DNA of 64,000 bases from Rhynchopus sp. YZ270_cl-10 (taxonomy: Eukaryota > Euglenozoa > Diplonemea > Diplonemida > Diplonemidae). Every line of letters starts with the position of its first letter. Position 1 is the first letter of the stretch. The notes under the pieces are model-generated. The model was not told the DNA's origin and ran no database searches. It was given only the letters and a program-made list of their open reading frames with translations. Location: positions 1,479,921 to 1,543,920 of the forward strand of contig OZ037867.1 of NCBI GenBank assembly GCA_964035575.1, written 5' to 3'. Made by a program: the position numbers and the translations under genes. Below are positions 1 to 64,000 of the stretch, in pieces.

Positions 1-835
1 GCCTGTTTTGCAGCAGGTCTGGAGAGTTGTGGCAACTCGTCTGCTGAGCGTGTGAAGTATCAAGGCAGAGGTTCGCTGTTCAAGTAAAACCTACCCTGGT
101 CATCCTCTGCCTGTCTTGGTTTCTGTCGTGATTGTTTGTGTTTGTGGGCGGGATCAGATGGGTGGAGGGTGTTTACTTTGTGTTTAGCTCGGAGAAGTGG
201 CTTACCCGCCCACTCTCTGTTATTTATTCAGTGTCATTTTTTCATTCATCCCCAAAGTTTGTAGACAGAGTCAAGACCACCTTGGCCAAAAGGGTTTTTT
301 CACCACACTTTTCTTTTGCTTCCATTCGTGGAAGCGTTTGCTTTTCTTCTGTTCCTGGCCTGACGTGTGTTCAACAGGTGTGCTATTTTTACCAAGTGGA
401 ATCCATTTTTCTTTTTCCAGGGGAGGCACTAAAACAAACCATTCTGCAGACAACAAAGCAAAGGCAATGTGTTTTTTATTCTCCCTTCCCTTCTTTTAAG
501 TAAGGAGGATTAGGTCTTCTTTTTTTCCTTTTTTTGCCCCAGAAGTGTGACGCCTGTGTATTCAAATTGATCAAAAAGAATAAAAAACAAACACATAATG
601 CAGTTTCTTGTTTTGTATAAAACTCTGTTGGCTCTACCGTACTCTTCGCCCGCCTTTTATACAAAACTTGAAACACCGACCATTTTTGGTCATCATTTTT
701 TCCTTTTCATTTTTCCATTTCCTTTTTCCTTTTCCATTTCCTGTTCATTTTATTGTCTTTATTGTCTTCTCCATTTCTTCCTTTTTCCTTTCTATTCTCA
801 TAAAAAACTAGTCCAAGTACAAAAAAGAGAAAAAA
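1..835 (+). repeat. Left arm of an 830-bp inverted repeat, poly(A)-ended
   Basis: This arm is the imperfect reverse complement of 1103-1960 (for example the GTGGGCGGGATCAGATGGGT stretch near 147 and its complement near 1785). It ends in an A run near 830-840, and the partner arm, read on the minus strand, also ends in an A run. The two arms therefore look like two copies of one poly(A)-tailed retrosequence inserted in opposite directions on either side of a short reverse-transcriptase fragment. No convincing protein is encoded; the open frames here are T-rich and not conserved between arms. Confidence 0.7.
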
Positions 836-853
836 AAAAACCCGTAAACCCGC

Positions 854-1079
854 AAGCCTGCAAAGGGGCCGGGCCTGGAGGAGGACGTGCGTCCGATTGC
901 GGTTGGGGACACTCTCCGCAGACTGGTGGGAAAGATTCTGTCGGCGCGAGTGCGGGTGCCTGCTAGGACGCTTCTTCTTCGAGGGAACCAGGTGGGGGTG
1001 GCAACGGCAAGGGGGGCGGCAGTGGCGACTGATGTTATCTCGCAGTACGCCGTGCGCAACCGCGGAAAAGGTAAAGTCT
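854..1079 (+). pseudogene. Reverse-transcriptase fragment of family B retrotransposon
   Basis: About 226 bp match the B-family element at roughly 20317-20535 (minus strand) almost base for base; I noticed one substitution. The fragment encodes the RT block around DVRPIAVGDTLRRLVGKIL and the following glycine-rich motif. It has no start, no catalytic YLDD and no downstream domains. It sits at the centre of the inverted repeat and is followed by a long T run, which is the poly(A) end of the minus-strand arm. It is a dead fragment; the near identity to the 20-kb copy implies a recent origin. Confidence 0.85.
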
Positions 1080-1102
1080 TTTTTTTTTTTTTTTTTTTTT
1101 TT

Positions 1103-1960
1103 TGATTTTTTTTCTCTTTTATGTACTTGGTCTTTTTTTGTATGTGAGAATAGAAGAAAGGAAAAAGGAAGAATGGAGTAAACAATAAAGACAATAAAAT
1201 GAACAGGAAAATGGAAAAGGAAAAAGGAAATGAAAAAATGATGACCAAAAAAGGTCGGTGTTTCAAGTTTTAGTATAAAAGGTGGGCGGTAAAGTAAAGT
1301 AAGTGGCCACTTCCTCCTAAACAAAACAAGAAACTGCATCGTGTGTTTGTTTTTTATTCTTTTTAATCAATTTGAATACACAGGCGTCACACTTATGGGG
1401 CAAAAAAAGGAAAAAAAGAAGACCTAATCCTCCTTACTTAAAAGAAGGGAAGGGAGAATAAAAAACACACGTGCCCATTGTTTCGTTGTCTGCAGGATGT
1501 CTTGTTTTAGTGCCTCACCTGGAAAAAGAAAAATGGATTCCACTCAGTAAAAATAGCACACCTGTTGAACACACGTCAGGCCAGGAACAGAAGAAAAGCA
1601 AACGCTTCCACGAATGGAAGCAAAAGAAAAGTGTGGTGAAAAAACCCTTTTGGCCAAGGTGGTCTTGACTCTCTGTCTACATACTTTGGGGATGCATGAA
1701 AAAATGAAACTAGATGATAGATAACAAGGAGTGTGCGAGAGTGGCCCTTCTCCAAGCTAAACAAAAAGCAAACACCCTCCACCCATCTGATCCCGCCCAC
1801 AAACACAAACAATCACGACAGAAAACAAAACAGGCAGAGGATGACCAGGGTAGGTTTTACTTGGACAGCGAACCTCTGCCTTGATTCCTCTCACGCTCAG
1901 CAGGCGAGTTGCCTCAACTCTCCAGACCTGTGCTGCAACACAGGCCTGCACCTTTAGCCG
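1103..1960 (-). repeat. Right arm of the 830-bp inverted repeat
   Basis: Reverse-complement partner of 1-835. Read on the minus strand it ends in a long A run near 1078-1102, interrupted once by TC, consistent with a retrotransposed poly(A) tail. Together with the left arm and the RT fragment it could form a long hairpin transcript. No coding potential is supported. Confidence 0.7.
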
Positions 1961-2040
1961 CTTTTCGCTTCATGCCCCTCATCTGGCGCACTACTAACGG
2001 GGGACGCCCCATGTAGGCACATCGGTAGGATTTCGTCTTA

Positions 2041-3623
2041 ACATAGTTTTTTGTGTAAAAAAAAATGAACCCCTGTGTAAAAAAAAATGAACCCCTTGTG
2101 TAAAAAAAAATGAACCCCTTGTGTAAAAAAAAATGAACCCCTTGTGTAAAAAAAAATGAACCCCTTGTGTAAAAAAAAATGAACCCCTGTAAAAAAAAAT
2201 GAACCCCTGTAAAAAAAAATGAACCCCTTGTAAAAAAAAAATGAACCCCTTGTAAAAAAAAATGAACCCCTTGTAAAAAAAAATGAACCCCTTGTAAAAA
2301 AAAATGAACCCCTTGTAAAAAAAAATGAACCCCTTGTAAAAAAAAATGAACCCCTTGTAAAAAAAAATGAACCCCTTTGTAAAAAAAAATGAACCCCTTT
2401 GTAAAAAAAAATGAACCCCTTTGTAAAAAAAAATGAACCCCTTTGTAAAAAAAAATGAACCCCTTTGTAAAAAAAAATGAACCCCTTGTAAAAAAAAATG
2501 AACCCCTTGTAAAAAAAAATGAACCCCTTGTAAAAAAAAATGAACCCCTTGTAAAAAAAAATGAACCCCTTGTAAAAAAAAATGAACCCCTTGTAAAAAA
2601 AAATGAACCCCTTGTAAAAAAAAATGAACCCCTTGTAAAAAAAAATGAACCCCTTGTAAAAAAAAATGAACCCCTTGTAAAAAAAAATGAACCCCTTGTA
2701 AAAAAAAATGAACCCCTTGTAAAAAAAAATGAACCCCTTGTAAAAAAAAATGAACCCCTTGTAAAAAAAAATGAACCCCTTGTAAAAAAAAATGAACCCC
2801 TTGTAAAAAAAAATGAACCCCTTTTTGTAAAAAAAAATGAACCCCTTTTTGTAAAAAAAAATGAACCCCTGTAAAAAAAAATGAACCCCTGTAAAAAAAA
2901 ATGAACCCCTGTAAAAAAAAATGAACCCCTGTAAAAAAAAATGAACCCCTGTAAAAAAAAATGAACCCCTGTAAAAAAAAATGAACCCCTGTAAAAAAAA
3001 ATGAACCCCTTGTAAAAAAAAATGAACCCCTTGTAAAAAAAAATGAACCCCTTGTAAAAAAAAATGAACCCCTTTGTAAAAAAAAATGAACCCCTTTTGT
3101 AAAAAAAAATGAACCCCTGTAAAAAAAAATGAACCCCTGTAAAAAAAAATGAACCCCTTGTAAAAAAAAATGAACCCCTTGTAAAAAAAAATGAACCCCT
3201 TGTAAAAAAAAATGAACCCCTTTTTGTAAAAAAAAATGAACCCCTTTTTGTAAAAAAAAATGAACCCCTGTAAAAAAAAATGAACCCCTGTAAAAAAAAA
3301 TGAACCCCTGTAAAAAAAAATGAACCCCTGTAAAAAAAAATGAACCCCTGTAAAAAAAAATGAACCCCTGTAAAAAAAAATGAACCCCTGTAAAAAAAAA
3401 TGAACCCCTGTAAAAAAAAATGAACCCCTGTAAAAAAAAATGAACCCCTGTAAAAAAAAATGAACCCCTGTAAAAAAAAATGAACCCCTTGTAAAAAAAA
3501 ATGAACCCCTTGTAAAAAAAAATGAACCCCTTGTAAAAAAAAATGAACCCCTGTAAAAAAAAATGAACCCCTGTAAAAAAAAATGAACCCCTTGTAAAAA
3601 AAAATGAACCCCTGTAAAAAAAA
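2041..3623 (+). repeat. Minisatellite, 19-24 bp unit (GTAAAAAAAAATGAACCCC + T-run)
   Basis: Roughly 75 tandem copies of a unit made of an A9 tract, TGAACCCC and a variable T run, then G. The first copies carry an extra TG. Units with one, two, three or five T's are clustered in blocks; two blocks with the five-T variant (near 2820 and near 3215) are each followed by runs of the one-T variant, so larger blocks were duplicated. The array is stop-free in several frames, which creates long artificial ORFs of FFLQGVH-type repeats; these are not genes. Confidence 0.97.
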
Positions 3624-5691
3624 ACACACGTGTGGTGGCCTGGCATGTCTGCACTGCGCTCAGGGGTCCAAGCACTGCCCTCTGTCGCAAATTGGCAGGG
3701 CGGAATACTTCAGTGCCCTGTCTTTTTTGCACTCGAATGTTCCGGCTCAGGCTGCCTCTGCGGAGGGGAGCGGAGACCCACCACCTAAACGGGCTCCTTC
3801 TCCAGCAGTGCCAGCTCCCGAGGGCGAGGAAGTCGAGGAGGTAGACACGCCAATGGCGGGCGAAGAGGGGAGCCTGGCGCAGCAGGCAGAACAGAAGCAG
3901 CAGAAGCACGAGAAGCAACGGAAACAGCAGAAGCAGCAACAACAAAAGGCGGACCAGGAGAAGAAGGAAGCGTTGCAGCGTGCGTCGGACGCGTGGCAGC
4001 AAGCCCTGGAGGTACGGCGGGAGCATCGTCGGTCGTGGGGACCGGATTTGGCCGCGCTTCGGGGCACTTTTGGCGACCGCCAGCAGGAGTTGAGTCGTTT
4101 CCTGGAGGAACAGAATGTGCGTCTGGACCAGGCGAAGGCGGCGGACAGGCATCGTGTGGAGGAGCTGACCGCCAGGCACAAGCGGGAACTCGCAGAGGAC
4201 GCGAAGAAGATGCATGCGCAGTACTTGGAAGACTGCGATCGGCACCCCGAAGCAGGAGAGTCGCTCCGGGCGGAGTATGACAGGCAACGCTGCGAGAGGC
4301 ATTACGCCATCGCAGCTAAGCATGAGTCGGAGCAGAAGGCGACCACTCTGTTGTTGACGGCGGTGAACCTCTCCCGACAGCTGGAGGCAGAACGCATGGT
4401 GGCATACGGGCGGTGCTTTGGGGTGGTGTGCGAAGGGCGGCTATTCCTCCCCTGCCATGCGGTGCGGAGAGCGGTGGGCGACGACCCTGAAGGACTCGAA
4501 CCTGACTGTGTCGGCGACTGGATGGCTCTCTTTGGTCCTCAAGGTGCTTCTCCGTGCCCGGGCGAGTTCCTGTACTGCTGGGCGACACAGCAGCCGTGGA
4601 GTGGGAACGGGGAGGGGGACGGTGATTGCCCGGAGTCGGTGGTCGCCCGTCAGGCGGTTAGGAAGATAGCAGGGGAGGCCGGATACTGCGACACCTGGGG
4701 CAAGACCAGCGCGGTCATCGTCGTTCGGGAAGGCAGGGTCAGCTGGGGAACCCCTTCTCGGGATCAGCTGGAGGAGGAGGTGGGGCGACAGGCCGAGGCG
4801 GCAGACACCGAGGTGCGTGTGAAGGTGGAGGAGATGGATGATGATGAGCAGGAGCAGGAGGAGGACCTCGACACCGCGATGGAGGGGGCGGATCGCTCGC
4901 ATTCTCTGTCAGTGGAAGGCATCCCTGACCAGAAGAAGCAAGCGAGGGTGAGGGAATTGCTGAGGGCGCAGAGCGAGGCTTGGATGTGGACGGAGGAGGA
5001 GCGGACGGAGAGGGGGGGTCTTTTCCCGTGCCTCACCATGGGGTCGCCGGTGCCTTCTTCTGTGACGAAGTGGATCTCCCTGTTCCACTACCGTCAGGGA
5101 GAGAAACAGGATGGCAGACCCTTGTTGTCACTCCCCCTCTCTACCGCTACTTTCACTCAGTGGTATGAGGTGATGAAGGTGGTGGGTTTGCATGAGTGGT
5201 CGGTTAAGGAAAAGTGCAAGGCAAAGTCGACGTTGCATGCCCTGACGGACAACCGGAGCACTAGGGGGCAGGCCTTTGCAGCGGAGAGTACAAGGAGGGA
5301 GAATGAGGCACGAGCGGCTCGAGAGGGAATAGGCCGACAACCTCAAGCCTCCTCTTCTTCTTCTTCTTCCTCCACCTCTGCAGGCCGTGGCACTACAACC
5401 TCCATCGCCCAACCTGCAGTCTCCACTTCTTCCTCCTCCTCATCGGCAGGCCGTGGCAATGCAACCTCCTCCGCCCAACCTGCTCCTTCCCCAGCTCCCA
5501 AAGGACCCCAGCGCCATGCAGCTCAGGGTAGGTCCAACACGTCGAACGTGTTCACCGACGCAGTGGCACAAGCGACGCAGCATGTGCTCTCGCCCCAGGA
5601 GGTGCAGAGAGGGCGCAATGGTCGCGGTGGTGGACAGAAGGGGAGACAGAGCGGAGGAAGGAAGGGGAAAAAGGGGAATAAAAAGAATTAG
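3624..5691 (+). pseudogene. C-terminal part of family B retrotransposon protein
   Basis: The frame begins in TCGGLACLHCAQGSKHC, the second half of the zinc ribbon, so the RT, endonuclease and both OTU-like domains are missing. Visible parts in order are the Cys/His remnant, a charged Gln/Lys/Glu-rich coiled-coil-like stretch (about nt 3870-4330), a long region of unknown fold, an acidic segment (about nt 4820-4880), a conserved tail motif starting VPSSVTKWISLF (about nt 5050), a Ser-rich tract and a basic Gly/Lys/Arg end. It differs from the full-length homologue at only a few residues. It has no start of its own and is not expected to act alone. Confidence 0.85.
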
Positions 5692-6570
5692 AGAGTTAGA
5701 GAGTTAGAGGGTGAGAGTGTGTGTGTAGAAGCGTGTAGAGAATGACAGTTTGCCCCATGTTTATTTTTAACCCTTTTTATTTTGTGTTTTTTGTTCTTTT
5801 CATCCTTTGGGGTTTGCCCCCCCTTTCCCCCCTTTCCGCCCCCCTTCCTATTTGTTAATATTTTTGGTTGGCTGCTGGCTAGGACGGGTCTACCCCAGCG
5901 ACGGCCCTTACCCCTTGGACGAGGCTCTGAGGGTAGAGGGCAGTCTCGGAGGAAGACCTGTCTAAGAGCCAGGCCAGTGGCATCAGGAGCCATTGGGCCA
6001 CTTTTATAGATTGTGCAGTAGAGTAGAGTTTGTACAGAACTCTTGTCCTTTGAGTTCCTTTTTTCACTCCTTTAGTTTTTCATTTTTACCTTGTGAAGGT
6101 CAATTTCAATTTTTCATTTTTCAAAACCACCACAGGTAAGCACGAGACCCACCATTGTTGTTGTTGATTTTGTTGTGCGTTATTGTTGTTTTACCCTTTG
6201 GGTGTCAGTCAGTCGGGTCAGGTCACACTTACAGAAGTTCTCAAAAATTTTCACCAAAAAGAAAACTACTAAAAAGATTATGGAACTTCCTTTTTATTTG
6301 TTTGTGTGTTACAGAGGAAACGGCTCACTCAATCCCCTCCTTCTCCTCCCCTCCCCTCCCCAAGACAAAGCAAAATAAAACTACACCGGTAGACAGAGCA
6401 ACCCTCCCGTCCCATCCCCTCCCCTTTTCCTTTTGGGAAAAATTGCACTCACATACGACCCTTTTGCTTATTTGCAGGGAAGTGTTGGTTGTAGTTGTCC
6501 CACATGCTTTCTATTTTAGTGCCACTAACTGTGTTTTCAGGCACTGTCTTGCCAGTACAATAGTAAAGTT
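5692..6570 (+). other. 3' UTR of family B copy B1
   Basis: Non-coding, pyrimidine-rich sequence matching 14620-15484 on the minus strand until ACAATAGTAAAGT, where the two copies diverge. B1 continues into TGAACAACCCGC and poly(A); the long copy continues into a different 80-bp end. The B1 end resembles the terminal TTGAACAACACC of family A. Confidence 0.8.
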
Positions 6571-6626
6571 GAACAACCCGCAAAAAAAAAAAAAAAATGG
6601 GAGGAAAAGTACACGGAGTGGCCTTC

Positions 6627-7288
6627 CTTGCACAGCATCCTTGCACAGCATCCTTGCACAGCATCCTTGCACAGCATCCTTGCACAGCATCCTTGCACAG
6701 CATCCTTGCACAGCATCCTTGCACAGCATCCTTGCACAGCATCCTTGCACAGCATCCTTGCACAGCATCCTTGCACAGCATCCTTGCACAGCATCCTTGC
6801 ACAGCATCCTTGCACAGCATCCTTGCACAGCATCCTTGCACAGCATCCTTGCACAGCATCCTTGCACAGCATCCTTGCACAGCATCCTTGCACAGCATCC
6901 TTGCACAGCATCCTTGCACAGCATCCTTGCACAGCATCCTTGCACAGCATCCTTGCACAGCATCCTTGCACAGCATCCTTGCACAGCATCCTTGCACAGC
7001 ATCCTTGCACAGCATCCTTGCACAGCATCCTTGCACAGCATCCTTGCACAGCATCCTTGCACAGCATCCTTGCACAGCATCCTTGCACAGCATCCTTGCA
7101 CAGCATCCTTGCACAGCATCCTTGCACAGCATCCTTGCACAGCATCCTTGCACAGCATCCTTGCACAGCATCCTTGCACAGCATCCTTGCACAGCATCCT
7201 TGCACAGCATCCTTGCACAGCATCCTTGCACAGCATCCTTGCACAGCATCCTTGCACAGCATCCTTGCACAGCATCCTTGCACAGCAT
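6627..7288 (+). repeat. Minisatellite, 13-bp unit CCTTGCACAGCAT
   Basis: About 51 near-perfect copies of a 13-bp unit. Because 13 is not a multiple of 3, every frame on both strands stays open and translates as repeats such as LHSILAQHPCTAS; none is a gene. Two more units reappear at 14452-14479, just after the poly(A) tail of element A, so element A lies inside this array. Confidence 0.98.
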
Positions 7289-7390
7289 CCCTCCCCCTTT
7301 CCTTTGTTTTATTGTGAGCCTTGTACGCCTCCACGGGGCGGTCCCTGGGCAACGGTAGAGGGTGCAAGCCGGCGAAAAAAAAAAAAAAAC

Positions 7391-7470
7391 TCGGACTTCG
7401 GAAGTTTCTGTGATACGGAAGAAGCCAACGGGTGGTAGTGAGCTGTGCTCTCGGTGGAAGGGCGTGTCTG

Positions 7471-7514
<44 letters not shown>

Positions 7515-7670
7515 GTCTGAAAAGGACACAACCAGGAGACCGAGGGGCTGCTGGTCGGAAACACCCCAGGTATGTGTAAAAAGGGTGTAGGACGGCTAGC
7601 AGCGGAAAGGTCCTCAGCCTGACCTGCGCCTCCCCACTTCTTCTTCAGGGGAGGAGGGCAAAGGGGACAA
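7391..7670 (+). promoter_or_regulatory. Conserved retrotransposon leader (A copy)
   Basis: The segment from CGGACTTCGGAAGTTTCTG to GGGGACAAGTG is also found at 24761-24994 (+) and 34208-34430 (-), with high identity outside one poly(A) insertion. It holds CCCAGGTATGTG near 7566 and a polypyrimidine tract ending TTCTTCTTCAG at 7647. In a trans-splicing organism the second is a good spliced-leader acceptor; the pair could also define a short cis-intron of about 80 nt. Every copy joins the protein-coding part at the same GACAAGTG. Confidence 0.75.
7464..7519 (+). mobile_element. Poly(A)-only insertion with short target duplication
   Basis: In the other leader copies GTGTCTGAAAAGGACAC is continuous. 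Here GTGTCTG is followed by 42 A's, then GTGTCTGAAAAGGACAC begins again. The duplicated GTGTCTGA on both sides of a pure A tract is what an extreme 5' truncation of a retrotransposition event would leave. Confidence 0.65.
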
Positions 7671-10600
7671 GTGTACAACAACAACAACTACAACAACAGT
7701 GGCAGACAGTGGATGCGCGGGCGGACACTAGATGTGCGGGCGGACAGCATCAGCAGCAACAACAGCAACTACAACAACGGTGGCAGACAGTGGATGCGCG
7801 GGCGGACACAGGATGTGCGGGCGGACAGTATCAGCAGCAACAACAGCAACTACAACAACAACCGTAACACCAGCAACAACAACAGCATCAGCAGCACCTG
7901 CAGCAGCACCGACAGCAACAGCAACAGCAGCAGCAGCAACTGCAGCAACAGGTCCTTGAACTGGACCAAGGCACAGGCGAGCAGGTTCCGTCGGCGCAAG
8001 GCGCCATGCAAGCGTCCGCCCTCTCAACTTTTCCGCAGGATAAGGGCAGCCGTTGTGAGAGTGGCTTTGCAGTGGGTGGCCATCTGGGCTCTGGTTTGCG
8101 TGGGGTATGAGCTTGGGAGATCGGCGCCACGGGCTTTGGGTTGTGCACTGATCCGGGACGCAGAGCTGCTGAGTGTGCTGCTGAGGAAGGGGCTCCTACA
8201 GGGCCGATACAGAGCACGTAGCGGGAGGCTGTGGTTGCGAGTACTTGCCAGCAGGGTGTGGGTTTTCATGCAGAGGTTGAGGCGACCGGCGGGGACAGGG
8301 GACGGGTGGGAGCTGTCACCTCAGAGCATAAGCCTGGGGCCCGGGGCGCTGGCAGGTGGAGCAGACGGGGACATCAACCCGGAGGAGGCGGCAAACCTTG
8401 ACGCATTCCTCGAGGTGCATGGGGGGAAGAGGGTGCCGAACGCAGCCAACGGCGAGTGCATGTACGTGGCCTTACTGGGTAAGAAGAACGCGCTGTACTT
8501 GGATGTCAGCAAAGCACGCACTGAGCTGGCTGACAGAGCGTGGGTCACGAAGGTGAAGACCGGTCTCAGACGCTACTTCGAGACCGAGGCACAGCTGTCA
8601 AGCTTCATTGACGGCCTCACCAACCCTGAGGTGTGGGGCAACCACCTCACCCTACACCTGGCAGCAAATGCATGGTCCACCACGATAGCGGTAGTGCAGC
8701 CTGGGCCGAATCCAGTGGTGACGATCAACCCCGCAGCCTCATCGAAAGACTTGCGGACGCAGAAAGACCGCCGCGTCAGGGTAGTTTCACTCCTCAATAA
8801 TCACTATGAGGAAGTGCAAATGGACCCAAAGAACGCCCTGGCAATGGTCCAGTCGGCCCCCTTCGCAGAGCTTGACCCGAAAGGCCTAACAGCAACACCC
8901 ATCCCTGCCATGACGAAGGAGTCGCCTTCTCCTCTGGGGGCTGATGCACCGAGGCTCTTCTGCCCTGTTCCGTGTTGCAACGGAAGCAGTCTACACCGTC
9001 CCCAGCCCTTCTCTGTTCCCGGCCTGCGCACACACATCGGTGCACACCTGTCTTCCGGCGACCACATCCCCCACGACACCCTCAACAAGTTGGGGTTAGG
9101 ACAGTGTGAAGCGTGTGGGGGGATACGGTCGGCATCGAAGGAGACATGTCTTCAGTGTGCGAAACTGGTAAAGGCGATCGCAAAGCCCACACCCAGGGAA
9201 CGCACCGCAGTGGAAAAGGCAGACGACGTTGACTTGCCGGAGTGGTGGGAGATAGCTCAAATCCCCATCAGGACAACAGATGCGATCCCCACGAGCATCG
9301 ACCGTCCAGCCGCTGTGGAGTTCACCCAGGCACTTGAGGATGTGGCCGCAGTTGGCGATGAGGCAAGCTGGAAACGTTTGTGCATGTTCGCGAAGCTGGT
9401 CCTACCGGCGAAGCGAGGTGGGAAGCACCTCAAGACGAAGGTGGCAGTCTTGCGGCAGAAGGATGTGGATGAGTGGAGAGAAGGTGAGATCGCAGCAATG
9501 TGGCGAGCAGCTGCGAATCGCACAGGCGGTACGAAGAAGGAGAAGGAGCGGAAGGAACCAACGTGGGAAGAAAGGGAGAAGGCGATGGTCCGGGAGGTGC
9601 GGAATGGGAGGATGGCAGCAGGGATGAGCCGCCTCCACAAGGGTGGGCTGGCAGAGCGTACTGAGGAATCCACAGACATCCTCCGCAGAAAGCACCCCCA
9701 TGAGGAACCCCAACCTGCCACTTCTCTGCCGGAAATTGCTTCCGAGCCGCTGAAGCCGATCGCCGCCCTCAAAGCCATAAATAGCATGGCAAAGGGCTCT
9801 GCTCCAGGTCCCTTTGGTCTGCGCGGGGATCACCTCAAGGGGTGGATGGTCAAACACCCGGACCTGAACATCTTGCCACTGATGACGCAAGTCCTGGACC
9901 TGCTGCGACGCGGGAAAGCCCCCTCCGAGACAGCTATGTTCATGGCAGGAGCTACTCTGGTGGCGTTAAAGAAGGGTGACCAAGGCGACGTCCGCCCCAT
10001 CTCTGCAGGCAACACACTTCGGCGAGTCGTGAGCAAGATCGAGGTGGCGTCTGTGAGGGAAAAGGCACGAGGAGTGCTGCTGCCAGGGAGACAAGTTGGG
10101 GTGGCGGTGGACGGTGGACTGGAAGCGGCGACAATGGTTGTGGCAGCATACGCAAAACGACACCAGGGGAGCGACAAAGTGATCGTACAGATTGACTACG
10201 AGAACGCATTCAACAGCATCTTTCGCAAGACTTTTCTGGAAGCCACAAGGAAATATCTCCCGTCCATTTCACCGTGGGTCGAATGGTGCTACAACTCCCA
10301 CACCGGGCTAGTGTATGGTGACGAGATGATCCCATCCACCAGAGGCGCGCAGCAAGGCGACCCCGCAGGGCCCCTACTCTTCTCCCTGGGGATCAAAGCA
10401 CTGACAGACGAAGTGCGTGCAGTCCAGGGCATCGACTGTAGCATCTGGTACCTCGATGATGGGACGATCATGGGGAACCCAGAGGCGGTGGCTCGAGCGC
10501 TGGAGTTAGTGAGGACACGCAGTGCGGAGCTGGGGCTGAAGGTGAAGCTGTCAAAGTGTGAAGTCATCGCCCTAGGACAGCAGACTCCGTTGGACCTGGA

Positions 10601-13007
10601 CAGAGCTGGCCTCCCCGTGTGCAGCCACACCACTGACTTGGCGGAGACTTGCTCAGCCTGTGAAGGAAAAGTGATGAGCGTGAAGTATGGAGGCTTTGCG
10701 TTCCTGGGGGCGCCAATCGGGGACGACGAGTACTGCGAAGCGTACATGGAGAAGAAGGTGGAGGAATTCGCGGTGCAACTGCGTCTGCTGCAGAAGGTGT
10801 CTGACTCGCAGGCTGGACTGACATTACTCCGTCAGTGCGAGGGGTTTGCACGCATGGTTTTCTACATGAGAGCCATTGGTCACGCGTGCACCCACAAGTA
10901 CCTCAGCCAGTACGACAAGGAGGTAGACGCCGCCCTGGCCGCGCTTTTTGGTGATGAGGATGGAGGCCTGCCGGAAGAAGCACGGAGACAGGCCGCACTG
11001 CCATGTAGGGTAGGGGGCATGGGCGTGCGCCGCATCCGCGACCACTGGACTGCAGCAGCCATGGGAGCAAGGAGCGGCCTGCACCAACTGTGCACCGAAC
11101 TGGACCCCAGCTTCACCTGGGACGCCGAAGGATGGGAACGGACGGCAACGCTGTACAACGAGCAAGTGGCTGAAGGTGCTAGGATTGACCCTAAGCTGCA
11201 GCCAGCCGTCCCCCTGCGTCAACGTGATCTGTCTGCAGGGATCCTGGAGGAACAATTGTGGGACCTCTTCGTCAAGGGTGATGCGTACGACAAGGCGCGT
11301 CTCAATTCTCTGGCCCTCCCCCAAGCAGGGTCCTGGCTTACTGCACCCCCCACCTGGGAGCACTACATCCCTCCGATTGCATTCAAGGCCGCAGCCAGAC
11401 TCCGCCTCCACCTCCCCATATACGCGGAGGGTGTCTCATGCAGGCAATGCAACCAGCCCATGGACACCAGGGGGGACCACATCTTCGCCTGCAGAATGGG
11501 TGGGCATCGTATACTGCGACATAACTCAGTACGCGATTATGTGTATGGAGCAGCAAATGAGGCAGGTCTGAGCCCCATCCTGGAACCCAACCACCTCATC
11601 CTGGGCAACAACAAGCCCGCTGACATTCTGCTGTCCACAGGGGTCGGGGAGTCGAGAGGACGAGCTATCGATGTGACTGTGTGGACGCCGACGTCAGCGT
11701 CGATGGTGCAGGGTGCCGCAGTCGCGAAGGGGTACGCGGCGACGAAGGCGGAAACTGCCAAGAGGAAGAAGCATGGTGACGCGTGTGCGGCGGAGCGGCT
11801 GGCGTTCACACCCTTCGCCCTGGAGACCACAGGAGGTCTGGGACCCGCGGCGGCGTCGATATGGCAGCAGATGCTCCGTTTCGCAGCGGACAGGAAGCTT
11901 GGGAACAGAGTGGAGATGTCACAGAGGTGGAATTGGGGGCTAGGGACGACGCTGCAGCGACAGATCGGGAAGGCCGCGACGGATCGAGGGTCTCTGACTG
12001 GTTGCCTGAGGGGTCCTCTGCGAGAGCGTGTGGACTTAGATCCCACCGTCGACCCGGAAGAGGGGGACTTGATACGCTTGCCCCCCGACCATCTACCTAA
12101 CCTGGAAGTGACAGACGACCACCAGGGAGACATCAGGGTGAGTGCGGAGGAGGAGCCAGAGACAGGCAACGAGAAGGAAACGGCGCCAGAGACAGCAGCA
12201 CAGGACCCAACCCCCCACAGCGAACTGGAGGCCAACTTGGTGAAGTGGGGGCTGTCCCGACCTCAGGTGCCCGTGCCGTTCCGAGTAGGAGACTGTGCGT
12301 TCGACGCAGTGTGCTGGTCAGTGCGGAGCTGGAAGGTGGTGACATCGTCGACCCTTCGGTCCCTGGCGGTGGAGAGAGTGAAGAGAGATGCTGACCTGGC
12401 GAGAAATGCGATGCCCGACCTCGCGACCTGGGTGCGATGGATGAGCCTGGCAGGGAACAGGGATCGCAGGTCGTGGGCGGACCAGACAGCACTGGCGGGT
12501 CTGGCACGGGCTTTGCAGGTAGTCATTGTGGCGGTCGTGTCATCGGACTCTAAGGTGCACATCCATAGACCAGCCAGCAAGTCGAACGGGGCCGTAGCAG
12601 TGCTGCACACAGGAGCTCACGAGGCTGGCCACTTCTCGCCGTTATGCATGACAGACAACACGTTTGCATATCTGCGAAGCCTTGCCCCCGACACCCCCCT
12701 TCCAGAGATGCAGTGCCACAGCACCGGAGCGCTGTCACGGATGGAGGAGCGCCCGGGGAGACAGGGGGAATTGCTCACGTGCGAAAACTGCGCACTCATC
12801 ACCGAATGTAGTGTCCCCCACTGGTTTTGTAGTTCCTGCGAGCGCACATGGTGTGAGGGATGTGGGAGCGCCAACGCAAAGTGTGTGCTTAGGGCAAAGC
12901 CAGTTCAGCCAGTTCAGCCGACAACATCGCAGACAGTGGGAGGTAGCTACTACAACAGCAACCCAGCTCCCCCACAGGACGCGGCAACGGAGGTGAAGGA
13001 GGGGTAA
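7671..13007 (+). CDS. Retrotransposon polyprotein: OTU-like, RT, RLE endonuclease, second OTU-like
   Basis: The open frame gives 1778 codons from GTG at 7671; the first in-frame ATG is at 7713 (residue 15). Visible parts are an Asn/Ser/Gln-rich N terminus with a 31-residue motif repeated twice, a basic patch then a hydrophobic helix (about residues 130-148), and an OTU-like domain with NGECMYVAL (about 258-266, putative catalytic Cys) and NHYEEV (about 377, His). A C2H2 finger and a CX2C/CX2C knuckle follow (about 429-500). The reverse transcriptase has QQGDPAGPLLFSL and catalytic YLDD (about 927). Next are CX2CX9HX3C (about 1257-1274), an endonuclease with RHN, KPADILL, AIDVTV and a later Lys-rich stretch (about 1280-1370), a second OTU-like domain (GDCAFDAV about 1539, GHFSPL about 1653) and a zinc ribbon (about 1704-1739). 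The RT/RLE order is that of R2/CRE-type elements. The OTU assignments rest on motif order only, and the role of these proteases is not known to me. Confidence 0.9.
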   Translation: MYNNNNYNNSGRQWMRGRTLDVRADSISSNNSNYNNGGRQWMRGRTQDVRADSISSNNSNYNNNRNTSNNNSISSTCSSTDSNSNSSSSNCSNRSLNWTKAQASRFRRRKAPCKRPPSQLFRRIRAAVVRVALQWVAIWALVCVGYELGRSAPRALGCALIRDAELLSVLLRKGLLQGRYRARSGRLWLRVLASRVWVFMQRLRRPAGTGDGWELSPQSISLGPGALAGGADGDINPEEAANLDAFLEVHGGKRVPNAANGECMYVALLGKKNALYLDVSKARTELADRAWVTKVKTGLRRYFETEAQLSSFIDGLTNPEVWGNHLTLHLAANAWSTTIAVVQPGPNPVVTINPAASSKDLRTQKDRRVRVVSLLNNHYEEVQMDPKNALAMVQSAPFAELDPKGLTATPIPAMTKESPSPLGADAPRLFCPVPCCNGSSLHRPQPFSVPGLRTHIGAHLSSGDHIPHDTLNKLGLGQCEACGGIRSASKETCLQCAKLVKAIAKPTPRERTAVEKADDVDLPEWWEIAQIPIRTTDAIPTSIDRPAAVEFTQALEDVAAVGDEASWKRLCMFAKLVLPAKRGGKHLKTKVAVLRQKDVDEWREGEIAAMWRAAANRTGGTKKEKERKEPTWEEREKAMVREVRNGRMAAGMSRLHKGGLAERTEESTDILRRKHPHEEPQPATSLPEIASEPLKPIAALKAINSMAKGSAPGPFGLRGDHLKGWMVKHPDLNILPLMTQVLDLLRRGKAPSETAMFMAGATLVALKKGDQGDVRPISAGNTLRRVVSKIEVASVREKARGVLLPGRQVGVAVDGGLEAATMVVAAYAKRHQGSDKVIVQIDYENAFNSIFRKTFLEATRKYLPSISPWVEWCYNSHTGLVYGDEMIPSTRGAQQGDPAGPLLFSLGIKALTDEVRAVQGIDCSIWYLDDGTIMGNPEAVARALELVRTRSAELGLKVKLSKCEVIALGQQTPLDLDRAGLPVCSHTTDLAETCSACEGKVMSVKYGGFAFLGAPIGDDEYCEAYMEKKVEEFAVQLRLLQKVSDSQAGLTLLRQCEGFARMVFYMRAIGHACTHKYLSQYDKEVDAALAALFGDEDGGLPEEARRQAALPCRVGGMGVRRIRDHWTAAAMGARSGLHQLCTELDPSFTWDAEGWERTATLYNEQVAEGARIDPKLQPAVPLRQRDLSAGILEEQLWDLFVKGDAYDKARLNSLALPQAGSWLTAPPTWEHYIPPIAFKAAARLRLHLPIYAEGVSCRQCNQPMDTRGDHIFACRMGGHRILRHNSVRDYVYGAANEAGLSPILEPNHLILGNNKPADILLSTGVGESRGRAIDVTVWTPTSASMVQGAAVAKGYAATKAETAKRKKHGDACAAERLAFTPFALETTGGLGPAAASIWQQMLRFAADRKLGNRVEMSQRWNWGLGTTLQRQIGKAATDRGSLTGCLRGPLRERVDLDPTVDPEEGDLIRLPPDHLPNLEVTDDHQGDIRVSAEEEPETGNEKETAPETAAQDPTPHSELEANLVKWGLSRPQVPVPFRVGDCAFDAVCWSVRSWKVVTSSTLRSLAVERVKRDADLARNAMPDLATWVRWMSLAGNRDRRSWADQTALAGLARALQVVIVAVVSSDSKVHIHRPASKSNGAVAVLHTGAHEAGHFSPLCMTDNTFAYLRSLAPDTPLPEMQCHSTGALSRMEERPGRQGELLTCENCALITECSVPHWFCSSCERTWCEGCGSANAKCVLRAKPVQPVQPTTSQTVGGSYYNSNPAPPQDAATEVKEG

Positions 13008-13050
13008 TGGATAGGAGGATTCCGCCGACTGCGCCGACCACGACACCACC

Positions 13051-13602
13051 ATGGACAACAACACCGCAACCGCAGCAGAATCCTTCGTCTGGGGGCCATC
13101 AGAGCAGAGCTACAACACCACACCAACAGCTCTGACTGGTGACCACCACTTGGGTTCAGCGAAGACTGGTGGATGGACGGCTAAGTCCCACGCGGAAAGA
13201 CGGACGAAGCTGACCACCCTTGGGACTTCGCGGCGGGCGCAGGGGAACCACACTCGTCGCTCCGGTGTAGTGGAGGACAGGTCTGCGGAGACCACAGCAA
13301 GGCGGCCTTCTCCCCCTATCTCGCGAGGGTCGGATGTGGAGGCGAAAGGGTTAGTCCCACACAGCCAGAAGGAAGGGGACAGGGTGCCGAGAAATGTCGA
13401 AGAGTGGGCGGACTGCTTCTTCCCCAGGGGAGGGACCAGGCGAGAGGGAATGACTCCCTTGGCACCGGAGGTGGCGTACGAGGCGCTGGACGCGTGGTGG
13501 GATCAGCGGGAGGAGCTGGGGCGCGTCGGAGGACGGCAGACGAGTCAGTACGGGGCGCTTAGGGCGGTCCTGGTGCTGATGATGGAGGCGACCTTCAAAT
13601 AG
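13051..13602 (+). CDS. Second ORF of family A (tail domain)
   Basis: This 183-codon frame starts 43 bp after the stop of the long ORF and lies in another frame. Its last 75 residues (VPRNVEEWADCFFPRGG onward) align by eye with the C-terminal tail of the family C protein (VPASVDEWRRHFYPERG) and more weakly with family B (VPSSVTKWISLF). In B and C this tail is fused to the polyprotein. In A it is either an independent second ORF or has been split off by a stop and frameshift. It has an ATG start (MDNNTATAAE). Function unknown; the conserved Trp/Phe pattern suggests a small folded domain. Confidence 0.6.
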   Translation: MDNNTATAAESFVWGPSEQSYNTTPTALTGDHHLGSAKTGGWTAKSHAERRTKLTTLGTSRRAQGNHTRRSGVVEDRSAETTARRPSPPISRGSDVEAKGLVPHSQKEGDRVPRNVEEWADCFFPRGGTRREGMTPLAPEVAYEALDAWWDQREELGRVGGRQTSQYGALRAVLVLMMEATFK

Positions 13603-14435
13603 AAGGGCCTCGCGATTGGTTGTGATTGTGGTTTATGTGGGCACTGTTGCCCTTCCCTTCTCTGTTATTTTCCCCCACCCCAACTTTTGTGTGTAGCAAC
13701 ACCTGTTTGGTTCCCTGTTTCCTTTTTACCCCCAACCCCTCCCATTAGATACATGTGTGTAATCCCCCTGGTGTCAAGCCCCTTGTATGTAAATTCCAAA
13801 TCTTCCCCCTCACAGAAAACGTCAGGAGTAAGCCAAGGAGGCGGTTTGTCTGTGGGCGTCGGCCTAGGAGTAAGCGACGGAGATTTTTTCCCCCACCCCA
13901 TCCCCTACGAGTTCCATGGGGGGTCGCTACTGGCGTTAATCATCCAAACAAAAAAGACTACAAGAGACAAAACAAAAGTAACAAGAAAGGAACTTCGTAT
14001 TGTAAAAAGAAAGCCCCATCCCGCCCCTTCCTCCCCTCCAGAACCAGCTGGGCACCAATACTGGAAATACAGCAAAACCACACAGACTGGACAGTCTATA
14101 TTCTCCCCTGCCTCTCCCGTGTTAATGTTCACCCCTCCTTTATCCCAAATTGTCATAGAGCTAAATATAGTTGTATGCCTCGCTTCGCTCGGCAAACAAC
14201 GATACATAATAGGGCGACATGCTGATGACAAATATCTCCCTCGTTTAATTCACTTTTGTGCCTCGTTCTAACTAAACCGGCACATGTACTGATTGTAAGA
14301 CTTTTGGCCCTCGCTTCGCTCGGACCAAGCGCCTTTCATGTGCATTATAAACGTACCCCCCTTGCCCTGTCCAGTTTGATGTGGAACAAAAAAAGTCGAG
14401 CCTAGGGCTAAGTTGAACAACACCAAAAAAAAAAA
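13603..14435 (+). other. 3' UTR of family A
   Basis: Non-coding. It contains two copies of CTCGCTTCGCTCGG (about 14178 and 14308), a feature not seen in the B UTR, and ends in TTGAACAACACC before poly(A). A diverged copy of its middle part occurs in reverse orientation at about 25335-25700. Confidence 0.7.
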
Positions 14436-14451
14436 AAATAAAAAAAAAAAA

Positions 14452-14479
14452 CAGCATCCTTGCACAGCATCCTTGCACA
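14452..14479 (+). repeat. Two residual 13-bp target units between elements A and B2
   Basis: CAGCATCCTTGCA occurs twice here, between the poly(A) tail of A (+) and the poly(A) tail of B2 (-). The two retrotransposons are tail to tail on either side of this remnant of the array at 6627-7288. Confidence 0.85.
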
Positions 14480-15484
14480 TTTTTTTTTTTTTTTTACCTT
14501 GTGAAGCATTTTTTTTTTTTTTTTTTTTTTTTTTTTATCTACATCCAGTGACAGAGGGGGTACTTACTAGTCAAGCGAGTATGTAAACAGCTAGATGTCC
14601 AGACAAGGGCACTTTACTATTGTACTGGCAAGACAGTGCCTGAAAACACAGTTAGTGGCACTAAAATAGAAAGCATGTGGGACAACTACAACCAACACTT
14701 CCCTGCAAATAAGCAAAAGGGTCGTATGTGAGTGCAATTTTTCCCAAAAGGAAAAGGGGAGGGGATGGGACGGGAGGGTTGCTCTGTCTACCGGTGTAGT
14801 TTTATTTTGCTTTGTCTTGGGGAGGGGAGGGGAGGAGAAGGAGGGGATTGAGTGAGCCGTTTCCTCTGTAACACACAAACAAATAAAAAGGAAGTTCCAT
14901 AATCTTTTTAGTAGTTTTCTTTTTGGTGAAAATTTTTGAGAACTTCTGTAAGTGTGACCTGACCCGACTGACTGACACCCAAAGGGTAAAACAACAATAA
15001 CGCACAACAAAATCAACAACAACAATGGTGGGTCTCGTGCTTACCTGTGGTGGTTTTGAAAAATGAAAAATTGAAATTGACCTTCACAAGATAAAAATGA
15101 AAAACTAAAGGAGTGAAAAAAGGAACTCAAAGGACAAGAGTTCTGTACAAACTCTACTCTACTGCACAATCTATAAAAGTGGCCCAATGGCTCCTGATGC
15201 CACTGGCCTGGCTCTTAGACAGGTCTTACTCCGAGACTGCCCTCTACCCTCAGAGCCTCGTCCAAGGGGTAAGGGCCGTCGCTGGGGTAGACCCGTCCTA
15301 GCCAGCAGCCAACCAAAAATATTAACAAATAGGAAGGGGGGCGGAAAGGGGGGAAAGGGGGGGCAAACCCCAAAGGATGAAAAGAACAAAAAACACAAAA
15401 TAAAAAGGGTTAAAAATAAACATGGGGCAAACTGTCATTCTCTACACGCTTCTACACACACACTCTCACCCTCTAACTCTCACT

Positions 15485-18400
15485 CTAATTCTTTTTATTC
15501 CCCTTTTTCCCCTTCCTTCCTCCGCTCTGTCTCCCCTTCTGTCCACCACCGCAACCATTGCGCCCTCTCTGCACCACCTGGGGCGAGAGCACATGCTGCG
15601 TCGCTTGTGCCACTGCGTCGGTGAACACGTTCGACGTGTTGGACCTACCCTGAGCTGCATGGCGCTGGGGTCCTTTGGGAGCTGGGGAAGGAGCAGGTTG
15701 GGCGGAGGAGGTTGCATTGCCACGGCCTGCCGATGAGGAGGAGGAAGAAGTGGAGACTGCAGGTTGGGCGATGGAGGTTGTAGTGCCACGGCCTGCAGAG
15801 GTGGAGGAAGAAGAAGAAGAAGAGGAGGCTTGAGGTTGTCGGCCTATTCCCTCTCGAGCCGCTCGTGCCTCATTCTCCCTCCTTGTACTCTCCGCTGCAA
15901 AGGCCTGCCCCCTAGTGCTCCGGTTGTCCGTCAGGGCATGCAACGTCGACTTTGCCTTGCACTTTTCCTTAACCGACCACTCATGCAAACCCACCACCTT
16001 CATCACCTCATACCACTGAGTGAAAGTAGCGGTAGAGAGGGGGAGTGACAACAAGGGTCTGCCATCCTGTTTCTCTCCCTGACGGTAGTGGAACAGGGAG
16101 ATCCACTTCGTCACAGAAGAAGGCACCGGCGACCCCATGGTGAGGCACGGGAAAAGACCCCCCCTCTCCGTCCGCTCCTCCTCCGTCCACATCCAAGCCT
16201 CGCTCTGCGCCCTCAGCAATTCCCTCACCCTCGCTTGCTTCTTCTGGTCAGGGATGCCTTCCACTGACAGAGAATGCGAGCGATCCGCCCCCTCCATCGC
16301 GGTGTCGAGGTCCTCCTCCTGCTCCTGCTCATCATCATCCATCTCCTCCACCTTCACACGCACCTCGGTGTCTGCCGCCTCGGCCTGTCGCCCCACCTCC
16401 TCCTCCAGCTGATCCCGAGAAGGGGTTCCCCAGCTGACCCTGCCTTCCCGAACGACGATGACCGCGCTGGTCTTGCCCCAGGTGTCGCAGTATCCGGCCT
16501 CCCCTGCTATCTTCCTAACCGCCTGACGGGCGACCACCGACTCCGGGCAATCACCGTCCCCCTCCCCGTTCCCACTCCACGGCTGCTGTGTCGCCCAGCA
16601 GTACAGGAACTCGCCCGGGCACGGAGAAGCACCTTGAGGACCAAAGAGAGCCATCCAGTCGCCGACACAGTCAGGTTCGAGTCCTTCAGGGTCGTCGCCC
16701 ACCGCTCTCCGCACCGCATGGCAGGGGAGGAATAGCCGCCCTTCGCACACCACCCCAAAGCACCGCCCGTATGCCACCATGCGTTCTGCCTCCAGCTGTC
16801 GGGAGAGGTTCACCGCCGTCAACAACAGAGTGGTCGCCTTCTGCTCCGACTCATGCTTAGCTACGAAGGCGTAATGCCTCTCGCAGCGTTGCCTGTCGTA
16901 CTCCGCCCGGAGCGACTCTCCTGCTTCGGGGTGCCGATCGCAGTCTTCCAAGTACTGCGCATGCATCCTCTTCGCGTCCTCTGCGAGTTCCCGCTTGTGC
17001 CTGGCGGTCAGCTCCTCCACACGATGCCTGTCCGCCGCCTTCGCCTGGTCCAGACGCACATTCTGTTCCTCCAGGAAACGACTCAACTCCTGCTGGCGGT
17101 CGCCAAAAGTGCCCCGAAGCGCGGCCAAATCCGGTCCCCACGACCGACGATGCTCCCGCCGTACCTCCAGGGCTTGCTGCCACGCGTCCGACGCACGCTG
17201 CAACGCTCCCTTCTTCTCCTGGTCCTCCTTTTGTTGTTGCTGCTTCTGCTGTTTCCGTTGCTTCTCGTGCTTCTGCTGCTTCTGTTCTGCCTGCTGCGCC
17301 AGGCTCCCCTCTTCGCCCGCCATTGGCGTGTCTACCTCCTCGACTTCCTCGCCCTCGGGAGCTGGCACTGCTGGAGAAGGAGCCCGTTTAGGTGGTGGGT
17401 CTCCGCTCCCCTCCGCAGAGGCAGCCTGAGCCGGAACATTCGAGTGCAAAAAAGACAGGGCACTGAAGTATTCCGCCCTGCCAATTTGCGACAGAGGGCA
17501 GTGCTTGGACCCCTGAGCGCAGTGCAGACATGCCAGGCCACCACACGTGTGACAGCAGAAGTGTGCGTCCGACCCGTCGAAGAGCTTGCTGCATTGTTCG
17601 CACTGCAGGAAAGTGTTCGACGCCTCCGCCTCCCTCGCACCCACAAAAGCCATGGGGCGCTCTGACTGGCACTCCCCCTTACCACCTGTGGCCTCAAAAG
17701 ACAGGATGTGCTGCTGCAGAGCCGGGTCCACGGTGAGGGGTTCGTAGTGTCCCGGGATACTGCCGGATCCATCTGCCGCATCCTGATCACCCGAGTGGAG
17801 GAGAAGGACCACTGCCTTAGGCCGTTTTCTTGGCACCATCAGAGAAGGGCGGGCGAACTCGTTGAGGATGACCACAGATACCTCAAGAGCCTCCCCTGCC
17901 CCCGCCACTGCAATGGCATCCGCCCACGTACGCTGGTCTCCTCTGTCCCCACTCGTCATCAGCCGCTGCCAGACCCCAAAATTAGGGACAGCCGCACTCG
18001 ACAGATCAGCGCGGCCCTGGACCTTCTTCACTGCCGCCTGGCGCAGACCCTCCACCGACAAATCCGTGCGCCCGGTGGCGAAGAGCAAAGCCTCAAAAGC
18101 ACAGTCCCCCGCCACAAACGACCAAGTCACCTTCGAGGCTCCCAGCTTGGCCGCCTGTTCCGTCGCCCGAGGCCTCTGCGCTGCCGGGCACTCACGCAAA
18201 AACTCCCACTCACGCACCACATCGAGACCAGGCCCTTCCGGAATCACGGTGGCCGAATCGAACCTCCCGGTCCGCTTCCTCGGTGGCTCCACGTGATCCG
18301 GCCTCACGTCCCTCTTGCGCTTCCCCTGCTGCTCCTCCGACCGGTCTGCAGGACGACTCACATCGTCGTCAGGGTTCGCATCATCACAGAGAGGTTCCAC

Positions 18401-18760
18401 GGCCCCTGCACTGCGGCGTCCAAACCGGTCCATGTCCTCTGCAGACGGTGCCACACCAGCATCCTCACACGGCTTCATCTTCAAGGTGTCGATCCCTACA
18501 CACATAGCACCCCGCTCCAGAAAGGAAGATGCGACCTTTTTCTGGTACGCCACCGCAATGCTCTCCCGGATGCGCAACTCTGCCGACCCTGTCAGGTGCG
18601 ACGTCTGTCCTGTCGTCAGGCCTCCAAGCTGCGCAATCAAGAGGTTCGCCTCGTCGCCTGCACCCCCGAAGGCTTCAAACGCAATAGGGGAGAACTTGGT
18701 GTTGATCTTGTTCAAACCCGTTCGTGCTTCTCCCTTTTGACCTGGCCCGCGTTCTTCGCC
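15485..18760 (-). pseudogene. Family B polyprotein, 3' piece: RLE end, OTU-like, zinc ribbon, coiled coil, tail
   Basis: The frame is open from 19081 to 15485 but carries homologous protein only from about 18760 down. It starts just after the frameshift (TGLNKINTKFSPIAFEAFGG) in the last part of the restriction-like endonuclease. It continues with the second OTU-like domain (AGDCAFEALLF as the Cys motif, GHYEPL as the His motif), a zinc ribbon (CEQC, CCHTCGGLACLHC), a Gln/Lys-rich coiled-coil-like stretch, an acidic region, the VPSSVTKWISLF tail motif, a Ser-rich tract and a basic C terminus. It is nearly identical to B1 over the shared part. It belongs to the same protein as the frame ending at 18712. 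Confidence 0.85.
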
Positions 18761-21700
18761 GACCAGCCCACAAACTTCGAGGCCCCTGTTCTGTAGGAAG
18801 GCAAAGTGGGGCACACGTGGGTGATGTCCAAACAACGAGGTCCATTTTCCGCCACTCCTACTGGGAGGTAGACGTCGCCTGGCCGCTTCTTCGAATCCAA
18901 ATCCACTCGCACGGTCTCCTCCAAAGCAGGGTCCAAGCCCGCCCCTTGAGCCGCTCTGTACACCGAATCCCGCAAGGCGTTGTGGCGGGCGACGCGGTGT
19001 TTGGAGTAGGGGCAGCCAAAGGTGTGGTCGCCAAAGGAGTCCATGACAACCCTTTTCTGCCCCCCCTGACATGCCGAGCAAGTCGTTCCCTCCGCATGGA
19101 TGGCCACCCCTAGTTGGAAACGGGTCACAACCGCAAAATCCGCTGAAGACATCTGGTTCCTTGCTGAGGGTGTCGCCGTGAGGTACGTCCCAGAAAGCGG
19201 CAGGAGAAGGGACTTCATCCGTGCTCGGTCTCGCATGCAGAGCTGTTGCATCAACTTGTCTGCCTGGGCGTCAATCACCGCAGACGACAGACTCTGCTGC
19301 TCCAGGATCTTCTTCGGCTGGGCCCTGTCCACGTGAAACGCCACCGGTACCCTGGAGTTGTACTCCTCAGCTGCGCTGTTCCATCTCTCCTCATCCCAGG
19401 TGAAGGCAGGGTCCAAGGCCTGCGACAGTTGCAGGTTCCCTGACTGAGAGGCGAGGGACGCAGCCGTCCGATGGTCCACTGTGCGACGGATACCCAGCCC
19501 CCCAAGCGCCACAGGAAGCGCCGCCTGCGCCCTTGCCAACTCCGGCAGCGCCCCATCCGGGTCATGCAGAAGCGCAGCCAGGCACCTGTCGATCAGGTCG
19601 TCAAAAGCCGTCAGGTACTCCGCGCACTGTGGGATCCCCCGCATGTAGAACACCATGCGGCAGTAGCCTTCGCAGTATCTCAGTACGTAGAAGGCTGCCT
19701 GGGAGTCCCCGAGGTCCACAAGGGCTTCCAGGTTGCGGCGGGAATCGTCCACCTTCCGGGCCATGTACTCCTCGCAGAAAGCCGCAGACCCAATGGGGAT
19801 GCCCAAGAAATCGAACCCATCCACATCCAACAGCCGGAACCCGCCTTCACCCATGGCGTCCTGTCCACCCTCGGTCAACGTGAACCCCACCGCCTTGAGC
19901 TCCTCCGTGGAGACGCCACCAGTGGAGATGAGCTCACACTTGTTCGCGTTCACCTCCAACCCCAGTTCGGAGCTACGAGTGCGCAGAACCTGGTACGCCT
20001 CAAAAACCGCCTTAGGGGACCCCCGCAGAGAGCCGTCATCGAGGTACCACAAAGTCCCATCCAGGCCTGGGTGCCCCTTCAGCTCTAGCGCCATCTGGTG
20101 GATGGTCAGGGAGAAGAGAAGCGGGCCCAAGGGATCTCCTTGTTGAGCTCCGCGCTGTGACCTTATGGTATCTCCACCATAAAACAGGCTGGAGGGCTCC
20201 AGGTAACACCATCGCACCCATGGGGCCAGCTCGGGGAGGTTCGCGTCGACCGCTCTTAGCATCGACAGGCGGTCTACGCAGTTGAACGCGTTACGGTAGT
20301 CAATTTTCAAAATGACTTTACCTTTTCCGCGGTTGCGCACGGCGTACTGCGAGATAACATCAGTCGCCACTGCCGCCCCCCTTGCCGTTGCCACCCCCAC
20401 CTGGTTCCCTCGAAGAAGAAGCGTCCTAGCAGGCACCCGCACTCGCGCCGACAGAATCTTTCCCACCAGTCTGCGGAGAGTGTCCCCAACCGCAATCGGT
20501 CGCACGTCCTCCTCCAGGCCCGGCCCCTTTGCAGGCTTCCGGAGAGCCACCAAGTTAGCGCCGGCGAAGAACTCAGCCACCTCCACTGGAGCATTTCCTC
20601 GTGCCAAAGACGTCAACACTGCGGCCAGCGCTGCCAAAGTGCCCTTAGCCCGCCTCTGTAGGCAAAGTGTACGAAGGTGCGCGCCCGTCACGTTCGAGGG
20701 ACCCGCCGCCGATGACTTCGGCATGCTCCGCAGGGCCTTCATCACCTCCACCACTGTCACCGGTGGGACCTCCTGAGGCTGGGGCCAATCCGCCTGCTCC
20801 AGGGCCTTGGAGTCGGCAGCGGCTGGGTGCTTCGTCTGAAGCTTTTCCAGCGTCGCCGGTGTCTGTGGGGCGAGGCCGTCGCTGGTAGCGCAAGACATGG
20901 CCTGGCTCGGGAGTCCTGCTCTCGCTTTGGCGATGGTGCGCTTCCGTCTCCCTTCGTCAGTGTCCTCATCCGACCACCCAGAGGGCCTTGGCTTCCGCTC
21001 CTCTACCGTTTGCTCCCACAGGGCGACATACTGGCCAGCCTTCCAAGCCTCCAAGTCCTTCCCCCAGGTGCTCGTCAAACGTCGCTCCTGGTCCTTGCCC
21101 CCTCGTTCTGTCCGTGTCCGGTGCAACACAGTGAAGAACAGTGCAAGGCGCTTCCAGGCCACCTCGTCTTGGTACTCAAGGATGTCCATAAGAACCCTCA
21201 GGAAGAGCTCGCTGTACAGCTGCAGGTGTTTGTCTGGGCACCCGCCCTTCAGCTGGATCCTGGTGGTCCCCATGACTTCAAAGGAGGGGAGGTCATCCTG
21301 ATCTGTCAGCATTCCTCGACTGGAGGGAGACGGAGCGGTGAAGCCTTCTTCGCCAAAGTGCACCGTACAGGTGTTGCAGACCTCCTTGCTCTGCGGCAAT
21401 AGCATGTCGCACTGATCGTTCGCACAGCGCGACATGCCCAAGTGGCCCAACAGCTCGTCGGGGATGTACGCCCCATCCGCCTGGTGGCGACGCATGTGCT
21501 GCAGCAAGCCCTTACGAGACAGGCCCCCGACCGCATCACTCGAAGACAAAATTCCCGCTCTGCATCCATCAAAGGGGCAGAACACCCGATCCGCATTGAT
21601 GTGTCCCAGCTTGGTAGCCAGGGGGGCGGTGGTGGTGGTGTTGGTGGGGATGATGCCATCCAAATGCGCTGTGTCCAGCACTGCCTGCCGAGCCTCCTTC

Positions 21701-23224
21701 CTCATCTTCTCTGCCATCCCCTCCTTGGTCTTCCCCACCACCGGGACAAGCTCCACTGCCTCAAAGTGAGAGTCACAGAGAGCGATGACGACCGTGGGAA
21801 GCTTCGCTTGGAAGCTCTCCGCGTACGACTTGGCGACTCTTTTGCTACCAGGGGTGATGCGCACGAGGGGGTTCTCTTCCGACGCCTGCACCACCACGAT
21901 GTTGATGCGGGATGCTGTCGCGGTGAGCTGAAGCCCCAAGTGGTTGAGGTGGGCCTCGCCGGTCACACCATTGGCAAACTCCGTCATGGCCTCCTGCGAC
22001 CCCAGCACCTGCACCAGGCGGTTCGACACCTCCACTGCTGTGTCATACAGCTGCTTGCGCATTGCCCTCACGTCCGGCTGCGTGTCGTGGTCCCAGAGGT
22101 GTAGTGCCACATAACCACAATCATTTGTGGACACGTTGGGGATGCGTTTAGCTCCAAACTTCGCCAGAGTCGCGTCCACAGACACCGCCTGCTCTGTATA
22201 CGCAGGAGCGTTCACGTTTGCGCACCCACCGGTCAACGCAAACGGAGACAAGCTTACTGGGTGCTCCGGATCAGCAGGGGCAGGGCGCAGGTCCCAGGGC
22301 GTCACCGCTCGCCACAACAGCGACAGCAAGACCAGTAGGGACACCGCCAGCATGCCAAATGCCATCCCGATCCTACGAGTCCACCTGCGTGCTGCCACAC
22401 GGCGCACCTCCAAGAGAAGAACCCAGCCAAGTGGGCGCGCGACGCCGACCAGTGCCACAAAACCCGCCAAACAACCACCTGCGGACCATGCAACCCACAC
22501 CCACTCGGCTGCACGCACCGACAACTGACCCACCCCCATCACACTGGCCCTCACCAAGCTGGCAGCCACTCGGATCCCTCCGGTCCATCGGCGCACTCGC
22601 TCGCTCGCCCCTTCCAGCCACCGCCATCCTCTCCGAACGCGGCACAGTCCCCGCAGCACACCCACCCCCAGCACCTCCGCGTCCCGAAAAAGCGCGCAAC
22701 CCAAAACATGTGGCGCTGACCTCCCAAGCTCAGACCCCACAAAAACCAGAACCCAGATGGCCACACACTGCAAAGCACCTCTCAACGCATCGGCGACCCT
22801 GATCCTGCGGAAAACTGGGTGCGCTGCCGGAGAGGGCGGACGATTGCAGGGCGCCTTGCGCCGACGGAGCCTGCCCGCCTGTGACTTGGTCCAGTTCAAG
22901 GACCGGTGTCCTCGTCGCGTCCTCCTGGTCCTCCTGCCCACTAGCCACAAAATGAGATGACTGAGGGTAGGGGCGCGTCTGTCCTTCCACAGATCCAGGA
23001 CCGCGAACGACACAAACACTCCCCACTCAGGTGCCTCGACTACCCAGCAGGGGTCAGGTTGACGCAAGGAGGTGAAGACCTCCCAGAGGTTGCACCACCA
23101 GTCGAACCAAAACTCTATCTGTACACACCCCTTTTGCCACACCCGCATCATCACACAGCCACTCTGTCCTTCTCGCCCCTCAAGGCTGACCCCGAACACC
23201 AGCATACCTCGCTCACCACCCCCT

Positions 23225-24000
23225 AAGTTGTTGTTGCTGCGTCTGCTGTTGATGTTGGTGCTGCTGTTGGACCTGCTGTTGGAACTGCTGCTGCAGAAGT
23301 CTATGGAACTGCAGTTGAAACTGCTGTTGTGCCTGCTGTTGGAACTGCTGCTGGAACTGCTTTTGGAGACGCTGTTGGACCTGCTGTTGGAACCGCTGCT
23401 GCAGAAGTCTTTGGAACTGCTGTTAAAACTGCTGTTAAGCCTGCTGTTGGAACTGCTGTTGGACCTGCCGTTAGAGCTGCTGCCGCAGAAGTCCTTGGAA
23501 CTGCTGATGAAACTGCTGTTGTGCCTGTTGCTGGAACTGCTTTTGGAAACGCTGTTGGAACTGCTGCTGCAGAAGCCATTGGAACTGCTGTTTAAACTGC
23601 TGTTGTGCCTGCTGTTGGAACTGCTGCTGGAACTGCTGTTGGAGACGCTGCTGGACCCGCCGTTGGAGCTGCTGCCGCAGAAGCCAATGGAACTGCTGTT
23701 GAAACTGCTGTTGTGCCTGCTGTTGGACCTGCTGTTGGAGCTGCTGCTGCAGAAGTCTTTGGAACTGCAGTTGAAACTGCTGTTGTGCCTGCTGTTGGAA
23801 CTGCTGCTGGAACTGCTGCTGGAACTGCTTTTGGAAACGCTCTTGCTGCTGCAGAAGCCGTTGGAACTGCTGTTTAAACTGCTGTTGTGCCTGCTGTTGG
23901 AACCGCTGCTGCAGAAGCCTTTGGAACTGCTGGTGAAAAAGATGTTGAGCCTGCTGTTGGAACTGCTGCTGTAAAGGCCTTTGGAACTGCTGCTGCTGCA
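23225..24000 (-). repeat. Ser/Asn-rich coding minisatellite in family B
   Basis: On the minus strand the protein reads as repeated blocks of the type KDFCSSSSNSRHNSSFNSSS with small variations (FCSS, RHNSSxN recur about eight times). In nucleotides this is a degenerate tandem repeat rich in CTGCTGTTGGAACTG on the plus strand. It is low-complexity sequence inside the open frame, possibly a flexible linker or only a repeat expansion. Confidence 0.8.
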
Positions 24001-24317
24001 CACCAGGGGTGATACTGGGACCCCACCCAGGACTCCGAAGATTTCGTTTTTGCTGCTATCACAGTTGCAGCCACTGATGTGGTTGGGCATACATTGCCTC
24101 TTTTTGGGGATATCATGGGGGGAAGGGGGGTGTGGGTTGTTATGACAACAGTTCTTTACTTTGTTGCCTCCACACACGTTTTTGTTGCTGCTATCAAAGC
24201 TGCAGCTGCTTGGGTTGTTGGGCTCAAGAGGCCTCTTTTTGGGGTAAAAAAGGGGGGGAATGGGGCTCCTGCCACTGATGAGGAAGCTGTTGTAGCATAG
24301 GAAGCTGCCGCTCCTGC

Positions 24318-24458
24318 TGTTGGTGCTCCTGCTACTGCTGTTGATGCAGCTTATGTTGTTGCTGCTGTTGCTGCTGTTGCTGCTGTTGCTGCTGTTGCTG
24401 CTGTTGCTGCTGTTGCTGCTGTTGCTGCTGTTGCTGCTGTTGCTGCTGTTGCTGCTGT

Positions 24459-24491
<33 letters not shown>

Positions 24492-24735
24492 AGCTGGTGT
24501 GGCATATGTTGTTGCTGCTGCTGTTGGTGTAGCACCTGTTGCTGCTGCTGTTGCTGCTGTTGTTGCTGCTGCTGCTGATGTTGCTGCTGTTGCTGCTGTT
24601 GCTGTTGTTGCTGTTGTTGCTGCTGCTGCTGCTGCTCTTGCTGTTGCTGCTGTTGCTGCTGTTGCTGCTGTTGCTGCTGTTGCTGCTGTTGCTGCTGTTG
24701 CTGCTGTTGCTGCTGCTGTTGGTGTAGCACCTGCT
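24318..24735. repeat. CTG/TTG trinucleotide repeat tract
   Basis: Long runs of GTTGCTGCT (plus strand), interrupted by GCAGCTGGTGTGGCATATG near 24490 and by GGTGTAGCACC near 24530 and 24720. On the minus strand it reads as poly-Gln, poly-Asn/Ser or poly-Ala depending on frame, so the long Gln or Leu ORFs here carry no information. It is the 5' edge of element B2. Confidence 0.9.
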
Positions 24736-24760
24736 GCACAGCATCCCAGTTACACACCCC

Positions 24761-25310
24761 GCGGACTTCGGAAGTTTCTGTGATACGGAAGAAGCCAACG
24801 GGTGGTAGCGAGCTGTGCTCTCGGTGGAAGGGTGTGTCTGAAAAGGACACAACCAGGAGACCGAGGGGCTGCTGGTCGGAAACACCCCAGGTATGTGTAT
24901 AAAGGGTGTAGGACGGCTAGCAGCGGAAAGGTCCTCAGCCTGACCTGCGCCTCCCCACTTCTTCTTCAGGGGAGGAGGGCAAAGGGGACAAGTGACCAAC
25001 ACCAACAGCAGATGCAAGAGCAGCAGACGCAACAGCAGCAGCAGCAACATCAGCAGCAACATCAGCAGCAGCAGCAGCATCAACACCAACATCAGCAGCA
25101 ACAGTAGCAACAGCAGCACCAACACCAACAGCAGACGCAACAGCAGCATCAACACCAACATCAGCAGCAACAGCAGCACCAACACCAACAGCAGATGCAA
25201 CAGCAGCAGCAGCAACATCAGCAGCAACAGCAACAACAGCAGCATCAACACCAACATCAGCAGCAACAGTAGTAACAGCAGCACCAACACCAACAGCAGA
25301 TGTCCCCACT
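24761..25310 (+). mobile_element. Orphan retrotransposon head: leader plus CAG-rich start (D)
   Basis: The leader (24761-24994) runs from CGGACTTCGGAAG to GGGACAAGTG and lacks the poly(A) insertion seen in A. It retains both splice-like signals. It is followed by about 300 bp of CAACACCAACAGCAG-type repeats corresponding to the Asn/Ser/Thr-rich N terminus of the other elements. The coding sequence then stops at TTTGCGGGTTTGCGGGTTT, two units of the 8-bp repeat seen at 60.6-64 kb. It is the 5' end of an element whose body is absent, in the opposite direction to B2. Confidence 0.8.
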
Positions 25311-25334
25311 GTTTGCGGGTTTGCGGGTTTGAGT

Positions 25335-25700
25335 CCCCACTGACAATTGAGGAAAAATGGAGTATTAACATGGGAGAGGCAGGGGAGAAGACAGACTGTC
25401 CAGTCAGTGTGGTTTTACTTAGCGTTCCAGTTTGGTACCCAGCTGGTTCTGGAGGGGGGGGGGGGATGTTTTCTTTTTACAATACGAAGTTCCGTTCTTG
25501 TCACAACAAGCGTCCTTTTGTCTTTGTAGTCTTTTTTGATAAGGTAATTAACGCCATTAGCGGTCACTCATGGAACTCGTATGGGAGGGGCTGGGGGGGG
25601 GGGGGGGAGGGAGGGAGGGGAAAGGGAATTCACAGATTACCAAACACATCATCTTACTCACGAGTCCTTGCGTCACTCACGGCCATTCTGAGCGAGGACT
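25335..25700 (-). mobile_element. Family A-like 3' UTR fragment
   Basis: Read on the minus strand it resembles the A 3' UTR at about 13900-14150: shared stretches are AACGCCATTAGCGGTCA versus AACGCCAGTAGCGACC, TTACAATACGAAGTTCC, CCAGCTGGTTCTGGAGG and GACTGTCCAGT. It is diverged and has no coding part. It is a truncated, older A-family insertion abutting the orphan leader. Confidence 0.7.
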
Positions 25701-25749
25701 AGATGCGGTTCAGCAAAAATCTAGACAAACAGGTCTCTAAAGAAGAGGG

Positions 25750-27185
25750 GTGGGGGAAAAGAAAAGGGAAGAAACGAGTGTTGCTACACACAAAAGAAAA
25801 GGTGGGGGGGGGGGGGGGGGGGTAGGGGGGCGGATTGCTAACGTTTTTTATGTAATTTTTATTATTTTTTCGCCGGTGGGCCATTTCAGTGGTGACCCAC
25901 ACGCTGTGCCACCCCAAAAATGGGTTTCCGGGGGTTTTTGGGGGGTTTTGCGGCAAAAAACGTGAAAAAACGAAAAAAAATGCCGTTTTATTGGTGTTTT
26001 CATGATTTTGTACTGTATACAGCCTATGATTGGAGGAATTTGACATATTTGACTCAATATTTCAAACCAAGATCGGTTCGAAGGGTCCAAAAGGGTGCAG
26101 CTCGTCGAAATCAGGCCCACAGGACCCCCAGGAGTACGATTTCCACCGGAGAGTGACCCCAAGAGGCCTCTGGCGGCCTTAATTTGTCATTTTCTGCCTT
26201 CCCCCCACACTCGTGCATTTCGATGCGCAGCTGAAGCACTTCATCAGGACACGCATGCACACACCCCTGATCCACTCTGCATCCGCGAACCTCCTCACGA
26301 ACTCAGCAGCATCCTCAGACGCTTTTTGTGAGTGGGAGGCCGTTTTTTTATTTGTTACGCCTGTCAGGGGAGGAGAAGGTGGGCAGTGAGGGGGGAGGGG
26401 AGAGGGGGGTACTTTACACGCATACGCACGGGTTCAGGGGGTGATATTCGACTCAATATTTCAAACCAAGATCGGTTCTAGGGGCCCAAAAGGGTGCAGC
26501 TCGTCGAAACCAGCCCACAGGACCCCCAGGAGTACGATTTCCACCGGAGAGTGGCCCCAAGAGGCCTCTGGTGGCCCTAATTTGGCATTTTTTAGCCCAC
26601 AACCGGCCCTACCCCCCTCTCTGGGGGGGAGGGCAATTTTTCACTCCTTTTCCCCATTTCTGGTGCTTCTAAGTCCTCCAAAGGGTAAAAAACCGGTTCC
26701 GTTGGGTCCGCGGACCATTTTTGGGGGGGGTATGTACCCAAATTTGTACCATACCCTACTTTAGGTGATGGTCATGGGCAAAGTCACGGAGAGGACAGGC
26801 ACCGGACAAGCACTGGACAGGCACTTTTTTTGACTCCAAAATTCAAAAAAAATCATTTGTAAGTGGTCCAGAAGTCTGTTCGTCGTTGAAATCAGGTCCA
26901 CAGGACCCCTGGGACCCGATTTGCACCAGAGAGTCACCCAAATAGACCTCTGGTGATCCAAAAAACTCAATTTTTTTGCTAAAAAACCACTTTTGCCCAT
27001 TTTGGGGGGAAAGTCCATTTTTCACTAATTTTCCCCATTTTGGGTATTTCTGAGCCCACCAAAGTGTAAAAAAATGGTTTCATTGGATCCTCCGAACATT
27101 TTTGGGGTGGGTATGTGTCTAGTTTTCCACGGGAAACGAGTTTCTATGTTGCAAAAAATTTTTATTTCACTTTTTGTGAGGACAA
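25750..27185. repeat. Gene-free region with a three-fold diverged direct repeat
   Basis: A block of about 150 bp recurs at roughly 26040-26200, 26455-26600 and 26860-26965. Its core is CGTCGAAATCAGGCCCACAG, a CCGGAGAGTG-type motif and CCTCTGGCGGCC. The first two copies are close and the third is diverged. G-runs at 25800-25830 and elsewhere are long homopolymers. No RNA gene or protein is supported. Confidence 0.65.
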
Positions 27186-27189
27186 TCCG

Positions 27190-28206
27190 CCCCCCTAGGC
27201 ATAGGTGCCCGGCGAGTTAAAACAACTCGGCAACTCGCCCAAATTCGGCCAACAACTCGCCCATTTTTTTTGGGCGAGTTGTTTTTTTTTGGGATTTTTT
27301 ATGGCTACAAAAACACAGGTACACAGGTACACAGGTACACAGGTACACAGGTACACAGGTACACAGGTACACAGGTACACAGGTACACAGGTACACAGGT
27401 ACACAGGTACACAGGTACACAGGTACACAGGTACACAGGTACACAGGTACACAGGTACACAGGTACACAGGTACACAGGTACACAGGTACACAGGTACAC
27501 AGGTACACAGGTACACAGGTACACAGGTACACCACATCACGTTTTATCTTGTGCATCCCACGCTTCACAGCTGGTCTGTGAATGTGCGCTTTGTGTGGTT
27601 TTGTGTATCCCAAAGGAAGTCGTCGCCCAAAGCATTTTGACTAAACGTGTGAACGTTGTGAACCTGGAATCGATAGCAGACAGGAAAAGAGGATGGGCAG
27701 GCAGCGCCTGCCCGACCTGTGTGAAGTGAATCAGTGATTGCCTGACAGATGTCTGGGGAACCGTGTGTTCTGTGTGGGTATCCATGTACGGAGTATATCC
27801 CATTCCCCCCAGCAATTACCAAAAACCGTGAGTGTGCACGGTGGCCCATGGACCACCACGACCTAGTTACCACCTATGACTAGTCATATGACAAGGTGCA
27901 TGTAATGAGTGGCGTTTGGCCTTAGCCCTGGTTGTTTTTCTTGAGATCATGTGTTGTACCAACGTTACATGTGTGTAACCTTACAACGTCACCTCCCATC
28001 CCTGTATGTTTTTGCCAGTAAAAATGGGCGAGTTGTGGCCGAGTTGTGGCCGAGTTGTGCCGAGTATAGGGCGAGTTGTGCCGAGTATAGGGCGAGTTGT
28101 GGCCGAGTTGTCCGAGTTTTGGGCGAGTTGTTAGGTGAAATCGTAAAGTTCCGACAACTCGCCCAAAAACGACTCGGCGGGCACCTATGCCTAGGGGGGG
28201 GGGGGG
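27190..28206. mobile_element. Non-autonomous TIR element (about 1 kb)
   Basis: The ends are inverted copies of CCCCCCTAGGCATAGGTGCC followed by CG(G/C)CGAGT, about 28 bp. Inside both ends are many short repeats of GGCGAGTTG or GCCGAGTTG in both orientations (about 18 in total), the pattern of subterminal transposase-binding repeats. The interior holds an ACACAGGT microsatellite and about 470 bp without a convincing ORF. No transposase is encoded, so it would need one in trans. The terminal G/C run varies in length (6 C versus 13 G) and no clear target duplication is visible. The right end lies 35 bp from the stop codon of element C. Confidence 0.65.
27313..27532 (+). repeat. ACACAGGT microsatellite (8-bp unit, about 27 copies)
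   Basis: Perfect tandem ACACAGGT inside the TIR element. Stop-free in several frames, giving artificial RYTGTQVH and YLCTCVPV repeat proteins. Confidence 0.97.
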
Positions 28207-28240
28207 TCTAAAAACGAATCTAATGCTGGCCGCTTTCCTC

Positions 28241-31200
28241 CTAAGCAGCCATCCTACGGAGCAGCTCCTTGGCGTTCCGGAACCGCTCCGTCTCTCTCTT
28301 CTCCCGTCTCCCGTCACCGCTCACCTGCCTCTCCTCCCACCACTCCTGCAGGTCCTGCAGCGCTCTCTCCGGACTCAGGGGGGTGCTGCCCTGCTTCTGC
28401 CCACGCTCGGGGTAGAAGTGCCTCCGCCACTCATCTACACTGGCGGGCACAGTCTCTCCATACCTCGCACAGGAAGCTACCTCCACAGGGGCGTCAGATC
28501 CTGCTGGGTGGGCGGTGGGTGCTCGCCTTTTGGCCGCAGCCTTCTCTGCGCGTTTTTCGGCGACGCGCTGCTCCGCCTGTTCCCTCCTCTTCCTGGCGGA
28601 TGCTTCCTTCCATGCACCTTTTTTGGCCGACCCCTCCTTTAATTCGCACAGGATAGCTGATGGCTTTTGTTGTTGAAAGCTGGTCCTCATTGCGGTCATT
28701 GTCGGTGCGGCGTTCTCGGTCATGTTAGTGTCGTGGTTGGTGTCGGCAACGTCGTCGTCGTTGTTGTCAGTGTTGGTGTCGTTGTTGGTGTCGTTGTTGT
28801 TGTTGCTGTTGTTGTTGTTGTTGCTGTTGCTGCGCCTTTCCATCTCCATGCGGCTGGACTCGAAGGCCTCATCCAACTCCTCTTCCTTAATCTCTACCTC
28901 GGCCAGTGGGGGTGCTGGGTTGCTGTTGTTGTAAAAGCTACCTCCCTGGCTGGTGGTCGATGTAGAAGGAGTGGTGGTGGCTCTGCGCCTGCGTGCTGCA
29001 CATTTAGCGCCCTCCCCTGCGCAGGCCTCATTAGTACACCACTTGAGTGGGCACGCCGAACAGAACCAATGTGCAATGCTGTCCTCGAATACCGCAGCGC
29101 AGCCCTCGAACGTCACCATCTCTCCGTCTCTATCCTGCCTGTCACCCATGTACGACAGCGTTCCGGTGTTCATGCACTGCATCTCCACAGGGGGGATTTG
29201 TGGCTCCATCTTCATCATCATCCCCCTCGCCACTGCACCTACCACTAGAGGGGAGTAGTGCCCGGCGCCCACCGGTCCTTCGTGTAGCAGGGCTATCGCA
29301 CCTCGTGGGGCTGCCGCCGGTCTCAGGAATGTCGTCTTGCTGTCCGCCCGCACCACCGCCACAACTATCTGTAATGCACGGGAGAGACCAGCCAACGCCG
29401 TCACGTCCGCCCACGAACGAGTGTCCGGACTCCCCTCCACGCTCATCCAGCGCACCCACGACCCGAAAGTCGGTTCCGCCGAGTTCGCCAGGTCCCTGTC
29501 CTGCTTGACCCTCGTCACTGCAAGCTTCCGCAGGTCCCCAGAGGAGATGTCCCTCCACTCCCGTAGCAGCCACCTGACTGCATCAAAGGCGCAGTCCCCG
29601 ACAGTGAACGGCACTGTTACCGTTGGGACTGTCATCCCGAGGGTGTTCCAAAGTTCTTCGTGGAACGTCTGTGGTCGAGTTGCGCTCCCATCCGCCGGGT
29701 TAGGGCAAGGTGGAGGGTCAGGGTGCTCCGCAGGCTCTTCGGGGTTCAGTGCGGACACGTCGATATCGAATAGACCGTCGTCTGGTGCATTATCTATGGG
29801 AGGCAGGTGGTCGGGAGGAAGTCGGAAGTGTTCGTCCTCACCTGGCAACGGCGCGACGTCCACCTCTATCCTCTCCCTGAGCGCGCCTGCTGTGTCCCCG
29901 CGCAGACACCCTCTGTCCATCGCCGCCTCCGCCTTCGTTGCCGTGTACCCCTTGGCCACCGCAGCACCCTGCACCATCGACTTGCACGTCGGGGTCCACA
30001 CTGTCACGTCAATGGCCCGCCCCCGCGACTCGCCCACCCCCGTGGACAGGAAGAGGTCTGCTGGCTTCTTGTTCCCCAGTACCAGGTGTTGGGGTTCGAG
30101 AGTGGGGCCTAGACCTGCTTCGTTCGCAACGGAGTAGACGAAGTCGCGTACTGCGTTGTGCCTCAGAATGCGGTGTCCTCCCATCTTGCAGGCGAAAATG
30201 TGGTCGCCTCTCGCGTCCATGGCCTGCCCACACTGCCTGCACTGGACCCCGTCTGCGAAGAGAGGTAGGTGCATGCGGATCCTGCAGACCGCCTGGAACT
30301 GCTCCGGGGGGATGTGGTGTTCCCACGTTGGGGGCGCCATGAGCCACGCGCCTGCATGCGGAAGGGAGAGGGAGTTCATCCGTGCCCGATCAGCCGCATC
30401 ACCCTCCAGGTACAGTCGCCGCAGCTGTTCTTCGAGGATTCCTGCCGATAGCTCCCTTTGTCGCACAGGGGTGGCTGGTCTCACCAGAGGGTCTACTTTG
30501 TCTGCTTCTGCTACATGTCGGTTGTGCTCCATCGCAGTCTCTTTCCACCCTTCCGCATCCCATTGGAACTCCGGGTCTAGCACCTTACACAACTCATGTA
30601 GCCCGCTCCGCGACCCCATCGCCGCGGCCGTCCAGTGGTCACGGATGCGACGGACTCCCATGCCTCCAGCTCTGCAGGGAAGTGCTGCCTGACGACGTGC
30701 CATCTCTGGGAGAAGCCCTTCCGTGTCACCCATCAACGAGGCGAGCGCAGCGTCGACCTCCTTGTCGTACTCCTTGAGGTACTGATGAGTACACGCATGT
30801 CCGATAGCACGCATGTAAAACACCATCCTCGCGAAGCCTTCACACTGGCGAAGAAGCGTCAACCCGACCTGTACGTCCTTGAGGTCCTTGAGGAGGCGGA
30901 GCTGCTCAGCGAACTCCTTCACCTGCTTGTCCATGTAGGACTCGCAAAACTCGTCGTCACCGATAGGCGCCCCCAAGAACGCGAACCCACCGTACTGCAC
31001 CTTCATGGCCTTGCCCTCACATGCTGCGCACGCACCGTCGTCCGGGTATCCATGGGCACACACTGGCAAGCCCGCCTGTGCTAGGTCACGTGGCGTCTGC
31101 TGTCCTAGCGCAATCACCTCGCATTTCGCCAGCTTCACCCGCAGACCCATCTCCAGGCTCCGCTCCTGCACCAGCTTCAACGCCCGTCCCACTGCTTCGG

Positions 31201-34200
31201 GTGGGCCCATGATGGTCCCGTCGTCCAGGTACCACAAGCTGGCATCAATCCCCGGCATCGCCTTCACCTCCTCCGTCAGTTCCTTGATCCCTAGGGAGAA
31301 AAGAAGCGGTCCTGCCGGGTCACCCTGCTGTGCCCCTCGTTGCGACTGGATGAGGTCGTCGCCGTGCAGGAGGGAAGTCGGCCTGCCGTAACACCACTCG
31401 ATCCATGGGGAGATGGTGGGGAGGTACTTTCGAGTAGCCGCGAGGAAGGTGGACCGGTGGATGCTGTTGAAAGCGTTTTCATAGTCCACGAGGACTATCA
31501 CCTTGTTCTTCCCTAGGTTGCGTTTCACGTAATCCGCCACCACCATTGTAGCAGCCTCCAGTCCACCATCCACCGCCACCCCTACTTGGCGACCAGGGAG
31601 AAGCTTGTCCCGCGCCTGCGTCCGGACTGATCCCACTTCAATCTTGCTCACCACCCGACGAAGTGTGTTGCCTGCAGATATGGGGCGGACATCCGTTTCA
31701 CCTTTCTTCAGGGCGACGAGCGTGGCTCCGGCAAGAAATTCTGCTGCCTCAGGTGGGGCCTGGCCTCTTCGCAATAGGTCCAGGACTAGCGTCATGAGGG
31801 GGAGGAGGTTGAGGTCAGGGTGTTTGACCATCCATTCCTTCAAATGGTCGCCCCTGAGACCGAATGGGCCTGGTGATGATCCCTTCGACATGCTCTTGAT
31901 GGCCTTCAGGGCGTCGATGGGCTTCAGGGGTTCGAGGGCAACGTGCGCAGTGGTGTTTGCCACCTGTGGGGCCTCCTCCGGGTGCTTCGCCCTCAGCTTC
32001 GCTGTCGTCTCTATCGTAACGGGCGCAGTACCGCCTTTGTGGAGACGACTCATCCCTGCTGCGAGCCTACCGTTCCGGACTTCAGTGACACACGCTTTCT
32101 CCCTCTCCTCCTTCGTCGGCTCCTTCCGCTCCTTGCCCGGCCCACGCCCAGGAAGAGATCGAGTCGCTGCAGACCACATCGCCGCAATTTCCCCCTGCGA
32201 CCACTCCGTCACCTCCGCCTCCCGCTGTGCCACCACCTTCTTGTTGATGTTCGCACCTCCCCGTTTTCTGGACAACACGAGTTTTGCGAACATGCAAAGC
32301 CTCTTCCAGCTGTTCTCGTCGTTGCAGCCAGCTACGTCTTCCAACACCTTCGCGAACTCCACCGCCGCCGCCCGGTCAATCGCTTTGGGCACGGTGTCGT
32401 GGGTCGGGATGGGTGCTGCCGCGATCTCATACCAGTCCGGCATGTCGCGGTCGTCCACTTCCTGCGCCGGTGTGCGGATGGTGGGTGACGGGCGTGGCAC
32501 CGCCTGTACCAGCCTCGAGCATTGCAGGCACGTCTCGTTCTTCGCTGCTCGGATGCCGTCACACACACCACATTGACCCAGGCCGAACTTCCGCAGAGTG
32601 TCGTGCGGAATGTGGTCTCCCTCTGCTAGGTGGCCAGCGATATGTGCGCGTAGCCCTGGACCGGATAAGGGGATGTCCCGGTGGAACCGGCTTCCCTGGC
32701 AACACGGTACTGGGCAGTAGAGGAGGGGGGAGTCCCCTTCCAGTGGAGAAGTCGCGTCCTTCGTCATGCCGGGAATCGGAGACACCGCCAGCCGGGATGG
32801 GATGAGCTCTGCAATGGGGGCGGCATTGGCTAGTGCGGAAGCCTGTGCCGGGTCCATCTGCACCTGCTCGTAGTGTTCCCCAATCAGCGATATCACCCTC
32901 ACCTCCCGTGGCTTCTTCTTTTGTGTCTTCTTCTTCGACTGGCGTTCCCTGTTCACCACCACCATGGGGCACGCCCCCGGCTGCACAACCAGGATCGTCA
33001 ACGACCATGTCATGGCTATGTGGTGTAGCGTCAGCAGGTCACCCCAAGCGTCTCCTTCCACCCCTGCCACCCACGTGGAGAATTCAGCCTCCGTGTCGAA
33101 GTGTCTTCTGAGGCCGCGCTTCTTCTCGGTCGTCAACGCACTCCTGGCCAGCTCTTTGCGTTCGTTGGCTACGTCCAGGTAACTGCCCATCTTGCCCATG
33201 AGGGAGACGTACATGCAGTTCCCTTGCATGTCGTTGGCGATGCGCTTCCCTCCATTGCGTTCTAGCAGCGCATCGACCTCCGCCTTGCCCAGTACATTGC
33301 CGTCATCTGCCCCCCCACGCATCGCCCCTGGCTCCATTCGGACTGTCCCCTGCTTACGGCTCTGCCACCTCTCAGCACTCCTCTTGTAAATGAGGAAGAA
33401 GCGCCGGCTGCGTCTCCTCCAGTGCCTGCGGTACCGTCTGGGCCGCCTCGGTGGGAAGAGCAGCCCTGACACCATCACAGCCATGACCAGCGCGTAGACC
33501 CACATAGCCCCCACAATTGTGGTCCACCTGGCCACCTGCTCGTATGACGGTAACATTGTCTGTGTGACGGGGAACCACTGCAGGATCTCGTCCATCATGG
33601 CCACCAGCCCTTGGGAGTGCCGCCACAGTATCAGGGGTTGAGCCGACGTTCCTGCCCTGCTTACCCATCCCCTGGGCCCCTTCCCGCAGCCCCCACCACC
33701 CCAACTAGGATCACCAGAACTGTTGCCGCGTCTGTAGCTGCTGTTGCTGTTGCTGCTGCTGCCTCTGTCGCCTTCCCCTCCCTCCCCTTCACTGCGCAGC
33801 CGGGGTGATACTGGGGCCCCTCCCAGGACTCCAAGGAGTTCATTTCTGCTGCTATCACAGTTGCAGCTACTGATGTGGTTGGGCATCAAGTGCCTCTTTT
33901 TGGGGTTATTATGGGGGGGAGGGGGGTGTGGGTTGCTATGATAACAGTTCCTAGTGCTGTTACTGTTGTAGCCTCCACATGTGTTGCTGTTGCCTCTGCT
34001 GCCGCCGCGATTGGCGCCGCTGCAGCTGTTGGTGATGGTGCTGTTGCCGCCGCTATTGCTGCTGCCACTGCTGCTGTTGCACCTGCTGCCGCCGCGACTG
34101 ATGCTGCTGCTGGAGTTGCTGCTGCCGCTGCCGTTGATGCTGCGGTTGGTTCTGCAGCTGCTGTTGTTGATGCTGCTGCAGCTGCTGCCGCCGCGAGTGA

Positions 34201-34210
34201 TGCTGTTCAC
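28241..34210 (-). CDS. Family C retrotransposon polyprotein with deleted endonuclease segment
   Basis: Open for 1989 codons from GTG at 34210; the first ATG lies further inside. Visible parts are a Ser/Asn-rich start, a cysteine segment shared with B (NPHPPPPHNNPKKRHLMPNH, then CNCDSS) and a hydrophobic helix (about nt 33455-33527). An OTU-like domain follows (MQGNCMYVSL, EHYEQV), then fingers (CPVPCCQGSRFHR...HIAGH, CGVC...CLQC), RT with QQGDPAGPLLFSL and YLDD (near 31220) and CX2CX9HX3C. The endonuclease start is present (RHNAVRD, KPADLFL, AIDVTV). Near 29920 the sequence jumps from ATKAEAAM to DRGCL; relative to A about 75 residues including the Lys-rich part are gone, in frame. Then come the second OTU-like domain (GDCAFDAV, GHYSPL), a zinc ribbon, a poly-Asn/Asp tract and the tail motif VPASVDEWRRHF fused in the same frame. 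Confidence 0.88.
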   Translation of the reverse strand: MNSITRGGSSCSSINNSSCRTNRSINGSGSSNSSSSISRGGSRCNSSSGSSNSGGNSTITNSCSGANRGGSRGNSNTCGGYNSNSTRNCYHSNPHPPPPHNNPKKRHLMPNHISSCNCDSSRNELLGVLGGAPVSPRLRSEGEGGEGDRGSSSNSNSSYRRGNSSGDPSWGGGGCGKGPRGWVSRAGTSAQPLILWRHSQGLVAMMDEILQWFPVTQTMLPSYEQVARWTTIVGAMWVYALVMAVMVSGLLFPPRRPRRYRRHWRRRSRRFFLIYKRSAERWQSRKQGTVRMEPGAMRGGADDGNVLGKAEVDALLERNGGKRIANDMQGNCMYVSLMGKMGSYLDVANERKELARSALTTEKKRGLRRHFDTEAEFSTWVAGVEGDAWGDLLTLHHIAMTWSLTILVVQPGACPMVVVNRERQSKKKTQKKKPREVRVISLIGEHYEQVQMDPAQASALANAAPIAELIPSRLAVSPIPGMTKDATSPLEGDSPLLYCPVPCCQGSRFHRDIPLSGPGLRAHIAGHLAEGDHIPHDTLRKFGLGQCGVCDGIRAAKNETCLQCSRLVQAVPRPSPTIRTPAQEVDDRDMPDWYEIAAAPIPTHDTVPKAIDRAAAVEFAKVLEDVAGCNDENSWKRLCMFAKLVLSRKRGGANINKKVVAQREAEVTEWSQGEIAAMWSAATRSLPGRGPGKERKEPTKEEREKACVTEVRNGRLAAGMSRLHKGGTAPVTIETTAKLRAKHPEEAPQVANTTAHVALEPLKPIDALKAIKSMSKGSSPGPFGLRGDHLKEWMVKHPDLNLLPLMTLVLDLLRRGQAPPEAAEFLAGATLVALKKGETDVRPISAGNTLRRVVSKIEVGSVRTQARDKLLPGRQVGVAVDGGLEAATMVVADYVKRNLGKNKVIVLVDYENAFNSIHRSTFLAATRKYLPTISPWIEWCYGRPTSLLHGDDLIQSQRGAQQGDPAGPLLFSLGIKELTEEVKAMPGIDASLWYLDDGTIMGPPEAVGRALKLVQERSLEMGLRVKLAKCEVIALGQQTPRDLAQAGLPVCAHGYPDDGACAACEGKAMKVQYGGFAFLGAPIGDDEFCESYMDKQVKEFAEQLRLLKDLKDVQVGLTLLRQCEGFARMVFYMRAIGHACTHQYLKEYDKEVDAALASLMGDTEGLLPEMARRQAALPCRAGGMGVRRIRDHWTAAAMGSRSGLHELCKVLDPEFQWDAEGWKETAMEHNRHVAEADKVDPLVRPATPVRQRELSAGILEEQLRRLYLEGDAADRARMNSLSLPHAGAWLMAPPTWEHHIPPEQFQAVCRIRMHLPLFADGVQCRQCGQAMDARGDHIFACKMGGHRILRHNAVRDFVYSVANEAGLGPTLEPQHLVLGNKKPADLFLSTGVGESRGRAIDVTVWTPTCKSMVQGAAVAKGYTATKAEAAMDRGCLRGDTAGALRERIEVDVAPLPGEDEHFRLPPDHLPPIDNAPDDGLFDIDVSALNPEEPAEHPDPPPCPNPADGSATRPQTFHEELWNTLGMTVPTVTVPFTVGDCAFDAVRWLLREWRDISSGDLRKLAVTRVKQDRDLANSAEPTFGSWVRWMSVEGSPDTRSWADVTALAGLSRALQIVVAVVRADSKTTFLRPAAAPRGAIALLHEGPVGAGHYSPLVVGAVARGMMMKMEPQIPPVEMQCMNTGTLSYMGDRQDRDGEMVTFEGCAAVFEDSIAHWFCSACPLKWCTNEACAGEGAKCAARRRRATTTPSTSTTSQGGSFYNNSNPAPPLAEVEIKEEELDEAFESSRMEMERRSNSNNNNNSNNNNDTNNDTNTDNNDDDVADTNHDTNMTENAAPTMTAMRTSFQQQKPSAILCELKEGSAKKGAWKEASARKRREQAEQRVAEKRAEKAAAKRRAPTAHPAGSDAPVEVASCARYGETVPASVDEWRRHFYPERGQKQGSTPLSPERALQDLQEWWEERQVSGDGRREKRETERFRNAKELLRRMAA

Positions 34211-34432
34211 TTGTCCCCTTTGCCCTCCTCCCCTGAAGAAGAAGTGGGGAGGCGCAGGTCAGGCTGAGGACCTTTCCGCTGCTAGCCGTCCTACACCCTT
34301 TTTACACATACCTGGGGTGTTTCCGACCAGCAGCCCCTCGGTCTCCTGGTTGTGTCCTTTCAGACGCGCCCTTCCACCGAGAGCACAGCTCACTACCACC
34401 CGTTGGCTTCTTCCGTATCACAGAAACTTCCG
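34208..34432 (-). promoter_or_regulatory. Conserved retrotransposon leader (C copy)
   Basis: Matches the leaders at 7391-7670 and 24761-24994 on the opposite strand, from CGGAAGTTTCTG to GGGACAAGTG, without the poly(A) insertion. Retains CAGGTATGTG and the TTCTTCTTCAG acceptor-like signal. The first bases are shortened (CCTCGCGGAAG instead of CGGACTTCGGAAG). Confidence 0.75.
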
Positions 34433-34599
34433 CGAGGATTATGGGACCTACGCGCTCCCGACTGCGCCAACCTCGCCTTGATATTATCGTATCATTAAGA
34501 AATACATGGGGTGCAAATTTCTACAGGTTTGCATGGCAAAAAAAAATTTTGAGTCAAAAATTTTTATGGGCTTCTGTGAAAACAATGACAGTTGTAGAA
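34433..34599. other. Spacer between element C and the RNA island
   Basis: 167 bp, AT-rich towards the right. I see no gene or repeat. It marks a sharp change from GC-rich retroelement DNA to AT-rich RNA-gene DNA. Confidence 0.6.
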
Positions 34600-35255
34600 C
34601 CTCTCGTAGCTCAATTGGTAGAGCGCTCGACTGTAGAATACTCGGTTATCGAGCGGTCGCTGGTTTTTTTTTTTTTTAATTTTTTTTTTTTTTTTTTTTT
34701 CCCGGTGGTCCGGGTTTTGAGTGTTTTTAGTGTTTTCTTTTTCCCAGAGAGGGTTGGGGGGAGGTGATCAGGGGTCTCAGGGACCTCGAATCAAAACAGA
34801 GGTGTCTTGACAAAAAAGGCTCAAAGGTGCAGAGGTCTGTTTAGCCTTACAGCAAATCCTTTAAAAAAGGAAAGGCCTTGAGACATAACAAAAGAGGGTT
34901 TTGAGGCAGACGGAGGGGCTCAACAAATAAGACCTTCCAGGACCCAAGTTTTTTCTAGCCCACAGCAACATAGGTAGAAAGAACATGAGAGGAAGAAGGG
35001 ACTTACCTGCATGTGAGATGAAGAGGGAAATAGGCAGAGGAGAAGGAGGGGCTTTTTCACTTCAGGGGTTCTTGATGGTCAGGGCTGGGTTTCTTCTAGG
35101 TGGAGATTCCCATGGGTAGACCAAAAAGAGAGAGTAGGTTGAGGTGAAAAAGTTTGGGACAATAAAGACAATAAAGACAATGTCAATTGGTAGAGCGCTC
35201 GACTGTAGAATACTCGGTTATCGAGCGGTCGCTGGTTCGATTCCGGCCGAGAGGA
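34600..35255 (+). pseudogene. tRNA-Tyr(GTA) with intron, split by an insertion
   Basis: The left piece (34600-34665) has the acceptor 5' strand, D arm and anticodon arm with GTA and an intron of 11 nt 3' of the anticodon, but lacks the T arm. The right piece (35183-35255) repeats the D arm onward and adds the T arm (TGGTTCGATTCCGG) and acceptor 3' strand, but lacks the first 11 bases. The shared 54 bp (34611-34664 and 35183-35236) are identical. Neither half can fold into a tRNA. No other Tyr gene is visible in the window. Confidence 0.9.
34665..35182 (-). mobile_element. 518-bp poly(A) retrosequence inserted in tRNA-Tyr
   Basis: Flanked by 54-bp direct duplications of the tRNA-Tyr gene. On the minus strand it ends in a long A run (34665-34700 region, with a TT interruption), so it entered by target-primed reverse transcription. 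Its minus-strand start, TTGTCTTTATTGTCTTTATT, resembles a phrase in the poly(A)-ended arms at 1-1960. No ORF longer than trivial. It may be a truncated or non-autonomous element. Confidence 0.8.
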
Positions 35256-35332
35256 TTTTTTTCATTTTCGTGTTCCAGGTTATTTTCTTCAAACAGATGA
35301 CTGCCTAAAAACAAAGAACGGTGAGAATTACA

Positions 35333-35414
35333 GCAGTCGTATCCAAGTGGTTACGGAGGTGGACTAGAAATCCATTGGGCTCTGCCCGCGCAGGTTCAAG
35401 TCCTGCCGACTGCG
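35333..35414 (+). tRNA. tRNA-Ser(AGA)
   Basis: Type II tRNA with long variable arm. Anticodon loop CTAGAAA, D arm with TATCCAAGTGG and T arm GCAGGTTCAAGTCCTGC; the acceptor GCAGTCG pairs with CGACTGC. One of four Ser tRNAs in the island. Confidence 0.95.
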
Positions 35415-35512
35415 ATTCATTTTTTGTTCACGAATTTTCGTGCATTTTCGTCGTTTCTGTGCTCATTTTAGACCATTTTGATGCGCGAAATTAAATCAGA
35501 GTGAAGATTGTA

Positions 35513-35584
35513 TCCTCGGTAGTATAGAGGTCAGTATTTCCGCCTGTCACGCGGAAGACCCGGGTTCAATTCCCGGCCGGGGAA
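35513..35584 (+). tRNA. tRNA-Asp(GTC), copy 1
   Basis: Loop CTGTCAC, T arm CCGGGTTCAATTCCCGG, acceptor TCCTCGG with CCGGGGA. Asp(GTC) is the only intact isoacceptor present twice in the main cluster (second at 41778, opposite strand). Confidence 0.96.
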
Positions 35585-35646
35585 TTCTTTTTTGTACAGG
35601 GCTCACATTCATTGTTTCGTTTCTTTTCTGATGAAAATCAAATCAG

Positions 35647-35719
35647 GCCCCGTTGGCGCAATGGATAGCGCGTTGGACTTCGAATCCAAAGGTTGCGGGT
35701 TCGAGTCCCGCACGGGGTT
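35647..35719 (+). tRNA. tRNA-Arg(TCG)
   Basis: Loop CTTCGAA with T33; T arm GCGGGTTCGAGTCCCGC; acceptor GCCCCGT with ACGGGGT. D arm contains GGCGCAATGG. Confidence 0.95.
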
Positions 35720-35989
35720 AACTTTTTGAACATTGTTTTTTTGAACTTTTTTGAAAACACAAAAAAGTGAGGTTGGTGTCAAGTGAAATCACAGTGGAAC
35801 AACAGATACAAATTTGGGTCCAGTGGGAAGGGGTCTCCCAGGAATTTTGGATTTTTTGGCAGTCAACCCATCCAGAAGAACCTTAAAAAATCTTGGGAAA
35901 AACTTGAAAACTGGAAATTCTTTGAAAAGCTGACATTTCAGAATTTTTTTCTGAACATGAAAATTTTGCTTCCTCCTAAAAAAAAGAAC

Positions 35990-36061
35990 TGCACTTACCG
36001 GGAGTCGAACCCGGGCCGCTCGCTTGGAAGGCGAGAATACTAACCGTTATACCATAAGTGC
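35990..36061 (-). tRNA. tRNA-Gly(TCC)
   Basis: Minus strand; loop CTTCCAA, T arm CCGGGTTCGACTCCCGG, acceptor GCACTTA with TAAGTGC. Standard cloverleaf. Confidence 0.95.
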
Positions 36062-36150
36062 TGTTACTTTCATGCAAAGTGTTTTCTTTGTGGGGGGCAA
36101 TTTCAAAATAAAAAAAATTTGAAATTGTTCAAATTGCCCAAAAAAAGAAG

Positions 36151-36222
36151 CAACCGTGGCAGGACTCGAACCTGCAACCGCCTGATCCGTGGTCAGGCGC
36201 TCTTCCATTGAGCCACACGGTC
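36151..36222 (-). tRNA. tRNA-Arg(ACG), C at position 33
   Basis: Minus strand; anticodon stem CCTGA/TCAGG encloses loop CCACGGA, so the anticodon is ACG preceded by C rather than the near-universal U33. Acceptor GACCGTG pairs with CACGGTT (one G-T). D arm GCTC/GAGC and T arm GCAGG/CCTGC are intact. Confidence 0.88.
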
Positions 36223-36310
36223 CATGTCTTTAGGCAATAGTATTTTTTATGTGGCCTGCATATTTTTGGAGTTGGAAAAAATGAAAATGGTTGATTGTAC
36301 AGCTAAAAAA

Positions 36311-36381
36311 GCGGTTACCGAGAATTGAACTCGGGTCTCCCGTGCCACAAACGGGTGTTCTAACCACTAAACCATAACCGC
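36311..36381 (-). tRNA. tRNA-His(GTG)
   Basis: Minus strand; stem CCCGT/ACGGG, loop TTGTGGC, T arm CCGAGTTCAATTCTCGG, acceptor GCGGTTA with TAACCGC. Confidence 0.95.
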
Positions 36382-36497
36382 TTGAATATTCCCACTTATT
36401 GGGATCTCAGAAAGGGTTTTATTTCCCGGGATATTGTGAAATATTTTTCAATCATGCAACGAGCGGCAACTCGAGCACAATTTCGACTAATATCGTA

Positions 36498-36568
36498 GCG
36501 TAATTGGTCTAGTGGTAGAATGGCCCCCCGCCACGGGGTCGGCCCGGGTTCGATTCCCGGATTACGCA
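36498..36568 (+). tRNA. tRNA-Gly(GCC), C at position 33
   Basis: Stem GCCCC/GGGGT encloses loop CCGCCAC: anticodon GCC with C32 and C33. T arm CCGGGTTCGATTCCCGG, acceptor GCGTAAT with ATTACGC. Confidence 0.92.
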
Positions 36569-36739
36569 CTCTCTTTTTGCGATTGACAAAAGCAAAACAA
36601 TATGGTTTCGGACAGTTTCAGGTCAGTCACAAACTCATTCAAAACGAAAAAGTGGAAATGATATTTACTCTTTCTTGTGTAAGGATTCTTAGTGGAGAAA
36701 GAAATTTTTTGTCTGATGCCGGTTTTTGCTCGACATAGT

Positions 36740-37065
36740 AAGTCAGTTCAGTCACAACTTCCATCACAATCGAAAAAAAATTTGACTCATATGTTTATAA
36801 ACCCATGCTGACTTACATGTTTATTTGTTCACAAAAATCCCAGTTCATAAACATGTAAGTCAGTATGGCCGCTCTGGTGGCCGCATGTTTTTGGGTTAAC
36901 TTACGTGTTTATGAAAAACCTGACTTACATGTTTATTTGTTCACAAAATTCCCTGGGTTAATAACCATGTAAGTCAGGTTTTTCATAACCATGTAAGTCA
37001 GGTTGGGACTACAACATGTTCATAAACCCAACCTGACTTACATGTATATTTCTTCACAAAATTCC
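36740..37065. repeat. Inverted/direct copies of CTGACTTACATGTTTATG
   Basis: At least eight copies of CTGACTTACATGTTTATG or its complement CATAAACATGTAAGTCAG, several arranged as hairpins (for example around 36805-36865 and 36910-36985). The same word recurs at 60033-60120, just beyond the second arm of the large inverted repeat. Confidence 0.8.
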
Positions 37066-37104
37066 CAAGATATGGCCGGTGCACTGGTCAGAGACATCAC
37101 GTTT

Positions 37105-37305
37105 GCGGGCCAACCCCCCTGTGCGCCCGATTAGCTTACCCCCCTGTGCGCCCGATTAGGAATACCCCCCTGTGCGCCCGATTAGGAATACCCCCCTGTG
37201 CGCCCGATTAGGAATACCCCTGTGCGCCCGATTAGGAATACCCCTGTGCGCCCGATTAGCTTACCCCCCTGTGCGCCCGATTAGGGATCCCCCTGTGCGC
37301 CCACC
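37105..37305 (+). repeat. CCCCTGTGCGCCCGATTAG minisatellite
   Basis: Eight tandem copies of CCCCTGTGCGCCCGATTAG with spacers GAATA, CTTAC or GGAT. A related GGGCGCACAG motif appears in reverse orientation three times at 40735-40805. Confidence 0.9.
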
Positions 37306-37662
37306 TACCTAGTCACTGTGACCAGGTGCCTGGTCAGATCTGACCAGGTACCCTTACTAATATGCCTTACCAATATGGCCAGGGGTGTGGTATGTTGGGT
37401 GCACAAGGGAGTTTCACGATGGGGGAATACATGCTGGACATGTGCCTTATCTTATGCACAGGTGCAATGGATGGCATAGCAAACCCGTATACCCATTGCG
37501 TGTGTGGGTTTGCTGGCCTAGGACTGTATGGAAAGTGCACGGGTCCACCGCAGTGCAACCAGTCATGCACCAAGGGCAACTGGCTGTTTTATCAATTTTT
37601 GAACTTTTTTTTAGACATTGCCAAACCTTCTCCATAATCTGAGATCTTGGGAAACAAGATAA

Positions 37663-37735
37663 GCTCGCGTGGCGCAATGGAAGCGCGTCGGTTCCCGACG
37701 CCGGAGGTTGCGGGTTCGATCCCCGCCGCGAGTAC
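37663..37735 (+). tRNA. tRNA-Arg(CCG), C at position 33
   Basis: Acceptor GCTCGCG/CGCGAGT, D arm GCGC/GCGC, stem TCGGT/GCCGG (two G-T pairs), loop TCCCGAC giving anticodon CCG after C33, T arm GCGGGTTCGATCCCCGC. The alternative pairing GCGTCGG/CCGACGC would leave a loop of three and is rejected. Confidence 0.85.
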
Positions 37736-37871
37736 TTTTTATTCATTCCAAAATATTTTTGGATTTCCTTCTTCTCAGAGCTTTCTTGTCACAAAACTTT
37801 GCCAAATTGAAAATTCAGAAATGCGAAAATATCAAAAAACAGCTCCGAAATTTGAAAGCAATTAAAAAGGA

Positions 37872-37943
37872 TTCCCCCTCCGGGGTTTGAACCCGGGTCG
37901 CCTGGGTGAAAGCCAGGTATACTAACCACTGTACTAAAGGGGA
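37872..37943 (-). tRNA. tRNA-Glu(TTC)
   Basis: Minus strand; loop CTTTCAC, T arm CCGGGTTCAAACCCCGG, acceptor TCCCCTT with AGGGGGA. Closely similar D arm to the Asp and Gly genes. Confidence 0.95.
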
Positions 37944-38040
37944 GGTGATACTTAGGCACAATCCAAAAAGGGTACTTTTGTGCAAGGAACATGGAATTTC
38001 AAACGAAAAAATAAATAAAAATGAAAATCCAAAAAGACAA

Positions 38041-38112
38041 GGGCTCGGCGGGGAATTGAACCCCGGACCTCTCGCACCCTAAGCGAGAATCATGCCACTA
38101 GACCACCGAGCC
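38041..38112 (-). tRNA. tRNA-Pro(AGG)
   Basis: Minus strand; stem CTCGC/GCGAG, loop TTAGGGT, T arm CGGGGTTCAATTCCCCG, acceptor GGCTCGG with CCGAGCC. Sister of Pro(TGG) at 41414. Confidence 0.95.
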
Positions 38113-38226
38113 ACGAATTCTCTCGCATTCTCTTCGTACCAAGGCCATAAGTTTCCATCATTCCTTGTGTGTGTTTTCGTTTTGAATAAGGTCCCCATGT
38201 AAATGCTGTCTTCGCTAACAATCAGA

Positions 38227-38299
38227 TCCTCCTTGGCGCAGTCGGTAGCGCGTCAGGCTGTTAACCTGCAGGTCGTTGGTTCGAACCCAACAGGAGGAG
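38227..38299 (+). tRNA. tRNA-Asn(GTT)
   Basis: Loop CTGTTAA, T arm GTTGGTTCGAACCCAAC, acceptor TCCTCCT with AGGAGGA. Confidence 0.96.
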
Positions 38300-38553
38300 A
38301 TTTTTCATTTTTTTGAGTTTTTGACTCTATTTTGTATTTTGAGCTAAAAACCCACATTGTGTGTCATCTTGATGTTGAAACTATTTTTCAGGATTTCCAA
38401 GGTTGTCTCACCAAAAAAACCAATCATCTTTGAATGCTGTCCTAACTTGGAGATTCTTGACCTGAAGATAAAACAGATTTTGTCAGGTTTTTTTTGAGCT
38501 TGGAAATGTTCAGAAAAGAATGACAAAAAGGTGTCAACGCAATGTATAAAAAA

Positions 38554-38635
38554 CGCGAACGGCAAGGTTCGAACTTGCGCATGCAGAGCACACTCGCTTA
38601 GCAGGCGAGCCCCGTAACCACTTGGGTACGTCCGC
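38554..38635 (-). tRNA. tRNA-Ser(GCT)
   Basis: Minus strand; type II with long variable arm, stem CTCGC/GCGAG, loop CTGCTAA, T arm GCAAGTTCGAACCTTGC, acceptor GCGGACG with CGTTCGC. Confidence 0.95.
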
Positions 38636-38855
38636 TTAATTACCTGTCAGTACTTAGGACGAAGCTTGTACTTTGTTTAACGACACGTTAGTGATCACTT
38701 GTGTGGTCACCAAAAATCATCACAATTGTGACCACCAAAAAAATTTTTTGGGCACGATTTCGCGCGATGGTGAGCTCATTGCACGACGGCCGACACACCA
38801 TGTTTTCCAACAAATTAAAAAAATTCCAGAAAAATTCAGGTATCAATACAAAAAG

Positions 38856-38928
38856 CACCTCCCGCGGGGCTCGAACCCGCGACCACAAGGTTAAGGGCCT
38901 TGCGCTCTACCGACTGAGCTAGGGAGGC
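38856..38928 (-). tRNA. tRNA-Lys(CTT), C at position 33
   Basis: Minus strand; stem CAAGG/CCTTG, loop CCCTTAA: anticodon CTT preceded by C33, whereas Lys(TTT) at 39356 has T33. T arm GCGGGTTCGAGCCCCGC, acceptor GCCTCCC with GGGAGGT. Confidence 0.93.
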
Positions 38929-39010
38929 TCATATTAACTTAAACCAAAGAATCAAGATGGGGTACTTGTGTTTCCATCGTTGTTGCGTGAACAAAAGGAT
39001 CCGGATTATC

Positions 39011-39082
39011 TCTCCTATGGTGTAGTGGTTAGCACCCTGGACTTTGAATCCAGTAGCCGCGGTTCAAACCCGCGTGGGAGAA
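39011..39082 (+). tRNA. tRNA-Gln(TTG)
   Basis: Stem CTGGA/TCCAG, loop CTTTGAA, T arm GCGGTTCAAACCCGC, acceptor TCTCCTA with TGGGAGA. Confidence 0.94.
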
Positions 39083-39196
39083 CTTTTCTTTTTCCAAGTG
39101 TTTTCAATATTTTTTGGAGCTTTGTCACACACATCTTCAATCTCTGCATTTGATGACAAAACATAGATCACAGAAATCAAACGAAAAGGTAAAGAA

Positions 39197-39278
39197 CGCT
39201 GACGGCAGGGTTCGAACCTGCGCGGGCAGAGCCCAGTGGATTTCAAGTCCACCTCCGTAACCACTTGGATACGTCAGC
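39197..39278 (-). tRNA. tRNA-Ser(TGA)
   Basis: Minus strand; type II, stem GTGGA/TCCAC, loop CTTGAAA, T arm GCAGGTTCGAACCCTGC, acceptor GCTGACG with CGTCAGC. Body nearly the same as Ser(AGA) and Ser(CGA). Confidence 0.95.
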
Positions 39279-39355
39279 ATAGTTGAGGAAGTACAACGCC
39301 CCAGATCCTGAAAATGAGCGCAAAAAAGAGAATCCAATTGATCCAAAAAAGTAGG

Positions 39356-39427
39356 CACCCGCCGTGGGGATCGAACCCACGACCATTGGATTAAAAGTCC
39401 AACGCTCTACCGCTGAGCTAGGCGGGC
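39356..39427 (-). tRNA. tRNA-Lys(TTT)
   Basis: Minus strand; stem TTGGA/TCCAA, loop CTTTTAA, T arm GTGGGTTCGATCCCCAC, acceptor GCCCGCC with GGCGGGT. Confidence 0.96.
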
Positions 39428-39540
39428 ATTCGTTTTAAAGGAAAGAGTCAATTTCAAGGCTTGTTGCGTTCTTGAAAAAAACTGACAAAAAGACGAACAG
39501 AAAGTGCCCCAAGTACGTCTCCTTGAGGGACATTTATCAG

Positions 39541-39612
39541 GGGCGTTTAGCTCAGTGGTAGAGCGCCCGTTCTGCATACGGGAGGCCGAGGGTTCGAACC
39601 CCTCAATGTCCA
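39541..39612 (+). tRNA. tRNA-Ala(TGC), C at position 33
   Basis: Acceptor GGGCGTT/AATGTCC, including the G3-T70 wobble pair that identifies Ala tRNAs. Stem CCCGT/ACGGG, loop TCTGCAT (C33, anticodon TGC), T arm GAGGGTTCGAACCCCTC. Confidence 0.94.
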
Positions 39613-39649
39613 TTTTTTTGCCTTATTTTGTTGATTATTTTTTGGTTGG

Positions 39650-40320
39650 GCCAGTTAACACACAAAAATATGAACTGGCACCATTGTGCAGTGCCTGCGA
39701 TGAGGATGTGTGTGATGGTCCAATTGGCGAGTCTGATGTCATAATGTGTTCAGGAACATCCAAATGACCCATTTTCCCAACGTTTTCACATTTTTGAGCA
39801 TTTTGCTATTACGCAATAGTGGTACAATAGGCATTTTACTGGGTCATTTTAACCAACTCTATCAGGACACTTCTGATGCTCCAATTGGCGATTCTGACCT
39901 CATAATGGCTTCATGAGCAGCCGAATAACCCGTTTTCCAAATATTTTCACATTTTTGAACATTTTGCCATTCGTGGAATGGTGGCACAAAAGTCATTTTA
40001 CTGGGTCATTTTCGCCAACTCGATCAGGGCACTTCTGGTGCTCCAATTTGCGGTTCTGACCTCATAATGGATTCAAGAGCACCCAAATAACCCATTTTCC
40101 CAACGTTTTCACATTTTAGACTATTTTTGCTATTGCGGAATGGCAGTACAATAGGCAGTTTACTGGGTCATTTTCGCCAACTCGATCAGGATACTTCTGA
40201 TGCTCTAATCACATCGTTTAACCTCATAATGCATTCAGGAGCACCCAAATAACCCATTTTCCCAATGTTTTCGCATTTTTGACCATTTTGCTGTTGCAGA
40301 GTATCAGTAAGATGAGGTCA
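39650..40320 (-). repeat. Satellite monomers, about 162 bp, between tRNA genes
   Basis: Four diverged copies on the minus strand of the satellite found at 45.25-47.05 kb. Each carries GATGCTCCAATT near one end, a CCTCATAATG core and CCCATTTTCCCAACGTTTTC. They fill the gap between Ala(TGC) and Ile(AAT). No gene seen. Confidence 0.85.
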
Positions 40321-40397
40321 TGCAAATACAGTTTTGTGCACAACAGAAAAAAAATAGTGTGTACCCCAGGTTGGCGATTCCTTTCGTCATTATTGTC

Positions 40398-40470
40398 GGT
40401 CGTGTAGCTCAGTCGGTAGAGCATTGGTCTAATAAGCCAACGGTCCCAGGTTCGAGCCCTGTCACGACCA
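40398..40470 (+). tRNA. tRNA-Ile(AAT)
   Basis: Stem TTGGT/GCCAA, loop CTAATAA, T arm CAGGTTCGAGCCCTG, acceptor GGTCGTG with CACGACC. Confidence 0.95.
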
Positions 40471-40548
40471 ATACTTTTTCTACTACTTTGACTTTGACCT
40501 GTTCAAAAAATGTTGGCCGTGTAAAAAATATGCATACCCTAAAACAAG

Positions 40549-40555
40549 GCCTCTT

Positions 40556-40604
<49 letters not shown>

Positions 40605-40621
40605 AATCCCAGGTGGAGGCA
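40549..40621 (+). tRNA. tRNA-Phe(GAA)
   Basis: Stem CAGAC-type, loop CTGAAGA, T arm CTGGTTCAATCCCAG, acceptor GCCTCTT with TGGAGGC. Confidence 0.95.
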
Positions 40622-41216
40622 CTTCTCTTTTTTCCCCTCAACTCTAATAACAATTTTCAATGTGCGCTGTGCTACTACATCCCAATTTTTTGGACGAAAA
40701 TTTTTTGGTATGTTGGGTGCACAGCGCAGACCCCGATATGGGCGCACAGAACACCCCCCCATTGTGGGCGCACAGAACAGGCCCTCCGTTGTGGGCGCAC
40801 AGCTCACTGTGTGCTGTGCAAAGTTTCAGCATATGGCTTCTGGCAACAAAAACTTAAAAAAAATTTTGGCCGAAAATTATTTTTTGGCCTGCAATCAGGT
40901 TGAGCTGAGACGCTATGTAACCTGTCAGTCTGTTTCATGTTCCCACTGATCAAAGTTCGTTCGAGATGGAAAGGACTGAAAAGGAAGCACATGCGGAAAT
41001 GTTAAGGAATTCCCACCCATTTCCACATGTGCTTCCGGCAACAAAAACTGATCGCTCCGGGATTTGATTTTGGTACCATTTTTCACCAAATCCAAAAAAA
41101 TAGGCAGAGTAGCACAGCCGCAAACGTTAGCATTATGACACGTGTTTGCGGATGTGCGCTCACCCCAAAAAAAATGGACAACACAAGGCCAAAAAACAAA
41201 CACACAAAAAGAAGTG
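40622..41216. other. Gene-free spacer with GGGCGCACAG repeats
   Basis: Three copies of GGGCGCACAG (40735-40805) and AT-rich sequence. Overlapping small ORFs on both strands are not supported. Confidence 0.6.
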
Positions 41217-41290
41217 TACACCTATCCGGGTTTGAACCGGAGACCTCCTCGGTGTTAACGAGGCGTCATAACCAACTAGACCATAGGTGC
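41217..41290 (-). tRNA. tRNA-Val(AAC)
   Basis: Minus strand; stem CCTCG/CGAGG, loop TTAACAC, T arm CCGGTTCAAACCCGG, acceptor GCACCTA with TAGGTGT. Confidence 0.94.
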
Positions 41291-41413
41291 TGACATTTAT
41301 ATGGTTCATAGAAACGAGATGGTGTGTGCATTCACCACCCAGAACTCAAAACTGTGTCAAAATAAAAAAAAAATTTTGGACAGAAGAAAATGGGAATATG
41401 GGTACAAAACGAA

Positions 41414-41485
41414 GGCTTAGTGGTCTAGTGGCATGATTCTCGCTTTGGGTGCGAGAGGTCCAGGGTTCGATTCCCTGCTGAGCCC
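41414..41485 (+). tRNA. tRNA-Pro(TGG)
   Basis: Stem CTCGC/GCGAG, loop TTTGGGT, T arm CAGGGTTCGATTCCCTG, acceptor GGCTTAG with CTGAGCC. Confidence 0.95.
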
Positions 41486-41593
41486 CTCTTTTTTTCGAGA
41501 TTTTGTGTCACAAATTTTTTGTCAGAAAAAACAAATTGTGAAAAAAACTGATCCCTTGAAAAATTGATTCTGGACAATAGAAGGAAAAAAGTG

Positions 41594-41675
41594 TGACAGG
41601 AGTGGGGTTTGAACCCACGCCTCCGAAGAGAAAGGAACTTGAGTCCTCCGCCTTAGACCTCTCGGCCATCCTGCC
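41594..41675 (-). tRNA. tRNA-Leu(CAA)
   Basis: Minus strand; type II with variable arm, stem GAGGA/TCCTT, loop CTCAAGT, T arm GTGGGTTCAAACCCCAC, acceptor GGCAGGA with TCCTGTC. Confidence 0.94.
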
Positions 41676-41777
41676 TTGCCAACAGATTTATATTAGAAAT
41701 GAAATGAGAACGATGAGAAAGGACAACCAAAACGGAGCAAAAGGAAAAACAGAAGAAAACACAACACATAAAAAGAA

Positions 41778-41849
41778 TTCCCCGGCCGGGAATTGAACCC
41801 GGGTCTTCCGCGTGACAGGCGGAAATACTGACCTCTATACTACCGAGGA
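41778..41849 (-). tRNA. tRNA-Asp(GTC), copy 2
   Basis: Minus strand; the body appears identical to copy 1 at 35513, with loop CTGTCAC. The flanks differ. Confidence 0.96.
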
Positions 41850-41937
41850 TACAATGAAGCCTGTTTTTAAAAAGAATGCGTCCAGAGAAAGTCTTCAATC
41901 GCACCGGATCTGAAAAATAAAAAACAAAGAAAAGAAT

Positions 41938-42010
41938 TACCCCATGTGGGACTCGAACCCACAACCTTTGGATTAGAAGTCCAACGCGCTATCCATTGCG
42001 CCAATGGGGC
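41938..42010 (-). tRNA. tRNA-Arg(TCT)
   Basis: Minus strand; stem TTGGA/TCCAA, loop CTTCTAA, T arm GTGGGTTCGAGTCCCAC, acceptor GCCCCAT with ATGGGGT. Confidence 0.96.
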
Positions 42011-42102
42011 TTGTTTCATATTCTTTTCTCGTTTTAAGGAAGTGTCCCTTCATGGTCAACAACACCTGTAAAAAATTGTGAAGGAAATTCAAAAATGAAA
42101 AG

Positions 42103-42175
42103 TACAACTAGCTGGGATTGAACCAGCGATCTTCCGCGTGTAAGGCGGACGTCCTAACCACTAGACGATAGCTGC
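42103..42175 (-). tRNA. tRNA-Val(TAC)
   Basis: Minus strand; stem TCCGC/GCGGA, loop CTTACAC, T arm GCTGGTTCAATCCCAGC, acceptor GCAGCTA with TAGTTGT (two G-T pairs). Confidence 0.93.
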
Positions 42176-42276
42176 CCAAACTTAGTGAGATGTTGGCAAG
42201 GGTCTGACCAACTTTTTTTTGGTGTTCAAAAAATTTTTTTCAAGTCAAAAAAATGGGTTCACTGAAAAAGGTTTTC

Positions 42277-42349
42277 TAGCAGAGATAGGTTTCGATCCTA
42301 TGACCTGTGGGTTATGAGCCCACCGCGCTGACCACTGCGCCACTCTGCT
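42277..42349 (-). tRNA. Initiator tRNA-Met(CAT)
   Basis: Minus strand; starts AGCAGAG (A1-T72), has three G-C pairs in the anticodon stem (GTGGG/CCCAC) around loop CTCATAA, and a T loop beginning with A (GGATCGAAACC). These are initiator features. No elongator Met gene is visible here. Confidence 0.95.
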
Positions 42350-42399
42350 TCTAATTACTTCCAACGATGTTTTCTACATGCCCAGCTTAAAAAAGGCTA

Positions 42400-42470
42400 T
42401 GCGACCGCCGGGAATCGAACCCGGGTCGAACCCTTGGGAGGGGTCCATCATGCCACTAGACCACGGTCGC
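42400..42470 (-). tRNA. tRNA-Gly(CCC)
   Basis: Minus strand; stem GACCC/GGGTT, loop CTCCCAA, T arm CCGGGTTCGATTCCCGG, acceptor GCGACCG with CGGTCGC. The edge of the large inverted repeat lies inside this gene, at about 42446. Confidence 0.93.
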
Positions 42471-42496
42471 CTTATCAAGGGATAAAAGGGCTCGAC

Positions 42497-42569
42497 GCTC
42501 TCGTGGCCTAGTGGTTAAGGCACAGGTCTTATGAGCCTGGGATCGCGGGTTCAAACCCCGCCGGGAGCA
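42497..42569 (+). tRNA. tRNA-Ile(TAT)
   Basis: Stem CAGGT/GCCTG, loop CTTATGA, T arm GCGGGTTCAAACCCCGC, acceptor GCTCTCG with CGGGAGC. Duplicated at 59903. Confidence 0.94.
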
Positions 42570-42649
42570 AAGCCTTTTTTTGTTCAGTGAATCATGTTCA
42601 TTCCTCCTGCTCGTTTCATGACTCCTCCAGAAGTTGCAAAGGAACAGTA

Positions 42650-42731
42650 GCGGACGTATCCAAGTGGTTACGGAGGTGCACTCGAAATGCATTGGGCTCT
42701 GCCCGCGCAGGTTCAAATCCTGCCGTCCGCG
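42650..42731 (+). tRNA. tRNA-Ser(CGA)
   Basis: Type II; loop CTCGAAA, variable arm GGGCTCTGCCC, T arm GCAGGTTCAAATCCTGC, acceptor GCGGACG with CGTCCGC. The copy in the other arm (59770) has lost its 3' half. Confidence 0.95.
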
Positions 42732-42834
42732 TTATTGTCTTTTTGCTGTGTAGGGGGAACCCTGTACATTCCATACATCTCAAATAGCCCAAATAAATTT
42801 TCACTGGGAGTAAGTGATTAGGGCTGATTAGGGA

Positions 42835-43430
42835 TGTGTGATGCTCCAATTTGCGGTTACGACTTCATAATGGATTCAGGAGCATCCAAACATCCCATTT
42901 TCCCGTTAGTTTCCCATTTTTGACGATCTGGCTATTGCAGAATAGAGGTGAAAATGACATTTTGCTGGGTCATTTTCGCGAACTCGATTAGGGCACTTCT
43001 GATGCTCTAATTTGCGGTTACAACCTCATAATGAATTCAGGAGCATCCGAATGACCCATTATCCCAACGTTTTCACATTTTGGACGATCTTGCTATTGCG
43101 GAGTATCCGGTGGAAAATCGGAAAATTCCATGTGTACCGTGTTTCACTGGGAGTAAGTGATTAGGACATGTGTGATGCTCCAATTTGCGGTTCCGACCTC
43201 ATGATGGCTTCAGGAGCATCCAAATAACCCGTTTTCCCAACGTTTTCGCATTTTTGACCAGTTGGGCTGTTGCGGAATAGCAGGTAAAAACGGTCATTTT
43301 GGCCACCTCAATTAGGGCACTTCTGATGCTCCAATCAAATCGTCCGACCTCATAATGGGTTCGGGAGCACCCAAATAACACATATTCCCAACGTTTTCGC
43401 GTTTTTGATCCTGTGTGAGCAATCCAGAAC
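42835..43430 (-). repeat. Satellite monomers between Ser(CGA) and 5S
   Basis: Four diverged copies of the GATGCTCCAATTTGCGGTT-type monomer, same family as 39650-40320 and 45.25-47.05 kb. The matching region in the other arm is 59060-59700. Confidence 0.85.
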
Positions 43431-43461
43431 AACTTTCTGCTTCAGTAAAAAAAAGTAAAAA

Positions 43462-43580
43462 GGATTCAAGCACCCGGACTTCCCAGCTGGTCACCCACGC
43501 CAGTACTATCCAGGCCTGCTGGTGCTTAACTTCTCAAATCAGGCGGGATGAGGTGTATTCACCAGAGTATGGCCGAATCC
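43462..43580 (-). rRNA. 5S rRNA, copy 1
   Basis: 119 nt on the minus strand, beginning GGATTCGGCCATAC and ending GTGCTTGAATCC followed by a T run. Internal promoter elements typical of 5S (GAAGTTAAGC and TGGATAGTACTGG) are present. Sequence appears identical to the other three full copies. Confidence 0.95.
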
Positions 43581-43664
43581 AATACTGAGTCATGATGGAC
43601 AACATGTGAACAGGTTGTTTGTGACCTAACAACGAACCAGAAATAGGACAGCGAACAAAAAACA

Positions 43665-43737
43665 AGGCACTAGAGGGGATCGAACCCTCGACCTCTCGCT
43701 TACTGGGCGAGCGCTCTAACCACTGAGCTATAGCGCC
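43665..43737 (-). tRNA. tRNA-Thr(AGT), C at position 33
   Basis: Minus strand; stem CTCGC/GCGAG, loop CCAGTAA (anticodon AGT after C33), T arm GAGGGTTCGATCCCCTC, acceptor GGCGCTA with TAGTGCC. Duplicated at 58768. Confidence 0.94.
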
Positions 43738-43858
43738 ATGCTTTCTCTCCATCTTCTTTTCTTTGAAGGGGGTCTTTTGAAATGTACAGAGCACGCATCA
43801 AAAATTTCCTTCATACCTCCGCGATGGTGAAAAAATTTTTAACGAAGGAGCCTAGTAA

Positions 43859-43940
43859 GGCGAGGTGGCCGAGTGGTCTAAGGCGCTACGTTCAGGTCGT
43901 AGTCTCTTCGGGGGCGTGAGTTCAAACCTCACCCTCGTCA
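43859..43940 (+). tRNA. tRNA-Leu(CAG)
   Basis: Type II; stem CTACG/CGTAG, loop TTCAGGT, variable arm CTCTTCGGGGGC, T arm GTGAGTTCAAACCTCAC, acceptor GGCGAGG with CCTCGTC. Confidence 0.94.
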
Positions 43941-44018
43941 CTTTTTCTTCGTTGTGTGATCACTTAAAAGCCTATTTCGGCCCAAAGCTTGTTGTTTTAA
44001 AGAAGCATCATAATTGTG

Positions 44019-44090
44019 GGGCTCTTAGCTCAGTGGAAGAGCGCCCGTTCCGCATACGGGAGGCCGAGAGTTCGAACCTCTCAGGGTCCA
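44019..44090 (+). tRNA. tRNA-Ala(CGC), C at position 33
   Basis: Acceptor GGGCTCT with AGGGTCC including G3-T70; stem CCCGT/ACGGG, loop TCCGCAT (C33, anticodon CGC), T arm GAGAGTTCGAACCTCTC. Confidence 0.94.
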
Positions 44091-44167
44091 CAGTTTTTTT
44101 TTCCCCTGTTTTGTTTCTCCTGTGTAAATTGGTTCTCAGAGCTTTCACACCTTGCTCCCTAAAATGT

Positions 44168-44239
44168 GGCTGTTTAGCTCAGTGGTAGAGCACATCATCC
44201 GTAATGATGGGGTCGTGGGTTCAATCCCCACAGCGGCCT
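44168..44239 (+). tRNA. tRNA-Thr(CGT), C at position 33
   Basis: Stem CATCA/TGATG, loop TCCGTAA (anticodon CGT after C33), T arm GTGGGTTCAATCCCCAC, acceptor GGCTGTT with AGCGGCC. Confidence 0.94.
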
Positions 44240-44344
44240 AGGTTTTTTTCAGAGCTCCCCAAGAATTTCCAACCTAACTTGGGGTTTGTGGGTTTGCGGT
44301 CACTGGTGCACACATGGCCTGTGGACGGGCAGGGACAAAAAAAA

Positions 44345-44676
44345 TTGGGTGCTTGCGTTGTGTGCTGGATCGGGACCACCAGTAAACTGGCAATCCCACA
44401 TCCAGTTCTAATATTTGAAGTGTGAAATAGAACGCAATCGGAAGATTAGTTTACACGAATGTAAGAATAATATCGTCATGGTAATATTCTGTACAGATTG
44501 TACGGGATTTACTATCATATGAGAGTAGTCCGTCGCAGGCCACATCGGGCCCGCAACATGACCGGTCTTCACACAAAATTGTAAAAGAATTTTCCTTGGA
44601 AAAAATGTCTTTTTCAAGTTTTTGTTGTTGCTGAACGAGTTGTTTGGTTTCGAAGTAGCACACTAACTTAGCACCC
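44345..44676 (-). ncRNA. Unidentified Pol III-type RNA X, copy a
   Basis: Minus-strand copy nearly identical to 57824-58155. The proposed 5' end (GGGTGCTAAGTTAGTG) is placed by the 34-bp upstream element, which starts 57 bp before it, as at U6 and SRP RNA. The 3' end AACGCAAGCACCC can pair with the 5' end to close the molecule and is followed by a run of A's on the plus strand (a T terminator). Length about 332 nt. I cannot assign it: it lacks U3 box A and clear RNase P or MRP signatures. Confidence 0.7.
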
Positions 44677-44699
44677 AAACATGCAGCAAACATCGGAAT

Positions 44700-44733
44700 A
44701 CAAGACAGGGTCGTCTTGTTGGAGGTGGGTCAG
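44700..44733 (-). promoter_or_regulatory. 34-bp upstream element of RNA X copy a
   Basis: Starts CTGACCCACCTCCAACAAGA and ends CCCTGTCTTGT on the minus strand. Its first base is 57 bp from the proposed RNA start. Confidence 0.8.
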
Positions 44734-44786
44734 GGTCTGGACATCCTCAAATGTGCACACCTAATACAACAGAAGAAAAGGAAAAA

Positions 44787-44905
44787 GGATTCAAGCACCC
44801 GGACTTCCCAGCTGGTCACCCACGCCAGTACTATCCAGGCCTGCTGGTGCTTAACTTCTCAAATCAGGCGGGATGAGGTGTATTCACCAGAGTATGGCCG
44901 AATCC
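44787..44905 (-). rRNA. 5S rRNA, copy 2
   Basis: 119 nt on the minus strand, same sequence as copy 1, followed on that strand by T5 with scattered C/T. It lies divergent from no other gene; RNA X copy a is immediately downstream, with its upstream element between them. Confidence 0.95.
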
Positions 44906-44958
44906 AATAATAGGTCTGGATAGAAAAGCTGGGAAGACTTATTACCAGTCCGTTTTTA

Positions 44959-45015
44959 CCTGAGAAGTTAGACACCTCCAAGCCTGGATAGTACTGGCGC
45001 GGGTGACCAACTGGA
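44959..45015 (+). pseudogene. 5S rRNA fragment
   Basis: Contains GAGAAGTTAGACACC and AAGCCTGGATAGTACTGGCG, a diverged middle-to-3' part of 5S. The 5' and 3' ends are missing. Confidence 0.8.
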
Positions 45016-45250
45016 TAAATACACCGAAAAATAGATCTAAATTGTCAGACCGGTTCTTAGCTGTGCGCATCCATAAAAAACTAAAAAAATACTTGCGTCA
45101 GAAAATCCTAGTGTGTTGTACCGTGGTCCGATATTCTTTCGGTCCCGGGTTCAACACCTGAGACAGATAATATATTTTGACTTTTTCAGATTTTTCTCAT
45201 TTTTTTGTCTCCTCACTCTTTCTGAGAATCTTCAAAATTGTCAAAAGTGA
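45016..45250. other. Gene-free spacer
   Basis: AT-rich. A short GGTCCCGGGTTCAACACC near 45150 looks like a tRNA B box but no cloverleaf can be drawn. Confidence 0.5.
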
Positions 45251-47060
45251 GAAATTTTTGGGAAAATGGCATATTTAGGGGCTCCTGAATCCATTATGAG
45301 GTCAGATGAATCAATCTGAGCATCACACATATCCTAATAGACAAAATGTCCGTTTATCAAAATACCTGAAAATGCCTCTTTATCCTATCTAAGGATGTCA
45401 GAAACCCTTAAAAGTGCAAAAATCTTGGGAATATAGGGTTTTTGGGCCATTCTGAATCCATTGCGGGGTCGGACGATTTGATTGGAGCATCAGAAGTATC
45501 CTAATCGGTAAAATGTCGCAAAAATATGGGCAAAATGCCTTTATACCCTATCTAAGCAATTAGAATGTGCTCTAAAACGCAAAAATCTTGGGAATATGGG
45601 GTTTTTGGGCACATCTGAGTTCATTGCGGGGTCGTACGATCAGATCTGAGCATCACATAATGTCTAGAATTTTACAGGTGCAACAAACACCTGTATTTTG
45701 GTGTAACATGCATATAACCATATCTGAATACCTTAAATTTGCACGAAAATGCAAAAATCTTGGGAATATGGGTTTTTTGGGCACATCTGAGTCAATTGCG
45801 GGGTCGCACGATCGGATCCGAGCATCACACAATACCTAGAATTTCAACTATGCAATAAACATGTCTATTTTGGGTAAAATGGCTAATAACCACATGTAAG
45901 TAGCTTAAAAATGCTCTAAAATGCAATAATCTTGGGAATATGGGGTTTTTGGGCACATCTGAGTTCATTGCGGGGTCGTACGATCAGATCTGAGCATCAC
46001 ATAATGTCTAGAATTTTACAGGTGCAACAAACACCTGTATTTTGGTGTAACATGCATATAACCATATCTGAATACCTTAAATTTGCACGAAAATGCAAAA
46101 ATCTTGGGAATATGGGTTTTTTGGGCACATATGAGTCAATTGCGGGGTCGCACGATCAGATCCGAGCATCACACAATACCTAGAATTTCAACTATGCAAT
46201 AAACATGTCTATTTTGGGTAAAATGGCTAATAACCACATGTAAGTAGCTTAAAAATGCTCTAAAATGCAATAATCTTGGGAATATGGGGTTTTTGGGCAC
46301 ATTTGAGTTCATTGCGGGGTCGCACGATCAGATCCGAGTATCACACAATGTCTAGAATTTCAAAAAAGCAACAATCACATGTATTTTGGTGTAAAATGCA
46401 TATAACCATATCTGAATGTCTCAAATACGCATGAAAATGAAGAAATCTTGGGTATATAGGGTTTTTGGGCACATCTGAGTCAATTGCGGGGTCGTACGGT
46501 CAGATCCGAGCATCAGACAATGTCTAGAATTTTAGCTATGCAACAAACACCTGTATATTGGGTAAAATGGCTAATAATCATATCTAAATGGCTCATATAT
46601 GCTCAAAAATGCAAAAATCTTGGGAATGTGGGGTTTTTGGACATTTTTGAGTCAATTGCGGGGTCGTACGATCAGATTAGAGCATCACACAATGTCTCAA
46701 ATTTTACAGGTGCAACAAACACCTGTATTTTGGTGTAACATGCAAACAACCATATCTAAATACCTCAAATTTGCACGAAAATGAAGAAATCTTGGGTATA
46801 TAGTGTTTTTGGGCCAATCTGAGTCAATTGCGGGGTCGCACGGTCAATTCCGAGTATCAGGCCCTCTCTACAACTTAGCCGGTGCTCAAACATAGGGGTT
46901 ACAGGCAAATATACCTGTACACAGGCATATGACCTCTGTACGAACCTTCTTTTCACTCGAAAATGCAATTTTCTTGGGTATATGGGGTATTTGAGCACAT
47001 CTGAGTCAATTGCGGGGTCGTACGGTCAGATCCGAGCATCACACACTGTCTAACTGAGAA
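45250..47060 (+). repeat. 172-bp satellite array
   Basis: About ten head-to-tail monomers. The word TCTTGGG recurs at 45586, 45759, 45930, 46102, 46273, 46446, 46619 and 46790, i.e. every 171-173 bp. Each monomer carries GAGTCAATTGCGGGGTCG and GATCCGAGCATCACACAAT. Two successive pairs (from 45588 and from 45932) are nearly identical, giving a 344-bp higher-order dimer. Diverged copies occur in both orientations at 39.7-40.3, 42.8-43.4, 50.9-51.2, 52.1-52.3, 53.6-53.7 and 59.1-59.7 kb. Confidence 0.92.
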
Positions 47061-47076
47061 ATATTTTGAAAAAAGT

Positions 47077-47878
47077 CGATTTTTTGGTGAAAATATTTTT
47101 CACAGAAAATCGAATTTTACTATTAAGATTGGCTTTGGGCATGACCCAGTAAGGTTACTATGGGCCCCATGGGACATATACACCCGAATACCAGGCCGTA
47201 TTTTCAAAAAGTTGATAATCCCAGTATATGGTATGGCCCTGTGGTACGAAATTTTTGGCCGAAAAAATCGACCAAAAAATCGTCATTTTTGGGGGTCACG
47301 GTGACAAAAAGTTGCATTTTTTCACGAAAAATGGTCGGAATGTGACTTGAATGGGCTCTAATGGGTATATTATGCACATAACATACCTAAATTATGTCGA
47401 TATTTCACCGGCGGAGCCGAAAAAATCGATTTTCAGGGTGTGCAAAACTGTAAAAATGACGAAAATCGGAAAAATGACGATTTTTTGGTGAAAATATTTT
47501 TCACAGAAAATCGAATTTTACTATTAAGATTGGCTTTGGGCATGACCCAGTAAGGTTACTATGGGCCCCATGGGACATATACACCCGAATACCAGGCCGT
47601 ATTTTCAAAAAGTTGATAATCCCAGTATATGGTATGGCCCTGTGGTACGAAATTTTTGGCCGAAAAAATCGACCAAAAAATCGTCATTTTTGGGGGTCAC
47701 GGTGACAAAAAGTTGCATTTTTTCACGAAAAATGGTCGGAATGTGACTTGAATGGGCTCTAATGGGTATATTATGCACATAACATACCTAAATTATGTCG
47801 ATATTTCACCGGCGGAGCCGAAAAAATCGATTTTCAGGGTGTGCAAAACTGTAAAAATCACCAAAATCCCAAAAATCA
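47077..47878 (+). repeat. 401-bp tandem duplication
   Basis: Two nearly identical head-to-tail copies; GACCCAGTAAGGTTACTATG is at about 47142 and again 401 bp later. The high identity indicates a recent duplication. No RNA gene seen. Confidence 0.9.
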
Positions 47879-50800
47879 CGATTTTTTTTCAAAAATATTT
47901 TTTTCAAAAAAATCGATTTTAAAATATTGGTTTGGCTTGTGCGGGGACCTGAATCTGGGGCAACATACCCTGTGGGACATACTGGGCCCGATGCAAGGCC
48001 GATTTTTCAAAAATATGGTTGCCCCGGTAGACGGTATGGCCCTGCAGGTCAGTGCATCGGGCCAAAAATCATGAAAAAATCATGATTTTGGGGTCTGGCA
48101 CCCCATGGGCACATATATCTGGGGGTGTGAAATATGCATGGAATCGACCGATTGGGGGTGTTATAGGTCCTGGGGGCCCACATGGGCCATATTTCACGCT
48201 ATTGGGTCACGGGAAAGTGATTTTGACATTTTTTCATCGATTTTAGCTGTGAGAACCCTTCAAAAACACTGATTTTGGGGTGTTTCTGAGACGGTACGCT
48301 ATACCCAGGGTCATATTAGGTATTAGTCCGGTCGACTTTTTGAAAAAACGACCCCGCAATGGACTCAGGGGTGCCAGATAGTGTATATGCACCAGAATGG
48401 ATTCACGGGAAAAGTCAAAATTGGGTGTCAGATACATGCTGCCATAAGTGACGAATTTCAAAAGTTGAGATTTTTCGAAAATCAGGGTTCAGTACACGCT
48501 GTACCCAATCCTGGGGGCCAAAATTTTCAACTTTTTGAAAAAACGGGCGGTATATGGCCCTAAAGTGTCAAAATGAGTTAATTGCGACCTCGGACGGCCT
48601 CCGGAGATGAGTAGAAGTTTATTTACTGAAAAAAAAAGTCAAAACACAGGCAAAATCCCACCTTCCACAGGTACAGTCAAAACTTTTATCCAGATCTCAT
48701 GTTTTTTCAAAAAATTTTAAATTGTTTTTATGACTAACACCTCCGAAATTTTTCCTGATAAGATGGAATATGGTCCTGTAGTAGTATGCAGTGTGTTTGC
48801 AGGCAAAAATTTGCATTTTCTCGCCCCAGACATTTTTTTATACATAAAAGTGCATAAAGGGACCCCTGACCCCAAAATCCGGGTTCCAGCTTTTTGAAGG
48901 GGTCACCCTACAGGCCACCTCAAAAAGTTGGCCCGTAGGGCCAACTTTTTGAAAAAACGGGGTTGCGATGTGTCCTGGGGGCCCGAAGGGCCCCCAGGAC
49001 ACATCGCTGGGAAAAAAATATTAGGTTTTTTGGGGTCTATATAGGGTTGCTGTGGGGGTCACATGGCCGAAAAATGGCCATTTTTGGCCTATTTTTGGCC
49101 ATTTTTTTAAGGTAAAAAATCCACTTTTTTTTTGTACATCCCCTTGCCCCCGGTAAAATTTACCAAACATATGGCCCTGTTGGACATACTGGGCCCATGA
49201 GTCGGTCGCTGGATCACCAAACTAGTTGCCCTATTTGCTAAAATCATGTTTTCAGGGTCAAAAATAGGGTGTTTTTTAGGGTCAAAAATAGGGTGTTTTT
49301 CAGGGGTATGTTAACCACGTATGTGTCTTAGGGACCAAATTTTCCAGGAATGTGAACCAATCGGGTCGCAATGGGTCCAGGGGGCCCGGAGGGCCCCCAT
49401 GCAGGGAAAATTTGCAACAATCCTGGGCAATGCTGGGGGCCGATAGGGTGTGCCTATACACGTGTTTTTACGTGTTTTTGGGCACTTTTCAGGATTTTCG
49501 AAAATTTTTGCAACACCAAAATCAAAAATTTCGGTCTAGGAGGCCCATATCTGGAAAAAATCGATATTCCAATGGCCTCATTGGGACATATTGGGCCCAG
49601 GACCCTATTTTCAGGTCCCAGGAAAAGCCAAAACAATAAAAAAAATAGCTCAGGCGACCCCCAAAAATAGGCGAAAAACAGCCATTTTTAGGGTGTTTTT
49701 TAGGGGTATTTTTACACACACAAATTGTTTACCATAGCACACCCCCAGGCTGCCTCAAAATTTTATCTTTATTTGATTTTTCCAACCCACATAGGGGTAT
49801 TGGAGGCACAACTTTCACCAAGCCTGGGGAATTCGGAACTGCACACACACAACTGAAAAAGGCAAAAATCACCTGTTTTTCAAGGTGTCGCAGGGTAAAT
49901 GTTGTTCCTTAAAAACCAAATTTTTTCTAAAAAATCGGCCCTGCGGGTGAAAAAACGACACTATGGGGGGTATTCCAGGGTGTGGGGGCCCCAAAAATCC
50001 GGTTTAAGACCACGAGAGGGTCCGAATACACACCTGAGAAGGTCCCGGGGAGTAAAAAAATGGCCATTTTTGGGGGGTCAAAATCTCACTTTTTGGGGGG
50101 ATGTTTGTATACCCAGTACCGACCCACTAGCTGGGATGCCCAACTTTTCGCGAATATGGGGGCCCGTAGGGCCCCCGGGGCCCAGGGGGCCCAAAATATC
50201 GTGTTGCAGATGCCAGGAGAACATGTTTCAATATTTTGGATACATTTTTCCATAAGGTCATTTTCAAAAGCACTGATTTTAGGGGTATTGAGCGAGGTAC
50301 CCATACCCATGGGTTATCCTATATATTAGTTTTCACTCGGATGTGAAAAAACGATGTCGCAATGGATTCAGGGGGCCCAAATAGGGTATATGGCCCAGGA
50401 AATTTTCAAAAAGTTGACCCAACCAGGTATACAGGCATACAAGCCGGTAGGTCAACAGATAGGGTGTTTTCCGCACCCAAAATATGGGGTCATGACCATG
50501 TGGGTCAGACCTGAATTGATAAATGTTTCGCACAGGTTTTCGCGAATACCCCCTCTATTCCGAATGCGCTACAAGAGTTTTAAATTTTTGGCTATTTAGA
50601 TTCACTTTTAAAAACAAAATGGGTCTCCAGAACACACATGAGGTTCACATGTACCTCTACAGAAACCTTGGTTTTGGTCGGATTTTGAGGCCAATTTTTG
50701 GGTTCCCACCAATTTCCTAGGGTATACTGGGATATTGCCCGTGTGTCCAAAAGTGATTTTTGGGGCCTTAGGACCCCGGAGAATCCATTTAACGGTCGTT

Positions 50801-51330
50801 TTTGCACCGGAAAGACCTATCTAGTACCCAAAAATCGAATTTTCATATTTTTGAAAAAGTGACCAAAAATCGACTTTTTTTGGTAACATTGTATGGCATA
50901 AATTATTCTACATAATGTGTGATGCTTAAAAACTTACGACCCCATAATGTACTCGGAACTCACCCATGTAATTGTTGAGAAAAAAAAACTTTCCGAAAAA
51001 ATGAAATTTCAACCCGAATATGCACATTTGGGTCATTTTACGGCTATGTAGGTCATTTTGTATGTGTTTTTCGATTATATAGGTGATTAGGATATGTGTG
51101 ATGCTCAGATTAAATCGTAAGACCCCGCAATTGACTCAAATGTGCCCAAAAACCCTATATACCCAAGATTATTAACTTTTCCAGCATATTGGACATCCTT
51201 AGGTATGGTTATAAGCCATGATACGGCTATTGCTGGAAAAATAGCCGTAAATTGTGGTTGGTATTGATTTCAGAAATTATGTGATGCTTAGATCATGCCA
51301 TAGACGCTTTTAATGGATTCATATGAGCTC
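47879..51330. repeat. Gene-free AT-rich region with scattered hairpins and satellite remnants
   Basis: Recurrent phrases such as GGGCCC-rich blocks, CATTTTTGG and TTTTTGAAAAAACG are spread through it, and short satellite-like pieces lie near 50935-51180 (minus orientation). ORFs up to 118 codons exist on both strands but are not conserved. Three or four exact hairpins with triloops are described as a finding. No RNA gene recognised. Confidence 0.55.
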
Positions 51331-51516
51331 ATACTACCCATATACCCCTTCAGAAGCCCCTTTTGACTCTTATGAATATCCTTATATAGGCTTCCACTTG
51401 TGCAGAACCTTCTCAGTGTACAAGATGTTAGGTACAAAAAAACCATCATATTTTTTACACTACTGGCATGCTTCCCAGGACACGTCTGTACTCAGAACGT
51501 TGTAGAGAAAAAAGGC

Positions 51517-51628
51517 AACCAACGATTTCTAAAGCTACAGTTTCTGTACTTCATTGGTATGGAAGCATGAAGATTATATCTTCTCACACAACTTTGTCAA
51601 ACATGGCCAGTCTCGAAAGAGACTGGCC
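51517..51628 (+). ncRNA. Spliced-leader RNA gene 1
   Basis: Exon of 40 nt starting AACCAACGATTT and ending ACAGTTTCTGTACTTCATTG, then donor GTATGG. The intron half has an ACAACTTTGTC-type Sm-like stretch and a 3' hairpin GGCCAGTCTC-GAAA-GAGACTGGCC, perfect in this copy, followed by T6. The RNA donates its exon to mRNAs in trans. Upstream, GCTTCCCAGG lies at 51470-51479, 38 bp before the start, and TGTAGAGAAAAAAGGC directly precedes it. The exon matches the kinetoplastid/diplonemid SL pattern. Confidence 0.95.
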
Positions 51629-51950
51629 TTTTTTACGTTAGCATGATCGTCTTGTGCACAAGAAGCAAACCCAAAAACACACACGATTCACACATGACAT
51701 AACACACAAGTGCTTACTGCACCCCATTTTTATATCGCCTGCAAAACCATATTTGTGACACTTGTTCCCCTTCAGAAGCCACTGTTGACTCTGTCGAATA
51801 TCCTTCTGTAGGATCACACTTAAGGATATTTTTATGTAGAACCTTCACAGTGACCAAGATGTCAGGTACGAAAAAGCAACCGTATTATAGACATTGGCAG
51901 AAGGCTTCCCAGAACAAGTGGGTACCTAGAACATTGTAGAGAAAAAGGGC

Positions 51951-52064
51951 AACCAACGATTTCTAAAGCTACAGTTTCTGTACTTCATTGGTATGGAAGC
52001 ATGAAGATTATATTCTTCACACACAACTTTGTCAAAACATGGCCAGTTTCGAAAGAGACTGGCC
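51951..52064 (+). ncRNA. Spliced-leader RNA gene 2
   Basis: Same 40-nt exon and GTATGG donor as gene 1; the 3' hairpin has one G-T pair (GGCCAGTTTC). Upstream GCTTCCCAGA at 51904-51913 ends 38 bp before the start. Confidence 0.95.
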
Positions 52065-52371
52065 TTTTTTACGTTAACATCACCTTGTGCAAACCCAAAA
52101 AACACACATGATTCCCATGTTCTTCGAATATTTTGGTGATTAGGATATGTGTAATGCTCAGATTAAATTGTACGACCACGCAATTGACTCAAATGAGCCC
52201 AAATATCCCGTATTCCCAAGATTTTTGGACTTTCGAGCACATTGGGCATCCTTAGGTATGTTTATAAGCCACTCTACGGCTATGTTAGAAAAAAAACCCA
52301 CCATAATAATGATACATATGGCATGATTCCCAGAACATGTTGGCACTTAGAACATTGTAGAGAAAAAGGGC

Positions 52372-52483
52372 AACCAACGATTTCTAAAGCTACAGTTTCT
52401 GTACTTCATTGGTATGGAAGCATGAAGATTATTCTTCTCACACAACTTTGTCAAAACATGGCCAGTTTCGAAAGAGACTGGCC
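52372..52483 (+). ncRNA. Spliced-leader RNA gene 3
   Basis: Exon and donor as in gene 1, hairpin GGCCAGTTTC/GAGACTGGCC, T-run end. The upstream element is GATTCCCAGA at 52325-52334 (A instead of C at position 2), 38 bp before the start. A satellite remnant lies just upstream. Confidence 0.95.
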
Positions 52484-52569
52484 TTTTTTACGTTAACACG
52501 ATCGTCTTGTGCACAAGAAGCAAAAAAACCCACACAACAACAGCAGAAGTTTAGAACCACATTCAGACC

Positions 52570-52603
52570 CTGACCCAACTCCAACAAGGGGCCCCTGTCT
52601 TGT
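52570..52603 (+). promoter_or_regulatory. 34-bp upstream element of U6 copy 1
   Basis: CTGACCCAACTCCAACAAGG ... CCCTGTCTTGT, first base 58 bp before the U6 start. A TATATA lies at 52619-52624, only a few bases before the RNA. Confidence 0.85.
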
Positions 52604-52627
52604 CAACCACCTTGTGCATATATACTG

Positions 52628-52731
52628 GACCCCAGAAATGGGACATCCGTTAAAATTGGATCGATACAGAGAAGATTAGCATGGTCCCTGCGCAAGGATG
52701 ACACACATTAATCGAGAAAGTATCAACTTTT
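52628..52731 (+). ncRNA. U6 snRNA, copy 1
   Basis: Contains the invariant ACAGAGAAGATTAGCATGG and CCCTGCGCAAGGATGACAC, a 5' stem-loop (CCCAGAAATGGG) like plant and trypanosome U6, and a 3' T run (52728-52736). U6 forms the catalytic core of the spliceosome together with U2. The 34-bp upstream element and T terminator suggest Pol III transcription. About 104 nt. Confidence 0.96.
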
Positions 52732-52950
52732 TTTTTGTCCCCCGGATCACACGTATTTTTTACACTGGTGTCTTCTTCATGCTTCCCAGACCAACACATA
52801 TGTGCAGACATACCCATCACCCACAGGTGGCAAGTGGCAGGCTGCAGTGACCCATTGAAATATTGGTTTCAAAAAACGACCATATGGTTTATGCTACTGG
52901 CATGCTTCCCTGAGCATATACATGTCGAAAGCTGTGTAGAGAAAAAGAGC

Positions 52951-53061
52951 AACCAACGATTTCTAAAGCTACAGTTTCTGTACTTCATTGGTATGGAAGC
53001 ATGAAGATTATACTTCACACACAACTTTGTCAAACATGGCCAGCCTCGAAAGAGACTGGCC
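52951..53061 (+). ncRNA. Spliced-leader RNA gene 4
   Basis: Exon and donor as in gene 1; the hairpin has one mismatch (GGCCAGCCTC). Upstream element GCTTCCCTGA at 52904-52913, the same variant as at U1. Confidence 0.95.
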
Positions 53062-53384
53062 TTTTTTACGTTAGCACGATTGTCTTTGTGCACAAGAAGC
53101 AAACCCAAAAACACACCCAATTCACACCTGACCTAATGCACAAGTGCTTACTGCACCCCATTTTTATATCGCCTGCAAAACCATATTTGTGACACTTGTT
53201 CCCCTTCAGAAGCCACTGTTGACTCTGTCGAATATCCTTCTGTAGGATCACACTTAAGGATATTTTTATGTAGAACCTTCACAGTGACCAAGATGTCAGG
53301 TACGAAAAAGCAACCGTATTATAGACATTGGCAGAAGGCTTCCCAGAACAAGTGGGTACCTAGAACATTGTAGAGAAAAAGGGC

Positions 53385-53496
53385 AACCAACGATTTCTAA
53401 AGCTACAGTTTCTGTACTTCATTGGTATGGAAGCATGAAGATTATATTCTTCACACAACTTTGTCAAAACATGGCCAGTTTCGAAAGAGACTGGCC
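53385..53496 (+). ncRNA. Spliced-leader RNA gene 5
   Basis: Tandem-duplication partner of gene 2 (1434 bp apart); exon, donor and hairpin intact; upstream GCTTCCCAGA at 53338-53347. Confidence 0.95.
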
Positions 53497-53803
53497 TTTT
53501 TTACGTTAACATCACCTTGTGCAAACCCAAAAAACACACATGATTCCCATGTTCTTCGAATATTTTGGTGATTAGGATATGTGTAATGCTCAGATTAAAT
53601 TGTACGACCACGCAATTGACTCAAATGAGCCCAAATATCCCGTATTCCCAAGATTTTTGGACTTTCGAGCACATTGGGCATCCTTAGGTATGTTTATAAG
53701 CCACTCTACGGCTATGTTAGAAAAAAAACCCACCATAATAATGATACATATGGCATGATTCCCAGAACATGTTGGCACTTAGAACATTGTAGAGAAAAAG
53801 GGC

Positions 53804-53915
53804 AACCAACGATTTCTAAAGCTACAGTTTCTGTACTTCATTGGTATGGAAGCATGAAGATTATTCTTCTCACACAACTTTGTCAAAACATGGCCAGTTT
53901 CGAAAGAGACTGGCC
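53804..53915 (+). ncRNA. Spliced-leader RNA gene 6
   Basis: Duplication partner of gene 3 (1432 bp apart); exon, donor and hairpin intact; upstream GATTCCCAGA at 53757-53766. Confidence 0.95.
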
Positions 53916-54001
53916 TTTTTTACGTTAACACGATCGTCTTGTGCACAAGAAGCAAAAAAACCCACACAACAACAGCAGAAGTTTAGAACCACATTCAGAC
54001 C

Positions 54002-54035
54002 CTGACCCAACTCCAACAAGGGGCCCCTGTCTTGT
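54002..54035 (+). promoter_or_regulatory. 34-bp upstream element of U6 copy 2
   Basis: Same sequence and same 58-bp spacing as at U6 copy 1. Confidence 0.85.
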
Positions 54036-54059
54036 CAACCACCTTGTGCATATATACTG

Positions 54060-54163
54060 GACCCCAGAAATGGGACATCCGTTAAAATTGGATCGATACA
54101 GAGAAGATTAGCATGGTCCCTGCGCAAGGATGACACGCATTAATCGAGAAAGTATCAACTTTT
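54060..54163 (+). ncRNA. U6 snRNA, copy 2
   Basis: Duplication partner of copy 1; differs in the 3' part at GACACGCATT (GACACACATT in copy 1). Copy 2 has the form seen in most eukaryotes. The T run follows. Confidence 0.96.
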
Positions 54164-54382
54164 TTTTTGTCCCCCGGATCACACGTATTTTTTACACTGG
54201 TGTCTTCTTCATGCTTCCCAGACCAACACATGTGTGCAGACATACCCATCACCCACAGGTGGCAAGTGGCAGGCTGCAGTAACCCATTGAAATATTGGTT
54301 TCAAAAAACGACCATATGCTTTATGCTACTGGCATGCTTCCCTGAGCATATACATGTCGAAAGCTGTGTAGAGAAAAAGAGC

Positions 54383-54494
54383 AACCAACGATTTCTAAAG
54401 CTACAGTTTCTGTACTTCATTGGTATGGAAGCATGAAGATTACTCTTCTCACACAACTTTGTCAAAACATGGCCGGTTTCGAAAGAGACTGGCC
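54383..54494 (+). ncRNA. Spliced-leader RNA gene 7
   Basis: Duplication partner of gene 4; hairpin variant GGCCGGTTTC; upstream GCTTCCCTGA at 54336-54345, 38 bp before the start. Confidence 0.95.
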
Positions 54495-54590
54495 TTTTTT
54501 ACGTTAGCATGATTGTCTTTGTGTGTCTTTGTGCAAAGCAAAAAAAAAACACACACAAGAAGTGAGGATCTTCAAAACCACGTTTTTGAC

Positions 54591-54624
54591 CTGACCCACC
54601 TCCAACTAGACAACCCTGTCTTGT
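54591..54624 (+). promoter_or_regulatory. 34-bp upstream element of SRP RNA
   Basis: CTGACCCACCTCCAACTAGA ... CCCTGTCTTGT, first base 57 bp before the SRP RNA start. Confidence 0.85.
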
Positions 54625-54647
54625 ATTCCTACAATATGGTATCTATT

Positions 54648-54960
54648 GAGCCGGGATGTGTTGGCTGCATCCTGAAACCCCTAGCTTCTGGGGGGGCAAG
54701 CTTCTCCAGAACTGGGCACTCTTTGAGGTGGACCAAAGGCACCTTCAACTTCTGTGTTGATGTGTTGTCCGTGTTAGTCTACTGTCCTGTTTGCGGCCTT
54801 GGTGTAAACCAGGGCAACAATCAGAGTGAAATGGGGTGAACCGGGCCAGGCTGGTCTCACAGAGCAGCTCATAACTCCTGCAGTGGACAGTTCAAGGATC
54901 GCAGCACAGAGCAGAGTGAGGGTGTTTCCAACTCAATGGCTTGAACTGGAGAAGCGTTTC
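54648..54960 (+). ncRNA. Signal recognition particle RNA (7SL)
   Basis: RNA scaffold of SRP, which targets secretory proteins to the ER. The 5' Alu-type start is GAGCCGGGATGTG. The central GGGGTGAACCGGGCCAGGCT and GCAGCTCATAACTCC-like stretches match the conserved helix 8 region (GGGGTGAACC and GGAGCAGGTCAAAACTCC in human). AAGCTTCTCCAG near the 5' end pairs with CTGGAGAAGCGTT at the 3' end, closing helix 5. A T run follows at 54957-54966. Length about 313 nt. Confidence 0.88.
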
Positions 54961-55124
54961 TTTTTTACATTTTTCCATGTGAACATTGTTTCCACATCAC
55001 CATACACATGTGTTGTTGATACACCCCACCACGTTGCCCAGACCATTCCTACCCACATTATTCACCACAAGTGGCATGTTTACCAGTACATGTTGGTGCT
55101 TAGAGCAATGTTAAGAAAAAGGGC

Positions 55125-55237
55125 AACCAACGATTTCTAAAGCTACAGTTTCTGTACTTCATTGGTATGGAAGCATGAAGATTATATTCTTCTCACACAA
55201 CTTTGTCAAACATGGCCAGCCTCGAAAGAGACTGGCC
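55125..55237 (+). ncRNA. Spliced-leader RNA gene 8
   Basis: Exon and GTATGG donor intact, hairpin GGCCAGCCTC/GAGACTGGCC with one mismatch. The upstream element is degenerate (GTTTACCAGT at 55078-55087) and the AGAGAAAAAG before the start reads AAGAAAAAG, so this copy may be weaker. Confidence 0.92.
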
Positions 55238-55311
55238 TTTTTTACGTCACCATGAGAAAAAACATTCACACATATGATGCATGTACAAAGTGCACAGGTG
55301 TGTGTGTCACC

Positions 55312-55345
55312 CTGACCCACCTCCAACAAGACAACCCTGTCTTGT
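55312..55345 (+). promoter_or_regulatory. 34-bp upstream element of RNA X copy b
   Basis: CTGACCCACCTCCAACAAGA ... CCCTGTCTTGT, 57 bp before the proposed start. Confidence 0.8.
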
Positions 55346-55368
55346 TTTCCCATACTCTCCCTATGTTT

Positions 55369-55692
55369 GGGTGCTAAGTTAGTGTGCTACTTCGAAACCA
55401 AACAACTCGTTCAGCAACAGCTAAAACTTGAAAAGACCTTTCTTATCAGAAAATTCTTTACAATTTTTATGATGTGTCCTGCTGTGGGCCTGATATGGCC
55501 CAAGGCGGAACCACTTTCATATGATGTAAATCCCGTACGTTCGTACAGAATATTACCCATGATGATTATTCTTACATTAGCGTGTAACACTAATTCTGAC
55601 TGCGTTCTATTTCACACTTCAAATATTAGAACTGGATGTGGGGCTGCCAGTTTACTGGTGGTCCCGATCCAGCACACAACGCAAGCACCCTT
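55369..55692 (+). ncRNA. Unidentified Pol III-type RNA X, copy b (diverged)
   Basis: About 324 nt. The first 45 nt and last 100 nt are nearly the same as copies a and c, while the middle is diverged. Some changes keep pairing: the stem GTACA/TGTAC of copies a and c is GTACG/CGTAC here, and GGGCCCGATGTGGCC becomes GGGCCTGATATGGCC. The 3' end GCAAGCACCC is followed by T5. Same promoter element and spacing. A second functional paralogue is likelier than a pseudogene. Confidence 0.7.
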
Positions 55693-55810
55693 TTTCATAT
55701 TACCCCACCCAGTACCCCCCCTGTGTCTGTGTTGTTGCCTAAAAAAGCATCACCTTTTACAGGCTTCCTTGTGGGGAGTGTTCGGTCAAGTGATAGTGAT
55801 GAAGAAGGAC

Positions 55811-55885
55811 AGGGGCGAGTTTTCTCGTGAAATGCTTTGAAGCCTCTGACATTGAGAGGCTCGCTCCGACCTCTGTTTTTAATAA
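55811..55885 (+). ncRNA. Possible small RNA predicted by a promoter element
   Basis: GCTTCCTTGT at 55763-55772 resembles the SL/snRNA element; 38 bp downstream lies a stretch that can fold with GGCGAG/CTCGC as outer stem and GCCTCT/GAGAGGC as inner hairpin, ending near CTCTGTTTTT. No family assigned. Confidence 0.3.
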
Positions 55886-55977
55886 CCCTTACCGGTAACC
55901 ACTGTGTATGTATGGTATGTATGGTATGTATGATATGTTGCCTTTGTGTGTTTGTTTTTGTTTTGTTAAAAAAGAGG

Positions 55978-56163
55978 GTATGCCACTCCTGGATGTTGTG
56001 CAGCTCCAGGGCAACATGTGTGAACGGACCAGGTTGCCCTGGCGACCCGTCACCCCAATGAGAAATTGCGTTAATATCATCAGTGCACAAGGCACTGTAT
56101 CAGATATTAAGCTGATAAGAACAGATAATACACTTGATCTTAGCCAAAAGGCCGAGAAGGTAT
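55978..56163 (-). ncRNA. U2 snRNA
   Basis: Minus strand; CTTCTCGGCCTTTTGGCTAA, AGATCAAGTGTATTATCTG and TTCTTATCAGCTTAATATCT match the strongly conserved 5' half of U2, which pairs with the intron branch site and with U6. The branch-recognition word is GTATTA instead of the usual GTAGTA. The 3' half can form stem-loops III/IV (GCCCTGGAGCTG...CCAGGAGTGGC). About 186 nt. GCTTCCCTGT lies 39 bp upstream. Confidence 0.94.
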
Positions 56164-56201
56164 GACTTCTTTTTAGTCCATACCAAATTCGACACCCATG
56201 T

Positions 56202-56211
56202 ACAGGGAAGC
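56202..56211 (-). promoter_or_regulatory. snRNA upstream element of U2
   Basis: GCTTCCCTGT on the minus strand, 39-48 bp before the U2 start. Confidence 0.75.
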
Positions 56212-56312
56212 ATGATGATGATCAATATTACTAGGAAACAACAAGGCAAACAGATTACACACCCATGTCACAGGGAAGTGAGCGAAGGTGATGATCAATC
56301 GTAGTAAAAACA

Positions 56313-56452
56313 AGGCCGCCGAAGCAGCTACACAAATTGCCAATGTGGCAACGCCGAAGCGGCCCATGGCGGGAATTGGGTAGTTTTCAACCAGCAATCT
56401 CTCCACAGCGTCCCTATTTGGTCATTGCTTATGGAATTATCCCGAGCGCAAG
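56313..56452 (-). ncRNA. U4 snRNA
   Basis: Minus strand; contains TTGCGC near the start, AAGCAATGACCAAATAGGGA, GATTGCTGGTTGAAAACT (the U4 central domain has TTGCTAATTGAAAACT), CCCAATTCCCGCC, CATTGGCAATTTGTG (Sm-site region) and a 3' hairpin GCTGC-TTCG-GCGGC. U4 chaperones U6 in the tri-snRNP. About 140 nt. Upstream GCTTCCCTGT at 56494-56503. Confidence 0.88.
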
Positions 56453-56493
56453 AATACCTCCTTTTCTCCCAGTCGTGTCACAAAGCTATGTCA

Positions 56494-56503
56494 ACAGGGA
56501 AGC
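56494..56503 (-). promoter_or_regulatory. snRNA upstream element of U4
   Basis: GCTTCCCTGT on the minus strand, 42-51 bp before U4; 65 bp from the divergent element of U3. Confidence 0.75.
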
Positions 56504-56568
56504 GTGTTGGGGTGGTAACATAAAGACACCACGTAAAGCTAACACACCAGAACTACCACCACCAATGT

Positions 56569-56578
56569 GCCTCCCTGT
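56569..56578 (+). promoter_or_regulatory. snRNA upstream element of U3
   Basis: GCCTCCCTGT, ending 39 bp before the proposed U3 start. Confidence 0.7.
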
Positions 56579-56616
56579 AGACATCTGTGCAGCCGATAGG
56601 TGGAACAAACAAGGGC

Positions 56617-56815
56617 AAGACTGTACTCTACACAGGATCTGTTTTTGAGTGCATTCGTGTTGAAGATTGTTTTCTTCGGCACAAGACCAAAGCTGGATGA
56701 TGACATAGGTTGGGCATGTGCAGCATGAGCACTTGCGATGATTGTCACATACTTCTTGTATTGTTTTGTCTCTCCCCTGTATGGCGCAGGGAAGAGTACC
56801 AGGCACAGCCCTTCC
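56617..56815 (+). ncRNA. U3 snoRNA candidate
   Basis: U3 guides early cleavage of pre-rRNA. The start AAGACTGTACTCTACACAGG and following GGATCTGTT resemble U3 box A (plant: ACAGGATCTGTT). GATGATGAC (C'-like) and GCGATGATTG (C-like) follow at suitable distances, and CTCTCCCCTG...CAGGGAAGAG can form a 3' stem. A clear box D was not found. The upstream element at the usual spacing supports the start. End uncertain. Confidence 0.65.
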
Positions 56816-56928
56816 ACTTACAGCTTGTTTTTAAGAAAAACCTCAAAAAAGGCTTCACATTACTTTTTTCACCTTCAAGGACATCTTGATCAATCAAGAA
56901 GTTACCACACTATCCTCGCTCTCAACAT

Positions 56929-56938
56929 GCTTCCATGT
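56929..56938 (+). promoter_or_regulatory. snRNA upstream element of U5
   Basis: GCTTCCATGT, about 42 bp before the U5 start. Confidence 0.7.
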
Positions 56939-56979
56939 GTAGCAAAGTGCATACAGCAATAGAACAAAACAGAGCCATA

Positions 56980-57092
56980 TCACGGTTCTTGCCCATATCG
57001 AACTCATCTTTCGCCTTTTACTAAAGATGACCGTGGGTAAGAGCCACTAAGTGAAAGCATAATTTTTGAAGGGGCCTTTGTGTCTCATCTGT
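56980..57092 (+). ncRNA. U5 snRNA
   Basis: Contains the invariant loop I in TCTTTCGCCTTTTACTAAAG, which aligns exons in the spliceosome. It is enclosed by pairing of CGGTTCTTGCCCA with TGGGTAAGAGCC. Sm-like site ATAATTTTTGAAG follows. The 3' stem-loop boundary is uncertain. Confidence 0.92.
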
Positions 57093-57115
57093 TTTTAAGT
57101 CTTGACAACCACTAC

Positions 57116-57125
57116 GCTTCCCTGA
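57116..57125 (+). promoter_or_regulatory. snRNA upstream element of U1
   Basis: GCTTCCCTGA, about 45 bp before the U1-like start; same variant as at SL genes 4 and 7. Confidence 0.7.
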
Positions 57126-57169
57126 AGGTGTTGGAGTTTCGCATGTTGTTAAACTCAGCTAGAGGTTAC

Positions 57170-57306
57170 ATACCTTACTGGTGTCTGACCTGATCAACAA
57201 GGGCGTCGACACACCAGTGGCCCTTGCATTGCTGGCACTAGCTTCGGCTGGCTTGCACAGTGAAATTTTTGACAGCGGCGGTGCTGTGCTTTGCACAAAC
57301 CCGCCT
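57170..57306 (+). ncRNA. U1 snRNA candidate with unusual 5' end
   Basis: The first bases (ATACCTTACTGG) resemble but do not equal the usual ATACTTACCTGG. A stem CTGGTGT/ACACCAG encloses a loop with CTGATCAACAAGG, similar to the U1-70K-binding GATCACGAAGG. CTAGC-TTCG-GCTGG forms another hairpin, then AAATTTTTGACAG (Sm-like), then a 3' hairpin GGCGG...CCCGCC with an inner TGTGC/GCACA and T5. The upstream element at standard spacing supports a real gene. U1 recognises 5' splice sites. Identity inferred from the loop and position. Confidence 0.6.
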
Positions 57307-57594
57307 TTTTAAACAAACAAACAAACCAAAACAAACGTGATCACACAAACCATCATGTTACCCAGTAAACCCAGTAAACCCAGCACACTGGTCTAGAGGG
57401 ATCGACCACTGAGTGGTGACCTGTGAGCACACAGGCACCTGCTCCGATGCAGTAGTGCAGCGCACTAAGTGCTGTGCTAAGGACTGGCCAAACTTGTTAA
57501 ACCTGCTGACCCACAAACCGGTTTTCACAACCGAAGCAAAAACAAGCTCAGAAATAAAAAGCTCTTCAAAGGTTTTCGAACCTGACTCAGTATT

Positions 57595-57713
57595 GGATTC
57601 GGCCATACTCTGGTGAATACACCTCATCCCGCCTGATTTGAGAAGTTAAGCACCAGCAGGCCTGGATAGTACTGGCGTGGGTGACCAGCTGGGAAGTCCG
57701 GGTGCTTGAATCC
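57595..57713 (+). rRNA. 5S rRNA, copy 3
   Basis: 119 nt, GGATTCGGCCATAC to GTGCTTGAATCC, followed by TTTTTAC. Internal control regions as in copy 1. 110 bp upstream of RNA X copy c. Confidence 0.95.
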
Positions 57714-57766
57714 TTTTTACTTTTCTTCTGTTGTGTTAGGTGTGTGGTTTTGAGGATGTCCAGACC

Positions 57767-57800
57767 CTGACCCATCTCCAACAAGACGACCCTGTCTTGT
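57767..57800 (+). promoter_or_regulatory. 34-bp upstream element of RNA X copy c
   Basis: CTGACCCATCTCCAACAAGA ... CCCTGTCTTGT, 57 bp before the proposed start. Confidence 0.8.
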
Positions 57801-57823
57801 ATTCCGATGTTTGCTGTATGTTT

Positions 57824-58155
57824 GGGTGCTAAGTTAGTGTGCTACTTCGAAACCAAACAACTCGTTCAGCAACAACAAAAACTTGAAAAAGACATTTCTT
57901 CTGAGAAAATTCTTTTACAATTTTGTGTGAAGACCGGTCATGTTTGCGGGCCCGATGTGGCCTGCGACGGACTACTCTCATATGATAGTAAATCCCGTAC
58001 AATCTGTACAGAATATTACCATGACGATATTATTCTTACATTCGTGTAAACTAATCTTCCGATTGCGTTCTATTTCACACTTCAAATATTAGAACTGGAT
58101 GTGGGGCTGCCAGTTTACTGGTGGTCCCGATCCAGCACACAACGCAAGCACCCAA
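57824..58155 (+). ncRNA. Unidentified Pol III-type RNA X, copy c
   Basis: Plus-strand copy of 44345-44676 in the other arm. 5' GGGTGC pairs with 3' GCACCC; a hairpin CCAGTTTACTGG lies within a GGAT/ATCC stem near the 3' end; a T9 run follows. See copy a for the limits of identification. Confidence 0.7.
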
Positions 58156-58265
58156 TTTTTTTTTGCCCCTGCCCGTCCACAGGCCATGTGTGCACCAGTG
58201 ACCGCAAACCCACAAACCCCAAGTTAGGTTGTAAAGGTCTGAAAGGAAAGCTCTGAAAAAAACCT

Positions 58266-58337
58266 AGGCCGCTGTGGGGATTGAACCCACGACCCCATCA
58301 TTACGGATGATGTGCTCTACCACTGAGCTAAACAGCC
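58266..58337 (-). tRNA. tRNA-Thr(CGT), second copy
   Basis: Inverted-repeat copy of 44168-44239; loop TCCGTAA with C33; intact cloverleaf. Confidence 0.94.
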
Positions 58338-58414
58338 ACATTTTAGGGAGCAAGGTGTGAAAGCTCTGAGAACCAATTTACACAGGAGAAACAAAACAGG
58401 GGAAAAAAAAACTG

Positions 58415-58486
58415 TGGACCCTGAGAGGTTCGAACTCTCGGCCTCCCGTATGCGGAACGGGCGCTCTTCCACTGAGCTAAGAGCCC
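58415..58486 (-). tRNA. tRNA-Ala(CGC), second copy
   Basis: Inverted-repeat copy of 44019-44090; loop TCCGCAT with C33; G3-T70 present. Confidence 0.94.
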
Positions 58487-58564
58487 CACAATTATGATGC
58501 TTCTTTAAAACAACAAGCTTTGGGCCGAAATAGGCTTTTAAGTGATCACACAACGAAGAAAAAG

Positions 58565-58646
58565 TGACGAGGGTGAGGTTTGAACTCACGCCCCCGAAGA
58601 GACTACGACCTGAACGTAGCGCCTTAGACCACTCGGCCACCTCGCC
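58565..58646 (-). tRNA. tRNA-Leu(CAG), second copy
   Basis: Inverted-repeat copy of 43859-43940; loop TTCAGGT; intact. Confidence 0.94.
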
Positions 58647-58767
58647 TTACTAGGCTCCTTCGTTAAAAATTTTTTCACCATCGCGGAGGTATGAAGGAAA
58701 TTTTTGATGCGTGCTCTGTACATTTCAAAAGACCCCCTTCAAAGAAAAGAAGATGGAGAGAAAGCAT

Positions 58768-58840
58768 GGCGCTATAGCTCAGTGGTTAGAGCGCTCGCCC
58801 AGTAAGCGAGAGGTCGAGGGTTCGATCCCCTCTAGTGCCT
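58768..58840 (+). tRNA. tRNA-Thr(AGT), second copy
   Basis: Inverted-repeat copy of 43665-43737; loop CCAGTAA with C33; intact. Confidence 0.94.
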
Positions 58841-58924
58841 TGTTTTTTGTTCGCTGTCCTATTTCTGGTTCGTTGTTAGGTCACAAACAACCTGTTCACA
58901 TGTTGTCCATCATGACTCAGTATT

Positions 58925-59043
58925 GGATTCGGCCATACTCTGGTGAATACACCTCATCCCGCCTGATTTGAGAAGTTAAGCACCAGCAGGCCTGGATAGT
59001 ACTGGCGTGGGTGACCAGCTGGGAAGTCCGGGTGCTTGAATCC
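58925..59043 (+). rRNA. 5S rRNA, copy 4
   Basis: 119 nt, identical in appearance to copy 3, followed by TTTTTAC and a T8 run. Confidence 0.95.
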
Positions 59044-59059
59044 TTTTTACTTTTTTTTA

Positions 59060-59705
59060 CTGAAGCAGAAAGTTGTTCTGGATTGCTCACACAGGATCAA
59101 AAACGCGAAAACGTTGGGAATATGTGTTATTTGGGTGCTCCCGAACCCATTATGAGGTCGGACGATTTGATTGGAGCATCAGAAGTGCCCTAATTGAGGT
59201 GGCCAAAATGACCGTTTTTACCTGCTATTCCGCAACAGCCCAACTGGTCAAAAATGCGAAAACGTTGGGAAAACGGGTTATTTGGATGCTCCTGAAGCCA
59301 TCATGAGGTCGGAACCGCAAATTGGAGCATCACACATGTCCTAATCACTTACTCCCAGTGAAACACGGTACACATGGAATTTTCCGATTTTCCACCGGAT
59401 ACTCCGCAATAGCAAGATCGTCCAAAATGTGAAAACGTTGGGATAATGGGTCATTCGGATGCTCCTGAATTCATTATGAGGTTGTAACCGCAAATTAGAG
59501 CATCAGAAGTGCCCTAATCGAGTTCGCGAAAATGACCCAGCAAAATGTCATTTTCACCTCTATTCTGCAATAGCCAGATCGTCAAAAATGGGAAACTAAC
59601 GGGAAAATGGGATGTTTGGATGCTCCTGAATCCATTATGAAGTCGTAACCGCAAATTGGAGCATCACACATCCCTAATCAGCCCTAATCACTTACTCCCA
59701 GTGAA
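59060..59705 (+). repeat. Satellite monomers in the right inverted-repeat arm
   Basis: Reverse complement of 42835-43430: four diverged monomers with AAAACGTTGGGAA and GGAGCATCA words. Confidence 0.85.
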
Positions 59706-59769
59706 AATTTATTTGGGCTATTTGAGATGTATGGAATGTACAGGGTTCCCCCTACACAGCAAAAAGACA

Positions 59770-59823
59770 CGCATTCCCAATGCATTTCGAGTGCACCTCC
59801 GTAACCACTTGGATACGTCCGCT
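59770..59823 (-). pseudogene. tRNA-Ser(CGA) pseudogene
   Basis: The 5' half (acceptor strand, D arm, anticodon loop CTCGAAA) is intact, but after GCATTGGG the variable arm, T arm and acceptor 3' strand are replaced by AATGC before the shared downstream flank. Confidence 0.9.
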
Positions 59824-59902
59824 ACTGTTCCTTTGCAACTTCTGGAGGAGTCATGAAACGAGCAGGAGGAATGAACATGATTCACTGAACAAAAAAAGGC
59901 TT

Positions 59903-59975
59903 TGCTCCCGGCGGGGTTTGAACCCGCGATCCCAGGCTCATAAGACCTGTGCCTTAACCACTAGGCCACGAGAGC
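59903..59975 (-). tRNA. tRNA-Ile(TAT), second copy
   Basis: Inverted-repeat copy of 42497-42569; loop CTTATGA; intact. Confidence 0.93.
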
Positions 59976-60001
59976 GTCGAGCCCTTTTATCCCTTGATAA
60001 G

Positions 60002-60027
60002 GCGACCGTGGTCTAGTGGCATGATGG
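60002..60027 (+). pseudogene. tRNA-Gly(CCC) 5' fragment
   Basis: GCGACCGTGGTCTAGTGGCA and a few more bases of the Gly(CCC) gene, then unrelated sequence. It marks the edge of the inverted repeat. Confidence 0.9.
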
Positions 60028-60029
60028 AG

Positions 60030-60125
60030 GTGACCATGACTTACATGTTTTGGGATCCACTTACATGTTTTGGGAAAAACATGACTTACATGTTTATGGT
60101 GGGAAACTTACATGTTTATGGATTT
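60030..60125 (+). repeat. ACTTACATGTTTATG repeats
   Basis: Five imperfect copies of ACTTACATGTTT(A/T)(T/G)G, same word as at 36740-37065. Confidence 0.8.
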
Positions 60126-60374
60126 TCAGGTTGACCCACTTACAGGCCAAAAAATTTTTTTCTACACAAAAAAAATTTTTCCTCAGAAAAAGCTCCTTTG
60201 AAAATTTTTTTTTGTATTTCACGTGTGAAAATACTTTGTCTGTTCGACATGACCGCAAAATTGATAGAAAAAATATAGACTTTACAAGCAAGTTAAGTGA
60301 CTGAGAACCACAGCAGACAATCACACCAACGACATATAGTGCCTGAACCCCGCAAACCCGCACCACACCAGCCA

Positions 60375-60593
60375 CAGTAGCCAAGTGGTTAGCACTCAGG
60401 CCAGCAAATCTTGCGGTCTCAGGTTAAAACCTTGGAGGGAGCAGACACTTTTTGCCAAGGATTTCCTCAGAGCACGGTGGATTTCTTCAGTTATTCTTCA
60501 GTACTTTTCACGAGGGAAATGTGAGACACAGTAGCCAAGTGGTTAACACTCAGGTCAGCAAATCTTGTGGTCTCAGGTTCAAACCCCTGAGGA
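60375..60593 (+). repeat. Two tRNA-like repeats
   Basis: CAGTAGCCAAGTGGTTA at about 60375 and again at 60528, each followed by ACTCAGG(C/T)CAGCAAATCT and a B-box-like GGTTAAAACC or GGTTCAAACCC about 45 bp on. A- and B-box-like spacing is right for Pol III, but no acceptor stem can be formed. Decayed tRNA copies or SINE heads. Confidence 0.5.
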
Positions 60594-60652
60594 TTTTATA
60601 CTGGTAAACCTCACATGCTTATTGCTTACTGTGGTTTGCATTCACTTCCGTA

Positions 60653-63600
60653 AACCCGCAAACCCGCAAACCCGCAAACCCGCAAACCCGCAAACCCGTA
60701 AACCCGCAAACCCGCAAACCCGCAAACCCGCAAACCCGCAAACCCGCAAACCCGCAAACCCGCAAACCCGCAAACCCGCAAACCCGTAAACCCGCAAACC
60801 CGCAAACCCGCAAACCCGCAAACCCGCAAACCCGCAAACCCGCAAACCCGCAAACCCGCAAACCCGCAAACCCGCAAACCCGCAAACCCGCAAACCCGCA
60901 AACCCGCAAACCCGCAAACCCGCAAACCCGCAAACCCGCAAACCCGCAAACCCGCAAACCCGCAAACCCGCAAACCCGCAAACCCGCAAACCCGCAAACC
61001 CGCAAACCCGCAAACCCGCAAACCCGCAAACCCGCAAACCCGCAAACCCGCAAACCCGCAAACCCGCAAACCCGCAAACCCGCAAACCCGCAAACCCGCA
61101 AACCCGCAAACCCGCAAACCCGCAAACCCGCAAACCCGCAAACCCGCAAACCCGCAAACCCGCAAACCCGCAAACCCGCAAACCCGCAAACCCGCAAACC
61201 CGCAAACCCGCAAACCCGCAAACCCGCAAACCCGCAAACCCGCAAACCCGCAAACCCGCAAACCCGCAAACCCGCAAACCCGCAAACCCGCAAACCCGCA
61301 AACCCGCAAACCCGCAAACCCGCAAACCCGCAAACCCGCAAACCCGCAAACCCGCAAACCCGCAAACCCGCAAACCCGCAAACCCGCAAACCCGTAACCC
61401 GCAAACCCGCAAACCCGCAAACCCGCAAACCCGCAAACCCGCTAAACCCGCAAACCCGCAAACCCGTAAACCCGCAAACCCGCAAACCCGCAAACCCGCA
61501 AACCCGCAAACCCGCAAACCCGCAAACCCGCAAACCCGCAAACCCGCAAACCCGCAAACCCGCAAACCCGCAAACCCGCAAACCCGCAAACCCGCAAACC
61601 CGCAAACCCGCAAACCCGCAAACCCGCAAACCCGCAAACCCGCAAACCCGCAAACCCGCAAACCCGCAAACCCGCAAACCCGCAAACCCGCAAACCCGCA
61701 AACCCGCAAACCCGCAAACCCGCAAACCCGCAAACCCGCAAACCCGCAAACCCGCAAACCCGCAAACCCGCAAACCCGCAAACCCGCAAACCCGCAAACC
61801 CGCAAACCCGCAAACCCGCAAACCCGCAAACCCGCAAACCCGCAAACCCGCAAACCCGCAAACCCGCAAACCCGCAAACCCGCAAACCCGCAAACCCGCA
61901 AACCCGCAAACCCGCAAACCCGCAAACCCGCAAACCCGCAAACCCGCAAACCCGCAAACCCGCAAACCCGCAAACCCGCAAACCCGCAAACCCGCAAACC
62001 CGCAAACCCGCAAACCCGCCAAACCCGCAAACCCGCAAACCCGCAAACCCGCAAACCCGCAAACCCGCAAACCCGCAAACCCGCAAACCCGCAAACCGCA
62101 AACCCGCAAACCCGCAAACCCGCAAACCCGCAAACCCGCAAACCCGCAAACCCGCAAACCCGCAAACCCGCAAACCCGCAAACCCGCAAACCCGCAAACC
62201 CGCAAACCCGCAAACCCGCAAACCCGCAAACCCGCAAACCCGCAAACCCGCAAACCCGCAAACCCGCAAACCCGCAAACCCGCAAACCCGCAAACCCGCA
62301 AACCCGCAAACCCGCAAACCCGCAAACCCGCAAACCCGCAAACCCGCAAACCCGCAAACCCGCAAACCCGCAAACCCGCAAACCCGCAAACCCGCAAACC
62401 CGCAAACCCGCAAACCCGCAAACCCGCAAACCCGCAAACCCGCAAACCCGCAAACCCGCAAACCCGCAAACCCGCAAACCCGCAAACCCGCAAACCCGCA
62501 AACCCGCAAACCCGCAAACCCGCAAACCCGCAAACCCGCAAACCCGCAAACCCGCAAACCCGCAAACCCGCAAACCCGCAAACCCGCAAACCCGCAAACC
62601 CGCAAACCCGCAAACCGCAAACCCGCAAACCCGCAAACCCGCAAACCCGCAAACCCGCAAACCCGCAAACCCGCAAACCCGCAAACCCGCAAACCCGCAA
62701 ACCCGCAAACCCGCAAACCCCGCAAACCCGCAAACCCGCAAACCCGCAAACCCGCAAACCCGCAAACCCGCAAACCCGCAAACCCGCAAACCCGCAAACC
62801 CGCAAACCCGCAACCCGCAAACCCGCAAACCCGCAAACCCGCAAACCCGCAAACCGCAAACCCGCAAACCCGCAAACCCGCAAACCCGCAAACCCGCAAA
62901 CCCGCAAACCCGCAAACCCGCAAACCCGCAAACCCGCAAACCCGCAAACCCGCAAACCCGCAAACCCGCAAACCCGCAAACCCGCAAACCCGCAAACCCG
63001 CAAACCCGCAAACCCGCAAACCCGCAAACCCGCAAACCCGCAAACCCGCAAACCCGCAAACCCGCAAACCCGCAAACCCGCAAACCCGCAAACCCGCAAA
63101 CCCGCAAACCCGCAAACCCGCAAACCCGCAAACCCGCAAACCCGCAAACCCGCAAACCCGCAAACCCGCAAACCCGCAAACCCGCAAACCCGCAAACCCG
63201 CAAACCCGCAAACCCGCAAACCCGCAAACCCGCAAACCCGCAAACCCGCAAACCCGCAAACCCGCAAACCCGCAAACCCGCAAACCCGCAAACCCGCAAA
63301 CCCGCAAACCCGCAAACCCGCAAACCCGCAAACCCGCAAACCCGCAAACCCGCAAACCCGCAAACCCGCAAACCCGCAAACCCGCAAACCCGCAAACCCG
63401 CAAACCCGCAAACCCGCAAACCCGCAAACCCGCAAACCCGCAAACCCGCAAACCCGCAAACCCGCAAACCCGCAAACCCGCAAACCCGCAAACCCGCAAA
63501 CCCGCAAACCCGCAAACCCGCAAACCCGCAAACCCGCAAACCCGCAAACCCGCAAACCCGCAAACCCGCAAACCCGCAAACCCGCAAACCCGCAAACCCG

Positions 63601-64000
63601 CAAACCCGCAAACCCGCAAACCCGCAAACCCGCAAACCCGCAAACCCGCAAACCCGCAAACCCGCAAACCCGCAAACCCGCAAACCCGCAAACCCGCAAA
63701 CCCGCAAACCCGCAAACCCGCAAACCCGCAAACCCGCAAACCCGCAAACCCGCAAACCCGTAAACCCGCAAACCCGTAAACCCGCAAACCCGCAAACCCG
63801 TAAACCCGCAAACCCGCAAACCCGCAAACCCGCAAACCCGCAAACCCGCAAACCCGCAAACCCGCAAACCCGCAAACCCGCAAACCCGCAAACCCGCAAA
63901 CCCGCAAACCCGCAAACCCGCAAACCCGCAAACCCGCAAACCCGCAAACCCGCAAACCCGCAAACCCGCAAACCCGCAAACCCGCAAACCCGCAAACCCG
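60653..64000. repeat. 8-bp array CCCGCAAA (about 418 copies), runs off the window
   Basis: Near-perfect repeats with occasional CCCGTAAA variants clustered at both sides (60650-60790, 61395-61470, 63755-63805) and single-base indels near 61395, 62016, 62095, 62615, 62718, 62812 and 62850. On the minus strand it reads TTTGCGGG. Artificial ORFs of more than 1000 codons (RVCGFAGL) result because the 8-bp unit avoids stops in all frames. Confidence 0.98.

Follow-up and report, generated by a model that had tools for sequence, protein, structure and literature searches.

In the diplonemid Rhynchopus sp. YZ270_cl-10 an RNA-gene cassette of ∼28 kb is repeated in tandem, and the window, a stretch of 64,000 nucleotides, contains the outermost and last unit of one such array in truncated form. 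We consider it very likely (a probability of roughly 85%) that such cassettes and part-cassettes are arrayed head to tail on many chromosomes, for the most part close to their ends, and that these arrays are the main, perhaps the only, source of the RNAs concerned.

Gene content of the window

ARAGORN identified 38 tRNA genes in the window. The 33 genes at 35333–44239 carry 32 distinct anticodons; the remaining five, at 58266–59975, lie inside an inverted repeat (arms 42736–44256 and 58249–59769, 100% complementary) and duplicate anticodons of the first group. Rfam, applied at gathering thresholds, recognized four 5S rRNA genes, U2, U4, U5, two U6 genes and the SRP RNA, with E-values (9.7e-12 for U4 to 1e-32 for SRP) that rule out chance matches. 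Eight exact copies of a 40-nucleotide SL exon occupy 51517–55125. These three lines of evidence agree with the corresponding part of the inventory in a preliminary description of the window, which had also judged the tRNA set to be almost non-redundant; Asp-GTC is indeed the only anticodon that occurs twice outside the inverted repeat. For comparison of the SL exon we used the published entry 'Euglenozoa 14', which is presumably that of Diplonema. The exon differs from this entry, as given in PMC3795323, by one inserted base and a few substitutions.

The left edge of the array is a unit remnant at 34435–34665 (plus strand), comprising the end of an elongator tRNA-Met gene and the 5' part of a tRNA-Tyr gene and matching a unit on contig C22 at 97%; the window to the left of it has no match to that unit. 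The tRNA block at 35183–44239 holds the remainder of the Tyr gene and the 33 tRNA genes on both strands, in the gene order of the C22 units, together with a 5S rRNA gene (43461–43580, minus strand, 89.3 bits in Rfam). It is followed on the minus strand by the first copy of a structured RNA, here called RNA X (44340–44678, ends inferred), with a Pol III-type element at 44718 on the same strand, and by a second 5S gene recognized by Rfam (44786–44905). Repeat analysis assigns 45202–47921 to satellite filler made of 172/344-nucleotide and 401-nucleotide tandem repeats. The first of the eight SL RNA genes spans 51517–51625 on the plus strand (end approximate), as judged from the exon copy, a 207-nucleotide repeat family and a promoter element; the exons start at 51517, 51951, 52372, 52951, 53385, 53804, 54383 and 55125. 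The SL region also contains, all on the plus strand, the U6 genes at 52628–52733 (92.6 bits) and 54060–54165 (93.7 bits) and the SRP (7SL) RNA gene at 54650–54957 (129.3 bits).

To the right of the SL genes lie the second copy of RNA X (55367–55705, plus strand, ends inferred), U2 (55973–56163, minus strand, 141.6 bits), U4 (56316–56455, minus strand, 63.3 bits), a probable U3 snoRNA gene (56617–56826, plus strand), U5 (56978–57088, plus strand, 85.8 bits), a probable U1 gene (57166–57305, plus strand), a 5S gene recognized by Rfam (57595–57714, plus strand) and the third copy of RNA X (57822–58156, plus strand, ends inferred). ARAGORN, Rfam and repeat analysis together define 58249–60028 as an inverted partial copy of 42444–44256 with five tRNA genes and one 5S gene. 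An octanucleotide array, (CCGCAAAC)n, was found by repeat analysis at 60648–64000 and reaches the end of the contig (C35).

The U1-like gene and the U3 candidate of the preliminary description have the expected promoter element but do not reach the Rfam gathering scores. In Rfam's E-value mode the former scored 42.7 bits (E = 8.4e-8; gathering score 69.5, RF00003) and the latter 35.1 bits (E = 4.5e-6; gathering score 80), the nearest U3 model, RF01847, being a plant model and thus a distant yardstick for this score. The snRNA-type promoter common to U2, U4 and U5 precedes the U1 candidate with one mismatch and at the same distance, and the U3 candidate has its element at −49. We regard the two as probably genuine U1 and U3 genes. 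The Pol III-type RNA of no known family that had been proposed was also found, as the three copies of RNA X. A search with RNA X gave no match in Rfam up to E = 1, and its assignment to a known Rfam family was discarded. Telomerase RNA was likewise rejected as a candidate; one copy contains an octamer-like string, GTTTGCGGG, that is absent from the other two and was taken as chance.

The mixture of Pol II-type genes (SL, U1–U5 and U3) and Pol III-type genes (tRNA, 5S, U6 and SRP) that had been pointed out is real, a single physical unit holding both, and the two types have distinct upstream elements at fixed distances. The promoter motif, which was derived from the very genes that it describes, has 15 sites in the window, seven of which precede no known gene. 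Judging from these elements, Pol II would transcribe SL, U1, U2, U3, U4 and U5 from TGCTTCCC, located ∼50 nucleotides upstream, and Pol III would transcribe U6, SRP RNA and RNA X from the upstream element GACCCACCTCCAAC and the tRNA and 5S genes from internal boxes, so that every gene would be transcribed separately.

The complete cassette and its distribution in the genome

In the full unit on contig C22, 15 further tRNA genes stand upstream; the unit in the window lost these with the truncation on its left side. The complete cassette of ∼28 kb carries more than 60 RNA genes: 48 tRNA genes with 44 anticodons for 20 amino acids, 5S, SL RNA, U6, SRP RNA, U2, U4 and U5, and probably U1, U3 and the structured RNA X. 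It is a nearly complete RNA gene set; under simple wobble rules, TTA is the only codon left unread. A strict pattern for a tRNA-Leu(TAA) gene gave no match elsewhere, although a diverged gene could escape such a pattern.

The window's own assembly (152 Mb, 126 contigs) was searched for further copies. Complete genome counts gave 82 copies of the Trp-tRNA gene on 34 contigs and 86 copies of the initiator-Met tRNA gene on 35 contigs, and there are 105 copies of U1, 120 of SRP RNA and 672 of SL. The Lys-TTT gene has at least 63 places with an equal top score in a tRNA family search, U2 is found in at least 46 places, and 1.5-kb pieces of the unit each recur in at least 40 places with a 97–100% match. 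The claim that the window is a single locus holding most small-RNA genes of the cell has therefore to be abandoned, since most of these genes also occur at several other loci, in dozens of places altogether. A head-to-tail order of units can be followed through a contiguous 90 kb of contig C22, and successive Trp genes are spaced by a median of 28,286 bases (n = 42, range 12,100–53,512). An initiator-Met gene lies within 15 kb of only 66 of the 82 Trp genes, and neither of the two remaining markers occurs within 30 kb of three Trp sites, six initiator-Met sites and 17 of the 100 U1 sites listed; the genome thus contains part-units and single pieces as well.

The copies are uniform. With up to three mismatches allowed, every Trp (82/82) and initiator-Met (86/86) site had none, and the same holds for the 100 matches listed for each of U1 (of 105), SRP RNA (of 120) and SL (of 672). 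When units were compared, all 2586 gene positions were identical, and the spacers had 121 mismatches in 6374 positions and 236 gap columns; a second unit again gave 2586 identical gene positions of 2586, with 108 spacer mismatches in 6375 positions and 237 gap columns. Genes that are identical amid spacers differing by ∼2% indicate selection or homogenization, which we count as support for the cassette arrays as the supply of these RNAs.

It is rather improbable that the cassette is only an extra amplified set alongside an ordinary dispersed set of tRNA and snRNA genes that carries a large part of the load. Of 7713 first-look candidates in the tRNA family search, 63 were scored, leaving room for diverged or other tRNA genes elsewhere, and three Trp sites are solitary. 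However, all Trp and initiator-Met sites within three mismatches are identical copies, mostly paired in units, whereas an independent second set should show some divergence. The exclusion of dispersed copies applies to Trp, initiator-Met and U1-like sequences within these three mismatches.

Position at chromosome ends

On contigs of over 1 Mb, 45 of 51 marker loci, a count that leaves out SL-only sites, are no farther than 100 kb from a contig end; in 5000 random placements this number averaged 6.9 and never exceeded 18. The snRNA side faces outwards in 38 loci and inwards in eight, with one tie (p = 9e-6). The six remaining loci, which lie farther in, are on contigs C1, C2, C3, C9, C52 and C79, and the three largest contigs have arrays in the middle. 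Most of the contig ends that were checked lead into one octanucleotide repeat, the C-rich strand of which points outwards. TTAGGG was rejected as the telomere repeat, as the whole assembly contains no (TTAGGG)4; a control with this pattern read backwards gave 43 matches, which shows that another six-base repeat exists. (TATGGGG)n was also rejected: it has 211 overlapping exact matches, and the 100 listed are confined to C91, the left end of C9 and a site in C20 that lies 44.5 kb in from the left, marking it as a local repeat.

The near-end position, the orientation bias, the octanucleotide at contig ends and the lack of (TTAGGG)4 would also suit arrays that are mainly subtelomeric or telomere-like blocks, with the RNA genes as passengers or boundary elements. 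We give this reading a small chance, and it is compatible with the cassette explanation. At many chromosome ends no array is listed, contig ends may fall short of true chromosome ends, and letter-perfect genes amid drifting spacers fit a function of the RNAs. That the arrays are an assembly artefact or a collection of defunct copies is highly improbable; some short contigs consist mainly of units, repeats stand at contig ends and the mid-contig arrays of the three largest contigs could be misjoins, but spacers, inserts and truncations vary from place to place, which is not what one sequence pasted repeatedly would give, and the genes show no decay. As for a single locus organizing a nuclear body, which the mixture of polymerase classes might have suggested, there is hardly any chance of it, given dozens of copies spread over as many contigs, from which any such body would have to gather many loci.

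In the cassette explanation, the units would be amplified and homogenized as in rDNA, by unequal exchange and by conversion, both inside one chromosome end and from one end to another, so that the cassette copy number would set the dose of the whole RNA set jointly. A stronger version, which we think unlikely, is that nearly all genes for non-coding RNAs, the large rRNA operon apart, have moved into one co-amplified, subtelomere-building cassette with no dispersed backup, array length co-dosing translation, splicing, trans-splicing and protein export, and exchange between chromosome ends keeping the copies identical. In this version the octanucleotide at the contig ends may be an unusual telomere or a telomere-adjacent repeat of the cassette system.

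Comparison with known arrangements

No published description of this arrangement was found in the CC-licensed PMC literature, a scope that excludes subscription journals and preprints; the related arrangements that have been published are far smaller. As described in PMC2652664 and PMC6175992, Entamoeba keeps tRNA genes, in some cases along with 5S, in long, homogeneous arrays of tandem units: E. histolytica has 25 different small units of 1–5 tRNA genes each, the largest unit in the genus measures 2364 bp with six tRNA genes and one 5S gene, and a location of the arrays at chromosome ends has been proposed there as an untested idea. Head-to-tail, near-identical units with several tRNA genes each are common to both systems. 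The present unit, in contrast, is a single one of 28 kb with 48 tRNA genes and snRNA, SL and SRP RNA genes; many small units of 1–6 tRNA genes with short intergenic repeats are absent, short tandem repeats occurring only in places, and the chromosome-end position, a proposal in Entamoeba, is visible in the assembly. The cassette works like an Entamoeba-type tRNA array but is not a member of that type.

Among diplonemids, the account in PMC10161547 gives Diplonema papillatum an SL RNA–5S–U2 tandem repeat in which 151 of 163 U2 copies are identical, and 211 tRNA genes with at most ten identical copies; the three-gene unit is called exceptional and is apparently missing in other diplonemids. Near-identical tandem copies with SL RNA, 5S and U2 in one unit are found here too, but with about a dozen RNA kinds and 48 tRNA genes instead of three gene kinds. 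With the euglenozoan SL–5S tandem repeat the cassette shares the presence of SL and 5S in one unit, but not the short unit of two or three genes. Small RNA genes of the Pol II and Pol III types also adjoin in one 2.7-kbp cluster of Leishmania tarentolae with U3, ten tRNAs, U1 and 5S, and in Euglena, where U3 is linked to U5 and to tRNA genes (both as reported in PMC2784804). U3 lies beside U5 here as well; unlike in Euglena, where the two converge, they are co-oriented, and unlike the Leishmania cluster the cassette is tandem and holds a near-complete set. Dedicated DNA for tRNA genes is known from the Sc2.0 yeast tRNA neochromosome (as outlined in PMC11747415); in our own comparison, that construct is man-made and the cassette is natural, repeated and also supplied with snRNA, SL, SRP and 5S genes.

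Implications

In eukaryotes, tRNA genes as a rule lie scattered or in small clusters of one family. With a near-complete decoding set and the RNAs of splicing, trans-splicing and secretion combined in one natural tandem unit, several long-standing questions become accessible to experiment: what balances the dosage of RNA genes, how concerted evolution can keep dozens of arrays identical to the letter although they are unlinked, whether arrays of this kind help to form chromosome ends, a guess already made for Entamoeba, and how the cell distinguishes Pol II from Pol III promoters where the two are interleaved. The cassette is a natural counterpart of the synthetic yeast tRNA chromosome.

Results

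ARAGORN identifies 38 tRNA genes in the window, arranged as a main group (35333-44239; 33 genes with 32 anticodons) and a second group of five that is part of the inverted repeat (58266-59975). U2, U4, U5, two U6, SRP RNA and four 5S genes pass the Rfam gathering thresholds, and eight SL exons, all identical, lie within 51517-55125. U1 and U3 were detected solely in the E-value mode of Rfam, with scores under the curated cut-offs, but both carry the promoter element of the remaining snRNA genes. The gene inventory of the preliminary description is therefore confirmed, with U1 and U3 as probable assignments. The 5' start of the probable U1 RNA (57166-57180) is ATACCTTACTGG, the usual start being ATACTTACCTG; such a start would go with 5' splice sites of the GTAAGG type.

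The same description proposed a single locus holding most small-RNA genes, which is contradicted by searches of the 152.4-Mb assembly (126 contigs), where the window covers bases 1479921-1543920 of contig C35 and its last base is also the last of the contig. The Lys-TTT gene occurs with equal score in at least 63 places and U2 in at least 46 (among the matches listed, 45 share one score and one is 1.1 bits lower), and each of two 1.5-kb segments taken from the locus recurs in at least 40 places with 97-100% identity. Complete counts from a pattern search allowing up to three mismatches are 82 for Trp, 86 for initiator Met, 105 for U1, 120 for SRP and 672 for SL; no mismatch was found at any of the 82 Trp and 86 initiator-Met sites, nor at the 100 sites listed for each of U1, SRP and SL.

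The architecture of the complete repeat unit is seen in contig C22 (1400000-1489999; 90 kb contiguous), where units lie head to tail with the gene order of the window. One such unit contains 48 tRNA genes, whose 44 anticodons represent 20 amino acids and leave TTA as the sole sense codon unread under simple wobble rules. A strict pattern search found no tRNA-Leu(TAA/UAA) in this genome, and one account of Diplonema papillatum also reports the absence of tRNA-Leu(UAA) (PMC10161547). The C22 units also hold SL, U6, SRP, U2, U4, U3, U5, U1, 5S and RNA X, a structured RNA, in the window's order. In the window the unit is truncated on its left side and has thereby lost the 15 tRNA genes with which a full unit begins. 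With Trp taken as the marker of this 15-gene half and initiator Met as that of the other 33 genes, the whole genome would hold roughly 4,000 tRNA genes, by arithmetic rather than direct counting. Spacing between same-strand Trp neighbours less than 60 kb apart has a median of 28,286 bases (range 12,100-53,512; n = 42). Part-units are common in the genome: for 16 of 82 Trp genes the nearest 15 kb contain no initiator-Met gene, and 17 of 100 U1 sites among the matches listed lack both tRNA markers within 30 kb. In the C22 stretch, one of the four tRNA blocks directly follows the preceding block with no snRNA part between.

When the tRNA block of the window (33 tRNA genes and one 5S gene) was aligned with two units from C22, 2586 of 2586 gene positions were identical in each comparison. 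The spacers differ by 121 mismatches in 6374 and 108 in 6375 positions, with a further 236 and 237 columns of gaps; genes diverging at the spacer rate would show about 49 differences, against none observed. Such identical genes in differing spacers may be read as signs of function and of homogenization.

On contigs larger than 1 Mb, the Trp, initiator-Met, U1 and SRP sites cluster into 51 loci. Counting those no more than 50, 100 and 200 kb from a contig end gives 43, 45 and 47, respectively; in 5000 random placements, the mean number within 100 kb was 6.9 and the maximum 18. The snRNA side faces outward in 38 of the 47 near-end loci, inward in eight and is mixed in one (p = 9e-6). The loci more than 100 kb from an end are on C9, C52, C79 and the three contigs of greatest length, C1, C2 and C3; arrays in mid-contig may be chromosome fusions or misjoins. 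In C123 (174,296 bases) two oppositely oriented arrays meet head on, with the Trp strand changing between 94067 and 124634; the arrangement, which resembles the window's own inverted repeat, points to fold-back or to exchange between ends.

An octanucleotide array closes the window (60648-64000). Among contigs larger than 1 Mb, 27 of 41 left ends checked start in (GCGGGTTT)n and nine of 15 right ends checked finish in (AAACCCGC)n, none in the complement. The polarity is therefore fixed with the C-rich strand outward, the reverse of ordinary telomeres. Since C22 has an internal array of this type, and (AGCTAAGG)n forms the ends of C22 and C101, the octanucleotide may be a satellite at which the assembly breaks.

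An element like TGCTTCCCTG begins 48-51 nt upstream of SL, U1, U2, U3, U4 and U5, as counted from Rfam or exon starts, with 0-1 mismatches at the snRNA and U3 genes and 0-3 at the eight SL genes. GACCCACCTCCAAC lies at -56/-57 of both U6 genes and SRP (0-1 mismatch), and an element of this type precedes all three RNA X copies; neither element was found upstream of the 5S genes. Eight of the 15 sites in the window matching TGCTTCCCTG with at most one mismatch are at SL, snRNA or U3 genes, and six of seven matching GACCCACCTCCAAC with at most two are at U6, SRP or X. Both motifs were derived from the genes that they describe, so the evidence is the fixed distance across unrelated RNA families and not the match alone. 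The gene classes suggest that TGCTTCCCTG is a Pol II and GACCCACCTCCAAC a Pol III element; the polymerase assignment of these classes is well known from the SL and snRNA genes of kinetoplastids. Two more TGCTTCCC-type elements, at 52780 and 54212 (+) inside the SL/U6 cluster, lack a known gene where this spacing would place one and possibly mark unrecognized snRNA-type genes.

The three RNA X copies (44340-44678, - strand; 55367-55705 and 57822-58156, + strand) are ~335 nt long, with a mean column identity of 91%. Their predicted fold has a closed terminal stem and is far more stable than the folds of shuffled sequences (z = -6.3; 0 of 100 shuffles as good). Covariation is weak, with compensatory change in two of 96 predicted pairs and several pairs broken in one copy. 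At least two copies end in a T-run, and no Rfam family matches.

Left of the array, three long open frames with a reverse transcriptase domain (PF00078), at 7713-13007 (+), 18712-25371 (-) and 28241-33886 (-), occupy much of the sequence; an OTU-like cysteine protease domain scores above Pfam's cut-off in one and below it in another. Mobile elements lie inside tRNA genes of the arrays: the sequence left of 34435, which includes these frames, adjoins the elongator Met gene at the window's array edge; Tyr is split by a separate insert (34665-35183) with a duplication of ~55 bp around it; and the C22 Asp and Val genes carry ~2-kb inserts with 8-bp duplications (C22:1454873, C22:1463565). In a unit on C29, the Asp gene is broken at the identical position.

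Discussion

No published unit like this cassette was found in a search confined to openly licensed PMC papers. The tRNA arrays of Entamoeba, described as comprising 25 small units (PMC2652664), have been proposed to sit at chromosome ends (PMC2652664, PMC6175992), and one survey of tRNA gene organization treats Entamoeba as the first case, with large clusters elsewhere being of independent origin (PMC2888827). Accounts of Euglenozoa mention an SL-5S-U2 repeat in D. papillatum, termed exceptional (PMC10161547), a 2.7-kbp cluster with U3, U1, 5S and 10 tRNAs in Leishmania tarentolae and U3-U5 and SL-5S linkage in Euglena (PMC2784804), and scattered tRNA genes with snRNA genes close to tRNA genes in Trypanosoma brucei (PMC11666725). 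The present genome is 152 Mb, compared with ~280 Mb reported for D. papillatum. The SL entry 'Euglenozoa 14' is presumably Diplonema. The SL exon found here resembles this single entry without being identical to it (PMC3795323). The source is thus likely to be a diplonemid distinct from D. papillatum.

The presence of a separate predicted promoter for each gene, with genes on both strands, indicates that the unit is not one transcript. By analogy, the system most likely works through rDNA-like, individually transcribed units: each gene would be expressed from its own promoter, while tandem amplification and exchange among chromosome ends would keep copies identical wherever RNA function demands. 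Dosage would thereby be both high and balanced across the full set of RNAs.
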